Source of the DNA: Branchiostoma floridae
Taxonomy: Eukaryota; Chordata; Leptocardii; Amphioxiformes; Branchiostomatidae
Reading direction: 5' to 3'
NCBI RefSeq assembly: GCF_000003815.2
Contig: NC_049981.1
Coordinates: forward strand, 32,315,712 to 32,379,711
DNA: 64,000 bases
This document shows positions 1 through 64,000 of the stretch, piece by piece (position 1 is the first letter of the stretch; each line of letters opens with the position of its first letter). Under the pieces are notes generated by a model, which worked only from the letters and a program-made list of their open reading frames with translations, was not told the DNA's origin and made no database searches. Made by a program: the position numbers and the translations under genes.

Positions 1-109
1 ATCATCATGGCTCTTTCCTCGTGATCGAGGATTCGTGGGAAGGTCTGCAGGCCCTCATGTGGCTGAGCAGTCCTATCCTTGACCTGCACACTCTGCTGCA
101 CTGCTAGAA

Positions 110-223
110 TCTAGACACGTGGATAACACCCTAGACACGTTGATAACACCCCACTCAGTGAACACTGAAATGCGGTAAAGTTGATGACGATGACCCTACC
201 ATGGGACTACACCTTTACCTTTA
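110..223 (+). repeat. 3' part of a tRNA-derived SINE family
   Basis: The stretch ending in CACTCAGTGAACACTGAA, GCGGTAAAGTTGATGA and a CCTAC-ATGGGACTACACC tail is repeated at 16738-16825. There it follows a tRNA-like head with a B-box. Only the tail is seen here, with a short local duplication of the GATAACACC segment. The first 109 bases do not match the copy B side, so the edge of the segmental duplication lies near here. Confidence 0.5.
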
Positions 224-470
224 AGGCCCCCTCTCACTTGACGTGCGGCACGCTTGCGGCATTGCTGCGTTCGTTCACTGCGTCACTGTTTTGTTATTTT
301 CTTCGATTTTTTATGATTCAGATATTGCGCAATACGTAAAAGTATAACATAAAAGACGAACAAATATACAACAAGTAAGAAAAATTCGTTCTTTATCTCT
401 GAAATTCGTGGAGCATCCCCGAACGCACGCAATTCCGCAAGCGTGCCGCACGTCAAGTGAGAGGGGGCCT
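224..470. mobile_element. 247-bp MITE, PIF/Harbinger-like, with TTA target duplication
   Basis: The ends are long near-perfect inverted repeats (AGGCCCCCTCTCACTTGACG... and its complement, at least 35 bp). They are flanked by TTA at 221-223 and 471-473. The paralogous position in copy B (about 16818-16822, ACCTTTAGTAG) is an intact empty site, so this is an insertion with a 3-bp TSD. A 3-bp TWA-type TSD is typical of PIF/Harbinger elements; that assignment is inference. A decayed relative in opposite orientation lies at about 57455-57690. Confidence 0.75.
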
Positions 471-656
471 TTAGTAGAAGACCAGTAGACTTGAGGATAG
501 CAATTAAGGCTTATCAACATGGCTCCGGAGAATGACTGTTTTAAACTGACGTGTTTTTGCACCAGGTAAGTGAACAGGGGAAGGGCTAGCAACCCCTCCT
601 TGTACAAATATACCGTTATACTGAAACAGCGAGGAAACGTGCGACCTATGTGCCAG

Positions 657-762
657 TAGGCACCACAACAATATCAACCAAGCGAGCCAACGCCCGTCAT
701 TCAGGCAGGTAGGCACCACAACAATATCAACCAAGCGAGCCAACGCCCGTCATTCAGGCAGG
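657..762. repeat. 53-bp tandem duplication, copy A only
   Basis: The unit beginning TAGGCACCACAACAATATC is present twice in direct repeat (starts 657 and 710). The paralogous region of copy B (about 17015-17068) has a single diverged unit. No gene is supported here: the ORFs over this stretch are short and differ between paralogues. Confidence 0.8.
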
Positions 763-1768
763 TTGACCCTAAGGTCACCACCAGGTATGTCGTCACGGAA
801 CAAAGGTGGGACCGCTGACGGCGCGACTGGTGTTTGCTTACCGTTGGCATGATGCAGTTGGCGCAGAGAAGGACGAACTAAGTTCGCCTCATAGAGGGGT
901 GTTTTTCTGTGTAGCAGTCGGAACAGAAACAACGCTTGGTTACGGGTGACGTTAAATAGTTGTGAATACATTAGCTTACATTGCAGTGTTTACATTAATC
1001 TATTTTATCTGTGTACTATAAGTGTGCTCTTTGAAACATCGTTACAAACATGCAGCCCTTTCAGTTTAATGAGACCGTCCCCACCTTACTTCCTTGTCAA
1101 CGGTTTCACCACGCATCAAACCACTGGCAGAAGGACTTTATATGATTCTATGAACTATTATGGAGAAATAGGACACTAAGAGAAAAGGTATGGCAGAGTG
1201 GTAGATTTCAAGACTTCTGGTCCATCTTAGTATAAAAGTCTACTTGTATACTATACGTGACAAATAATGCGGAAGTGAGCACAATATATTCTTCTCAGTC
1301 CTGGGGCGAACGTTCAACGGGGGAATCTTTCTAGATCTATCTGGGGGTTTGATGACGTCTATATCGACATAACAACATGTTCTCTAGCCTTGCTAGTCAT
1401 ATTGAGTTCTGCTTCTAAAGGCGTCTCTACACCACATTCATAGCCAAGCTAAGTAACGCATCTGTTAAGTAGTAAGCTGACTTCTGAAGGTTTTTGAAAT
1501 ATCTTCTCCGCAGCTGTACTTAAAATGATTGAAGTTATTGCTACAGTCTGGTCTGTTGTTAATATAGATCATACGAGTACAAATATTGTTAAGAAGTAAA
1601 GTCAACAATAATCACCAATGAATAGAAACATGGGAACATTCCTTATGACGAACCGCAATCGTTAGCACCCCCCCCCCCCCAACAGCCCCCCCCCCCGCCC
1701 TACATAACACTACTTTTTGGGGTTTAGGAAATGACATCCTTAACGGTCCTGTTTACCTGTCCCACCAG

Positions 1769-1852
1769 TATACCCGGCTTTAGCCGGCTTTAGTTTAGCC
1801 AGCAGAGTAGTTTTATTCCAACATGAAAACTCCTCTGCCGGCTAAAGTCCTT
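1769..1852. repeat. Short imperfect inverted repeat
   Basis: Two arms containing CCGGCTTTAG.. and ..CTCTGCCGGCTAAAG flank a central AGTTTTATTCCA segment. The copy B equivalent (about 18030-18095) is shorter and has lost part of the left arm. It may be a MITE remnant; no TSD is obvious. Confidence 0.4.
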
Positions 1853-2076
1853 CCCCAGCTTATGTTACTGTCTTAACCCACCGCAAGATCTGCTTGGAGA
1901 TTACGACTTTCTTAGCACGCATTACGTGAACTACACCATGACTCCATTCTAACGGTAGATATCACCTACATAACGTACCGATTGCCTCCCCTGTATAACA
2001 CACCAGTCTGGGATGTCTTCTGTCCAGCCTAACTTACAGGGACTCTGACCATCCTGATCGGACGTCACAACTTATC

Positions 2077-2084
2077 TGACGTCA
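2077..2084 (+). promoter_or_regulatory. Palindromic CRE/ATF-like site just upstream of the copy A ATG
   Basis: TGACGTCA lies 13 bp before the proposed start codon and is conserved at the same spacing in copy B (18312-18319), in otherwise diverging flank. The consensus is that of CREB/ATF family factors; function here is inferred only from conservation and position. Confidence 0.45.
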
Positions 2085-2097
2085 TTTGTTAATCACC

Positions 2098-5000
2098 ATG
2101 GAAACAGGTGAGTCACAGTCTTCATATTCACTTAAAAGTCACTATTAGATGCAGATAGCCATTATGACTTTATAAATAAGATATGTAACTTCATCCTAAA
2201 GGTCCGGTCTATTTTAGTTCAGTAATCGTACTATTTTGACTCATGATAAGCCGCTGTGTTGTGCAATACTTTCTCGTTCACTTCAAACCTCACCTTTATT
2301 CTAGTTTACCGAGCGCTTTGAGCTTTGTTACTGTTGCACATAATGATTAATAATAGATAATGATAATCAACACCCTAATCTATGAAATGACCAAAAGGAT
2401 TCCAACGTATAAAATGCGAACAAATAAAACAACTATATTTAACATTGTGAACATGTTGTTCCCTACCAGGTCCTTGTGTTGTCCTCCTGCACGCAGCAGA
2501 GGATGGGGAGTTCGTCAGGAGGCTGGTGAAGGAGCTGATGGGTCTGAGCGCAGGTTACAGACTACCCCAGACAGACATCTCCTGTCAGCAGGTCACAGGC
2601 ACTCCTGGTGACGTCAGCCGCGCACAGCTCACGTCCACGCTGACCCTCGGCAGCGTGAAACTTGTCGTGCCCGTGATCAGCAGACACCTGCTTGCTGACC
2701 AGTCCTCGCTCACGGTCGGACTGGAAACTGCCGTGAGGAACAACAAGCATCGATACGTCATTTGGCTGGACCAGAACCAGGATGACTTCCGTGAGTTCGT
2801 CACGTTAGTCAGCCGGCAGTACCAAACCCTGGAGGCACCGACCAGGCGGGTCCATCGGGACAGGGTTGAGGAGACGATGCCCGGCAGTTGTGTCAGAGGG
2901 ATGTTAGGCATCGCCTGGGATGTGCGTGACGCGCTCTGCAGACAAACAGGTGAGGGTGGACATATCTTGGCTGTTACATAATGCAATCATCGGTTTGTGG
3001 AAATAAGGAACAATCTCGTCAAGTCTGTCGTATAACTTAATTATTTTCATCTTATATCACTATACGTGGAAAAACGGCTTCTTAACCGAAATGTGATCTG
3101 CAGTGATAACCCCTTTGCTCTGATTGAAGGCTAACAACAGAATTACATGTGTTCCTGTGTAATGGATGCTACGGTTGTTTCGTTTACAGAAATTCAGTAT
3201 TGTCGTGAATGCATTTCTTTGTCGTAGTGAGTTATCTAGACACTTCATCAACTAATATGATGTCTCGACAAAGTCCGAACCCCGATAGACTGACGTGTGC
3301 CGTTTGTCTGCCCATCTCCACAGGTGAACCGAGGTTCCCGTGCCAGGAGGCCTTGCTCTTCACTTGTGAGTTCCTGGCTGACAACATGAACCTCCCAGCT
3401 GTTATCACACGGCTGGAACAGGAGAACCAGCTGAGTCCGGCTGAGGTCCGGTATATCCAGGTAAGGTACAGGGTGGAAGCGACAATTGTCAGAGTCTGGA
3501 TAACAACATCACTGCCACATGTAATTCACATTCAAACAGTTTATAGGCTTTGTATACGTCTGCCTTGATCTGCATTTACCACAATGGTTACTACATGGGC
3601 CGCAGCAGCACACACTTAGATGCGTTTCTTTCGGAGTCACCCGCTTCACATTCATACAGTTTTATTGGTTTTCAATATGCCTGTGCTAATCTGTATTTAA
3701 CAACATTTTCACTACATGGGCCGTGGCAGCAGCACACACTTCTGGCTCTAAATTTCTTTCGGAGCCGCCCAATAGCGCCATAGACTTTGCGATATGTTTT
3801 TACAATAAAAGTGCGATAAGTTTCTAAAACAAAACGGCGTTAACTAAAAACAAAAGTCAATATGAAGTTTCATTATACGTTCTGAGCTAGACTACACCTG
3901 CAGAGTTATGTGCTGTTGTTCGTCGGTAGACCTAAGGGCCATTTGCAATAATAAGTCTATAAAGTATATGGTTTAACAAGTAAAGATATCGTCAGCAAAC
4001 ACCATGAATGATGACTGACAAATACAGGGTCAGTAATCACACCATTTTAATTGTTACTCTGAAAGTGAAAGTGTTTCAACTTTGCGCAATAAGCAACGAC
4101 GTTAAAAGTTGCACAAATATTAAATGTAATTTTCATCAGCGCTGTCAGGTGTCGCTTATTGTAGGTACAAAACTGCGCTCCAGCACATTACTTCTTTGCC
4201 GGCACTTTTAAAAAATTTATACAAGTCATGTACTAAGATTGGAATCTGATATTAACATATATTGCCGACATACGCAGTATATCCTGGAAAAACGTGCGAC
4301 AGAATGAGCCATACATGCAGGTTGTTGTATACTATAGCGCCCTGTACGTGTCGATTAGCAATGATCAATATGACTATATGGTGATTTATTTTGTGTTGAT
4401 GTGCAATTACTTTCATTTGATATAACTAATTGTGAGGACTACCCCTTGCGTGGTTTTTGTTTCTTCTGATTTATTTATTTATTTGAAAAATTGTTATAAT
4501 TTCCACATAAGTTCATGTCCTTGTCAAGTTTTATGTTTTCACTTTTGTTCATGAAGTTTAATATAACTATGATTTTGGTTCTTATATTGATTACATTTTC
4601 ATCTCATTTTAACTGATGTACAATTGGTGGCTTTGTTTTATTGATTTCATTTGTAACTTGTGTCTAGTTATTTATGATTTTATTGTTTTGTTGAGTGTAT
4701 TTCTATGTCTATGTTACATTGCTGTGGCCCATTGGTGGCAGAAAGCAAATAAAGATCACTACTTAGACAGCTCTAAAAAAATATAAATTTTATTTGAGGA
4801 TGCCTATTGTAATTTTGTACCTGTACGTTAGCATATATGTATGCGCCTACCTAGTTCCTGCTCTTTATTCACTGATCGAAACCACAGATAAAGCATAAAG
4901 TTATGCAACAGCTGTTACTGTGAACTCAAAAGTCATACAATATATAGTTGTGAGCTCACACCACCCCTGCCGTGTTCCCTCCCCAGGCGGAGCCGACACC

Positions 5001-8000
5001 AGTAAGCAGGGGGGAGCGGTTGGTATGGATGCTGCATAACAGGAGTCGTCAGGAGCCGTACGACTGGTTAGTGCGGGTCCTGCGGGAGGAAGGACAGGAC
5101 TTCCTGGTGGAGGAGATGGTGGAACAGGAGCGGCTCTTGGAGCGAAACTTCGGCATCGGGGAACAGCTGGCGGCACAACCTGGTCAACAAACGACACAGA
5201 AGGAACATTTCTCACAGCAAACTCAAGGTCGATATAGTAATAGCATAATTTCATCCCGCAAACCTTTATACCGCAAATACACAGTTTTAATGTCTATAAT
5301 TTCAAAGTAGAGGTCTAGTTTAGCTTCGTACGTTAAACAAAAAATACGGTGTTTGATCATGGCTCGAACTTCTATTTGTTAGGAGCCGTAATCATTGTAT
5401 TAGCAAGTTCGCAAGTTAGTGTGTTTGTTTATCAATATTAATATTGTTTTTTCATATGTCTGGAAGTCTCCCTTTCGTACTTTTTAAAGCGAAACTTGAC
5501 GCGAACAGTAATTTCATTTCTGCTTACATTATGTCTCACGCCTTAGATTTCCTTCACTAATCTTGATTACCTGCTTTGGCGGATTCCAAGAAACAATACG
5601 GAATAGAAAGCCCGATAAAAACGACTAAAAAGCGCAAAAAAACAGCCGGAGCCTAGTAACCTCTACTTGGAGAGTAACCGTTTCTGCTGAAGTGTGATAC
5701 ACTTGTATATATAGTATGCTTTCGTCTGTACTTATCGTACTTTATGTGTCCCTTTCTAAACCAGTAGCAATACAAAACCATCTACGTCATCCCGGCCCGC
5801 ATGCGCACACACCCCCCACAACACCTTCCGAAATCAAGTGTGTGATTCTGGGACAGACGGAGGCAGGGAAGACCAGTCTGCTCAACTGTATGATGAAGGG
5901 TCAAGGTCATGTGGAGATTGAAATTGACAGAACCATCGGTGTTGACGTCATCACTTACCATGACACCAAGAATAACGTCAAGTACGAGATGTACGACTTC
6001 GGAGGTCACCAGATCTACCACTACACGCACCGGTTCTTCCTGACACGTCAGGCCCTGCACATTCTCAATGTAGACCTGTCATTATACAAGTCAGAAGAGT
6101 TCCAGGAACGAGTGGGAACGTGGCTAACATCCGTGACTTCCCACGTTTTCAACCCGGCTATCCTTGTTGTAGGTACCAAAGTCGACCTGTTCCCGCCAGA
6201 CAAGGCCGAGGAGATGATAGCAGCAGCTTGTTTCTCCATCCAGAGAGACATCCAGGTCGCTGAGAGTAAAATGCAAACCAAGCTGAACGAAGACATACAA
6301 CTCTGTCAGATGGCATCGGGCGGCAAATCAGACCTGACCGGACCTTTCTACGGTCTCACAAGAGACGACATCTTGGCCAAGAAAGAGTCACTGGAGAAGT
6401 TACTTGACGGACGACCCAAAGGTCTGTTAAACGTACAGGTTATCCCGGTCAGCAGCAAGACGTTCCAGGGTATCGAAGCTCTGTGTGACAAGATGGCAGA
6501 AATGGTGAAGGACGAGCGATTGTTCCCTGCTGCCCGCCAAGAGCTGCCGACTTCATGGACGGAACTGTCAGAAAACATCAAGACTTCAGGACGGCCGTAC
6601 CTTCATGTCAGGGATTGTCAGGACGTCGGAGCAGCTGCAGGGATGAAGGAGTCAGACGTCCTGAACGCGCTCAGCTATCTGCACGTGACCGGACAGATCC
6701 TGTTCTACAATCACATCAGGGGGATGGAAGATCTGGTCTTCCCGGACCCAACCATCATCCTCACACTCTTCAAGCAGATCTTCAGGCATGACCTACCGGC
6801 ATATCTGGACAGCAAAGCCGAGTCTCTGTTTGAGCATACCAGAGCGCAGTTTGCTGAAGACAGGGCGTCCTTCCTGAAGACGGGCAGGGCAAGCGACAGT
6901 TTCATGAAGAAGCTGCTTGGAGACAACATTGCCACCTTCAACAGTCTCCTTCCCCTGATGAAGCACTTCGGCCTGTGTTACTCAGGGTCGGTGATCTTTC
7001 TAACAGAGCTTCCTGATGCCCAGCCTGGCGAGGTGGCGCGCTGCTGGCCAGAGGTTGTGCCATCAGGCGGAGAGGAGATCTCTGTTACTATAGAGTACAG
7101 CCAAGAGCCTCCTCTGGGTTTACCGGAAACCATGGTCTCCCGTATCCTGTCCATGGAGCAGACCACACGCCGTCTCCTCACCAAGGACACAGTTGTCGTT
7201 CATGTTAGAGAGAACTCAGAAGACGTCATGTACCGCCATTTCTCTACAAGAGAAGAAATCCGAATCCGGGGAGAGCCAGAGAAGGCGTGGCGCCAGGCTC
7301 AGACGGTAGCGAAGGTGATGGAGGCCTGTTGGGACGAGTTTCCTGCCTTGTACTTCAGTAACAGTGTTGGAAGCGGACAAACAACAAAGTCGCTCACTAT
7401 AGAGGCTGTGAGGCGTCACGTGCCGGGCGACTTGTTGAGGATGTCTAAAGGAAACTGGGAACGGCCACTCGATATTCCTGACGTCAGAACGTCGGAGGAC
7501 GTCTTTGGCAAATATTTTATCGGTACGTACGAAATGCAATTATTTCTTTTGTAAGAAATTAAACTTCTAGTCGTAGTTACACGTAAGGAAAGGATGGTAT
7601 AGAAAGATACTGGGTAGTAAAAACCAAGGACGCTTTATAATGCTAAACAACACATTTGACATATATGGTTGATTAATTTTACCTTAAAGACCAATTTCCC
7701 ATTGAATTTAAATGTTTCATTCATATTTACTTTGAAAAATACACCTGTTCCCCTCCAATGACTAAATCAGGGAAATTATCTGACTGAATTGTACCGTCCT
7801 TTAATTAATTAACCTAATTATAACATTTTTGGGCAATATTGTACATATTTCAGTATATTAATAAAATTGATATCCGGACCCTTCCTCTCCAGACAACCAG
7901 CTGTACCAGGTCAGCAGGGCTGTTGATGGGGAGTACCAGCTGTGGACCCGGCTGGGACAGGAGCTGGAGCTGAACAGGGCTGTACTGGACAACATTAGAG

Positions 8001-11000
8001 GTTATAATGACACCCAGAAGGCGTTCCAGATGCTGAAGGCGTGGCGCACCAAGACCCCCCACGGACCGCTCCACTACCTGCCGCGGCTGGAGGAAACACT
8101 GCAGAACATGGGCAAACCGGACCTGGCTGCAGCTGTACAGGGGGTATATAAGGTTCGTTAATGAGCTTCGATTTACATGTAGGTCTACTCCTATATACAA
8201 GGTGAGTTAATGAAGTCTGATTTAGATACATTTACTAGGTGATGCAACAAGCTCTAGCCATATGCACGGCTCAATCTTTTTGAATGATTAAATATTTTAA
8301 AGTTGCAACAGATTACAGCGCATCAAGCACTTAAAAAGAGGCAACTTACTTGTTTGTCTATATGAAACAATGGCTACAAAAAACTCTATGTAGACATTGT
8401 GGTTTATTTATTGAACTTACGTTTACCCTATATATAGGGTGCCTTAAATGATGTGCCAAAAACAGTTTCATGAGGTCATGTCCATGTAATATAAAACAGT
8501 AAACGTTCTATCTGTTCTATCCAGGAGTACCGTGATGCCTTGCCGTTACAAGAGGTCAGTCCTGAGATGACCGGAGACACACAGTGGTGAGTAGCCATGT
8601 CGAAGTGGTCCCAGCCATAACCTCGCAGTTTTTTGTAAGACAGTACTACTGATATACTTTGTCAGGCAAGTATGGAAGAATGAACAATAGTTGCCTACAT
8701 GTGTTTATCTCCTCAGGTCCCTCCGCCTGCCAGGTGAAAGGAAGTACCTGTGCAGACGGACCGACCTGGGCGTGGTGACGTCCTACCCGCTGTGTCACAC
8801 CTGTATGTTTGAACACCTGCCTACAATACCTGTGTTTATCTCCTCAGGTCCCTCCGCCTGCCAGGTGAAGGGAAGTACCTGTGCAGACGGACCGACCTGG
8901 GCGTGGTGACGCCCTACCCGCTGCACGTGACCTACAGGAGTGCGAACTGGTCCGACAACTGGCAGCAGGTGGGGGAATGGATGCCGGTGGGTCCGCTCTT
9001 CTCCATCCAGTGTGAGGACGTGGAGGGGTCGGTGGACATCCTACTGCCGCACGTGCTGTGCCTGGCTGATGCAACTGGTATGGAAAATTGAAGCTAAAAA
9101 TTCAATTGTTCAATTTATGAATCTTTAATACAATGCCACTTTGTTCAAAACGGTCATCACGGTCCCTTACATTCTTTAAAGATCTCACCACAGCTATGTT
9201 CCTATTGTATAGCTGTACCTCTTTTACATATTAAAATCACGTGAAGATGTCAGTATGATATACATTGTCTTCACATGTTTTTTTCCCAGAACTCACCACA
9301 GGAGACATCCAAGTCGTGCACGTGGTGGGAGATTCCCCCGAGCTGCTGCCGGTTACAGAACTCACCCCCTCCCACGCGGTGACCAGGTTCAAGAAAGGCA
9401 GTCTGTTTGGGGTGGTGGGGAGGACAGACAAGGTATTGAGCATCACCAGAAGAGGCTTGCTGGCAGCCTTTGCCTGTGTGGACGACTCCGACATTTCCAA
9501 GCTGAAAGTTTATATCGTCTCCAACACAAGGACCATGCAAGAGGTCAGGATATTGGTGATGATTATTTTACACTTTCACATTTTCTAATTCTATATCCTA
9601 GATTTGTATGCTTCGTGTTCTGAAACCGTATTGCTGTTTTTTCCATCATCACCAAAACAGACCTTGGAGAAGGACGAAAATAAGCGGAACTTTGCGCTCT
9701 GTGACTTCACGACCTGCCATCTGTATCCAGGCGTTGTCTATCATCTTGAGGGAAGCGTTACAAACGGCAGAGACACGTTTGTGTCTTCATCTCCACAGGT
9801 TTGTTTTATATGCTGTCAACACAAGGCCGTTTACAATCAAAAGAGTTGTTGGAAAACAAAGACACAGACATATTTCGAAGACAAGCGTGTGCCTGTGCGG
9901 AATTAAAACGTAAAATGTAAAACGTTTATTGATTTCTCCACATTAGCATCTACCTATTTCATTTCTTTGACTTGCAGTGTCTCCTATTTGAGGACACGTT
10001 CGACACGAACAAATTCTACAAGCCGTTCCGGGTGGAAGTTACGTCCGACATCTGGAATAGCAGCACCACCTCGCGACTAAGCCTGGAACTGCTTAAGGAA
10101 GCCCAAAATGGTGCAAAGGATCCTGTTGCAGATTTAACCCTGGGTAAGTTAAATTTTTCAAGAACAAAAATATCGCATTTATAGAAATGTAAAAAAAAAA
10201 CTTTATCATGTTATAAAAATTGGACAGATATCTTATGCAACTTATCAACATTGGTCAACTTAAGGATTCAGAAAAGGTTCTGAGCGTTCAGCTAAATGAT
10301 TTCGGTCATGCTGCTTTCTAAAGTTGATCATTCACCCCTATTCACGGCTCTCATATTCCTCCCAGGCCACTACAAGCAAGGCAACACTGCCGAAGGTGTT
10401 GACAGCGGTCTTTCCACACCCACGGAGCTGGTGGAGTCTGTGAGGCGAGGATTGGAATCTTCAAACATTGCAGGTATTGTCTATTTTTTTACGTTTTCAC
10501 GTATTGATTGTGTAATCATTTTTTTATATTTTCCAAGGTAAGCACTTGACAATAGCAATAAGCTAGTTGTTCAGCCTTGGCTGTTCAGTGTAATTTTAAC
10601 TAAACGAACGAACAAATAAATAAATAAATCAAACATTGTTTAAATAATGGCAATAATGGTGAACTACAATGGTGACTGGTGAATCAAATGCCTTTCTAAT
10701 TTCGCTATCCAATATTTGTAGCAAAGGAGTAGTTGTGGTATAAGGCATGGGCTTCCATAAGACCAACAGTTCTTGTTAATTATTTGTCCTTTAAAGTGCG
10801 CCCTGATCTTTTTGTGTCATATTATGTCAGAGGGCCGATTTAAGTATGGCCAACATGCATTTGTGTGATACTGAGAACACTTAAATTGTTTTCAAGGCAA
10901 AGTTTCGGTCCTGTTGGTTGGATATGAATTCAGCACATCAAAGGGCGGAATCTCCACCATCAACCGCCAGGTGGCGCACATGATCACCGCCGCGGGTGCC

Positions 11001-12337
11001 GAGGTCCATGCAACTGTGTTAGAGGCAAGTCAGCAAGACGAGAGGGATGCAGAACGAGATGGAGTCAACCTCATCAAACCTCGAGTCAGATCAGGCTTCA
11101 ATGAGAAGCCAACCCTAGCGTGGCTGACAGAGTACCACAGCATTCATTTTCCGCATCTCCCGGCAAGTATCAGTTGTATTGTGGGCCATGTTGACGTCAC
11201 AAGCAGAGCAGCCAGGATAATCAAAGAGGAGCGATTTTCACACGCCAAACTCGCCATGTTCGGTCACGTGGCGCCAGAGGAGACAGAGCCCTACATGAGT
11301 GACGAGAAGGCCCTGGGTGTGGGGTGGAAGGAAGCCAGCATCCAGGACGACATTGGCAAGGCTGATGTCGTCTTTTCGGTAGGGCCGCGCATTCACCGCC
11401 ATTACGACAGGTTTCTCCGTCGGAATCACGTGACTCACCACATCTTCCTTCCGGAGCCTTCAAAGGTGTTCCGTGAAGCAAATGTGACCTTTGGTGAAGA
11501 ATATGAAGTCAAGAAACCAGAGAGAGTTGTTCTGTCCATCGGCAGGGTGCGGAATGTGGAGAGGCTCAAAGGTCACGACCTGGTCGCAGGATCCATAGAC
11601 AAGGCGGCACAGCGGCTTGACAATCAGTACACACTGAGGCTGAGAGTGCGCGGCATCGATGAGAACGACTTCAAGGATAGCAAGAGAATCCTGGAGGAGA
11701 AGCTGAGATCTGGCCGGGTCAAACCCACCCTGCTTCCTTACGGCACTCAAGAGGAGATCCGCCAAGACATGGAGGCCTGTCACCTGGTCCTGATGCCGTC
11801 CCGGGCCGAACCGTTCGGACTGGTCGGCCTGGAGGCCATCGCGGCAGGAGTTCCCGTCCTCATCTCAGAGCACTCGGGCCTTGCCGAGCTGATAGAGGAG
11901 CTATCAGACAGGCTGGGGCAGCCCACGTTCCGCCACTGCATCGTCAAGATGAAGGGAGACACCGCGACCGACGCTGATGTAGATAAGTGGGCAGAAAGAA
12001 TCGAGGACGTCCTCAAGAACGCCAAGTCAGAGTTCGCGGAAGCACGTGACTTCAGGGAGAAACTGCTGGCCTCCAAGTACTGGGAAGAGTCTCACCAGAC
12101 GTTCCTACAGACCTGTGGCATCACTGGTAAGAAAACATGGTCATTTCTGATATACCTCAACAGATAAATACTTTATGAATCTACACACAAACTCTTCAAT
12201 GTTTCCATCATCCATATACTGTCTTTATATTTCATAATAAATTTTTTCTTGGCTCATCGTTTAAATTCATGTACTTCACAGCCACCCTCGGTGCCCAAGC
12301 GGAGGGTGGAGATGCTGACGCCGATGCCTCCAACTGA
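2098..12337 (+). CDS. TIR-CARD-Roc-COR-Death-ZU5-UPA-glycosyltransferase protein, copy A
   Basis: My splice model has 14 exons: 2098-2107, 2470-2949, 3324-3460, 4987-5227, 5765-7522, 7893-8152, 8525-8586, 8848-9077, 9290-9543, 9661-9798, 9978-10143, 10366-10473, 10897-12126, 12282-12337. All junctions are GT-AG, phases agree, and the sum is 5130 nt (1709 aa). The start is a three-codon mini-exon (M-E-T) with a GTGAGT donor, conserved in copy B. Predicted modules are TIR-like (about 5-160), CARD (165-262), Roc-COR (310-876), Death (876-962), ZU5 (983-1145), UPA (1145-1246), linker, and GT-B/GT4 glycosyltransferase (1283-1692). No LRR, ankyrin or kinase is present, unlike LRRK, MFHAS1 or DAPK1. 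I know no named gene with this order. The likely role is an intracellular immune or death adaptor; this is inferred from the domains only. Expression and the 5' UTR exons are unknown. Confidence 0.85.
2470..2949 (+). CDS. Copy A exon 2: TIR-like domain
   Basis: A phase 1-1 exon encoding about residues 4-164. It opens with a beta-strand and acidic loop (VVLLHAAEDGEFV) like the TIR box 1. It continues with a hydrophobic strand and serine (LVVPVISRHLLAD) like the later TIR strand. Next comes an L-E-T-A-V helix whose Glu89 sits where the catalytic glutamate of NADase TIRs (SARM1 type) is expected, followed by a YVIWLD strand. Length fits a TIR domain. The call rests on pattern recognition, and TIR versus a related flavodoxin-like fold (for example SEFIR) cannot be separated without a profile search. 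Confidence 0.65.
3324..5227 (+). CDS. Copy A exons 3-4: CARD domain split by an intron
   Basis: Exons 3324-3460 and 4987-5227 together encode residues 164-290. The helices read as a CARD: an EFLADNMNL..VITRLEQEN helix pair, LSPAEVRYIQ, then after the intron RGERLVWMLHNRS, YDWLVRVLREEGQDFLVEEM. A Gln/Glu-rich tail follows (GEQLAAQPGQQT), probably a flexible linker into the GTPase. The intron falls between predicted helices 3 and 4. The phase-0 internal intron is enclosed by phase-1 introns, so the domain is a phase 1-1 block. CARDs mediate homotypic contact with other CARD proteins; the partner is unknown. Confidence 0.75.
4391..4776 (+). mobile_element. 3' end of a non-LTR retrotransposon, in copy A intron 3
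   Basis: An AT-rich, gene-free stretch ends in GCAAATAAAGATCAC, resembling the short polyadenylation-like 3' terminus of CR1/L2-type elements. The paralogous intron of copy B goes directly from the segment near 20700 to the CARD exon and lacks it, supporting an insertion in copy A. No coding remnant is recognisable. Confidence 0.45.
5765..7522 (+). CDS. Copy A exon 5: Roc-COR GTPase module
   Basis: A single 1758-nt phase 1-1 exon encoding residues 290-876. The Roc GTPase motifs are visible: P-loop GQTEAGKTS (319-327), RTIGVDV switch-I threonine, DFGGH (367-371) for G3 with the Roc-type His, TKVD (427-430) for G4, and a PVSSK G5-like motif. The downstream half matches the COR pattern, including a winged-helix-like stretch (LSYLHVTGQILFYN) and EDLVFPDP. 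Roc-COR tandems dimerise and act as GTP-dependent switches. Relative to copy B this exon is 6 nt shorter, in the QMASGG region. An uninterrupted exon this long stands out among the 60-260-nt exons that follow. Confidence 0.88.
7893..8152 (+). CDS. Copy A exon 6: Death domain
   Basis: Encodes residues 876-962. The six-helix death-domain pattern is clear: LYQVSRAV, WTRLGQELELN (the W-x-x-L-G-x-x-L core), LDNIRGYN, TQKAFQMLKAWRTK, and a final LPRLEETLQNMGKPDLAAAV. It starts in phase 1 and ends in phase 0, joining a short exon (8525-8586) that leads to the ZU5 block. Death domains assemble with other death-fold proteins. The arrangement Death before ZU5-UPA is inverted compared with PIDD1 or UNC5, where Death follows UPA. 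Confidence 0.88.
8525..9543 (+). CDS. Copy A exons 7-9: ZU5 subdomain (FIIND-like)
   Basis: Exons 8525-8586, 8848-9077 and 9290-9543 encode residues 963-1144. The sequence shows hallmarks of the ZU5 half of FIIND (PIDD1, NLRP1, CARD8): GPLFSIQCEDVEGSVDILLP followed by H-V-L-C-L, then a long strand segment and LKVYIVSNT. At the position where autoproteolytic ZU5 proteins have Phe-Ser (HF|S type), this protein reads S-L-F-G (1097-1100), so self-cleavage is not predicted. Exon 8 uses the second of two tandem acceptor copies (see 8717-8847); the 131-bp unit is not a multiple of three, so use of the upstream copy would shift frame unless spliced out. Confidence 0.75.
8717..8847 (+). repeat. Decoy copy of the exon 8 acceptor and exon start (131 bp)
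   Basis: A direct repeat of acceptor TTTATCTCCTCAG plus the first about 75 nt of exon 8. It is followed by a spacer (CACCTGTATGTTTGAACACC...), before the real acceptor at 8845-8847. The unit repeats exactly every 131 bp in copy B, where three full units precede the true exon. The decoy keeps a polypyrimidine tract and AG but lacks an obvious strong donor. Confidence 0.9.
9661..10143 (+). CDS. Copy A exons 10-11: UPA subdomain
   Basis: Exons 9661-9798 and 9978-10143 encode residues 1145-1246. The region follows ZU5 as in PIDD1, UNC5, ankyrin and NLRP1. Visible pattern: an ENKRNFALCDF segment, LYPGVVYHLEGSV, an F-E-D-T-F motif and PFRVEVTSD..SSTTSRLSLELL, matching the typical UPA strand order. 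The final exon ends phase 1. UPA packs against ZU5 and can mediate oligomerisation; here that is family knowledge, not shown. Confidence 0.72.
10366..10473 (+). CDS. Copy A exon 12: low-complexity linker
   Basis: A 108-nt phase 1-1 exon of the same length in copy B (29352-29459) but strongly diverged in sequence (GHYKQGNTAEGVDSGLSTP in A). It is Ser/Thr/Gly-rich with no fold recognised. It directly precedes the glycosyltransferase exon in copy A, whereas copy B inserts two more basic exons here. Its acceptor CTCCCAG and donor GTATTG are canonical. Confidence 0.65.
10897..12126 (+). CDS. Copy A exon 13: GT-B glycosyltransferase (GT4-like)
   Basis: A single 1230-nt phase 1-1 exon encoding residues 1282-1692, about the length of a complete GT4 enzyme. 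The N-lobe shows VSVLLVGYEFSTSKGGISTI, an early strand with a Gly-Gly loop. The middle carries VVLSIGR..ERLKGHDL, the usual start of the C-lobe in glycosyl transferase group 1. The C-lobe holds DMEACHLVLMPSRAEPFGLV with the E-x7-E signature (Glu1586 and Glu1594), followed by LEAIAAGVPVL and HSGLAELI. These residues bind nucleotide-sugar in the family, so the domain looks catalytically plausible. Donor and acceptor are unknown. A GT-B fold fused to an immune-type scaffold is unusual. Confidence 0.82.
12282..12337 (+). CDS. Copy A terminal exon
   Basis: A short acidic, alanine-rich tail (ATLGAQAEGGDADADASN) ending in TGA at 12335-12337, after acceptor CTTCACAG. Copy B has an equal-length exon at 32083-32138. 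No domain is recognised. Confidence 0.75.
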
Positions 12338-12376
12338 GGTTCTGACGGCAATATGGCGTCTATGTCATGTAGTGTA

Positions 12377-12382
12377 AATAAA
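12377..12382 (+). terminator. Polyadenylation signal, copy A
   Basis: AATAAA lies 40 bp after the stop codon, followed by a G/T-rich stretch (GTGGTTTGACAGTGGGTTG). It is conserved at 32178-32183 in copy B. Confidence 0.75.
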
Positions 12383-14649
12383 GTGGTTTGACAGTGGGTT
12401 GTAGTTAAAACGTCTAATGATGCTGGGGACAAACCACCTTAAATAATTCCGTTAAAGCAGCGTGTGAAAATTTTGATGACTCATGACTTTACCTGTTGTG
12501 TGCGCTAGAAAACAACAAATTCGTAATAGTTGGACAACATTTTATCACTTCTATATGCTTTTCACTGAACGCATTTGATGCATGTTACTGCTTGCGACTG
12601 GATTGTTTCATCTACAAACGGAATTAACATTTTGTTTTATGAAACAATACAGGTCAATGTATCGTGTATGATGGGGTTTTTGTTCACAATAGAAATGGAA
12701 TGCATGTAAGTAATGGATTTTAGGAAAGAATCTTAACATCATTCCAGAATTAGCTTTTTGAATATTTATATTCGAATCCTGATGGCTTCAACATTTTCCC
12801 ATTCCATAACAGAATCCTTCACATCAATTTAAACAGTCACATTAATAATATTTTACCCCAATCTATCGATCTGACGTCCATATTAGAGATTGAAACACAT
12901 CTGATCTCCAAACGTATTTAATCCACCTAAACATTATTTCTTTTCACTAGATCTCTGTATTGTTGTCAACATCATAAATCAAATAAAAATTCTCTAGCTT
13001 GCTACTTGTTCTTTTTTCTCTAACGTTTCTGTTTAGATGCAAATACAGTAGGTGGCCTAACTATCCATTAGCTATTAGTAAGGGCTAACCTTGGGGAGAG
13101 TGCGAGATAGGTACATGATTATGACAAAAACAGTTCTATTTGTCTCAATATTCAACGTTGATACAACATTTTGCAACATTGTAAAAGCATTGTAAAAGCT
13201 AGCAGTAGCCTACTACGAGCAAAATAGTATCTGAATTGTATCAGCAGACCAAGACTCTTTGTACCTTAGTTTAAAAATAAATAAACATAGTCACCACGCA
13301 ACAGAGAGCAGAAACGTTATTTTGTATCCCCCCAAAAAAACAAAAACTGACAACACAAAGAAAGTGCGACTGTTCACAGGAAGCATTTGAAACTTCATAA
13401 ACAAATGATTTGCAGGAAACATCGCAGTTTACATTATTAGATGAATCATTATAAAAATTAAGTAGTCATTTCGGTTTGGCAGGAATGAAGAGGTATATAT
13501 ATAAGATACCGGGTACTGATAATGATATAGATACGCTAGGTAGCCACTTCGGTCAGACAGACCACACAGCCTGCTGCTGAAAACCTGAATTTCTACATTT
13601 CACACCCAGTCGGCAACAGTTGATTCGTTATTATGTAACAGACGGAGGTTATGTCAGCTGGATCACAATATTGTTTAGGGAGGCCAACAAAACGACATTT
13701 TAAAATCACCATGGTAACCATGACTTCTGTGAGGATCGTAAATAAAACATGACAGAGAAAGGCGATGACATCACACACTTGTAATGAGTAAGGCCTTTTA
13801 TTTATACATTACATTAGATTTTGTGCTTCTATGAGTTCACAAATTTGAAAGAAAACTCTTACCCAAGCTAGCCGACACTGGACTATTTGTTCAACCCCAA
13901 TAGATCCACATCCAGTGTCATGTTAACTTGTCTAGATTTCTAACCAACATGCGTTAAACGAAGGGATAAGACTTTACTCACCTTGCTTGAACTCCACGAT
14001 TCCTGAGGCCTAATACGAGCACGCTTCCTAACTCGCATGCTTTAAAAGATAAACTTGTCCATAACAAGAAGTTTACAGCAATCATTAGAGAACACGGTGT
14101 GACAGTTACATCCGGGATGTTCAGACCCAGACGCTGGCTGAAGATCTCAGACCGAAGTTTCTTGTAGGATTTCTACAGTCTTTGTTGTCACGTGACTTTC
14201 CGCGTCTTCCGCACCCAGTCAGCAATAATTGTTGTCTTTCTGGGCTATCAAATGGAAGTTATGTCAGCAGTATATCAGTAACAGACATAGAGGAATGGAA
14301 ACTAGAACTTACGTCGTGGTTATGAATGAGGGAATTGAGAGGGGCTTTCAGGACCCTTTATTTTCCAGAACTGAAACAGGAAACAACAATGGAAGGTCAA
14401 AATGCCAATTTAGCCGATCCTGAAACCTTAAATGGTTTCACGGTTGCCAATGTGAATGCAATGTTTTTGTAAAGCATGCAGTAAATTATGACAGGCATTA
14501 GTTACCTTTATCTAACATGTTAGGAAATATTAAGTATTGAAAGATATTTTAACTTACAACACGATCACATAACCGATTGCAGTGTAAGTGCCCATGTACA
14601 TGTATTCACTGGATACTACTTGCCCAAACATTCATGTTACAGCTGAACT

Positions 14650-14994
14650 GTTCCTGTGTTTAAGGGATGGACTAATTGTAACGTTATATCCAGATCATGT
14701 GTTAAGAGATGGACTAATTGTAACGTTATATCTAGTTCCTGTGTTTAAGGGATGGACTAATTGTAACGTTATATCCAGATCATGTGTTAAGAGATGGACT
14801 AATTGTAACGTTATATCTAGTTCCTGTGTTTAAGGGATGGACTAATTGTAACGTTATATCCAGATCATGTGTTAAGAGATGGACTAATTGTAACGTTATA
14901 TCTAGTTCCTGTGTTTAAGGGATGGACAAATTGTAACGTTATATCCAGATCCTGTGTTAAGAGATGGACTAATTGTAACGTTATATCTAGTTCT
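14650..14994. repeat. Minisatellite, 8 units of about 43 bp in alternating variants
   Basis: GATGGACTAATTGTAACGTT recurs eight times. Two variant spacers alternate (ATCCAGATCATGTGTTAAGA and ATCTAGTTCCTGTGTTTAAG), so the true period is an 85-86-bp dimer repeated about four times. It lies just beyond the duplicated unit A and is absent from the unit B edge. No protein-coding role is supported. Confidence 0.95.
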
Positions 14995-15649
14995 ACAGTG
15001 TAGTGCTCCAACGGTTGTTTTTAGGCCATGGCCGAAGGATTGACGTCACAGGTACGATTTTATTTTCGTTTCCTGGCTGCAATCGTCGCTTCAAACTGTG
15101 GAAATGTCACGTCATCATTTACTACTTAAACCTGACGGGAAACACTGAGAGAAACTGGCTCCTCTGAGAGGGTTTAAAACATTCAGAGTTCTATGTTACT
15201 GGGTATAAATGCATCTATATAAGTATACATAGCGACTGAGCTGCTTTGGTATAGAATCCCTTCGGTTCAGTTTGTGAGATTTTTAAAACTGTTTCCACGC
15301 TGAACATATCCGAAGTGTGTTGCCGCTTGTAGAGGTAGACTATATTCTGTAAAGTCATCACGTTTGGAAGAAATGTGATCACCCCCATGGAAGCAGAGAT
15401 GGAATCGCCCTGACACGTGTACCAAAAATTTGGAATTAAACTTCCGTTAACAACGCCACGGCAGCAGTGTTTGGGTTGGATGTGTTTGTACGTGTGTATG
15501 TAAAATATGTGTGCGTTTATGGCAAAACGAAAGGGGTCAGAAAAATGCATGAACTGCTCACCAAAAATGTGCCTATGTTGTACAAAAGCAGAACTGTTAA
15601 TAAAAAGAAAAGATGCACCGATATTAAATTATGATGATGTTAAATGACC

Positions 15650-16137
15650 TTTCAGATGCCTTTCGTACTTCTCGTGGAATCATTAATTTGCTTCTTTCAA
15701 AACACTTTCAAAACAGCGGACATACAAGGTTACACGACTAACGGAGGTACCATCCCGGTCCATACAATACCCACTACCCAGAAACTAGACTTGGTTATCT
15801 ATTTGCCAGAACAGAAGACTATCCACATCCATGAACTGACTGTACCCTTTGAACAGAACATTAAAGCCAGCCATGACCGGAAGGTTAATAAGTACAGCGC
15901 CCTAGTGACAGACTTGAGAACTGCAGGCTTTTCAGCCACTCTCACCTGTTTTGAGATCGGGTCCAGGGGACTTATCACACCAGACAACAAAAGCAGACTT
16001 AGAACATCGTTTAAGATAGTTAAGTCTAAACCACCTAAGAATCTTTCTAAGGACATTAGCCGTATAGCAATGTTGTCATCTTATGCTGTATGGAACGCGC
16101 GCCATGAGCCGCACTGGGAGGCAGACAAGTTGCTGTA
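15650..16137 (+). mobile_element. Retroelement fragment with PD-(D/E)xK endonuclease-like domain
   Basis: One open frame reads LDLVIYLPEQKTIHIHELTV then PFEQNIKASHDRKVNKYSAL and later GSRGLITPDNKSRLRTSFK. This is the pattern (D...E-L-T-V-P...R-K...K-Y) seen downstream of the reverse transcriptase in many invertebrate non-LTR elements. I see no reverse transcriptase catalytic motif upstream, so it is a 5'-truncated copy. The frame ends at TAA 16136-16138. A domesticated gene is possible but unsupported. The surrounding stretches 15000-15640 and 16140-16560 show nothing else recognisable. Confidence 0.6.
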
Positions 16138-16564
16138 AAAAACAAGCTAGCTCTCTCTGTAAAATTTAGATTATGACATACTTCCCCTCTTTTCAAGTTG
16201 TGCGAATTATCACCAATAGTGATATATTTTTGATAACTGAAAAACAAAATATTCTGATTTTAAATGTAATTGAGATTGAGTGCAATATGACTTTAAGTTA
16301 ATAACGAACATCTGTGCAATATTATTGTATGTCTTGTGTCCGTCTGTCAATGTCCCCCTGCATGTTTGGTCATTATTATTGACCAATATGACCTGGGATA
16401 CATGTATATTTCTTTTTCACTTACGAATAGAGAATGATTTTACTACTACGAATGCTCGATCTTTAAGTGTTCTATTGCCGCCACATTTTCAACAGAACAT
16501 CTCCAGTATCATTTACAGTTTGTTGTTCCATCTTAGCATGAGCCATGACATATAGTAGACAGCT

Positions 16565-16825
16565 CGGTGGGGTTGGGTGGCTTAACTTTAGGGCGTTTAT
16601 CCCAGAAGCCAGAGGTTCTTGGTTCAAATCCTGCCATACATGCTACCGATATTGTGCTCCTGGGAAAGACGGTGGAGGTAAAAAGCAGTGGAAGGAGAGA
16701 GTTGGGCTCCGCGCCCCAATACCGCGCCCTAGATACAGTGGATAACAGCCTACTCAGTGAACACTGAAATGCGGTAAAGTTGATGATGATGACCCTACTA
16801 TGGGACTACACCTATACCTTTAGTA
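16565..16825 (+). mobile_element. tRNA-derived SINE
   Basis: A head with an RNA polymerase III B-box-like GGTTCAAATCC (about 16620-16630) and an upstream A-box-like region (GGTGGCTTAACTTTAGGGCG) is followed by a body. The 3' tail is repeated at the window start (110-223). It marks the junction between the inter-copy spacer and duplicated unit B. Confidence 0.65.
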
Positions 16826-18311
16826 GATGATAACCAGTAGACTTCATTATAGCCATTAAGGCTTATCAGCATGGCTCCGGCGAGCTCTGGTTTAAACTGA
16901 CGTGTTTTTGCGCCAGGTAAGTGAACAGGGGAAGGGCTCCCAACCTCTCCCTGTAAAGATATCATATACCATTAAACTGAAACAGCAAGAAAACGCGGTG
17001 CCCTATGTGCCACTAGGCACCACAATAACATCAACCAAGCGAACCAACGCCCCGCCATTCTGGCAGGTTGACCCCAAGGTCACCACCAGGTGTGTCGACA
17101 CCGAACAAAGGTGGGGCCGCTGACGACGCGACAGGTTTTTGTTTACCGTTGGCGCAGCAAAGGACGAAATAAGTTCGCCTCATAGAGGGGTGTTGTTCTG
17201 TGTAGCAGTCGGGACAGAAACAACGTTTGGTACGGGTGACGTTAAAGAGTGGTGGATACATTAGCTTACAATGGAGTGTTTACATTAATCTATTTTACCA
17301 GTGTACGATAAGTGTGCTCGTTTAAACGTCGTTACAAACGTGCACCCCTTTCAGTTTAATGAGACCGTCCTCACCTTACTTCCTTGTCAGCGGTTTTGCC
17401 ACGAATCAAGCCACAGAAGGACTTCTATATGATTATATGAACGATTATGGAGAAATAGGACACTAAGAGAAAAGGTAGGACAGAGTGGTAGATTTCAAGA
17501 CTTCTGGTCCATCTTAGTTTAACAGTCTAGTGTATACTACACGTGTCAAATAATGCGGAAGTGAGCACAATCCTGAAGCGAGCGTTGGGAAATCGTTCTA
17601 GATCTGTCTGATGGTTTGAAGACGTCTATATCGACATAACAACATGTTCTCTAGCCTTGCTAGTCATCTTGAGTTCTGCTTCTAAAGGCGTCTCTACCCC
17701 CGTTCATAGCCAAGCTAAGTAACGCGTCTGTGTTAACGTTAAGTAATAAGTTCAGACTTCTGAAGGTTTTTGAAATAACTAATCTCTGCAGCTGTACTTA
17801 AAAGGATTGAAGTTATTGCTACAGTCTGGTATGTAGTTAATATAAATCATACAAGTACAAATATTGTTAAGAAGTAAAGTCAACAATACTCACCAATGAA
17901 TAGAAACATGGGAACATTCCTCATGACGAACCGCAATCGTTTGCACCCCCCCAACCCCAAACAACCCACCCCCGGCTCTACATAAGACTACTTTTTGGGG
18001 TGTAGGCAGGAAAACGGTCCTGTTTAACCGGATTTAGTTTAGCCAGCAGAGTAGTTTTATTCCACCGCGAAAACTCCTCTCCCGGCTAAAGTCCTTCCCC
18101 AGCTTATGTTACTGTCTTAACCCACCGCAAGATCTGCTTGGAGATTACGATATTCTTAGCACGCATGACGTGTACTACATCATGACTCCATTCTAACGGC
18201 AGATATCACCTACATAACGTACCGATTGCCTCCCCAGTATAACACCGCAGTCTGGGATGTCTTCTGTCCAGCCCAACATACCGGAACTCTGATCGGACGT
18301 CATAACTTATC

Positions 18312-18319
18312 TGACGTCA
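18312..18319 (+). promoter_or_regulatory. CRE/ATF-like site upstream of the copy B ATG
   Basis: TGACGTCA lies 13 bp before the start codon, as in copy A (2077-2084). A second ACGTCA half-like element sits just upstream in both (GGACGTCA-type), suggesting a small conserved promoter or 5' UTR block. Confidence 0.45.
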
Positions 18320-18332
18320 TTTGTTAATCACT

Positions 18333-21300
18333 ATGGAAACAGGTGAGTCACATTCTTCATATTCATTTCAAAGTTACTGTTAGGTGCAGATAGACTAATG
18401 TGGCTTCATAAGATATGTTACTTCATCCTAAAGGTCCAGTCCTTCTTAGTTCAGTAATCGTAATTATTTTGACTCATGATAAGCCACTGTGTTGTACAAT
18501 ACTTTCACTTTCACTCCAAACCTCACTTTAATTCTAGTTAACAAAGCGCTTTGAGATTTGTTACTTTTGCATATCCCAAATTCTAAATGATGGTAATCAA
18601 CACCCTAATCTTTGAAATGACCAAAAAGATTCAGACTTTTGAAACACAAACAAATAATACAAACAAATATATTGATATTGTGACGCTGTTGTTCCTTACC
18701 AGGTCCGCGTGTTGTTGTCCTCTACGCAGCAGAGGATGGGGAGTTCGTCAAGAGGCTGGTGGAGAAGCTGGTGGGTCTTTACGAGCCTTCCTACAGCCTA
18801 CCCCAGACAGACATCTCCTGTCAGCAGGTCACAGGTACTTCTGGTGACGTCAGCCGCGCACAGCTCACGTCCACACTGACCCTCGGTCGAGTGAATCTTG
18901 TCGTGCCCGTGATCAGCAGACACCTGCTTGCTGACCAGTCCTCGCTCACGGTCGGACTGGAAACTGCCGTGAGGAACAACAAGCCTCGATACGTCATTTG
19001 GCTGGACCAGAACAAGGATGACTTCCGTGAGTTCGGCACGTTAGTCAGCCGGCAGTACCCAACCCTGGAGGCGCCGGCCAGGCGGGTCCAGCGGGACAGT
19101 CCTAGGGTTGAGGAGACGATGCCCGGCTGTGGTGTCAGGGGGGTGGAAGGCATCGCCTGGGATGTGCGTGACACGCTCTGTAGACAGACAGGTGAGGGTG
19201 GACATATCATGGCTGGTACATAATGTAATCGTCAGACTGTAGAAACAACCGTACAATGTCGTCAAGTCTGTCGTATATTCTAATAATTTTCATCTGATAT
19301 CACTATGCGTGGAATAAACCTGCTCGGTAGGTTCTTCTTTGCTTGTATATTTGGACGGCTTCTTAACCGAAATGTAGTTTCCAGATAACCTCTTTGCACT
19401 AACAACAAAAGGTTCTAGTTTTGCTACGGTTGTTCCGTTTACAGAAATTTAGTATTGTCGTGAGTACATTTCTTTGCCGTAGTGAGTTATCTACTAGTAG
19501 ACACTTCATTAACTAATATGATGTCCCTACAAAGTCCGAACCAGGTAAGACTGACGTGTGATGTTTGTCTTCCCATCTTCACAGGTGAACTGAGGCCACC
19601 GTGCTGGTGGGCCTTGTTCAGTACTCGTGAGTTCCTGGCTGACAACATGAACCTCTCAGCTGTTCTCACACGACTGGAACAGGAGAACCAGCTGAGTCCG
19701 GCTGGGGTCCGGGATATCCAGGTAAGGTACATGGTGGAAGCGGCAATTGTCTGGATAACAGCAGCACTGCTACATGTACTTTACATTCACACAGTTTTAT
19801 AGGCTTTAGATACGTCTGCCTTGATCTGTATTTAACAAAATACACTTTAAATGCATTTAAGTTCGCGGGGATTTAATTTCGCGGTAGCGGGAAAAGGGAC
19901 TTTTCGCGGTGGATTTAAGTTCGAGGTAACACCATAAACTGCAATCTAATACCATAATAGAAAAATGTTCGCGGTGGTTTTAATTTTGCGGTAAAGTGGT
20001 CACCGCGAAAACCGCGAACATTAATCCACCGCGAACATTTCTGCATTTACAGTAATAGTTACAACAATATAATGGTTACACACTTCTTACGAAACTCTAT
20101 ATGTGTTACACAACACCACAGACTTGACGATATGTTTTTACAATAAAATTGCGATAAGTTTTTTAAACAAAACGGCGTGAACTAAAAAAAGTCAATATGA
20201 GGTTTCATTATACCTCCAGAGTTATGTGCTGTTGTTCGTCGGTAGACCTAATAGCCATTTGCATTAATAAGTCTCAAGTATATGGCTTGAAATTAAAGAT
20301 ATCGTCATTGAATGATGAGTGACAGTCAGTAATCACACCCCTTCAAAGTGTTACTGTGAAAGTGAAAGTGTTTCAACTTCTTGCAATAAGAAACGACGTC
20401 AAAAATTGCAAAAATATTGACTGTACTTTTCATCAGAGCTGCCAGGTGTCGCTTATTGTAGATATGAAAACTGCGCTCCAACACAAGTTAGAGCCAATTA
20501 CTTCTATACTTTTAAACACTTGGTACATGTGCTAAGATTGGAATAGACAGATATTTACCATATTTTAGGCTGCCAACATACGCAGTATACCAGTATCCTG
20601 GAAAAACGTGCTACAGATTAAGTGCAACAAAATGAGCGGTACATGTAGGTGTGATCTTGTATAAAACTGCGCCCTGTGCTTGTTGATTAGTAATGATGAC
20701 ATTGACTATATACTTGAGGATGACTAGAAATAGTATAATTGTGTACCTGTATGTTAACATATATGTATGCGCCTACCTGGTTCTTGCTCTTTATTCATTG
20801 ATTGAAACCTAACAAGCACAAATAAGGATAAAGTTATACAGCGGTTATTGCTGTGAAGTCGCATCAACCCTGCCGATGTTCCCTCCCCCAGGCGGAGCGG
20901 ACACCAGTAAGCAGGGGGGAGCGGTTGGTAAACATGCTGCAGTATAACAGGAGGCGGCAGGAGCCGTACGACTGGTTAGTGCGGGTCCTGCGGGAGGAAG
21001 GACAGGACTTCCTGGTGGAGGAGATGGAGGAACGGGAGCGGGTCTGGGAGCGGGTCTGGGAGCGGGACGTCGGCATCGGGGAACAGCAGGCGGCACAACC
21101 TGGTCAGCAAACGGCACAGAGGGAACATTTCGAACAAGAAAGTCAAGGTAGACGTAGCTATGACTATTTCGTTGCCAAAACATCAATACTTCCCATATTT
21201 CAAATTTTGAAATTTTCTGGCTCCATATATTTATATTTCAGCCATACCATAGGTATGGTGAAATATATTGTATTCGTAATGTTTCTTTCTTTCTTTCTTT

Positions 21301-24300
21301 CTTTCTTTCTCCTGTCAAATCTTCAGAACACGGTATCTCCCTTGTTCGTCAACCGAATGACTTGAAATTTGGCACAAGGGTAGAGTGGGCCAATACCCTC
21401 GGACAATTTTTTCATTTTTTCCATATCTGTCTCTTAAATGATTTTATTAGGGTTTTTTGGTCATCTTAAGACCAAAACTGTATATTTGGGCCCCCTGTAC
21501 CCTGGTATTATAACCGAATGAGCTGAAATTTGGTACAGATGTGCCTTGATAAGTCCCCCATATAGATTCAATATCAGTTTTGGTGTACAGTATAACGAAA
21601 TACTTATTTTTGCGATTTTTTGGTCATTCTTTTTTACCAAAAAGGGACACTTTTGGCTCCTGTACCTTGGTTTTAGAACCGGATGACCTGAAATTTAGTA
21701 TAGGAGTGCCCTAGACATATGCGCACATGGATTCAATAACACTTGAGGCATACGGTACAATAAAATGCTCAATTTTGCGATTATTTGGCCATTTTATGAC
21801 CAAAAAGTACACTTTTGGCTCTTGTGCTCTGGTTTTAAAACCAAATGACCTAAATTTTGGTAAAAGGGTGCACTAGATATTTATTCAAATGACACATGTA
21901 TAATTTTTGTCATAGACTACGTCAAAATGATATATTTGGGGATTTTTTTGTCATTTTCCAATAGCCAGAGGGGTCAATGACCTTAAGGTCGTTGACCCCC
22001 AGCTGCAGATTGCACCTACTGGCATATATGTCTATTTAATCTAATTAGATAGGTAACCAATCACTTAGCCTGAATCTATATCCTAAAGAGGGGGGGTGGC
22101 AGCCAATCAACGAGCCCGGTGTTATCTGGAAGAGTCCATTCTTACACGGAGGGGTTCATTTTTTTTTAAATTCATCATTGGACTGGTGAAGTCTTTTAGT
22201 GGATGCATTTTTGGACAGGTCTATTTTGCAATTTTACAGAATGTGTGCTGGAAGAGTCTATTCTCGCACGGAGGGGGGATTTTTCAAAATTCATATTTTG
22301 GACTTTGGTGACTTCTAGTTTGTCAAAGTCTTTCAGTAGGGTTATTTTTGGACTGGTCTAATTTGCAATTTTACATGGGTGTTCTGGAAGAGTCCATTCT
22401 TGCATAGAGGGGGCATTTTTAAAAAATCCATTTTTTGGACTTCAGTGATTATGTCAAAGTCCTATTTTAGCGGATATATTTTTGGACTGCTCTACTTTAC
22501 ACGGAAGGGGGATTTTTTCAAATTCAGTTTTGAACGGGTGATGATTCAAAATTCAATTTTAGTGGAAGTGTTTTTAGACTGGTCTATTATACCTTTTTAT
22601 GCACTGGGACCTTTTTTGCTAAATTCAATTTTGGATTTGGTTTCTTATTCAAAAGGCCAAGGTTTCAGTGGGAGTATTTCTGGACTGGTCTATTGTGCAA
22701 ATTCACATAGGGTGCACTGGAGTCCATTCTTGAACTTGTAAGACTCATTTTTTGGGTTAAACCGTCATTAGTAAAAGTGATTTTTCAAATGAGTGATTTT
22801 GAAATAGCCTATTGTTGCATGGGGAGGGAGATGGCTGAAATATGCTTTATTTGCTCTCAAGCAAATGTCGGCCTTTCTAGTTTGTCATAGTTTTCGGTCG
22901 TGGCTTCTCTAAAATCCGTATTTATATCCATCCTATATATATACTCACAAGTCACCAGAGAATCGCACACTTGGCTGTTTTACAAGGAAACTTTAACGGC
23001 TGGGATAATTTACGTTGGGTAGTCCTCTTTGATATTTGATTGATAAATTTGCTTTCAGCATGTTATCTCCGCGTACATTTCTTTGTCACTTGTTACACAT
23101 TACCAATACTTCTCTTCTACTTTCATACAGGGCGTATCATCTTAAATATGTTTTAAAAAGGTTATTTTACACTGTCCAAACGTCACAGCCAATAGCGTGA
23201 TCTCTACAGTAACATAGTTTATATAACCTTTTCCGCATTAGTCATCCTGAAGAAACATCTAAGTCATCCCGGTGCGCATGTGGATGACGTCACAACACCT
23301 TCCGAAGTCAAGTGTGTGATTCTGGGACAGACGGAGGCAGGGAAGACCAGTCTGCTCAACTGTATGATAAGGGGTCAAGGTCACGTAGAGAGTGAAACTG
23401 ACAGAACCATCGGTGTTGACATCATCACTTACGATGACAACAAGAATAACGTCAAGTACAAGATGTACGACTTCGGAGGTCACCAGATCTACCACTACAC
23501 GCACCGGTTCTTCCTGACACGTCAGGCCCTGCACATCCTCAATGTAGACCTGCCAGGATACAAGTCAGAAGAGTTCCAGGAACGAGTGGGAACGTGGCTA
23601 ACATCCGTGACTTCTCACGTGTTCAACCCGGCTATCCTTGTTGTAGGAACCAAAGTCGACCTGTTCCCGCCAGACAAGGCCGAGGAGATGATAGCAGCAG
23701 CTTGTTCCTCCATCCAGAGAGACATCCAGGTCGCTGAGAGTAAAATACAAACCAAGCTAAATGAAGAGATTCAACTCTGTCAGAAGGCGGTGGATGCAGC
23801 GAACGGCAAATCAGACCTGGCCGGACCTTTCTACGGTCTCACAAGAGACGACATCTTGGCCAAGAAAGAGTCACTGGAGAAGTTACTTGACGGACGACCC
23901 AACGGTCTGTCAAACGTACAGGTTATCCCGGTCAGCAGCAAGACGTTCCAGGGTATCGAAGCTCTGTGCGACAAGATGGCAGAAATGGTGAAGGACGAGC
24001 GATTGTTCCCTGCTGCCCGCCAAAAGCTGCCGACTTCCTGGACGAAACTGTCAGAAAACATCAAGACTTCAGGACGGCCGTACCTTCATGTCAGGGGTTG
24101 TCAGGACGTCGGAGCAGCTGCAGGGATGAAGGAGTCAGACGTCCTGAACGCGCTCATCTATCTGCACGTGACCGGACAGATCCTGTTCTACAACCACATC
24201 AGGGGGATGGAAGATCTGGTCTTCCCGGACCCAACCATCATCCTCACACTCTTCAAGCAGATCTTCAGACATGACCTACCGGCATATCTGGACAGCAAAG

Positions 24301-27300
24301 CTGAGTCTCTCTCTGAACATACCAGAGTGCAGTTTGCTAAAGACAGGGCGTCTTTCCTGAAGACGGGAAGGGCAAGCGACAGTTTCATGAAGAACCTGCT
24401 TGGAGACAACATTGCCACCTTCAACAGTCTCCTTCCCCTGATGAAGCACTTCGGCCTGTGTTACTCAGGGTCGGTGATCTTTCCAACAGAGCTTCCTGCC
24501 GCCCAGCCTGACGAGGTGGCGCGCTGCTGGTCAGAGCTTGTGCCATCAGGCGGAGAGGAGATCTCTCTTATTATAGAGTACAGCCAAGAGCCTCCTCTGG
24601 GTCTAACGGAAACGATGGTCTCCCGTATTCTGTCTATGGAGCAGACTACACGCCGTCTCCTCACCAAGGACACAGTTGTCGTTCATGTTGGAGAGAACTC
24701 AGAAGACGTGATGTACCGCCATTTCTCTACAAGAGAAGAAATCCGGATCCGGGGAGAGCCGGAGAAGGCGTGGCGCCAGGCTCAGACGGTAGCGAAGGTG
24801 ATGGAGGCCTGTTGGGACGAGTTTCCTGCCTTGTACTTCAGTAACAGTGTTGGAAGCGGAGTAACAACAAAGTCACTCACTATAGAGGCTGTGAGGCGTC
24901 ACGCGCCGGGTGACTTGTTGAGAATGTCTGAAGGAAACTGGGAACGGCCACTCGATATTCCTGACGTCAGAACGTCGGAGAACGTCTTTGGCAAGTACTT
25001 CATCGGTAAGAAATAAAGTTTTAAATTGTAGATACAAGTAAGCAAAGCTTTCACTTTCACTTTATTTGTAAAAGCAGAGTATAGATTGATCGGAAAAAAT
25101 AACATATTTGACATAAATTATTCCTTACTTTAAACAGCAACTTTCCATTTTGATGTTTCATTAATATCAGCTTTACAAATACCCTTGTTCACCTCCAATG
25201 ATTGAAACATGGAAATTATCTCGTTGCATTTTATGGCTCTTTAATCAACTTGGTTATAACACTAATTGGGGAACAATGTACATGTTAACCAGTTAACATT
25301 TCTTTAGAAATGTACCTTTGTTAATGCTTCACTTGTAAAACAGAAATATACACACCTAGCAAAGGAAGACTTTTTAAAAATCCAGTGTCATCAGCTAACC
25401 ACGATGTAAGTTCGTCTTCACATCTTTTAAGAAGATGGGAAAAGCATGCAATAATATGGTAGGACATAGAATAGTTAACGAGTACCTAGCATTCTCTTTG
25501 TATGGAACGTACTGTATTTAGTCCTAACGGGGCATGGATATGCAATAAACTTCATTGCCATTTAGTATATTCATAAAAGTTATTCTTTTTCTGTCCAGAC
25601 AACCGGTTGTACCAGATCAGCAGGGCTGTTGGTGAGGAGTGGCAGCTGTGGACCCGGCTGGGACAGGAGCTGGGACTGAACAGGGCCGTGCTGGACAACA
25701 TTAGATTTTATAATGAAACCCAGAAGGCGTTCCAGATGCTGAAGGCGTGGCGCACCAAGACCCCCCACGGACCGCTCCACTACCTGCCGCAGCTGGAGAA
25801 AACACTGCAGAACATGGGCAAACCGGACCTGGCTGCAGATGTACAGGGGATGTATAAGGTGAATTATCATAAACTTTATGAATTAAGTATAACTTCTGTT
25901 CCCTATCACTGTAACAGGAATAGGGTTAAGGTGCCATTGACCGTATTTCCATAACCGATTGGGCGATAGCAATTTATCTGAATGATGTTGTTAGAAATGA
26001 TGATGAAAAAATTTTCCAAAAGCAAACGTCACGGACAGGAGTGACGTCATTGATAGCCATTCCCTTCGGTGGAGCTCGAATGAAATGTTGTTTGCTCTTG
26101 AAATGTCTTAAGTTTGTGTAACGTATATTTAGGATATCACACCTCTTATTTCATTAATAAGGTTATTAGTACTGTACATAGATATTCATATATATTCAAG
26201 TATGATCCTCTTGGACTTACTACTGATCACATACTTGTTCATGTATATGATCAGCTTCACCTATATCCCATATATACAGGACTACCGCGAAGCCTTGCGG
26301 TCACAAGAAATCAGTCCTGAGATGACCGGAGACACCGAATGGTGAGTAGGCATTGTATTGTCTTGGTGTTGTTTTTTTCAAATGTAAGTCCAGGACTGCC
26401 TGAAAAGCAGGCCAAGCTTCGACCTGAGTGTACTCTCCTGGTAAAACAAATGAAGTGAAAGTGAAAACATTTCAATATGACTGTACAAGACCCTGCAGCA
26501 ATGAAGTCAGTGGTAATCTATTTACACTGCTTTTTACAGAACTAATTACAGAACCCATTGGTGATATTCAAGTAAACGTAGATACATGTAATCGTAAGCG
26601 TCTGCAGGCTTGGCGCTCAATGCAATAGAGAGAGACCTAGACAGTTAGTGTTGCATCTGTATGAGTGAGAAAGCATCGTTGCCATCTGTCATACACTACT
26701 GGAGAGTTCGAGCATATAAACGTCTGTGTGTATCTCCTTGGGACCCTCCGCCCTCTAGATGAAGGGAAGTGCCTGTGCAGGCCTGTATGTTTGAACACTT
26801 GGCTACAATACCTGTGTTTATTTCTTCAGGTCCCTCCGCCTGCCAGGTGAAGGGAAGTACCTGTGCAGACGGACCGACCTGGGCGTTGTGACGCCCTAGC
26901 CGCTGTGTCACACCTGTATGTTTGAACACCTGGCTACAATACCTGTGTTTATCTCCTCAGGTCCCTCCGCCTGCCAGGTGAAGGGAAGTACCTGTGCAGA
27001 CGGACCGACCTGGGCGTGGTGACGCCCTACCCGCTGTGTAACACCTGTATGTTTGAACACCTGGCTACAATACCTGTGTTTATCTCCTCAGGTCCCTCCG
27101 CCTGCCAGGTGAAGGGAAGTACCTGTGCAGACGGACCGACCTGGGCGTGGTGACGCCCTACCCGCTGTGTAACACCTGTATGTTTGAACACCTGGCTACA
27201 ATACCTGTGTTTATCTCCTCAGGTCCCTCCGCCTGCCAGGTGAAGGGAAGTACCTGTGCAGACGGACCGACCTGGGCGTGGTGACGCCCTACCCGCTGCA

Positions 27301-30300
27301 CGTGACCTACAGGAGTGCGAACTGGTCCGACAACTGGCAGCAGGTGGGGGAATGGATGCCGGTGGGTCCGCTCTTCTCCATCCAGTGTGAGGGCGTGGAG
27401 GGGCCGATGGAAATCCTACTGCCGCACGTGCTGTGCCTGGCTGATGCAACAGGTAAGGGAAAATGGAAGCTAAAAATCCAATTCCTCAATTTGTTTCTTT
27501 CATAAAACGTCGCTTGTATCAAAACCGCCATCACGATTTCTTACATTTTTCTCCAGAACTCACCACAGAAGACCTCCAAGTCGTGCACGTGGTGGGAGAT
27601 TCCCCCGAGCTGCTACCGGTTACAGAACTCACCCCCTCGCACGCGGTGACCAGGTTCAAGAAAGGCAGCCTTTTCGGGGTGGTGGGAAGGACAGAGAAAG
27701 TCCTGGGCATCTCCAGGAACGGACTGTTGACGGCATTTGCTTGCCAGGACGACTCCGACATTTCTATGTTGAAAGTTTACATCGTCTCCAATACAAGGAT
27801 CATGAAAGAGGTAGGGGCTAACATAGATTATACACTTGTATGTATCACATCCTTGCTATTTGGCATTCAGTCAATAATTTCAAAGCAACTGTACATTTTT
27901 TCTCACTTCATAACAGTTCCTTACTTTATATAAACAACAACTGTGCCACTCATATAGACCCTTGCGGAGGACGAAGAGAAGCTGAATTTCTCACTGTGCG
28001 ACTACAAGACCTGCCAGCTGTATCCAGGTGATACCTACTATCTTGAAGGGAGCGTTACAAACGGCAGAGACACGTTTGTATCCTCATCGCCGGAGGTTTG
28101 TTTTCTGTTTTAGCGACCTAACACTTGTTGTCTTAACTGCTGTATCCATAACAATGGTCCTTGACTATATATCTGCTACACAGCGTGAATACATCCAAGG
28201 AAGTAATTAAACAGGTAAATTAAAAAAAAAATTCTGCAAATGCATTGAAGTTCGAGTGATTTCGCGGTAGTGGGAAAATGGAGTGTTGAAAACGGTTGTA
28301 GTAGCGTCATCCCGCAGACTAAAATGCATTTACAGCACGTAACTATACTGCAACTGTACTATACTGTTGTCACTTACTGTCATGGAAAGCCCTGCGCCTC
28401 TACGAAGCGTTAGTCTGAAACTACTTACTGGTTACTCGGCAATGATGCTGGAATGGACTGAACAGTCCAATTTGTACTTTAGCAGTGCTGGCGTAATTAA
28501 CCGTCATTGAGTCAACCGCATCTACCCTCTGAATACGTAATACAAAACTACTTTTCTGCCATTGTGTTATATAGTAGCTCATATCGAGAAATTAATGAAC
28601 TAAAAAAAAGTGTTGTAAGTATTCTTGTGTCCTCGCCGTGACGAGCACCCCAATTTCATTCTTATGATACTGTGACAATGTTTAATACGTGCAAGGGATG
28701 CCGTAGGCGGCGTGAGCAGAAGACTGCCCGCGATGGTTTTAAGTTCGCGGTGAAGCGATCACCTCGGAACATAAAACATAAAACCACCGCGAAAGTTTGT
28801 GTATTAATATTATTCATTTTGAAAAGGGGTCGTCTTGAAATTTGTTTCAGTGTCTCATGTTCGAAGACACGTTCGACACTAACAAATTCTACGAACCGTT
28901 CCGGGTGGAAGTTAGTGCCGACATCTGGAACAGCAGCACCACCTCGCGACTAAACCTAGAACTGCTGGAGAAGAGCAAGGATGGTTCAAAGGAATTCATC
29001 TCAGGACTGACGCTGGGTAAGTTCGTACGTATCACAAAATGTTGACATCAAACAAAATAAGATCTTTCTTAAATCTCACCATTTAATGAGTTGAGATCTT
29101 ATCTCTTTTAAACTGCTGAAAATTTGGCAATGAAATTTTTTCGAGGTCAAGTACCTAAAACATAGAAGAAGTTTTCCATGCACCAATTAAGGCGCCTACA
29201 CAAATTAGTTCCGCATTTCTTTGTCCTCGAAAAACGTCTCCAACAATTAGGTAATGACAGCAGAGAACAGAAAGCGATAAGAAGTGATAAACACTTAGCA
29301 GTTATCAAAGCTCAATGAATCGTTGCACAAAATGCCCTTCTCCTTATAAAGGTCGCCACAAGCAAAGCTTCACGGCTGAAGGGTCTGACAGTGGCCATTC
29401 GACACCCACTCAGCAGGGAGAGTCTATGGGGAGACAGCCGGATTCAACAAGGATTTCAGGTGATCCCCTTTGTTTGTATTAAGACCAGGCGAACGGCTGT
29501 TTCCACAATTTGCATTTCTCTCAAAGTCCAAGCAGAGGTCTAATGGGCAGATTGTTACATTATTTCGTCGACCGTCAGAAAGCGACCAGTAGAGCAAAAA
29601 CAAACAAAACCACCTTCCTTCCAGCCTCAGCTTTGAGAGTCGAAAGTAAATGTGGGTGCTCACCAGTAGTCCTCGGAACGAACTAATGCAACTGTAGCAA
29701 TCAGAGATATGACATTTTATATTTGTACATTTGATAAAAAGTTTTCCTCGAGCGATAAGCTTTTAAACGCAAAAAGTTACAAACTGAGGCAAAACGATAA
29801 ATCAGTTGATTTAACTGAAGGGACCACCTACAAGATTTTTTTTAGATAAATGAATAAAATGTTAAAAGATAATCATCAAACCAGCAGGCAGACGTACATC
29901 GAGGGGTGATCATGAGATAGATGCTGCAGGTCCATCTGATGATCCAGACAGCGGCCGTGCCGCAGAGCCTGCCGCTCACTCCAGCAGGAAGAGGAAGTCC
30001 AGCCGGACGCCGGAGAAAGGTGAGAACATCGATAACCAAAGCGATTCACCTAAGTTAGAGAGCTTTGATGTTTGCCTGAAGGTAAAGATAGTACCCTTAT
30101 AGCCTGTAGCTAGTTCCTCCTTGTAGTTACATTTAAGGCATACGCGTGTGGCTTCATGACTATAACCTAGTGCGAACGAAACACAAATATGTATAGTAAA
30201 ACAGTGTATGTAAATGCTCGTTTTCTTTTGTCTTTGACAGGCAAGAAGTCAAAAGGTGGAGACCTAAGAGGCACAGACGTGCCATCTAAGAAAAGGAAAG

Positions 30301-32138
30301 AGGAAAGTTCAACTGGTGAGAGTTTGGAAGGAATTTCTCGGAAATCACTGAAGATTTCCCTTCCCTCCACAATTTATGGACAAAATATTTGACAATCAGG
30401 AGCGACCGTTCGGAAAAATATAATACACATAAAGCGACGTTACGGTAGTAATTGCAGCACTCAAACTTTGACTTATATTGCAATGTATACTCGGAATGTA
30501 TGGTTATACACAAAATTATGATATACTATTTGACGTATACCTTTCCATTTTCTTGGAGTCTTTTTATAGACACAGTTCTATGAAATTCCGCTGTGTCATG
30601 GTTTCTAGTTTTGTCTGCAATAGAGAAAACTGAAGAAATTGAGATGGCAAGAACTGTGTTTTCATTTTAAGTTCATCTGCGATTTCTATTCCAGCCAGAG
30701 TTTCAGTCCTGTTAATTAGTCAAGAATACTGCACGTCGAAGGGCGGAATCTCCACCATCAACCTGAGTGTCGCGCGTATGATCGCCGCTGCAGGTGCCGA
30801 GGTCTACGCTACCGTGTTGGAGGCAAGTGAACAAGACGAGAGGGATGCAGAACGAGACGGAGTGAAACTCCTCAAGCCGCGTCTTGATCCCGACAGCAGC
30901 GCGAAGCCGTCCTTAGAGTGGCTGACTGTGTACCACAAACATCACTTTCCACACATCCCATCAGATGTCTGCTGCATTGTGGGCCATGTTGACGTCACAA
31001 GCAGAGCAGCCAGGAAGATCAAAGAGGAGCGATTTCCACACGCCAAGCTCGCCATGTTTGGTCACGTGGCGCCAGAGGAGACAGAGCACTACAAGAGTGA
31101 CGAGAAGGCCCTGGGTGTGGGGAAGAAGGAAGCCAGCATCCAGGACGACATTGGCAAGGCTGATGTCGTCTTCTCGGTTGGACCGCGCATTCACCGCCAT
31201 TACGACAGGTTCCTCCGTCAGCGTCACGTGACTCACCACATCTTCCTACCTGAACCTTTAAAGATCTTCCGCGATGCAAACGTGATCTTTGGTGAAAGCG
31301 ACGACGTTAAGAAGCCAGAGAGAGTAGTTCTGTCCATCGGCAGGGTGCGGAATGTGGAGAGGCTGAAAGGTCACGACCTGGCCGCAGGATCCATAGACAA
31401 GGCGGCACAGCGGCTTGACAATCAGTACACACTGAGGCTGAGAGTCCGCGGCATCGATGAGAACGACTTCAAGGATAGCAAGAGAATCCTGGAGGAGAAA
31501 CTGAGATCCGGCCGGGTCAAACCCACCCTGCTTCCGTACGGCACTCAAGAGGAGATCCGCCGAGACATGGAGGTCTGTCACCTGGTCCTGATGCCGTCCC
31601 GGGCCGAACCGTTCGGACTGGTCGGCCTGGAGGCCATCGCGGCAGGAGTTCCCGTCCTCATCTCAGAGCACTCGGGCCTTGCAGAGCTGATAGAGGAGCT
31701 ATCAGACAGGCTGGGACAGCCCAAGTTCCGCCACTGCATCGTCAAGATGACGGGAGACACCGCGACCGACTCTGATGTAGAGAAGTGGGCAGAAAGAATC
31801 GAGGACGTCCTCAAGAACGCCAGGTCAGAGTTCGCGGAAGCCCGCGCCTTCAGGGAGAAACTGCTGGCCTCCAAGTACTGGGAAGAATCTCACCAGACGT
31901 TTCTACATGCCTGTGGCATCACTGGTAAGAAACCTTGGTCATGTCTTGATATACCTTGACAGATAAATAGTTTGTGAATCTATGGACAAACTCGTCAATG
32001 TTTCCATCATGCTTATACTGTTTTATGTTATTTCATAACAATATTGTTCTTGGCTCATCGTTTGAACTCGTGTACTTCACAGCCACCCCCAGTGCCCAAG
32101 CGGAGGGTGAAGATGCTGAAGCCGATGACCCCAACTGA
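18333..32138 (+). CDS. TIR-CARD-Roc-COR-Death-ZU5-UPA-glycosyltransferase protein, copy B
   Basis: The model has 16 exons: 18333-18342, 18703-19191, 19585-19721, 20892-21147, 23242-25005, 25599-25858, 26280-26341, 27223-27452, 27557-27810, 27958-28095, 28851-29016, 29352-29459, 29921-30019, 30241-30315, 30695-31924, 32083-32138. They total 5334 nt (1777 aa) with consistent phases and GT-AG junctions. Eleven of the 14 shared exons have exactly the copy A length. The other three differ by +9 (TIR), +15 (CARD tail) and +6 nt (Roc-COR), all in frame, so both paralogues appear under coding constraint. Copy B alone carries two basic linker exons before the glycosyltransferase. The product has the same module order as copy A. 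Nothing here shows whether the two are co-expressed. Confidence 0.85.
18703..19191 (+). CDS. Copy B exon 2: TIR-like domain
   Basis: Encodes about residues 4-167: RVVVLYAAEDGEFVKRL, then LVVPVISRHLLADQSSL, G-L-E-T-A-V with Glu90 in the expected TIR-NADase catalytic position, and YVIWLDQNKDDF. It is 9 nt longer than copy A, through an extra residue near YEPSYS and two near R-D-S-P-R. The strand/loop core is nearly unchanged, which argues against relaxed selection. Confidence 0.65.
19585..21147 (+). CDS. Copy B exons 3-4: CARD domain
   Basis: Exons 19585-19721 and 20892-21147 encode residues 167-298. The helix pattern matches copy A (EFLADNMNLSAVLTRLEQEN / RGERLVNMLQYN / YDWLVRVLREEGQDFLVEEM). 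After the last helix, copy B has an in-frame 15-bp tandem duplication giving a repeated R-V-W-E motif (about 21036-21065), extending a charged helix or linker. The CARD is split by an intron at the same site as in copy A. Confidence 0.75.
19841..20053. mobile_element. MITE with TTCGCGGTGG-type repeats, copy B intron 3
   Basis: The ends are imperfect inverted repeats (TAAATGCATTTAAGTTCGCGG left; complement of CCGCGAACATTTCTGCATTT right), with further internal GCGGT/ACCGC inversions. Copy A lacks it at the paralogous position. Related fragments occur in copy B intron 10 (28233-28336 and 28733-28800). Confidence 0.65.
21286..21311. repeat. (CTTT)n microsatellite
   Basis: About six tandem CTTT units in copy B intron 4, absent from copy A. 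Confidence 0.9.
21325..22790. repeat. Two degenerate tandem-repeat arrays in copy B intron 4
   Basis: From 21325 to about 21960, units of roughly 110-150 bp recur with the cores ACCGAATGACTTGAAATTTGG and TTTTGGTCAT..GACCAAAA. From about 22120 to 22760, a different unit recurs (GGAAGAGTCCATTCTTACAC, TTTTTGGACTGGTCTATTTT). The remainder to 23241 has no recognised feature. Copy A intron 4 is only 0.54 kb, so this 2.1-kb intron expanded after duplication. The open frame over 22379-22741 is repeat-derived, not a gene. Confidence 0.7.
23242..25005 (+). CDS. Copy B exon 5: Roc-COR GTPase module
   Basis: A 1764-nt phase 1-1 exon encoding residues 298-886. All GTPase motifs are retained (GQTEAGKTS, RTIGVDI, DFGGH, TKVD, PVSSK) and the COR segment is almost identical to copy A. 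The true acceptor is TTTTCCGCATTAG at 23229-23241, which keeps phase with the CARD exon; the apparent GTG start at 23280 is internal. Roc-COR acts as a GTP-regulated dimer in known ROCO proteins. Confidence 0.88.
25599..25858 (+). CDS. Copy B exon 6: Death domain
   Basis: Encodes residues 886-972 with the W-x-x-L-G-x-x-L core (LWTRLGQELGLN), LDNIRFYN, QKAFQMLKAWRTK and a last helix ending in LAADVQGMYK. Length and phases (1 in, 0 out) equal copy A. Joined by the 62-nt exon 26280-26341 to the ZU5 block. Confidence 0.88.
26280..27810 (+). CDS. Copy B exons 7-9: ZU5 subdomain
   Basis: Exons 26280-26341, 27223-27452 and 27557-27810. FIIND-like signatures are kept (GPLFSIQCEGVEG, ILLP-H-V-L-C-L, HAVTRFKKGSLFGVVG, LKVYIVSNT). 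As in copy A, the residue after the candidate scissile Phe is Gly rather than Ser. The intron before exon 8 contains three further acceptor/exon-start units. Confidence 0.75.
26730..27222 (+). repeat. 131-bp tandem array of exon 8 acceptor plus exon start
   Basis: Full units begin their exon-like part at 26830, 26961 and 27092, with the genuine exon at 27223; the spacing is exactly 131 bp each time. A decayed partial unit (acceptor AG lost) lies at about 26730-26815. The units are nearly identical, implying recent expansion or homogenisation. The 26830 unit has a TAG (CCCTAGCCG) in the exon frame. Copy A has just one extra unit. Confidence 0.95.
27958..29016 (+). CDS. Copy B exons 10-11: UPA subdomain
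   Basis: Exons 27958-28095 and 28851-29016, residues 1155-1256. Same strand pattern as copy A (LNFSLCDYKT, LYPGDTYYLEGSV, FEDTFDTNKFYEPFRVEV, SSTTSRLNLELLE). The intervening 755-bp intron contains MITE fragments (28233-28336, 28733-28800) and is much longer than the copy A intron (179 bp). Confidence 0.72.
28233..28800. mobile_element. Fragments of the TTCGCGGT-type MITE, copy B intron 10
   Basis: 28233-28336 has a left end (TGCAAATGCATTGAAGTTCG, TTTCGCGGTAG) and a right end (AAATGCATTTACAG). 28733-28800 has TTTTAAGTTCGCGGTGAAG and CCACCGCGAAAG. These match the element at 19841-20053 and may be one copy disrupted by a later insertion. Confidence 0.5.
29352..30315 (+). CDS. Copy B exons 12-14: linker with copy-specific basic exons
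   Basis: Exon 29352-29459 corresponds to copy A exon 12 (same 108 nt). Exons 29921-30019 and 30241-30315 have no counterpart in the 0.42-kb copy A intron. All three are phase 1-1, so inclusion or skipping keeps frame. The extra exons encode hydrophilic sequence with clusters SSRKRKSSRTPEKG, KKSKGG and PSKKRKEE, resembling mono- or bipartite nuclear localisation signals. Splice sites are GATAG|AT..AAAG|GTGAGA and TTGACAG|GC..CTG|GTGAGA. The exons are inferred from splice sites and phase only. Confidence 0.6.
30695..31924 (+). CDS. Copy B exon 15: GT-B glycosyltransferase (GT4-like)
   Basis: A 1230-nt phase 1-1 exon, identical in length to copy A, residues 1350-1759. It retains VSVLLISQEYCTSKGGISTI at the N-lobe start, VVLSIGRVRNVERLKGHDL, and RAEPFGLVGLEAIAAGVPVL with the E-x7-E pair. 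Most differences from copy A are in the N-lobe; the nucleotide-sugar lobe is nearly unchanged. Confidence 0.82.
32083..32138 (+). CDS. Copy B terminal exon
   Basis: An acidic tail (ATPSAQAEGEDAEADDPN) ending at TGA 32136-32138, after acceptor CTTCACAG. Same length as in copy A. Confidence 0.75.
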
Positions 32139-32177
32139 GGATCTGACGACAGTAGATCGTCTATGTCATTGAGTGTA

Positions 32178-32183
32178 AATAAA
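32178..32183 (+). terminator. Polyadenylation signal, copy B
   Basis: AATAAA, 40 bp after the stop codon, conserved with copy A. Confidence 0.75.
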
Positions 32184-32399
32184 GTGGTTTGACAGTGAGA
32201 AATAATTAAAACGTCTAATGATGCTGACGATAATCTACCTTAAAAATTTTAGACAATGCCTCGCGTCAAAATTTAGACATTAGGTGACTCATTAAATGTT
32301 TGTGCATAAGAGATAAGATTTATCAGTAATTAGACAATATTATCTTTCCCTTAAATGGATGGAAGTAAGATTATGGAAAGAAGCTGATATTAGTCCAGA

Positions 32400-32735
32400 A
32401 TGGCCTTTTTTGAAAATTGATATGTGGTTATCAAGATGCTTCAACACCCTTTAATTCTATAACAGGAATGAACTGAGTAATTGATGGTGTATTACGATAT
32501 GTTTGATGTTATTTCGTATCTGTAAGCATTGTAATCTTTTGTCGTTAAGTTCTTTTGCGTAGGTTGTCATAGTCTGGAAAAGACTGACTGACAGAGAGAG
32601 ATTGTGATATATCAATAATACAATGGCCTTGTTTGAAAATTGATATGTGCTTATCAAGATGTTTTTTCATTTTCACTTTGACATTCCATAACAGGAATGA
32701 ACTGAGTAATTGATGGTATATTATGATATATATCA
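32400..32735. repeat. Tandem duplication in the copy B 3' flank
   Basis: Two direct copies of a segment containing TTTGAAAATTGATATGTG and CATAACAGGAATGAACTGAG, about 230-240 bp apart. Copy A has one diverged version near 12750-12830. The rest of 32184-34470 has no gene. Confidence 0.7.
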
Positions 32736-33550
32736 ATAAAACAGTCACATGTAGGGACCAAACCCCACAATTTTTTCTCATGTCAATCGATCTGGCGTCT
32801 ATATTGAGTCATTGAAACACATCTGAACACCAGGTGTACTTGATTTCTTTTCAATAGATCCCTGTACTTTCGTCAATGTCATAGGTTTAAAAAGCTTTAC
32901 TTTATTGTCTTTTTTGTTTTCTCTATTATTAAGGGCTAACCTTGGGAGAGTGAAAAATAATTACGTGATAAAAAACACAGTTGCTCGTTTTCCCTTCATC
33001 ATTTGTCTCAATAATAGAGGTTGATAGAATCTTTTGCATGAAATATTGTAAAAGCTAAAGTTATATACCAATTCTTGATCACGTCACCCCAACTGACAAC
33101 ACAAAAATTAAAGAAAGTTGAAATATTTGAATCTTCGTAAATAAATAATTTGCTGCTAATAGCGTTACGTTCTTACTTTGCATTTAAAAATAAGAAAAAT
33201 GATTTAAAAAAACAGTCATTCTGGTTTTGCCAGTTGAAAGGGGTGTATAGTATAGAGGGTAACGTTATTGACATAGATATCCTAAATAGCCGCATTAGTC
33301 AGACAGACTGCACAGCCTGTTGTTGAAAACGTAATCTCTACATTTCCAACACCCAGTCGACAGCAGTTATAGCCGTTTGTATGCACCAGACGGAGGTTAT
33401 GTCAGTGAATCACAGTATTGCACGTATAAAGGACAGCGAATCGGCGTTTTTACATCACCATGGTAACCGTGTTCTGTGGGGATCATGAATAAATCATGAC
33501 AGAGAAATGCACTTTCTCAGACACTTATAATGAGTAGTGCCTGGTATCAG

Positions 33551-33716
33551 TTAATTGCACGTCTTATAAACGCACAGTTCGGTTAATTGCACGGAATCCC
33601 CAAATCTCGTGACGGTGCGGTCCAACTGGGTAACTTCGCATTATCACACACGCCGGATAATTGCACGGAATTCTTTGGCAAATTGGGTGTGCAATTAAGC
33701 GGCTTCCACTGTATTT
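33551..33716. mobile_element. Possible pogo/Tigger-like MITE remnant
   Basis: Ends CAGTTAATTGCACG and the complement of AATTAAGCGGCTTCCACTG, flanked by T/TA, with internal repeats of TTAATTGCACGGAAT. This resembles short pogo-group elements that insert at TA; the TIRs are diverged, so the call is tentative. Confidence 0.4.
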
Positions 33717-34470
33717 AGGCATGACAATAGATTTTGCGCTACTATGAGTCCAGAAATTTGAAAGAAAACTCCGACCCTAGCCGACACTGGACAACTTGCT
33801 CGTTATGATCCCGATAGATGGAAAAACTAGTACTCGTCATAATTCTAACCGGCATGTGTTCCCAACGGCAAGTGACTTTACTCACCTAGTTTGAAGTCCG
33901 CGATTCCTACCTAATACGCCTCTTGGCTTGCTTGCTTTAAAATATAAAAAGATGTCCATCATCATCACCCACTGTGTTCTGCCTCTAAAGTATTGGCAGA
34001 GTCCTGTCCATACATAGACATTTACAGCAATCATTAGAGAACATAACACGGTATAACTCAGAGCTGGGCTGAAGATCTCGGACCGAAGTTTCTGGTAGGC
34101 ATTTTACAGCATGTTGTTGTCACTTGACTTTTCAGCGTCTCCGACACCCAGTCAGCAATATGATTCATATAAATTATTGTCTTTCTGTGATATAACGTTA
34201 CTCTACTCTCTCACTCTCACTCACTCTCACTCGTCCCGTAGCTCATGTGGCCGTAGGGGCAGTAATGCTGTTCACTACTCTACTCTATATTAAACTTGAG
34301 TTTAAATTAAAGATGGAACTCCTTTCTTACACATGTACCTTACAATATGCTGAACACCAGAGAAACGAACTAAAAGAAAGGGTGACACAATCACATTGAA
34401 GTTCAAAACATGACCAAAGCTTGAAATCAATCATCATCTAATTCTAGTTTATAATTACGGCCTTTGTAAT

Positions 34471-34648
34471 ATGCGCCGTCACGCGATGAGATTTGGATAA
34501 TCAGGTACTGCGCCAGGGTTTGACCCTTCACCTTTGACATCAGCCATTTTGATATTTCTGCTGATGTGCCCTGTCAGGCTCGTGCTCTCCAGTTTAGTAC
34601 TACAGTGTAGTATTTTGCCCGTTATTTCTCGTTCAGGATTAGTTAAAG
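34471..34648 (+). promoter_or_regulatory. Promoter/non-coding first exon of zinc-finger gene 1
   Basis: Shared block, also at 39357-39523 and 42846-43022. Common order: GCGATGAGATTTGGATAATC, a TTTGACC..CCTTTGACAT segment, a YY1-like GCCATTTTGAT, CTGATGTG, then AGTTAAAG followed by donor GTAAGC. The conserved end at a splice donor implies an untranslated first exon spliced to 37168. Confidence 0.6.
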
Positions 34649-35012
34649 GTAAGCTTGGTTTTGATCAACAACACGCAACTATATTAATTTGTCGTGAAGA
34701 AGCGCTTGTACTTCGTAGATTTTTGTGGATTTGTGTAACGTCTATTATCATAATACCGGTACGTTTACGACGATTTCTCTAGCCATAATGATTTGACAAA
34801 TTGTCAACGCATCATTTTCTCCAGTTACATGTTGCTGTTATAGGTTGCCCTTGCCACTTCTTCTGTGTAACTTTTCTGCCACTCTTGTCCTGCTAAAAGC
34901 GTAATATTGTAATTGTAGCACGCCGCGGAATTACACGGCGAACGGGCGCGTGGTTGGGAGGGGGTACAAAATACCGGTAGGAAGAAACACGGCACAATTA
35001 ACTGCCGCTGTG

Positions 35013-36102
35013 TAACGGCACTGAACTTTAATCCAACACATTCCAACAAATTCTAAACTGAACCATGAATAAACAAGCGGGCTTTAGCGCATTCTGGAAA
35101 CTGTTTAGTGCATTGTTTACTATGTTTCCCCGGCCATTGCTACACACGCATTGGTCTGCCACTTTCTGTTGTGTCGCGAGAAAATAACATTTCAAAGACA
35201 GTGTAACTGATAGCAAGTCATTTGGGATTCTATTCCCAGTGGAACTTTAATCCAACACAATAATATAACAAGGCTGTTTATCTATGGATTTCATATTTAC
35301 AACGACAAATTAGTATCAATCGGCAGGCACTTACTCAAGGTTAAATTGGCAAATCGGCATGTCAGTAAACTGCTGATAGCAGCGATCAAAACACGGCCCG
35401 AAAATACATCAACCAGCGGCAAATCCGTTCTGCTGTTCCACTACACAGTTATGACGTTCTATGAAACTTTTCATCCGTTGTTTGGTCAGCAAATGGTGGC
35501 AAAATACGTTGTTTGTGAATGGTTCCCCAAAAATATCCCCGCAAAACACAGTACAAACTCCCTACAGCACGTCCCCCATGTGGGGCTGTAATAGTATCGC
35601 CAGTGAGATCCGTCCTACTGGCCTTTGGATGTGATCACTTTCAAAAATAGGGGTGAAGGGGCGTGCTGAAATATGATTCAAAATGGCGCGTGTTCGGATT
35701 TCCACTGAATTTGCGTAACAAAGCCTGGCCCTGTACTTTAAAGAGGGATACTTCAAGGCATGTTGGTTGTGTTGGATGGACAGTTTATTGATATTTCACT
35801 ATATTTACTGTCATGATGATTGTGTAATGTGAGGACGAAGAGTAGGGTTGCTTGAAATTACAATCGCTGCCCTCTTCCCACGGCTTGATTAACAGCATGA
35901 AAACATACCAGAAGATTGATTAACTTGTCACTGCAACATGCGATCTTTGTGAGCTCAAACTTACAAGGTTTTAAGTCGTATACCTTACTGGTCTTGTAAA
36001 GCACTCAAAAGAATTTGCAAACCGGAGCTAGTTTTTGACTGACAGATGGGTTCTGAAAAGTGTTGGATTAAAGTTGCGTTGGATTAAAGTTCAGTGCCGT
36101 TA
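35013..36102. mobile_element. 1.09-kb non-autonomous DNA transposon
   Basis: Terminal inverted repeats of about 28 bp begin TAACGGCACTGAACTTTAAT at the left and its complement at the right. The motif ACTTTAATCCAACAC recurs internally at about 35246 and doubly at the right end. No transposase motif is visible in the short ORFs. TSD not evident. It lies in the putative first intron of zinc-finger gene 1, and the rest of 34650-37167 has nothing else recognised. Confidence 0.6.
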
Positions 36103-37167
36103 CATTTATACATCCTCTGATGTTCCTTCCTTTTCTGTCAGTAAATGCATAAAACATAAACCTGCATGAGCATACAAAATGTCATGAGAAAACGGACGTA
36201 TACTGTCAAGAATTTTCATTTAACTTCTGTCCGTCACAACAGCTATTACGTAACACTTCACTGCTAGCGTAGATATAAAAATGGCGGGAAAATGGCTGCG
36301 TACGTTCAATTTTGCCCATTCAGTCGTAGATCCGGGCTATTATGCAACGGTTCTTCACACTTTTACATGAGTTGTAGGTCACCAACAGAAATTCAAGATT
36401 GTTGTTGAATCATGTTCGTCTTGTGCCGTGAGCATGTGTAATTATGATCTATATAAATTTGGCAATGAATGTGACAGTCTGTTCGTCCCACGACGAGCTG
36501 CCTACCCCGAAATTTAAAAAAAAGTATACTGAAAACTTTTGGCCTTGTTGTCTTCGAATGCATTGTTATCGATGCTTTGTAAATGGTGTATTGGACACCT
36601 AGATGTCTGAAGTGTGCACAGCTCAGAAATAACTATTGTTGCATGTGTAGATCTCTTTAAGTTCCAGTATTTTTAATCTACCGGTATAAGTCTTACTACC
36701 GGTATTATGCCAATGCATGTTAGATGTTCCCGATGATCCGAATGTGTCATCGTCTTTAGTGAATCTTTAGTGTATGTAATGTAACTGGGGGAAGGTTGAT
36801 GACACAGGACTGGACGCTTGGATAGAGCAAGAGGTGAAGTGTGTCAGAGCATCAGGACTGAGGGGTTGAAGGGCAACATAACTATAGTTAAAGCATTCAT
36901 AGCTGAGGCAACTAGGTTCTGAGTCTGAAAAACGTAGATAGAGTGTTAGGCAGAAAAACAATGCAAAATCATCCTTTTAAAGAGCCTTAGTTGCCTCAGC
37001 TGAAGGCATACATGTACAGGGTCGGAAGCAAGCAGGATAATTTTTAGAAGCTTGGGTTTTTCATATTCAGACCTTTTGTGGTACGTACCCAGTGGGAATT
37101 TCCTATCGATTTGTCTTAAATTTCGTACCCATCATAGCATTTTCTTACCGTACGTTTTCTACAACAG

Positions 37168-38397
37168 GATAGGTGTGACAGCAAGCGATGGGTCTCTAAC
37201 AGAAGTTTTCAAGCAGCATTTAGCAGCCAGCTATTGATAGATGCCGCCAAAATAAAGTTGGGGAAGAATCTGATACTAGTAAGTCCAACCTCTCCCAGTG
37301 CAAGAAGGAACTTTAAAGATCGGAGGATGCAAAGATTAGATACAATTGATTAACGAGTTTGAATTCCAAACCGAGTAATCTCTCTACCTTTTGACTTTTT
37401 CAGGGCCATATTTAGGCCCACCGGACCTAGTAGTGACTGGAAAAGAATCACATCGTCCTTTCGGAGGGTGACCAGCGTGGCTACTGCACAAGTAAATAAA
37501 ATGGCCAGCAAAGGGGACATGGACAGACACATGGCTAAACACACGGGTGGAATGCCTTACAGGTGTGGGGAGTGTGAATGCACCACAGATAGCCAGTCAA
37601 ACCTGACCAAGGACAATAAGATGGTACATACCAGTGAGATGCCATACAAGTGTGATCAATGTCACTTCTACATGTGTGGGAAGTGTGAATACAAGACACA
37701 TTGGCAGCCAAGCCTGACAAGACACATTAAGATGGTACATACCAGAGGGAAGCCGTACAAATGTGACCAGTGTGACTTCTGCACAGCTAAGAAAGGGGAC
37801 CTGGACACACACATAGCTGAACACTCTGGTGAGAAACCCTACTTGTGTGAGAAGTGTGGGTACAGGACAGCCGACAAGATTCAGCTATCTCGTCATATGA
37901 GGATGCATCTCCATACAGAACAAAAGCACCAGTGTGACCAGTGTGCCTTCAGCACGCTTTTGAAATCGAGTTTGGACAACCACAAGTTAAAACATGTAAG
38001 TGAAAAGCCTTACATGTGTGGGGAGTGTGGGTACAGGACAGATCACTTCTATGTTCTGTCTACGCATATGAAGATACACACAACACAGCAGTCGTTTAAG
38101 TGTGGCCAGTGTGCCTATTGCACATCTAGAAAATCAGCTCTCATTCAACATATGGCTATGCACACTGATGAGAAACCCTACATGTGTGGTGAGTGTGGGT
38201 TCAGGACAAGATTAAAGTCCGCCCTGTCATTGCATATGAAGAAACATACAGAAGAGAAGTCCCACAAGTGTGACCAGTGTGACTACCGCACAGTTAGAAA
38301 AGGGAATTTGGACAAACACATGGCTAAACACACTGTGGAGAAACCGTACAAGTGTGACCAGTGTGACTTCAGCGCAGCAAAGCAAGGACAGTTGTAG
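37168..38397 (+). CDS. C2H2 zinc-finger gene 1, ends decayed (possible pseudogene)
   Basis: Acceptor TTTTCTACAACAG opens the exon at 37168. At the site where gene 3 has its initiator ATG, this copy reads GTG in a shifted context, and early stops follow. The usable frame starts at ATG 37501 and runs 298 codons to TAG 38395-38397. It encodes about eight intact C2H2 fingers, with further degenerate ones at the N-terminus. Fingers alternate between CDQCxxCTA.K..LD.H and CGECGYRT..S.LS.HMK types with TGEKPY-like linkers. Right after the TAG, the sequence resumes finger-like coding (AAACACATTGGTAAACAC), so the stop is a truncating mutation. It would bind DNA if expressed, but decay at both ends favours a dying gene. 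Confidence 0.65.
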
Positions 38398-38860
38398 AAA
38401 CACATTGGTAAACACAAGCACACGGCTCAGATGATAAACCTTTCATGTGTGGTTTGTGTGGATTCAGGACTGGTGACAAGTCTAGTCTGTCAAGCCATTT
38501 AAAGAAGCACAGAGAAGCTTTGTGATAACAGCTTGGATAAGAAAGTACATCTGGAACTACACACAGCTTAAAAAGCAGACGTGAGTACCCACATGTCCAA
38601 ACACTCTGGTGAGAGGCCCTAGATTTACATGTGTGGGCAGTGTGGGTTCAGGACAGATGTATTATTAGTACATGTAACGTTAGGTCTACCCTTTCCAGAG
38701 ACAGGAAAATACCGTCTGGAGAACAGTATCAAGGCTGTCTGGATCAAGACCTAGCCAAGCATTTTCCAGTTGGATAGAAGCCGTACATGTGTGACCACTG
38801 TGGCTTGTGCGGAGTATGGAGAAATGTCTTGGTACACTTTGACAAGGCATGCCATTTTAG
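38398..38860 (+). pseudogene. Degenerate 3' zinc fingers of gene 1
   Basis: Frame-shifted finger remnants: TTCATGTGTGGTTTGTGTGG, CAAGCCATTTAAAGAAGCAC, TACATGTGTGGGCAGTGTGG and ATGTGTGACCACTGTGGC. Parallel pseudo-finger tails follow genes 2 and 3, so the ancestral protein was longer. A candidate AATAAA lies at 39184-39189. Confidence 0.65.
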
Positions 38861-39356
38861 GTGGAAAGGATGTTTGCAAAATCGTGTATTAGAAAGTAAA
38901 GGAGAGAATTCAGGAATATGAGAGGTAGTTGTTACGTTTATAAAAGTTTAATAGACATCCAGGTAGACAGAAAGTACTAGTTCTTGTTTTGTTCCTATTG
39001 TGTCTATTGGCACGTGCAATGTACATGTGGGGCATGAAGTTTCCTCACTATTTCTGTAGTAAGATTTTAGAGGTACAGAGTGAGGATTTAATGTTTGTTG
39101 TAATCTTCAATCATAAGGCTTATACATACTGACAATGAGGGGGGGGAGGGGGTACCATTCTATGTACACCATGCCAAGGTGTGAATAAATATAAAGTCTG
39201 GAAGTATAAATGTTGTAGAGCCAATATCATTATTAATACTGGCTACTATTAAGATACAAGTACTGTAGAACAGAGTGTCTTGGGAGAATACCTTCAATAA
39301 TGAGGCCAAATTGTTACGTAATTGACATTTAAGCTGGCCTTTACCGCCATTGCGTT

Positions 39357-39523
39357 GTGCGCCACACGCGATGACATTTGGGTAATCAGGTAACATTAGA
39401 GTGGAACTATGACCTTTGACATAGCCTCAAATTTCCATCCGCCATCTTAAGATTCCTGCCGATGTGTCTGGCCACTTTTTGCCGTATTTCTGTAATTTTT
39501 TTCCAGTCCAGGATCAGTTAAAG
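39357..39523 (+). promoter_or_regulatory. Promoter/non-coding first exon of zinc-finger gene 2
   Basis: Second copy of the shared block. It contains ACGCGATGACATTTGGGTAA, a CCTTTGACAT segment, the best YY1-like match CCGCCATCTTAAG, CTGCCGATGTG, and ATCAGTTAAAG with donor GTGAGC at 39524. Confidence 0.6.
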
Positions 39524-39977
39524 GTGAGCATTACATACCCAAGACGTCAATATTGAATAATTGCGTTTGCATCTAGTATAACAGGCGCCGGAACGTACGT
39601 AAATCTGTCAACCGTTACGCAACCGTATGTCTGTTGCCGTGTGGGGAGGGGGGCAAGAATTTTCAGACTTCATTTCACACAAAATTCAAACCCCAAAACG
39701 CATCAATCTTTAATACTGTTCATTTACTATGCCAGGAGTAGGCAAAGCTTCTGCTAAGCACGTAAGCAAATGAGGCTTGATAACTGTTTAGTAGGACGAC
39801 TATAGGCCAGTTCCTCGGCCGTATAGCAAGAAAATGTGTTGGCCCTGGAGCCGAGGGGCTACTATTGAAGGCCCTGCGAACTGTCTGGCATCCAGGCTAC
39901 TTGCGAATGGGGAACGTTTATATCTGAAGCAATCTATACAGGGTTAATTCTGTGACAGTCGTTGTAACTTGTATAGA

Positions 39978-40040
39978 TGTTGTTGTTGTTGTTGTCCTCG
40001 TTTAACGTCTATTATTTCGCTAGACGTGGTCTCTTGGTGC
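39978..40040 (-). repeat. Dispersed repeat, inverted partner of 43188-43252
   Basis: The complement reads ..CCAAGAGACCACGTCTAGCG then ATAGACGTTAAAC and (AAC)n. The same sequence, plus orientation, is at 43188-43252. The AAC-rich end suggests a SINE 3' tail. Confidence 0.6.
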
Positions 40041-40188
40041 TGAGTAACACATGGTTCGCTTTTGAGTCAATAGTCTCTCTTGGTTTTTAAGATGTTGTAA
40101 TTTTTGCATCTTTTTCCTGCATCATGATGCACATAACAGAGAAAAAAAAACATGTCCAATAACATTTTTCTTACGTTTTCCAGAACAG

Positions 40189-41630
40189 GTCAAATATCAC
40201 AGCAAGCCGTGGGTATCTAACCGCAGTTTGCCATTGGCAGATGACAAGACAGATAGGAAACAACTCACAATTCTCTACCATCATGCTTAGATAAGTCTGG
40301 TGAGAAACCATTGAATAGGTCCAACCTCTCCTACTATAATAAGAAACATACAGAGAGCTGTACAAGTGTGACCAACGTGACGTCTGCAGTACGAGAAAAG
40401 AGGTCTTATACACACATGGATAAACACGTCTGTGAAAATATGTGGAGATTGTGGGTACAAGACAGATGACTGGTCTGACCTATTGAGTCATATGAAGACG
40501 TGTACAGGAGAAGAGAGCAAAAGTGTGACCAGTGTGGCTACATCGCAACAAGCAAAGGGAACTTGGACAGACACATGGCTAAACACGCTGATGAGAAACA
40601 CTACATTTGTGCAGAATGCGGTTACCAGGCGGCTGTTAAGTCCAGGTTATCACGTCATGCAAAGACACATACAGGAGAGAAGCCTTACAAGTGTGACCAG
40701 TGTGACTACTGCAGTGCTTGGAAATGGGACTTAGATAGACACAGGGTAAAACACTCCAATGAGAAACCCTACATGTGTGGGGAGTGTGGGTTCAGGACAG
40801 GTCACAGAGCTGCCTTATCAAGTCATATGAAGATGCATACAGGAGAGAATCTGTACAAGTGTGATCAGTGTGACTACTGCACAGTAAGAAAATCAGCTTT
40901 GGACGGACACAAGGTAAAACACACTGGTGAGAAACCCTACATGTGTGGGGAGTGTGGGTTCAGGACAGGTCAAAGGTCTAGCCTTTCATGTCATATGAAG
41001 CTACATACAGGAGAGAAGCCCTACAAGTGTGACCAGTGTGACTTCTGCACAGCTTGGAAAAGGGATTTAGATAGACACAGGGTAAAACACTCCAATGAGA
41101 AACCCTACATGTGTGGGGAGTGTGGGTTCAGGACAGGTCACAGGTCTGCCCTATCACGTCATATGAAGATACATACAGGAGAGAAGCAGTACAAGTGTGA
41201 CCAGTGTGACTTCTGCACAGTAGAAAAATTAGCTTTGAACAGACACAAGGTAACGCACACCAGTGAGAAACCCTACATGTGTGGTGAGTGTGGGTACAGG
41301 ACACATCACAAATCTACCCTAGCAAGCCATATGAAGATACATACTGGGGAGAAGCCGTACAAGTGTGGAGAGTGCGGGTACAGGACAGCTTTCAAATCTG
41401 CCCTATCCAGTCATATGAAGAGACATACAGAACTGAAGCCACACAAGTGTGACCAGTGTGACTACTGCACAGCTTGGGGACCAGACTTTATTACCCACAT
41501 GTCTAAACACTCTGGTGAGAGACCCTACAATTACATGTGTGGGCAGTGTGGGTTCAAGACAGATTATAAGTCCACCCTTCTTAGACACACGAAAATGCAT
41601 TCAGGAGAAAAGCCACACACACAAGTGTGA
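40189..41630 (+). CDS. C2H2 zinc-finger gene 2, 13-finger array with decayed 5' end
   Basis: Acceptor TTACGTTTTCCAGAACAG precedes 40189. The expected initiator reads ATATCAC instead of ATATGGC, and the first two finger units (40355-40500) are frame-shifted. From 40524 an open frame encodes 13 consecutive C-x2-C-x12-H-x3-H fingers to TGA 41628-41630. The alternation CDQCD(Y/F)CTA / CGECG(F/Y)RT is very regular, a two-finger (168-bp) unit amplified in tandem. Linkers are TGEKPY or SNEKPY. The intact array suggests either recent decay or an unseen alternative 5' exon. AATAAA at 42379-42384 is a candidate polyadenylation signal; a degenerate finger lies at 41700-41760. Confidence 0.7.
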
Positions 41631-42845
41631 CCAGTGTTAGTGTCCTGTTAGTCATCAAGGCTATCTGGACCAACAGGCAACACGTAGCCAAGCATACTTC
41701 AGTTGGAGAGAAGCCGTACAAGTTTGAACACTGTGGCTGGGGAACAGTTTACAAAAATGTCTGGGTACACAATCGGTAAAAAAAAAACATTTGAGGTTTT
41801 AGGTGTAGCAGTTGTATGAAAATACTTGCATCAAATGTATTATGTACAGCAGAGAAACTATTTATAGGAGTAGGTGATACATGTGTGAAGGTTAGACATC
41901 CAGGTAAACAATATTTAAAATAGTAGTTGTTAATTGCGGCGCGGGTTAAATTGCCCCTTTTTGCATATACAATGTACATGTGGGGCAGTTTCCTCACTTT
42001 TCCTGTAGTATAATTTTGGATTCACTGAGGAAGGATGTTATGTTCTTCTCAATTCTCTATCATGGTTATGCTTATGCACATACTGGTGTTGGTGTTGCTG
42101 GGGGTGGGGGGTTGTCACTTATGTAACAATATGCACCACAATGTCAGGTACAAGCATAAAGCTTGTCAGTGTTATGTAGTAAAAGAGACTTCTATGAAGC
42201 TAATATAAATGTAGTGTGGAAAGCATCCTTCTAGCCTGGTCATATATTGATTATACTATAATTATAACTTATAGCAGCCCGCCCAACACCCAGTCGGCTT
42301 TAGTTGGGAGCCCCAGGCAGCAGAGTTTGTGTTTAATACACAGACAAGCATCGTTTTGTCTGTTGAGTTGGTGGAACCAATAAAGTTCCAAATGTTAACA
42401 TCAATCCTTATATTGTGTGAATGGAATTAAAAGAAATTTGTTAGTCTAGGCTGGTCTCTCTCTTTCCTTCAAACACAAAGAAAACCAAATTCCAAAACAT
42501 AGCGACCACCCCGTCTTCACCAAGAGTACCCTCAGCCCCACACCGAGTAGGAGTCAACCCATTGATCATCCAAATTCATACAAACCCATTAAAACTAATA
42601 AAGACTGCCTCAAATATTCATTTTCCCAAGAACTGCCACCGATTGGAATACTTTACCATACTCTACCACACTTCAAGCTAACCCCACTAAGTTTAAGGAA
42701 GAGGCATTACAACATCTAAGGAACAGCCAATAACACAACAGCACTACGCCCTGGGTGGTTTGCCCCAACAAAATAGGGGTGTTGCCCAGTATCAGAACAA
42801 GAACAAGTTAATATTAAAAAAAAATACGTATGCGGAACAATCGAT

Positions 42846-43022
42846 GTGCCCCACATGCGATGTGATACGGGTAATCAGGCACAACACCTGGGGTCGATGT
42901 TTGACCTTTGACATGCATAAATCGATCTTGTTTTTGTCAGCCATTTTGATTCCTGCCGATGCGTCCTTTCTCCAGGTTTTGCATTATTACTGTCGACTTC
43001 CCCTGTACAGCATCAGTTAAAG
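42846..43022 (+). promoter_or_regulatory. Promoter/non-coding first exon of zinc-finger gene 3
   Basis: Third copy of the shared block: CATGCGATGTGATACGGGTA, TTTGACCTTTGACATG, YY1-like CAGCCATTTTGATTCCTGCC, CGATGCGTC, and CATCAGTTAAAG with donor GTGAGA at 43023. Splicing to the acceptor before 44056 gives a 1.03-kb intron. Confidence 0.62.
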
Positions 43023-43678
43023 GTGAGAAGTTGATAGCCACGACAATTCTTTCAATCTACGTGTCTGAATATTTTCGCTCGTTCTGTAGAAGATCGACCC
43101 CGCCTCCTGTGTGTGACCGTGTTTGGGGAGGGGGGTAGCTGTGGAAGGGAAGCACCAGCGAGGTCAACAAACCAAAGAGCACCTAGCAGCAAAAGCACCA
43201 AGAGACCATGTCTAGCGGTGAAATAGACGTTAAACAAGGACAACAACAACGGAAGGGTGTGTGTGTGTTTGCGTGTGCGTCTGTGTGTTTGATTGCACAA
43301 ATTGCAGACTTCATTTCACATATAAGCAGATGATCTGCATCTGCATCTGCTTAAAGATAAATAGTGGAACCGATCACGCTGTTCGTTCTACTGCGGCTAG
43401 TCTAGGCATGAGTCCTACTCAGTTCAGAAAGATTTAGCCTCTAAAGGAGCTGGTTTCACCAACCTGGACTATTTTACGACATGGCTTAGGCCATGTTGAT
43501 CTGATTATCATTATATGGATGCTATGGGATCCCCAAAACTGATGCGAGCTCGTGAATGAAAAAAAAAGAAGTTTTGCCAAAACAAAGTTGCCTTTAGTAT
43601 GAAATGTAAGTGGTCAGGAAGATCTTGTGGTCAGGTTGAACATAGGACTAAATACACATATCGTATACCAACAATAAA

Positions 43679-43912
43679 CCCTTTCACAGAAGTTACCGCG
43701 CAAGCGTGGGTGAGAGGAACTCTGGGTAATATGTCAAAGTTAAAGGCTCTCAAATGTATTAAACAGTCTCGTCTATACGATTTGTGTAACAATGTCCTGA
43801 AAATAATGACGACTTGGAAATGGCGGAATGTCTACGATCTGGGGCCTTCAACTTTGACATATTACCCAGAGTTCCTCTCACCCTCGCGTGCCTGGTAAAT
43901 TCTGTGAAAAGG
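43679..43912. mobile_element. MITE with long imperfect TIRs (CTTTCACAG family)
   Basis: Left arm CCCTTTCACAGAAGTTACC.., GAGAGGAACTCTGGGTAATA, TGTCAAAGTTAAAGGC mirrors the right arm over about 65 bp. A relative with the same core (GGTAATATGTCAAAGGTTAA) is at 49565-49800. It lies in the putative intron of zinc-finger gene 3. The rest of 43024-44055 holds only a GT-rich stretch (43258-43292). Confidence 0.7.
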
Positions 43913-44065
43913 CTTATTATGTGTAGGGAACGGTATACCGTACCAGTACGGACATGGTTTTCATGTCATGTGGACTTTTTCTCTTAAGAAGTTCCCACCT
44001 ACTAGTACTGTGCACATCAAATGCATTATTCTTACACATGTCTTTTCCACATCAGGTCAGATAAT

Positions 44066-45262
44066 ATGGCACTAAGCCAAGGGTCTCCAACCAAAGTTTT
44101 CATGCAACAAAGGAGCTTGCTATTGACGGATGACGTCACAGAAAAGCAAACAGCTGAAAGGGGGAGGTGTGAAGATGAGGCCGATGTTGATCCTCTGTCA
44201 GAAAACTCCGGTGAGAAACCATCTGATGTGTCAAACTTCTCCCAGCACAAGAAGAAACGTACAAGAAAAAGGCGCCACAAGTGCGACCAGTGTGAGTATT
44301 GGACAGCTAGGAAAGGACAACTGGAACAACACATGACTGTACACACAGGGGAGAAACCTTACATGTGTGACCGATGTGGCTTCTGCACAGCTTGGAAAGG
44401 ACACCTGGACAGACACTTGGCTAAACACACTGGTGAGAAACTGTACAAGTGTGACCAGTGTGACTTCTGCACAGCTAGGAAAGAACAGCTGGACCTTCAC
44501 ATAGCCGAACACACTGGGAAAAAGCCCTACACGTGTGAGTATTGTGGGTTCATGACAGCTATCAGGGCTCACCTGTCAAGTCATATGAAGAAACACACAG
44601 GAGTGAAGCCGTACAAGTGTGACCAGTGTGATTACTGCACGGCTTGGAAAGCGAACTTAAACAAACACATGGCTATAAAACACACAGGTATGAAACCCTA
44701 CACGTGTGAAGAGTGTGGGTTCAGGACAGCTTACAGAGTTAGCCTATCTCGTCATATGAAGACACATATAAGAGAGAAGGCATGCAAGTGTGCCCTGTGT
44801 GACTACTGCACAGCTAGGAAACAAGACCTGAATGTCCACATGACGACTAAACACGCCGGTGTGAAACCCTACATGTGTGGGGAGTGTGGGTACAGGACAG
44901 CGTACAAGTCTAACCTATCAAGTCATATGAAGATACATACAGAAGAGTACAAGTGTGACCGGTGTGATTACTGCACAGCTAGGAAACAAGACCTGGAACG
45001 ACACATGGCTAAACACACAGATGAGAAGCCCTACATGTGTTGTGAGTCTGGTTTATCAAGTCACATGAAGACACCTCCTGAAGACTTGCATACAGGAGAG
45101 AAACCGTACCAGTGCGACTATTGCAAGAACTGGAAGCCAGACTTGCTTAACCAAATATCTAAAAACTCTGGTGAGAAGCCCTACATTTACATGTGTGGGC
45201 AGTGTGGGTTCAGGACAGATTATAAGTCTTTCCTTTCCAGACATGTAAAAATGCAATCATAA
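44066..45262 (+). CDS. C2H2 zinc-finger gene 3 (intact frame)
   Basis: Acceptor CTTTTCCACATCAG at 44042-44055 is followed ten bases later by ATG 44066 (MALSQGSPTKVF). This favours it over the upstream in-frame ATG at 44021, which would be intronic. The 398-codon product has an acidic, low-complexity N-terminus (about 65 aa), a basic patch KKKRTRKRRHK, then nine canonical C2H2 fingers. Three degenerate ones at the C-terminus have lost Cys/His ligands, for example HVKMQS. Fingers have an aromatic two residues after the second Cys (CDQCDYCT), as in REST/ZFX-like proteins. The likely role is a nuclear DNA-binding regulator with unknown targets. AATAAA at 45630-45635 is a plausible polyadenylation signal. 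Confidence 0.82.
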   Translation: MALSQGSPTKVFMQQRSLLLTDDVTEKQTAERGRCEDEADVDPLSENSGEKPSDVSNFSQHKKKRTRKRRHKCDQCEYWTARKGQLEQHMTVHTGEKPYMCDRCGFCTAWKGHLDRHLAKHTGEKLYKCDQCDFCTARKEQLDLHIAEHTGKKPYTCEYCGFMTAIRAHLSSHMKKHTGVKPYKCDQCDYCTAWKANLNKHMAIKHTGMKPYTCEECGFRTAYRVSLSRHMKTHIREKACKCALCDYCTARKQDLNVHMTTKHAGVKPYMCGECGYRTAYKSNLSSHMKIHTEEYKCDRCDYCTARKQDLERHMAKHTDEKPYMCCESGLSSHMKTPPEDLHTGEKPYQCDYCKNWKPDLLNQISKNSGEKPYIYMCGQCGFRTDYKSFLSRHVKMQS

Positions 45263-46001
45263 GTAAAGTGTTAGTATTCGGTTATAATTGTCATTAAGGC
45301 CGTCTAGATCTGTACCAACAGGTAGCCAAGCATGTTCCAGTTAGAGATATGCCGTACAAAAGGCTTATAATTTTCAGTAATTACTGCCTATTGTGTGTAG
45401 TGGCACAAAGAATGAAACTGTGCAAGATTCCTCACTGCAGGGTTCTCGCCAGAATTTTTTCAGTGCAGTTACTGCAGGGGACATCTAAAAATACAGTTAA
45501 ATCATGAGACAAGCAGCTCAGGCATGAGCTGAAAATGAATGAATGAGCATAATTTTGCCACTGTGAAAATTCTTAAATTTGCAATTGTCAGAAACATATT
45601 TTCTCAATGTTGAGGGCCAAAAATAATGAAATAAAGCTAACATTTAAAAAAAAATCTTTTTGTTCATTTCAAAAGTAAAACTGGCTTCTATGAACCTTAA
45701 GTAGTTGTAGTATGGTAGGCATCGTTACAGACGTACAATCCAGAAAGTGTCATACGTGAAAATTGCTGGAGAGTGGCATTGGAAAGATCAGATCTCGACA
45801 TGCCATCCGCCACCCCAACCCCAACCCCAACAGACTTTTTATAAACTCTATTAACCCAGTTGTGTTCATGTTTTGTACTGCGCTGCTTAGTTTAGCTACC
45901 ATTTACACCAGTTGTATGGTAGGATTTGTAGATTTTAGCATAGTGTTGTGAGTCTTTTTGAACATGTACAGTTACAGTAGGACTTGTACCAGACTGTAAT
46001 C

Positions 46002-46848
46002 NNNNNNNNNNNNNNNNNNNNNNNNNNNNNNNNNNNNNNNNNNNNNNNNNNNNNNNNNNNNNNNNNNNNNNNNNNNNNNNNNNNNNNNNNNNNNNNNNNN
46101 NNNNNNNNNNNNNNNNNNNNNNNNNNNNNNNNNNNNNNNNNNNNNNNNNNNNNNNNNNNNNNNNNNNNNNNNNNNNNNNNNNNNNNNNNNNNNNNNNNNN
46201 NNNNNNNNNNNNNNNNNNNNNNNNNNNNNNNNNNNNNNNNNNNNNNNNNNNNNNNNNNNNNNNNNNNNNNNNNNNNNNNNNNNNNNNNNNNNNNNNNNNN
46301 NNNNNNNNNNNNNNNNNNNNNNNNNNNNNNNNNNNNNNNNNNNNNNNNNNNNNNNNNNNNNNNNNNNNNNNNNNNNNNNNNNNNNNNNNNNNNNNNNNNN
46401 NNNNNNNNNNNNNNNNNNNNNNNNNNNNNNNNNNNNNNNNNNNNNNNNNNNNNNNNNNNNNNNNNNNNNNNNNNNNNNNNNNNNNNNNNNNNNNNNNNNN
46501 NNNNNNNNNNNNNNNNNNNNNNNNNNNNNNNNNNNNNNNNNNNNNNNNNNNNNNNNNNNNNNNNNNNNNNNNNNNNNNNNNNNNNNNNNNNNNNNNNNNN
46601 NNNNNNNNNNNNNNNNNNNNNNNNNNNNNNNNNNNNNNNNNNNNNNNNNNNNNNNNNNNNNNNNNNNNNNNNNNNNNNNNNNNNNNNNNNNNNNNNNNNN
46701 NNNNNNNNNNNNNNNNNNNNNNNNNNNNNNNNNNNNNNNNNNNNNNNNNNNNNNNNNNNNNNNNNNNNNNNNNNNNNNNNNNNNNNNNNNNNNNNNNNNN
46801 NNNNNNNNNNNNNNNNNNNNNNNNNNNNNNNNNNNNNNNNNNNNNNNN
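46002..46848. other. Assembly gap (847 N)
   Basis: Run of N between zinc-finger gene 3 and MRPS24. Open frames crossing it are artefacts. Flanking stretches 45640-46001 and 46849-47215 show no gene. Confidence 1.
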
Positions 46849-47214
46849 GGCACTCAGTCAGTGCGAGCATTTGCACTTTTTTAAATGGTAAAGCTTTGTT
46901 TATTTGTCAGAACGAGAGTGATCACTTTCATCCTACCTAGTAATGAAACTGACTTCTCAATCTCATCAAGCACCTTGCTTTTATTCTCATTCGTACATTT
47001 TACTGTAATTTGTTCATGTACACAGCTTTGTTTTCTCTGCCTAGCATCTCTAGGCTATGCATTTGACATCTCGTGATGCTGTATACCTGAGCCAGCACTT
47101 TGAACAAGTGCCAGGAATGCCTCTGTCTGATTGAGTTGGAACAATTCCATCTTGTGAGAGGATGGCATAGATCACAAAGTTGAAAACTTTTCAATCAATC
47201 CATATAATTCTCAA

Positions 47215-47550
47215 CTAAAAAGGAAACTGTTCAGTGCTATTTTTCACAATAGACTTTTTCTAAATAATATCTTCTAGTACCAAGACCAGCATGCTTAAAT
47301 CCTAGAGTCTTGAAGATTCTGTCTTTAGAAAAGTTCAGAATCAGATGTACTTGTAGACAACCATCCTGGGTACTTTTAAATCAATCAACTAAAAAGGAAA
47401 CTGTTCAGTCCCATTTTTTTAAACAGACTTTTTCCAAGTATGTACTCGTACCAAGTCCAGCATCCTTTAATACTAGGTTCCGTTTTCAAGAAAAGTTCAG
47501 ATGTACTTGTAGACGACCTTCCTGGGCACCACGCTGATCTCCAGCTTGAC
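47215..47550. repeat. Tandem duplication of the MRPS24 3' end
   Basis: Two direct copies, about 175 bp apart, of a segment with ACTAAAAAGGAAACTGTTCAG, a TAGTACCAAGACCAGCAT-like core and the MRPS24 stop region (AAAAGTTCAG..ATGTACTTGTAGAC). The copy at 47325-47370 carries a remnant of the last codons and stop, downstream of the real ones on the minus strand. Confidence 0.75.
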
Positions 47551-50500
47551 GACACACTTTAAGAAGTGAGACAGCAGCGTCTCGGTGTACCCAAGCAGGA
47601 AGTAGTACTTCTGAGGGTCCAGCCTCCTCAGGAGGAGGAGAGCCACGTAGATGGTGTTGTGTCGCCGCTTGATGATGATCTCATCCGCCAGGCAGTTGTG
47701 GAAGGTTCCCTGCAGGAACTTACGGACAAACATGTCCTCGAACGTACGGTCTGCCGCGCCAGGCTGCTCCCATAGGTTACCTAGGAGACGTTGACAAACA
47801 AGATGTTTATTTGTGGATGAAGGTTAGATATTCAGGTAATAAGATATGCCAAGTGGCAGTTAATCAAGCAACTGGATATGAGACAAAATTTGCTCAGTGT
47901 CACCAAAGAAAGACTGCAAATGTTCTCTGAAATGTTTGACCGTTTCCAAAATCATATCCAGTTGCTTGAGTAACAGTAACTGCTATTTGGCAAGATGTTC
48001 GTTTGTTTACCTTTTATGAAAGTTTTGCCCAGTCTTGTGGCTGGCAATAAACAACAATACATAAAGATATAATAACTTTAAACTTATTCTCAGCTTAAAC
48101 ATTTGTAGCCAACTACATCATAGATAACATGCCCCTGCAACTAAGACAAAAATTAATGAAGATGACTATGGAACTGTGGTTGTGTATCACTAGATGACAT
48201 ACTTTGTACAATCAGGGCTCAAAATACCCTTTTCTGCATACCTGCACCAGACAAATTTTACCTGCACCACTCTGAACATAAGAACTATGAATCATACTAC
48301 AATTGTTCAGGAACCATGCATTGCTGTTTTTTCTTTCATGCTTTATCAATGTAGCTAATAATAATCCATGCAGACCTACACCATAGGGCATTTATGTATA
48401 AAACCCAGTACATGGACCAGTGCAGGTTGGGTGCAGGTAGACACCAGAAATACCTGCACAGCTCCAATTTTACCTGCATATGCAGGTGGTATTTTGAGCC
48501 CTGACAATGGTTACACATTTACACATCTACATTGTAACAATAGGTTGTTAACGCATCTACATTGTAACAATAGGTTCTGTTAACACATCTACATTGTAAC
48601 TGTAGGTTCTGTTAAAAGCTACATATTTTGCGTGCTGCTGTTCCTTACCGGTGTGCCATGAGTTCCAGGACTTCCTGACACCCATGAAGTGGGGAGGGTT
48701 GGCCATCTCGTACGTCAGCGGCTTGTTGCCATCCTTGCTGATCTTGTACTTGCCGGCCTGCGCCTTCTGACACGCCGCTGTCACGTGCAGAAACCTGCCG
48801 CGGGCTCTGTGACTGGCCAGGACTTGCAGCAACTGGAACAGACACACGTTCAGAGTTTAGCCCAGGTCCCTGACATGCCGACACCGACATTGAACATCAA
48901 ACAAAATCTCCAAATACTCCAAAACTGCAGCACGACTGATACCACCATTATTTTCCTTAGAGCATTATACCGCTATAGAACTAAAGAATGACAGTCTTAG
49001 ATCTAAAGAAACACGGATTTATGGGAAATTTCTGACGTAGGAACCTGCCGCTGACTCTGTGACTGGCCAGGACTCGCAGCAGCTGGAACAGACACAAGTC
49101 CAGATTACATGCAGGGCTCGAAATGCTTTTTTCTGCATACCTGCACTGGTGCAGGTAACATTGAAAATTACCTGCACCTGACAAATTTTACCTGCACCAC
49201 TCTGAATTTGGGAAGTACGGATCATGTTTTCATACTTTACAGGTGGTAACAGTCAATGCAGCTAATAACGATCCATATGATCCTGATATGATATTTAATG
49301 TATAAAACCCAGCACATGGACCAGTGCAGGTAGACACTAGAAATACCTGCACAGCTCCAATTTTACCTGCACTAACCTGCATATGCAGGTGGTATTTTGA
49401 GCCCTGACATGGAACTTTAATATCGTCGTTTTGGGGTGACAGTAAGGGCGTTAAGCTCAGGTCCCTGACGTGCCGACACCGACGTTGTGCCCTTGTGGAG
49501 GGCACCGTTCACAAATTCTAAATTGAAGCAACCGTCGTTAGGAAAAGTGTAAGATATAAGATATAAGCTCTTTCACAGAGATCAGAATGCATGTGTGGTG
49601 AGTCTGTGGAGACAGGAATTCTAGGTAATATGTCAAAGGTTAAGGCCCCAGAAAAAAAAAACAGTTCTGGTCTGGGCCATTATTTTGCTTTGCATAACAA
49701 TGTCCAGACACTGAGACAGGTTTTATTTTATTTTTCAGGGTCTTTACCCTTGACATTCCTGTCACCACACATGCATTCTGATCTCTGTGAGAGGATCTAT
49801 ACTATATCAAACACTGAACTATATACAGACAAATGAATATGCCACAGAGATCACTACAATATTAAACAGCAGCCCGATGCTGGTATTCTACAGTTGCTAC
49901 AAATAACTATATTTTTGCAGAGATGAGTCAGATGACAGAAGAGACACGGGAGCTATAAGTATAACCTCGACGGATACCAGGCCATAACAACAACAACATG
50001 CTATGGTGCACCAGCCGGTATCAGGACAACTCGGCACCTGGGACGACTCGGCACCTAGCCAAGTGGGAAAACTTGGCACCAAGAATATGACATAAAATTG
50101 TGAAGGTTTGTGAGAAATGCAAGATGTTTAACTGCAAAACATTTCTCTCACTGCAATAACTTGTAAGTCATACAGTCGGCACAATTTTACGGACATTTTG
50201 AGGCTCTGAACGTCACTTCAAGGTACGTTAACTTTGAACGGCCGAGGCTCTGTCTATATCCAGCCCCCTCCCCACCCAGCCTCTTGACATATCCTCGCCA
50301 CTGGCAACAACAACAACAACACATTACTATAGAGCTATACTCATGCTACAGCGTAAGTTACTGATAAAAGTGCAAATGCAAGGTATGGAGGCTGACTGGC
50401 GCAGTTCTCGGGTGATATTTCGGTCTCTATGTCAGTCGACATCGCGTCGACTTTTTTTTATATTTTCAGGGCACCCCATATCCCCATAGGCCATACCGTC

Positions 50501-50688
50501 GGAACATCACACAAAATCTCCAAATACTCCAAAACTACACCGCAACTGATACCGCCCATATTTTCCTTAGAGCATTATACCACTATAGAACTAAAGACTG
50601 ACGTTTTAGATCTAAAGAAACACGGATTTATCGGGAATTTCTGACTTACTTCTGCACAGGCCGGAATTCTGGCCAAGGGCGCCGCCAT
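47497..50688 (-). CDS. MRPS24: Mitochondrial small-subunit ribosomal protein S24 (uS3m)
   Basis: Minus-strand exons: 50650-50688 (MAAPLARIPACAE), 48649-48832 and 47497-47780; 507 nt, 168 aa, close to the vertebrate length (about 167). Recognisable MRPS24 features are PLTYEMANPPHFMGVRKSWN, W-H-T-G-N-L, FEDMFVRKFLQGTF, CLADEIIIKRR and KYYFLLGYTETLLSHF with the V-V-Y-K-Y C-terminus. Junctions are GAA|GTAAGT, TTCCAG|TT, ACCG|GTAAGG and CTCCTAG|GT. It is a component of the mitoribosome small subunit; the N-terminal 13-30 residues (Arg/Ala-rich) suit a mitochondrial targeting peptide. The start ATG sits in CCAAGATGGCGGC, a YY1-like element common at such promoters. The two introns hold MITEs and a decoy copy of exon 2. 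Confidence 0.92.
48210..48505. mobile_element. MITE copy 1 (CAGGGCTCAAAAT TIR), MRPS24 intron 2
   Basis: Ends CAGGGCTCAAAATACC and its complement (GGTATTTTGAGCCCTG), with internal ACCTGCACCAGACAAATTTT and CAGCTCCAATTTTACCTGCA. The flanks share ACAAT on both sides (5-bp TSD). A near-identical element lies at 49114-49408. Confidence 0.8.
48520..48615. repeat. Short tandem repeat, MRPS24 intron 2
   Basis: ACATCTACATTGTAAC and AATAGGTTCTGTTAAC recur about three times with a period of 32-35 bp, ending some 35 bp before the exon 2 donor. Confidence 0.75.
49041..49100 (-). repeat. Decoy copy of the MRPS24 exon 2 acceptor and exon start
   Basis: On the minus strand: CTGTTCCAG acceptor, then about 50 nt homologous to the start of exon 2 (CTGCTGCGAGTCCTGGCC..), after which homology breaks at CCTACGTCAG. 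It is part of a larger tandem duplication, in which 48890-49036 repeats 50500-50645 (TCTCCAAATACTCCAAAACT etc.). Confidence 0.8.
49114..49408. mobile_element. MITE copy 2 (CAGGGCTCGAAAT TIR), MRPS24 intron 1
   Basis: Same family as 48210-48505. Flanked by ACATG on both sides (5-bp TSD), inserted in the duplicated intron segment. Confidence 0.8.
49565..49800. mobile_element. MITE of the CTTTCACAG family, MRPS24 intron 1
   Basis: Left CTTTCACAGAGATCAGAATG and right complement (CATTCTGATCTCTGTGAGAG), with inner inverted segments GGTAATATGTCAAAGGTTAA / complement-like ACCCTTGACATTCCTG. Related to 43679-43912. The stretch 49805-50480 has (CAA)n, a GGCACCTGGGACGACTC repeat and nothing else recognised. 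Confidence 0.65.
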
Positions 50689-50808
50689 CTTGGACTCGCA
50701 ATGGCTGACGGGAAGTTGAACCCACATTAGTCATGGTCCACTTCCGGGTGTGTAGAGGGAACATTCACAACTCAGGGAAGACGTGGGGAAGACTTTTCTG
50801 CGCCAAGT
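50689..50808. promoter_or_regulatory. Bidirectional promoter, MRPS24 / FUT11-like
   Basis: Only 120 bp separate the two divergent start codons. On the minus strand CCAAGATGGCGGC (YY1-like) overlaps the MRPS24 ATG. No TATA box is apparent. The plus side carries ACTTCCGG (ETS-like, 50742-50749), another common element in housekeeping bidirectional promoters. Confidence 0.6.
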
Positions 50809-53800
50809 ATGCATTCCAACTGGAGTTTCAGGTTATCACACAGGTGCCTATCCATCCCAGGGACGATAGTGCTAATTTCTGCTCAGTTTTTGGTGCTAGC
50901 AGAGGACCCTGACCATGAGAACCCAGCCTTCCAGCCCAACTCTGTCCACACCAACTACGGGTACCCGGCACACCTGCGGTTCTCCTCCAACTTCAACCAC
51001 AGCCAGCTGCCGGTCATCATCTGGTGGACCAAGTCTCTCTTCCCCCACTTCACCGGAAACAACAAGGCGACCATCCACTGCGATGTCGGGTCCTGCGTCA
51101 CCACCACCATAAAGAAGATGAAGAACGACCCGAACACGCGAGGGTTCATCTTCTACGGCACGGAGTTCAGGCTGTACGAGACGCCGTTGCCTAGGCAACC
51201 GCATCACGAGTGGGCGCTCCTCCACGAGGAGTCTCCCATGAACAACTTCATCCTATCCCATCAGCCCATGCTGCAGCTGTTCAATCACACGGCGACGTTT
51301 CGCCGTGAGTCGGACTACCCTCTCACCCTACAGGTACGAACGGTCCCGCTCCATTTCAGGTATTGTTTGTGAGGGCCTGCATTATCATCCACTTAAACCA
51401 CTAGTTAAACTAGTAGTATAATTAGTAAGCTATTCATACACAGACACACAAACTAGGGTTTGTATGTAAGGCATANNNNNNNNNNNNNNNNNNNNNNNNN
51501 NNNNNNNNNNNNNNNNNNNNNNNNNNNNNNNNNNNNNNNNNNNNNNNNNNNNNNNNNNNNNNNNNNNNNNNNNNNNNNNNNNNNNNNNNNNNNNNNNNNN
51601 NNNNNNNNNNNNNNNNNNNNNNNNNNNNNNNNNNNNNNNNNNNNNNNNNNNNNNNNNNNNNNNNNNNNNNNNNNNNNNNNNNNNNNNNNNNNNNNNNNNN
51701 NNNNNNNNNNNNNNNNNNNNNCCATACAACCCTCGTTTGTGTGTCTGTGTATGGATAGCATACTAATTATTACTCTCCAAGCAGAGGTCGAATCGCGCAG
51801 ACTACTATATCTGCGCGATTCGACCTCTGCTTGGAGAGTAACTAATTATACTACTAGTATAACTCTAGATATTGTGAATTGATCAACATATGAATTTGGC
51901 TGGGGTTGGGAAAGGTTAAGTTCGATAATGGGCCTCCTACTAGTTACTTTCAGCATTTAACTGCAGCAGAACTCAGGACTGGTGATGATTGTCCCTGATT
52001 GTACTTAAATGAACTTTCCCCAGCACCTCCCAGCGCTGTCCCCCTGACCATGTGTTAATGAATTTTCCCCAACACCTCCCGGCGCTGTCCACCCCTGATT
52101 GTGTGTTAATGAACTTTCCCCAGCACCTCCCGGCGCTGTCGTCCCTGACCATGTGTTAATGAACTTTCCCCAGCACCTCCCAGCGCTGTCGTACCTGACC
52201 AGTCGGCAGCCGGTGCCGCTCCATGAGAAGAACCAGCTGCGGGAGACGGCAGGCCTCGCCCCGGTGGCCTACATCCAGAGCCACTGCGGAGTCGCATCCG
52301 ACAGAGACAGGTCAGGCTCAAACCCCCGCTTACACAGTGGACTAGTCCTGACTCATGTTCTTTTTTCTGGCCACAACATTTTGATTTGATTATATGGATG
52401 ACATCCAGGTGCTCGCATCAATTTTCAGCCATTCAAAAAAAATAACCAAATTTTCAACCATACTGTAATTGTAAATGATACTCTGACAGAGTGGAACTTT
52501 AACCTTTACTGTGTAACCTTTAACCCTGCACCAATGTTCCCCAGCTATGTCCTGGAGTTGATGAAACATGTAAAAGTGGACTCCCTGGGGAAGTGTCTCC
52601 ACAACAAGGACCTTTGACCTGACAGAGTTGACCTTTAACCTTTAACCCTGTACCATGTTCCCCAGCTATGTTCAGGGGCTGATGAAACATGTAAAGGTGG
52701 TTTCCCTGGGGAAGTGTCTCCACAACAAGGACCTTGACCTGACAGTATGAACCCTAACCTTTAACCCTGTACCATGTTCCCAGCTATGTTCAGGAGTTGA
52801 TGAAGCATGTGAAGGTGGACTCCCTGGGGAAGTGTCTCCACAACAAGGACCTTGACCTGACAGTATGAACCCTAACCTTTAACCCTGGTTCTTTAACCTT
52901 TAACCCTGTACTGTATCCCCAGCTATGTGCAGGAGCTTATGAAGCATGTGAAGGTGGACTCCCTGGGAAAGTGTCTCCACAACAAGGACCTGCCCGAGGA
53001 ACTGGTCAGCACCCTGACCATGGAAGAGGACGGGTTCCTCAGTGTCATTGCCAAGTACAAGTTCCACATCGCCTTTGAGAACGGCCTCTGCAGGGACTAC
53101 ATGACGGAGAAGCTGTTCCGCCCGCTCCACCTGGGTGTGGTGCCCATCTACTGGGGCTCGGAGGTTTGTTTGTTTATTTGTTTCTTAGGTTGGAATATGC
53201 AGGCACTTTGCACGACTTTCCTCACCTCACTCAGGTGAAAATGAGTACCTAGCTTCTGCTAGGGACGTCCCATGGATAGGATGTTTAAAAAAGCTTGAAT
53301 GGGGGTCCCATGTTTGGGGAGAGCTACACCCCAAGCACGTTAAAGAACCCACCACACTTTCCAAAAAGGTAGGGGCATGCCCCGGTGTGCGATGGGACAA
53401 ATTCCTCTGTCTAGAGTTAAGTTCGTGAGTTACTACAATCATCCGGATGGAGGCCTGGCGAACCTCTGTCTTGTATCAGCCATACTGTGATTACATCACT
53501 CACCTGGACTCCAGGAAGAATAGCCACGTATCAGTCATTAAATGGATATCTGAATTGAACCAAACCAAACCAAACCTTGCCCCCTTCAGGCTGCCAAAGA
53601 CTGGACGCCAAACGACCACAGCGTCATCCTGAAAGACGACTTCGCGTCTCCTAAGGAGCTGGCAGACTTCATCAACTTCCTGGACCAGAATGACGAGGAG
53701 TACCTGAAGTTCCTGGAGTACAGGAAGCCTGATGGGATCACAAACAGGTGAGTGAAACCTGTATTTAGCACATACCTTTGCATAGCGGTCACTTTTTGTC

Positions 53801-56800
53801 GGCCTCTTGGATTTTTCCCATTGACCTAAGCACTAAGAAATAGCCTACAAAGCAGTACTAGTGGTATGCATATCTTTCCTTTAGAATCACCTTTAGAAAT
53901 ACTTGAACTGTTAGTCTAAAAAGAATTTACAGTGCAATGAATATGTGAATAAAGATCATTGGATACTGAATTCATTGCTTTTAGTCATCAATCAGCATTT
54001 CTTCTAAACCTGTCCTGAAAGTATAGACAGGTTAAAATGTAGTATACATGTGCCCGGCCTGCCCACCCTCCAGTCGTGACGCGAGGATGCAGCCGTCAAA
54101 CTATTCAGACAAATGTTGGATGCTGAGCATCCCCTACATGACCTGGTCCCAGCTTCCAGATCAACTGCTACGGGACGATCACTAAGAAACAAAAACACTA
54201 TCTCCATCCCCCCAGCTAGAACTAAAAGACTCCAGAACTCCTTCCTGCACAAAGCCATCAAGTTGTACAATAAGACTACAGACACTTAGCTTGTAATGAT
54301 GGTGGTAATGATGGCACTCAATTGTTAGAGTTGTATACTTTTTTGTGTAATTTTATATTGTTCTTATGTATATATGCGGACGGAGCAGGCCATATGTTTG
54401 TTGTACATTCCAACGCCATTCAGGCTACCACAATGTGTATGTCTGTTATGTTGTGAATCAATAAAGGAAATGAAATGTGCATAGCCCAGTGGTAATCAGC
54501 TGCCATGACTCAGGAACTAGAAGTTGTGAGTTTGATTCCTACTGTCACGGTGTCACTCAGCTGACATGCATGTTGATTGGCAGGGTTATAGAACGGGGTG
54601 TTAGGGTGGTTCCCTGTTCATTGTACTGCAAAAACTATACACAGTACCTGTCTTCTCTGTCATGACCAGTAGAATAATTATGCTCGTCAGCAAGCTACCT
54701 GAACTGGTTTTGAAATCACTTTCACTTTCTTTAATGACAGGCTGCTTGTGGAGGAGATGGAGAAGAGGCCGTGGGGACCGGGTACCATGAACGAACCCAA
54801 CTTCATCAACGGCTTCGAGTGCCACGTTTGCGACAGGTGGGTTTGTTTGAGCCTCAGATTCTAGGACTGGTGATCATAAGTACAGGTTTGACAGATTAAT
54901 GCATGTAGCAGAAATCGTCTGACATCTTTGCCTCACATTCTATGGTCCTGACTCGGAGGTAATCAAAAGAACTGTAGTGTAACAGTTTTAATTGTATCTT
55001 TGATGACATAAAGACTACCTTTCTATTGTGTAAGAGAGTATACAGTAGTCATCACATTGGCATAGATCACTGGTCCTTATGTAGAGGTGGCGACTTGAAA
55101 ATGTACAGGTTTGACTGTGATGTAGTATTGTTATTGGGAGGGCCGACTACTCACTCTTTGCAGCCAGGGGCTGAATTGCGAGGAGCTTACAATAGGCGGG
55201 GCTTAATCGTAAGGGTCTGGAGCGAGCTGCCATTCGGCGCCACTCAGGTGACCTCAATACGACAGTAATTGCCCCAGGTGCGGCCAAGGAACTGTAGGTT
55301 TTGAACCGCTCACACTGCACCATCGCACATGTGGCGGGTTCTTTTACGTGCCCGGGTATGGCTCTCCCCAAACACAGGACCTCCATTTAACGTCCTATCC
55401 GAGGGACGATGTAGTAGTGCATACTAGTAGTAGTGCATTTGTTACTGTACAATGTACATATACTGCCTGCCCTGTATGTTCCAGGATAGTGGAGAGGCTA
55501 CAGGCTGAAAGGCTGCATGAAGACAACCCGTGGGGCAATGCTCTACTACCACCCAGGCTGGGTCAGTACAACCACATGGGGTGCCCCCAACCCACCCGGG
55601 CTGTCGACACCGAGGACACGTCTGCAACTGGCAAGGAGTACGTATGGCTTTCTGAACTTTCACCCTTTCACTTTATTTTTTTGTTCTTTCTTGGTGAGGT
55701 TGTGTTGGGCAACTGCAGAGTGTCTGGATAAAGAAACTCTAATTACAGAACCATTGCTTTATTCACACAGGGCCTAGGAAAAAAAATGTTGTGTTTCCTG
55801 TTTCAGTCCTGAAAAAAATAGGGTCGGTAGGTAGGGATTATCTTTTTTTTTTCTTGTATTTTTTTTTAGACTGGCCAAAATTCTAGTGATACATATTTAC
55901 AATACAGTTGAACAAAGTAAACTGAAATGCATGAGGACACTTGTCTTTCAATGTCAAACTTTAATTTTGTGCATGATAGATACATTTATCCTTCATTAGA
56001 TGGGACAAGCAGTGTTTTACTTCAATAGGAAGCAGGCTAAATAAAAATTCTAACTGGAAGCTATGTGACTCCACTGCCCACCCAAAAAAAAAAGTGTAGG
56101 GTCGGCAGGTTTTTTTAGGGTAGGTAGGGAAACAGGAAACACAACATTTTTTTTCCTAGGCCCACGCATTTTGGTGACCATCTGTCATCATCTTAAGGAC
56201 AAAACTGACTGGTTCACATTTGTACTGCAGGACAGGTGTCGCTACTCACAGTTCAGATGCGGTCACAAACATAAGTATTTACAATGTACATTGTATACAG
56301 ACAGTGCTTTAGTGTTGTTGGTACATTGATGAAAATAAAGCAATGGTTGTGTAAAAAGAGTCTATTTTATCCAAGGATGTACCAACCTGATTAAACTTAG
56401 TTATTCACAGATATCATATAGGGTTACTGATGATTTGTTACGGATGGTTGATTTGTTGAAGGTTGATGTTACAGATGGTTTTTGTTACAGCTGCTACAAT
56501 AGTTGCTATCACAGGTGTTAATGATAATGCAGATGTTTGATGATTATAAGGATGATTGATGTATTGCAGATGGCTGCTGATTGATGCAGATGGTATATGA
56601 CTAATGTTATCGCAGATGGCAGGAGTATAAGGTTACAGATGGTTGATGCTGCAGATGGTTATGCTATGCTGAATGCTAATGATTTTGCAGATGTTTGGGA
56701 ATTGATGGATGGTATATTGCATATGGCTGCAGATGGTTTATGACTGATGTTATTGCAGATGACAGAAGTATAAGGTTGATGTTACAGATAGTTGATGCTG

Positions 56801-57361
56801 CAGAATGTTAGTGATCTTGCAGATGTTTGGCAATTTAAAGGATGATTGAAATATTGCAGATAGCTGCTGATTGATGCAGATGGTTATTATGACTGATGTT
56901 ATTGCAGATGGCAGGAGTATAAGGTTACAGATGGTTGATGCTGCAGATGGTTTTTGTTACAGCTGCTACAAATAGTTGCTATGCTGAATGCTAATGATTT
57001 TGCAGATGTTTGGGAATTGATGGATGGTATATTGCAGATGGCTGCAGATGGTTTATGACTGATGCTATGGCAGATGACAGGAGTATAAGGTTGATGTTAC
57101 AGATAGTTGATGCTGCAGAATGTTAGTGATCTTGCAGATGTTTGGCAATTTAAAGGATGATTGAAATATTGCAAATAGCTGCTGATTGTCGCAGATGGTA
57201 AATATGACTGATGTTATTGCAGATGGCAGGAGTATGACTGGACGAACGACTTCTGGGGTTCGTGGGACATGGCGCAGGCGCTGAAGCGGATGGTTCAGGT
57301 CGGGGAGAAGGATGCGGGGAAACTGTTTGAGTATGTAGAGGAGATGCATGGCAGGCATTGA
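50809..57361 (+). CDS. FUT11: FUT11-like fucosyltransferase (GT10 family)
   Basis: Seven exons: 50809-51333, 52174-52310, 52923-53163, 53590-53747, 54741-54836, 55485-55641, 57230-57361; 1446 nt, 481 aa (human FUT11 about 492). The N-terminus has a short cytoplasmic tail and one hydrophobic segment (about residues 13-31), as expected for a type II ER/Golgi enzyme. GT10 hallmarks are [45 protein letters not shown], and the donor-binding [20 protein letters not shown] followed by [35 protein letters not shown] and GFECHVCD favour FUT11 over FUT10. These enzymes are now linked to protein O-fucosylation of EMI domains (POFUT4). Exon 6-7 joining (TAC|GTATGG to GGCAG|GAGTAT) was chosen to keep phase. 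AATAAA at 58476-58481 is a possible signal. Confidence 0.9.
51476..51721. other. Assembly gap (246 N)
   Basis: Run of N at the centre of the inverted repeat; probably a hairpin-related assembly failure. Confidence 1.
51762..51849. mobile_element. 70-bp foldback MITE with perfect 30-bp TIRs and 9-bp TSD
   Basis: 51771-51800 (TACTCTCCAAGCAGAGGTCG...) is exactly complementary to 51811-51840 around a 10-nt loop. ACTAATTAT flanks both sides (51762-51770, 51841-51849). A 9-bp TSD is typical of Mutator-like elements; that family is a hypothesis. A related fragment (CTCTACTTGGAGAGTAAC) is at about 5666-5683. Confidence 0.85.
52007..52173 (+). repeat. Three decoy copies of the FUT11 exon 2 acceptor
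   Basis: AATGAACTTTCCCCAGCACC plus CTCCCGGCGCTGTC recurs every about 50 bp, three times before the real acceptor (52171-52173). The second decoy has CAA for CAG. After about 17 nt of exon-like sequence each decoy diverges into CCTGA..TGTGTT. Confidence 0.9.
52500..52922 (+). repeat. Three decoy copies of the FUT11 exon 3 acceptor and first ~70 nt
   Basis: Exon-like starts at 52545, 52666 and 52784, before the true exon at 52923. Each has CCTTTAACCCTG..CCCAG, CTATGT..GGAG.TGATGAA(A/G)CATG and GGGAAGTGTCTCCACAACAA. Homology breaks at the same point (GGACCT) and continues into TGACCTGACAG, which brings an in-frame stop. Unit length is 118-139 bp. Confidence 0.92.
53203..53530 (+). mobile_element. 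SINE, FUT11 intron 3
   Basis: Contains GGCACTTTGCACGACTTTCC, a central segment shared with 63060-63290, and GGTCCCATGTTTGGGGAGAG, CACGTTAAAGAACCCACCAC, shared in inverted orientation with 55130-55410. The 5' head is missing. Confidence 0.65.
54092..54476 (+). mobile_element. 3' end of a CR1/L2-like non-LTR retrotransposon, FUT11 intron 4
   Basis: A 66-codon frame (54092-54289) reads [20 protein letters not shown] then [20 protein letters not shown] before TAG, the typical C-terminal tail of ORF2 in jockey/CR1/L2 elements. It is followed by a 3' UTR ending CAATAAAGGAAATGAAAT. No reverse transcriptase core is present. Confidence 0.7.
54477..54660 (+). mobile_element. tRNA-derived SINE-like sequence, FUT11 intron 4
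   Basis: TAGCCCAGTGGTAATCAGC (A-box-like) and GAGTTTGATTCCTAC (B-box-like) are spaced as in a tRNA. The acceptor stem is not complementary, so this is not a functional tRNA gene. Confidence 0.5.
55130..55410 (-). mobile_element. SINE, FUT11 intron 5, minus orientation
   Basis: The complement contains GAGGTCCTGTGTTTGGGGAG, CACGTAAAAGAACCCGCCAC and CAATTCAGCCCCTGGCTGC. The 5' portion matches the family at 53203-53530. Confidence 0.65.
55770..56163. mobile_element. 394-bp MITE with 35-bp TIRs, FUT11 intron 6
   Basis: GGGCCTAGGAAAAAAAATGT plus TGTGTTTCCTGTTTC at the left and the exact complement at the right. Inside, TAGGGTCGG(T/C)AGGT occurs near both ends. No clear TSD. Confidence 0.8.
56425..57229 (+). 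repeat. Minisatellite in FUT11 intron 6 that includes the exon 7 acceptor
   Basis: Interspersed units such as TTACAGATGGTTGATGCTGC, TGATGTTATTGCAGATGGCA and TTTTGCAGATGTTTGG recur. The stretch TGATGTTATTGCAGATGGCAG+GAGTAT that forms the acceptor and first six bases of exon 7 (57209-57235) is present in related form about four more times (near 56605, 56746, 56895, 57059), continuing with AAGGTT instead of the exon. Confidence 0.9.
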
Positions 57362-57454
57362 TGTACGGTTTCTACATCGTTCAAGCTTTATGTTTGACTT
57401 TTATATAATACAGATCTTTATTTATATGGAAAAGTCTGCCACAGGACATTCAGT

Positions 57455-57690
57455 TAAGGTGCACTCTCACTGCACTTATGTCAAGCTTGCATCACTGGGG
57501 GGTTTGAAAGATACTCGACCAATTTCAGAAATAAAGAACAAATTTCTTACTTTTTGTGTATCTTGTCGTCCTGTAAGTCATACTTTTACATATTACGCAA
57601 TATCTATAATCTAAAAAATGGGAGAAAATAACAAAACAGTGACACAGTGAACGAACCCTGCAGTGACGCAAGCTTGATGCTTTTAGCTAG
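57455..57690. mobile_element. Decayed relative of the Harbinger-like MITE at 224-470
   Basis: Inverted relative to 224-470: CTGTAAGTCATACTTTTACA, TATTACGCAATATC and AAAACAGTGACACAGTGAAC match the complement of the first element, between eroded termini (GGTGCACTCTCACTGCAC, ACGCAAGCTTG). Confidence 0.55.
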
Positions 57691-57699
57691 CAAGTACAA

Positions 57700-60410
57700 G
57701 TTCAGACGGGAGCTTCCTATGTTTGCAAGTAGGTAATTGTACTATATATTTTCTAAATACCAGCCGTTTGAATTTCACGTAAATTGTACGTATGTATGTT
57801 TTAATGTGCCAAAGACCAGGAAGACTAGCTACCTACCAAATCATGTATGATAGCTAATGAATGAAGTATCCAGTTGTCAGAGATAAATCATGAGGGGCCA
57901 AAGTTTAGCCAGTCACAAGTTTTGACTGTAAAAAGAACTTGCCAAGTTTTGCCAAAACCAATTCCACTGCTCTGAGTTACTGTTGGAGCCATTAATGCAT
58001 TCCAGTTTTAAAATTATGTTTCTAGGGGTAGAGAAATTATATGGAAGTTGAATGCTAGATAGATCTGTCTACTTTCATTGTTTATGTTTTACATGTAGAT
58101 TACTTTGTTGCATTCTGAATTTTTCTAGTATATATTTAGCTATATATACAGTCATCTATATATTTTATATATGTGGATATTTGAATATTTTATATATAGT
58201 CAAGTAAAGCCTAGAAATGTTGCTAGTGTGGACACTGGCAATCATGCATTTTGTACTATCATGTTCCTGAAAAATATGCCTTTCCTACTGTATATTTTCA
58301 CTTCACAAATAGCAATAGATACATGTATATGGCAGCTGCATTGTTATATTCTGAGGAACATTTTGAATGTGTGCCAAAAATTTACCTGACCAGCCTGAAT
58401 GATAATTATACATGGATGGCAATATTCTTCACAATTGGATTTGAATGGTTTTGACTAATGGCTGTCAAGATATTTAATAAATTGAAGGCCAGAGGTTTTC
58501 ATGATTGAATAAGGGTCCAAACAAGCAAACATATGACTTATTATTTTTATATGAACATTAACACAAACCCAAAACATCACTCCGCACACTTGAAGTACAA
58601 TTTTCCAGCATGTTTTAATTTAAAGCTTCCTTTCTTCCATATTTCACAAAATACAAATGCTGGTCCAACATTTACAAACCGAAATATCGACAATTTGATA
58701 GCACAAGATTGTGGAAAACCTCACATACATTCATTCCTTACAAAAACAGGCATTGCCGCAGCAAAAAGTATGGCAAGAGAAATCCGCCCTCCCCCAGCTA
58801 TATTTTGCCCAACCACATAGAATGGATTTGTGAATACTTTCATTAGGTTGGTGAACGACTAATAACCGTTGCACCCTTCCAAAGCTCAGGTCAACAGTAG
58901 AAACTCTGGGGAAACAAGAGTTTTTTCCCTAGTCAGAGGGTTCCTAATGTTTTCTTTGGAGGATATATATCCGAAAGCTTTCCTTATGGTCAATTAGAAA
59001 CTGTGATTCCAATGTGTTTCTCATGAGTTTCACGGTAATCAATCACTCCTAGGAGGAGAGCATAGAAGACAACAGACTGGGAGGACCTTGTGTGTCTGTG
59101 GGTGGAGCAATTGGTCATGGATATTAGCTATGCTTTCCATTAGGTTTCACATATGTATCCTTCAGTCACACATTAAAATCACAATAGAAAATTGTCCCAG
59201 TATGTGTCTACTGTATGACTGAGCTTTGCGAGGGCGTCCACAAATTTTTAACGAGCAAATTTTTCCATGACCGCCTGTCATCTTCTTAAGGGGAAAAATG
59301 ACTGCGTCACTTTGCACTGTTCACTATTGCTGCCACTGGTTACAATGCAGTCAATGTGTTGGAGACTGCAGTGTTAGTAGCGCCACCTACTTGCAGTACA
59401 GAGTTAACCAGCCATTATATGCAGTGAAGGTCTGGTGGTCATCGGAATGTGCACCAGGGTTCTTAAAAATATGTGTAGTTGTGAATGAAGATATTTGTTT
59501 TAATTGACATAATATTGAATCATGTTTACCTCATGCCAAATTTCCAACTCTAAAACATCTGAGAGCCAGGAAAATGGTCTATTGTGCCTCTAAACATACT
59601 TTTTACCGTCCTGTAAAATTCCAAACGTTTTAACCTGTTCTGCATTGAAAAAAAATGCAAACATTAACACCTACAAAATTCATCTTACAAGTCAGTCTTC
59701 TCTTACAATACCTTTTGAGACATACATGTTACAGCAAATTATAATTCTATAAATTGTGGAAATGTAACTTAAATATCCAATATTCACAAAACTTTAAATA
59801 TGTACATATCAAGGTGGGGTAACAAATAAAATTGGGTTTTACTGAATACAACATACACATTATGTTAATTAGTAAGGAATACTAAATTTAGTCCAGAGTC
59901 CATGAAACTTTCTTCTATCCGACTAATAGACTAGAGGTTGTAAACCACTTTCATTTTTTGTTACTTTACAGAAACTGTAACTTTTCAGATTTTTAACTGA
60001 TTAATCTTAATTGAATGAAAGTTAATTTTTAATACATGTCTGTTCTATTCACCAAGGAATTTCCAATCAACATCACCACAATCACATCATAATCAATACA
60101 TAGATAAACAAATTCTACATATTCAATATTAAGGCAAATGGAAATATAACAATTACATACATTTGGCATCAATGTAGAGATAAAGTCCCAATCTATTCCT
60201 AAACGATTTCCAAACACTTTTTTTAAATTTTCCTACATGATTTGATCTCCCCCGCATTTCTACATTTTGTGAAATTAATACAAAAAATAGATCCTTTGCA
60301 GGTAATGTTTAAGAATCAACATTAACTTACAGGTTTGTTACTTAAATGTTAAGAATACAGTAGGAGTGTCCATTTATGAAACACCTCAACAAGACATGTA
60401 CAGTACAGAA
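57700..60410. other. Non-coding stretch, no gene seen
   Basis: AT-rich sequence covering the probable FUT11 3' UTR (to about 58500) and intergenic DNA. A diverged dispersed repeat (GACTGAGCTTTGCGAGG.. CCATGACCGCCTGTCATCTT, 59215-59360) resembles 56170-56270. Short ORFs lack any recognised domain. Confidence 0.6.
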
Positions 60411-60643
60411 TTGTAGCCAGCCAGAATCATTTTCTGTCCCCTCCATTTTTAATGGCTTTAAAGGCTTTGGTGCAGCATTCCTAGGGGGATCTCGCAAAGA
60501 AAATTTTTAAATCTAGACCCTCTGAAACGCTATTTCCTGCGTTTTGAGGGTTAAATTTTCCTCACAGAGGATGGAATGGGCTAAATTTTTTTCCGTCCCC
60601 ACCTGCAAAATTCCGTCAAAGGACGGACGGGTGCTGGCTACAA
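60411..60643. mobile_element. Possible MITE with TTGTAGCCAGC ends
   Basis: Left TTGTAGCCAGCCAG and right GTGCTGGCTACAA are inverted; internal CTGTCCCCTCC/TTCCGTCCCCACC. No TSD recognised. Confidence 0.45.
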
Positions 60644-62300
60644 CCTTGGTATAGTACAATAAAGGTACAGCTCAAAATTAATAATTTTCTCTATCAATGA
60701 GAGAATACACTTTCCAAAAAGAGTGAAAAAAACAGATTGGATACTTAGGTCACTTTCATAATATCAATAGCATGGAGAAAACATGGGTCTTCATCACCTG
60801 ATTGAGTCCTACAAGCTACATTTTTATGAAAGTTGAAATCTCCAAACCCCACCTTTTACAATATTGTGTTTAGTGCACAACAGTAGTTGATTTCATACTT
60901 TAACCTGCTAAATTTCTTGGTCAGTTAGGCAATAATCTGGGGTGAAAACCACACCAGCAGTCTGCAACTTGCTGTAGCTACATGTAAGTTGTGCTTACAA
61001 ATATCAATATAAAACACATTGCAGTATCAAAGGTAAAAAAAAAATGCAAGCTTGGTCAAGTTGCTGTTATGAAGCATAAGACAGTGATTAAACACTATAG
61101 TAGGGCTGCTTGAAAAAGAGTTGTTTTTTTTTCAACTTTAGAGCTCGTTATGACAAAAAAGTTATTTGAGGCTTGGTTGGTAATTGGTTTCAACAGACAC
61201 ATCAAAGTCTAAAATTGGAAAATCTCTGTATATTGTAGCTACTATAGTCTAAATCAAGTTTAACTTATATTACATGTAGCCAGACATATACAATGTTCTG
61301 TAATTTACATATAAGAAAATCATGAACACATGAAGCTTTAAAGAATGCAGTCTTACTGCACTATACATGCATGTATTCACAAACGTACAAGTTTACAAGT
61401 TACACGTATAAATAGCGAAGTTTGTGGCAGTTTTGATGTAGCAAGAAAGGATGGATGTTAAAATGGCAAGGGCAATATCAGCTCCATAGCTGTTTCAGTA
61501 GATAAAATGGTAAAGCTCCTTGTGTTACGCTGTGCTAGACAAGCATGGGGGTGGTGTAGCCATTTTTAACTTGCCACACCCCCGAAACTGACACAATTTG
61601 TGGCCATTATCTAAGGCTACTTCAGCAGGACAGGATAAATAAAGCAGTGTCAGTAGCCAGGACTTTGGCATAAAAACACAAAACTGTCAGAAACGCTGGG
61701 AACATACAAAGGTATGAGTTAGTAGAGTTAGCTGTGCTGCCCCCCTCCCCATTAGTTATAGCTGAGGCTACCGATACAGTCATGTAGGTACCAGGATAGG
61801 GTCAAACTCTTCTCTATAGTCAGAACAGTTTCTACACAAGATGGCAGCACGCAGCGTTCAGCCGGTTTCTTTACAAAAATAGACTTTAGGATTTATGTTG
61901 GGGACGTCGTCGTTACCGTCACCGTTCACTGATGCGATTGCCGCGACAACAGTTGCCGTGACCACGGTTACCATGACTACGCCTTTAGCAGGCGGCGTCA
62001 CACATATGCAGATGGCTCGATTTGGAAGAGTCCATTCTGTAGCGGGGACGGACATTCTGTGCGACCTTCATCTTTTACATTTTTATACACAGATTGGAAG
62101 GTCACCTTTCATACACTCTTTCACAAGAAGAGTCCGCTCTCTTTATATCATCTTAATTAATATATAATTCTAACCTCTTTCAACATTTTGCCTTCAGAAA
62201 ACTGTCTTCCCTCTGTCCTCTCGTGACAGAAATATATATAAATTTTGTGAAATTCCTCATCAGTAACTATGGCAACGCTGGCACGGAACGAGACGGTTGA
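60644..62300. other. Non-coding stretch, probably MARCHF 3' UTR plus intergenic DNA
   Basis: No splice-supported coding sequence. ORFs at 61858-62167 lie in repetitive GCC/GTGACC-rich sequence in both strands and match nothing I recognise. Confidence 0.5.
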
Positions 62301-63946
62301 CTACGCGTTCTGCCCCGCGTCTTGCGACGTGGCGGTCTGCGAGTCCTCCATGACGGCCACCCCGTTGGGCACGGGCGACACGCTCTTGTTCCTGGGGAGG
62401 CTGTTCCCGTTGTCCCCACCCCCCTCGGGACAGTTCTGCACATAGATGACCCTGTTGTAGGCCTTGAGCCGCCTCCACAGCTGAACGTAGACCTTACACT
62501 GCACGTACATGAACACCAGGCCGCCCGTGAACCCGATGGCCACCACCACCAGCTTAGTCCAGAACGGCCACTCCAGCACCCCCTGGCGGATCTCCTCTGC
62601 GGTGCGGTCGATCAGCACGTACAGCGACCACACCACGCACGTGATGGCGATGGCGTGGAATGTCACCGAGCACACGATCTTCCGACGCTCGCTCGACGTC
62701 ATCTGCAGCTTCTCCCACTAAGGAGACAAAATGGAACAAAATCAGTTAAAAACTATAGAAAGGTAATATTTGCAAGCAAATACAGAATGTTACCTTCACA
62801 TGTTGTAGTCTAACACTGGCAACTGTTTTCTTCATTCTTATTTGAACACATTTCTAAATGTAGTGACCCGAGCCCCTCTAGATCTGACATTTGCTACATT
62901 ATGTAACCGAACACCACATGGTGCCTGCTACTTTACCGGTTACCATGGTGACAGCTGTCTGGTCCAGGTCGTTGACCTTATTTGTGCAGAGAAGAAGAAG
63001 AAACAAAGCAAAAACAATATGTTCCCTTCTGTGAAGGTAACATAAAAAAAAATTTTAACGGTTCTTGGCGGAAGTCAATGTGCAGATGTTGGCACGTCGA
63101 CACACCAAATCCGTAGTGTGTTTTTGGCACACAGTTAGACAGATTAGCCGAAGAGGCTCGATGGGCGTCACTCCACCGTAAGGAAAAGTCGTGTAAAGTG
63201 CCTTTCCCAAAGGCACAACGTTGCGGCATCGAATTAGGAACCTTTCGATTCCGAGCCGAACGCTGTACCAGTTGCGCCAATGCCAAAAAATCAGTTGCAT
63301 GTAAAAAAAATATTTAGACTTGATATTCAGTACAGTGTTCCAAAAAGACACCAACAAAATCAACATGATGAAACGGAGTCTTCATGCAGAGGAAAGTGTA
63401 CACCTACAGTGTAAGTGGTACATGCAGTTTCAGGAAGTGTTTTCATCTTCTTATCTTTCATAAGGTTTGAGTTCAAGTTTGGAGAAAGTCCATTTTTTTA
63501 TTGTGAAAGCGACAGACCAAACAGAGCTTCTGAACGGTTGGAGTTTGGAGTCCTCAACAAATTCTGATTGATTGATAGATAGATGCATGGATTGAATGAT
63601 TGGTACATCTATCAATGATATCATTGACTGACGACTGATTGATTTATTGACTGGTTGATTGATTGATTAAAATCAGATACCTTTCTGAAGGGTTTGAGTT
63701 TGGAATCCTTGACACAAAGTTTCATTGATTGATTCACACATCTATCAATAAGATCATTGATTGATTTATATCTTATTTCTTTATCTATTGATTGATTGAT
63801 TGATTGATTGATATGAAATAGGCACTCACCTTTCTGAAGGGTTTGAGTTTGGAGTCCATGACAAAGTTGTACCTACAGAGCTCACAGCTCTTGGTGTCGG
63901 AACTCTTGATCCACTGCTGTAAACATGCCTGGTGCACAAACCGTAA
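62301..63946 (-). CDS. MARCHF1/8-like membrane RING-CH E3 ubiquitin ligase, C-terminal part
   Basis: Minus-strand exons 63830-about 63946 and 62301-62717 (stop TAG at 62301-62303). The first encodes the end of the RING-CH finger: [18 protein letters not shown], then C-E-L-C-R-Y-N-F and KLKPFRK, containing the His and last Cys pairs of the C4HC3 motif. The second begins [13 protein letters not shown] and carries two membrane segments (around [20 protein letters not shown] and [18 protein letters not shown]), separated by [16 protein letters not shown], then [20 protein letters not shown] and a Ser/Gln-rich tail. Vertebrate MARCHF1/8 ubiquitinate membrane receptors such as MHC II and CD86. The first RING cysteines and N-terminus lie beyond 64000. 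The upstream acceptor of 63830 lacks a normal AG. Confidence 0.88.
63060..63290 (-). mobile_element. tRNA-derived SINE in a MARCHF intron
   Basis: On the minus strand: A-box-like TTGGCGCAACTGGTACAGCG, B-box-like TTCGATGCC, then TTTGGGAAAGGCACTTTACA and CGACTTTTCCTTACGGTGG. The central GGCACTTTACACGACTTT is shared with 53203-53530. Confidence 0.7.
63565..63815. repeat. (ATTG)n-rich microsatellite region
   Basis: Interrupted ATTG/TTGA tracts, the longest at 63785-63811, just beside the RING exon. A segment ACCTTTCTGAAGGGTTTGAG + TTTGGAATCC at 63679-63710 duplicates the 3' end of the adjacent exon (63828-63860). Confidence 0.8.
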
Positions 63947-64000
63947 CAGGAGGGAGGGAGGGAGAGAATCAGTCAATGGAGGAATAAATGATCCACAGCG

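What the first reader, a model, noticed from the sequence alone, without database searches (positions are those of the whole stretch)
2098..32138. Apparently undescribed fusion: TIR-CARD-Roc-COR-Death-ZU5-UPA-glycosyltransferase
Both tandem copies splice into one open frame joining four signalling domain types, a Roc-COR switch, a FIIND-like ZU5-UPA and a full-length GT4-like glycosyltransferase. Known ROCO proteins carry LRR, ankyrin or kinase partners, and known ZU5-UPA-Death proteins lack Roc-COR and GT. An enzymatic GT tail on an immune-type scaffold suggests either a glycan-modifying effector, analogous to effector domains of NLR-like conflict systems, or a glycan/nucleotide-sugar sensor. 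I recall a glycosyltransferase group 1 domain being reported in coral NLR-like proteins, which should be checked before claiming novelty.
Basis: partly seen in the sequence, partly recalled or inferred. Interest (0 to 1): 0.92.

Follow-up and report, generated by a model that had tools for sequence, protein, structure and literature searches.

The report
Amphioxus immune-type GTPase with glycosyltransferase tail
A cluster of tandem-duplicated genes in a lancelet-like animal appears to encode large proteins that join cell-death signalling domains, a GTPase switch and a sugar-transferring enzyme, and parts of the signalling domains vary sharply from copy to copy while the enzyme stays much the same.

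Summary
Both copies splice into one open frame of 14 exons (1708 and 1719 aa), phases consistent: TIR-CARD-Roc-COR-Death-ZU5/UPA-GT4. The last domain is Pfam GT4-conflict (4e-78). I count 18 related places in 1.4 Mb of the contig; GT4 ends 13, a second Death domain one, four show no GT4 hit. Genome-wide, 20 of 57 GT4 exons have a Roc upstream on the same strand within 20 kb, 0 on the opposite strand. TIR and CARD are divergent but supported; the TIR has Gly at the presumed NADase-glutamate position; the ZU5 keeps His and Ser of self-cleavage but not the Phe.

'Undescribed' is partly right. PMC8195603 (eLife 2021) describes GT4 as an immune effector in corals and lancelets, and bacterial LRR-Roc-COR-GT4. 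This exact order I saw in no held paper; its figures and supplements were out of reach.

New here: single CARD codons, and more weakly TIR and Death codons, carry up to 11 amino acids among 18 copies, while Roc-COR and GT4 are constrained. I read the family as GTPase-gated immune complexes with a constant enzymatic output and copy-specific assembly surfaces. No RNA or functional evidence was available.

The parts
2098..2107 (+). copy 1 exon 1, start codon (MET)
2470..2949 (+). copy 1 exon 2, TIR
3324..3460 (+). copy 1 exon 3, first half of CARD
4987..5227 (+). copy 1 exon 4, second half of CARD
5768..7522 (+). copy 1 exon 5, Roc-COR GTPase
7893..8152 (+). copy 1 exon 6, Death domain
8525..8586 (+). 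copy 1 exon 7, linker
8848..9077 (+). copy 1 exon 8, ZU5 part of FIIND
9290..9543 (+). copy 1 exon 9, end of ZU5 with His and the Gly-Ser at the usual cleavage site
9661..9798 (+). copy 1 exon 10, UPA
9978..10143 (+). copy 1 exon 11, UPA
10366..10473 (+). copy 1 exon 12, linker to GT4
10897..12126 (+). copy 1 exon 13, GT4-conflict glycosyltransferase
12282..12337 (+). copy 1 exon 14, C-terminal tail and stop
18333..18342 (+). copy 2 exon 1, start codon
18703..19191 (+). copy 2 exon 2, TIR
19585..19721 (+). copy 2 exon 3, CARD first half
20892..21147 (+). copy 2 exon 4, CARD second half
23242..25005 (+). copy 2 exon 5, Roc-COR
25599..25858 (+). copy 2 exon 6, Death
26280..26341 (+). copy 2 exon 7, linker
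27223..27452 (+). copy 2 exon 8, ZU5
27557..27810 (+). copy 2 exon 9, end of ZU5
27958..28095 (+). copy 2 exon 10, UPA
28851..29016 (+). copy 2 exon 11, UPA
29352..29459 (+). copy 2 exon 12, linker
30695..31924 (+). copy 2 exon 13, GT4-conflict glycosyltransferase
32083..32138 (+). copy 2 exon 14, tail and stop

Best explanation
Each copy is one gene for an intracellular immune protein of the Roc-COR (AP-GTPase) kind. A GTPase switch (Roc-COR) controls assembly through TIR, CARD and Death domains, a ZU5-UPA (FIIND-like) block holds or relays the active state, and the C-terminal GT4 enzyme is the constant output, transferring a sugar to an invader or host target. The family was amplified in tandem. 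Its assembly domains, chiefly the CARD, have been pushed to differ from copy to copy, so each paralogue probably nucleates its own complex or escapes its own inhibitor, while switch and enzyme stay fixed. Shown: reading frame, order, paralogue conservation, constraint on Roc-COR and GT4, excess amino-acid diversity at some CARD codons. Inferred: single transcript, immunity, GTP-driven assembly, sugar transfer, the target, and the reason for the diversity.
For: One frame with consistent phases in two copies. 18 places in C3:31.88-33.31 Mb; 8 show all six domain hits in the same order, GT4 is at the end in 13 (my tally). 20 of 57 GT4 exons have one of the 59 strongest Roc hits (of 147) upstream on the same strand within 20 kb, 0 of 57 on the opposite strand, 10 of 57 downstream on the same strand (tandem neighbours); 13 of 13 with both Roc and FIIND upstream are in the order Roc-FIIND-GT4. 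No in-frame ATG before the GT4 exon's first codon in either window copy. GT4 and Roc-COR constrained: minimal nonsynonymous/synonymous rate ratio 0.29 and 0.43, copy 1 vs copy 2 dN/dS 0.32 and 0.43. E-x7-E and GR..LKGxD invariant in 12 of 12. Codons with 5 or more amino acids: CARD 15 of 125, TIR 7 of 159, Death 7 of 86, against Roc-COR 4 of 587, GT4 2 of 409, ZU5 0 of 76 and 0 of 84 (sets of 4 to 18 sequences); assembly domains still lead after subsampling seven of the eight sets (all but the second ZU5 exon) to 8 sequences. CARD codons with 8 or more nonsynonymous steps: 4 of 125, about 0.04 expected from the exons' own synonymous rate. Known precedent for the logic: PMC8195603 section 15.
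Against: No RNA, protein or structure evidence; the structure predictor was off. 4 of 18 places show no GT4 hit; their downstream DNA was not read. 32 of 57 GT4 exons have neither Roc nor FIIND upstream. 5 of 20 GT4 loci (L012, L020, L023, L024, L025; three of them in the C3 cluster) do have an in-frame ATG in the frame before GT4. TIR and UPA are below Pfam cut-offs. Against a neutral yardstick Death is below expectation at 4 steps (8 seen, 11.9 expected) and above it only at 6 (5 vs 1.5); TIR is moderate (8 vs 1.7 at 4 steps); CARD at 4 steps is only 15 vs 9.7, its excess lies at 6 (8 vs 0.8) and 8 steps. These are minimum-step counts with a Poisson yardstick, not a codon-model likelihood test; gene conversion between copies is likely. 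Between copies 1 and 2 the ZU5 exon too has dN/dS above 1 (1.33, on very few changes). Variable residues were not placed on a structure.
Confidence: 0.53

Rival explanations
1. Two genes, not one: the GT4 exons, or the TIR-CARD exons, belong to neighbouring transcripts that only happen to be in phase.
For: No transcript data; 32 of 57 GT4 exons of this genome have no Roc or FIIND hit upstream; 5 of 20 GT4 loci have an in-frame ATG before GT4; AATAAA occurs inside both genes.
Against: All junctions in phase in two copies; no in-frame ATG before GT4 in copies 1 and 2, and none in 15 of 20 loci; the linker exon 12 is found within 1.5 kb before GT4 in 6 of 20 loci, 4 besides the window copies, and in copy C and on C17; CARD is recognised only when exons 3 and 4 are joined.
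Confidence: 0.1
2. GT4 is a sugar or nucleotide-sugar sensor, not an enzyme, and the Death/CARD domains are the output.
For: Copy C has a Death domain where others have GT4 (Pfam 1e-11), so the end position can hold a signalling domain.
Against: Donor-site and E-x7-E residues invariant in 12 of 12 GT4 sequences, including relatives at 48% identity; PMC8195603 also reads GT4 as an enzyme acting on invader or host molecules.
Confidence: 0.2
3. The copy-to-copy variation in CARD and TIR is an arms race against pathogen inhibitors of these domains, not a code for paralogue-specific assembly.
For: Equally compatible with the codon pattern; inhibitors of death-fold domains are well known (recalled).
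Against: None direct. Five of the six variable codons of CARD exon 3 are spaced i, i+3, i+4, i+7, i+8 (codons 4, 7, 8, 11, 12), as one helix face would be; either model expects that.
Confidence: 0.4
4. The TIR domain is a NAD-cleaving effector, as in SARM1 or bacterial Thoeris.
For: TIR assignment through relatives.
Against: The position of the presumed catalytic Glu (four after the Trp in the relatives) is Gly in 12 of 12 C3 TIR exons aligned, Glu in 7 of 7 relatives aligned (that this Glu is the catalytic one is recalled).
Confidence: 0.04

Closest known systems
Metazoan GT4 conflict proteins (PMC8195603, eLife 2021; Pfam PF20706 GT4-conflict)
   Same: Same glycosyltransferase family (4e-78), fused to apoptosis/immunity domains, lineage expansion, reported in cephalochordates.
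   Different: Published pattern shared by cephalochordates, hemichordates and cnidarians is GT4-TRADD-N-LRR; here GT4 ends a TIR-CARD-Roc-COR-Death-ZU5-UPA protein. Figure 6A of the paper could not be seen.
Bacterial LRR-AP-GTPase-COR proteins with GT4 effector (PMC8195603 section 15)
   Same: Roc-COR switch with GT4 in the C-terminal effector place; the end domain varies between proteins.
   Different: N-terminal side is TIR-CARD, not LRR; Death and ZU5-UPA lie between. C14 and C8 of this genome hold frames with LRR (by eye) and Roc-COR, and a GT4 exon downstream; whether these are one gene was not tested.
NLRP1 / CARD8 (FIIND) and PIDD (ZU5-UPA-Death)
   Same: ZU5-UPA block with death-fold domains; aligns with CARD8 structure 7jkq (4.6e-7).
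   Different: Death lies before ZU5; Phe of the cleavage site is Gly; no NACHT or LRR hit; Roc-COR and GT4 added. Layouts of NLRP1 and PIDD are recalled.
ROCO proteins (LRRK2, DAPK1, MFHAS1)
   Same: Roc aligns with LRRK2 6xaf (3.5e-14), COR follows.
   Different: No kinase or LRR hit in copy 1; death-fold and GT4 partners.

Membership tests
GT4-conflict (PF20706) | whole-domain profile match over cut-off | tested here: met
   263.5 bits against 26
GT4-conflict (PF20706) | GT-B retaining active site: E-x7-E and donor R/K | tested here: met
   EPFGLVGLE, GR and LKGxD core residues invariant in 12 of 12; roles recalled
GT4-conflict (PF20706) | sugar transfer activity | not testable with these tools
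   needs enzyme assay
ROCO (Roc-COR) | Roc GTPase over cut-off with P-loop | tested here: met
   61.2 bits against 27; GQTEAGKT, DFGGH, TKVD seen in the translation
ROCO (Roc-COR) | COR directly after Roc | tested here: inconclusive
   COR-A 35.5 bits on the exon frame against 35.3 but 32.7 in the whole protein: borderline
FIIND (ZU5-UPA) | ZU5/FIIND profile | tested here: met
   110.6 bits against 25.8
FIIND (ZU5-UPA) | UPA part | tested here: inconclusive
   UPA-FIIND 24.5 bits against 27
FIIND (ZU5-UPA) | self-cleaving Phe-Ser with upstream His | tested here: not met
   His and Ser align with CARD8, Phe is Gly (the CARD8 site is recalled)
CARD | profile match of spliced exons | tested here: met
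   11 of 11 paralogues at E<=1, best 5.7e-7; copy 1 itself below cut-off
TIR | profile match | tested here: inconclusive
   10 of 12 at E<=1, best 0.0082; relatives 8 of 8 over cut-off
TIR NADase | catalytic glutamate | tested here: not met
   Gly in 12 of 12
NLR (NACHT/NB-ARC-LRR) | NACHT or NB-ARC and LRR | tested here: not met
   no such Pfam hit at E<=0.5 in the 1708-aa protein

The most novel reading that the evidence does not exclude
The family is a set of parallel, paralogue-private signalling machines: a constant GTPase switch and a constant sugar-transferring weapon, gated by CARD, TIR and perhaps Death surfaces that have been driven apart by selection so that each copy assembles only with its own kind or reads its own trigger. 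Recognition diversity would then sit in the signalling domains themselves rather than in a repeat sensor such as LRR.
Probability: 0.27. Interest if true: 0.87.

Novelty: new variant of a known kind. Interest (0 to 1): 0.63.

Why it matters
It joins in one chordate protein parts known from bacterial conflict systems (Roc-COR with GT4) and from vertebrate cell-death signalling (CARD, Death, ZU5-UPA), and gives a family of at least 18 places in which to ask what the immune GT4 enzymes modify. The copy-specific residues in CARD name the exact positions to swap in an assembly test.

Tried and rejected
Single-exon CARD, and TIR, in Pfam: no hit over cut-off; CARD resolved by splicing, TIR by relatives. 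TIR profile against PDB: 0 hits at E<=1. CARD profile against PDB: best BCL10 at 0.06, not significant. GT4 profile against PDB: best 2jjm 3.5e-8 and 3mbo 4.1e-8, over about half of the profile. Bacterial relatives of GT4: 7 loci, E 3e-11 to 4e-5, from one scan, not read further. The hhalign comparison is uninformative because both alignments hold the window TIR. Copy F's '1840-aa frame' is a run of N, not a gene. Copies K and L show no GT4 but have it, cut by assembly gaps, so 13 of 18 is a lower bound. One search's neutral counts looked only at codons with 5 or more amino acids and used rough site numbers; one search repeats them over all codons with exact sites and replaces them.

Papers: searches for this domain order were (listings with titles and starts of abstracts, capped, e.g. 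20 of 1,006); none that I saw shows it. PMC8195603: section 15 read whole, passages elsewhere. PMC12314368, PMC2575513 and PMC12373286: passages only. In PMC2575513 'Roc', 'ZU5', 'Glyco' do not occur as whole words. Supplements and figures could not be read.

Rows dropped: one search left out Roc-COR of L066, L072 and copy B, and GT4 of L025 (coverage, N, frame or stop filter). Sets: TIR 12 of the 17 C3 places with a TIR hit; CARD exon 3, 12; CARD exon 4, 18 of 18 hits; Death 16 of the 16 C3 hits; Roc-COR 11; ZU5 8; second ZU5 exon 4; GT4 11, of which two (L015, L021) are C5 copies. One search used 59 of 147 Roc hits (E up to 1.2e-10), 32 of 48 FIIND hits (N-terminal part) and 57 of 57 GT4 hits. 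The lone CARD hit at C3:31886240 was lumped with the place next to it.

Full report
What is there. The window is C3:32315712-32379711 of a 513-Mb animal genome; its size fits Branchiostoma floridae, but that name is my inference. Two tandem copies are present. Each has 14 exons in one frame, 1708 and 1719 aa, with GT..AG introns and matching phases. An AATAAA follows both stops by 40 nt.

Domains. On the spliced copy 1 protein Pfam gives Roc (aa 313-429, 1.4e-16), COR-A (550-695, 8.1e-8, slightly under cut-off; just over it on the exon frame alone), Death (877-957, 8.4e-8), FIIND (977-1104, 5.6e-32), UPA-FIIND (1123-1211, 4.1e-5, under cut-off) and GT4-conflict (1287-1681, 4.1e-78). The N-terminal domains needed more work. 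CARD is split over exons 3 and 4; spliced, 11 of 11 paralogues match Pfam CARD at E<=1, best 5.7e-7, though copy 1 itself stays at 0.02. TIR matches TIR_2 in 10 of 12 paralogues at E<=1, best 0.0082; 8 of 8 more distant genomic relatives are over the TIR_2 cut-off. Seven of these relatives, aligned with the window TIR, have a Glu four residues after a Trp where the window TIR, and all 12 C3 TIR exons aligned, have Gly, so NAD cleavage is unlikely. The ZU5 part aligns with CARD8 (7jkq, 4.6e-7); the His and Ser of self-cleavage are kept, the Phe before the Ser is Gly (the CARD8 site is recalled).

One gene or two. For one gene: phases, the absence of an in-frame ATG before GT4 in both window copies and in 15 of 20 GT4 loci, and the linker exon 12 within 1.5 kb before GT4 in 6 of 20 loci, 4 besides the window copies. 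Against, or neutral: 5 of 20 loci have such an ATG, and AATAAA occurs inside the genes. Of 57 GT4 exons in the genome, 20 have one of the 59 strongest of 147 Roc hits upstream on the same strand within 20 kb; 0 have one on the opposite strand; 10 have one downstream on the same strand, as tandem neighbours would give; 18 have a FIIND upstream; the 13 with both are in the order Roc-FIIND-GT4; 32 have neither. Two of the five 'FIIND without Roc' cases were read further. On C5 (L101) a CARD (3.7e-18), a P-loop frame (Roc 0.0021, under cut-off), COR-A (4.5e-12) and an unassigned domain precede Death; FIIND and GT4 follow. On C17 (L100, L064) TPR repeats lie upstream and a frame that looks by eye like the C5 COR, then Death, ZU5-UPA, linker and GT4. 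So undercounts Roc.

The cluster. Putting together I count 18 places in C3:31.88-33.31 Mb. Eight have all six domain hits (TIR, CARD exon 4, Roc, Death, FIIND, GT4) in order, both window copies among them; five more have GT4 with another hit missing, partial or cut by an assembly gap, making 13 with GT4. One place, copy C (C3:32172623 on), has a second Death domain about 0.2 kb after the linker exon, in the GT4 position (Pfam 1e-11). Four places show no GT4 hit; their downstream DNA was not read.

Sequence diversity. Across paralogues the TIR, CARD and Death exons are nearly invariant except for single codons that differ in many copies (and for Death). Codons with 5 or more amino acids: CARD 15 of 125, TIR 7 of 159, Death 7 of 86, Roc-COR 4 of 587, GT4 2 of 409, ZU5 0 of 76 and 0 of 84. 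One CARD codon shows 11 amino acids in 18 copies. With 8 random sequences per set the share of codons with 4 or more amino acids is CARD 0.14 and 0.10, Death 0.07, TIR 0.05, GT4 0.02, Roc-COR 0.01, ZU5 0. With each exon's own synonymous rate as yardstick, CARD has 8 codons with 6 or more nonsynonymous steps (0.8 expected) and 4 with 8 or more (0.04 expected); TIR has 8 with 4 or more (1.7 expected); Death has 5 with 6 or more (1.5 expected) but 8 with 4 or more (11.9 expected); Roc-COR has 4 with 4 or more (10.9 expected) and GT4 4 (51 expected). The CARD excess is therefore the firm part, TIR moderate, Death weak. In CARD exon 3 five of six variable codons are 4, 7, 8, 11 and 12, the spacing of one helix face. 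This is the part I find most surprising. It is a minimum-step count with a Poisson yardstick; a formal codon model remains to be run.

Copy history. Between copies 1 and 2 synonymous distance is 0.02-0.13 in the exons from TIR to ZU5 except the short linker exon 7 (0.42), and 0.24-0.71 from exon 9 to GT4; the 17-codon tail shows 0. This suggests gene conversion of the front part. dN/dS between the two copies exceeds 1 in both CARD exons (1.66, 1.37) and in ZU5 (1.33, few changes).

How it likely works. From the parts: a trigger reaches the N-terminal or Roc-COR part; GTP switching in Roc-COR allows CARD/TIR/Death assembly; the ZU5-UPA block restrains or relays; GT4, brought together in the complex, transfers sugar to a target. 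Only the parts list and the diversity pattern are shown here; the rest is inference from the named families.

What is known. PMC8195603 (section 15 read whole, passages elsewhere) describes the GT4 domain as a potential effector of bacterial and animal conflict systems, with over 500 paralogues in Acropora digitifera, GT4-TRADD-N proteins in cephalochordates, hemichordates and cnidarians, and bacterial LRR-AP-GTPase-COR proteins with GT4. PMC12314368 (passages) reports coral Glycos_transf_1 proteins with NACHT and LRR. PMC12373286 (passages) reports the Death domain as the most over-represented domain in dispensable genes of two lancelets. This genome itself holds frames with LRR (by eye) and Roc-COR, and GT4 downstream, on C14 and C8. 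So the principle is known; the order TIR-CARD-Roc-COR-Death-ZU5-UPA-GT4 and the hypervariable codons I did not see in print in the searches named, with the reserve that figures and supplements were out of reach.

Verdict. Real, a new variant of a known kind, interest 0.63, raised mainly by the diversity pattern. On checking I lowered confidence slightly, because 5 of 20 GT4 loci do have an in-frame ATG and because Death is not above neutral at the lower threshold.

Noticed in passing
L045:5623-5988 (C3:32184623-32184988): Copy C carries a Death domain (Pfam 1e-11) after the linker exon where other copies have GT4: the C-terminal effector place looks swappable.
   Followed up: partly
window 8696-8830 and 26724-27167; L030:1474-2343; L032:2205-2732: The first part of the ZU5 exon, with its acceptor site, is repeated in tandem in 131-bp units before the exon: one extra unit in copy 1, three and a partial one in copy 2, seven in copy B, four in copy P.
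   Followed up: partly
L034 (C14:1940001-1949000), L033 (C8:12555001-12563500): Open frames with LRR (by eye) and Roc-COR and a GT4 exon downstream, the layout of the bacterial LRR-AP-GTPase-COR-GT4 proteins.
   Followed up: partly
L101 (C5:23958501-23966500), L100 and L064 (C17): Related genes: CARD (3.7e-18) and COR-A (4.5e-12) on C5, TPR repeats on C17, an unassigned domain, then Death and, FIIND and GT4.
   Followed up: partly
L045:1323-3376: Frames that look by eye like a non-LTR reverse transcriptase sit between the two ZU5 exons of copy C.
   Followed up: no
window 37363-45262: Three frames of C2H2-type zinc fingers in 84-nt repeats (by eye, and repeat families D1-D3).
   Followed up: no
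window 14650-15074 and 56662-57235: An 85-bp tandem repeat and a 259-bp direct duplication, unidentified.
   Followed up: no
C5:3573381 and C5:3731361 (L015, L021): GT4 exons 81% identical to copy 1 with no Roc or FIIND hit within 20 kb upstream and no UPA or linker exon in the fetched 1.5-kb flank.
   Followed up: no
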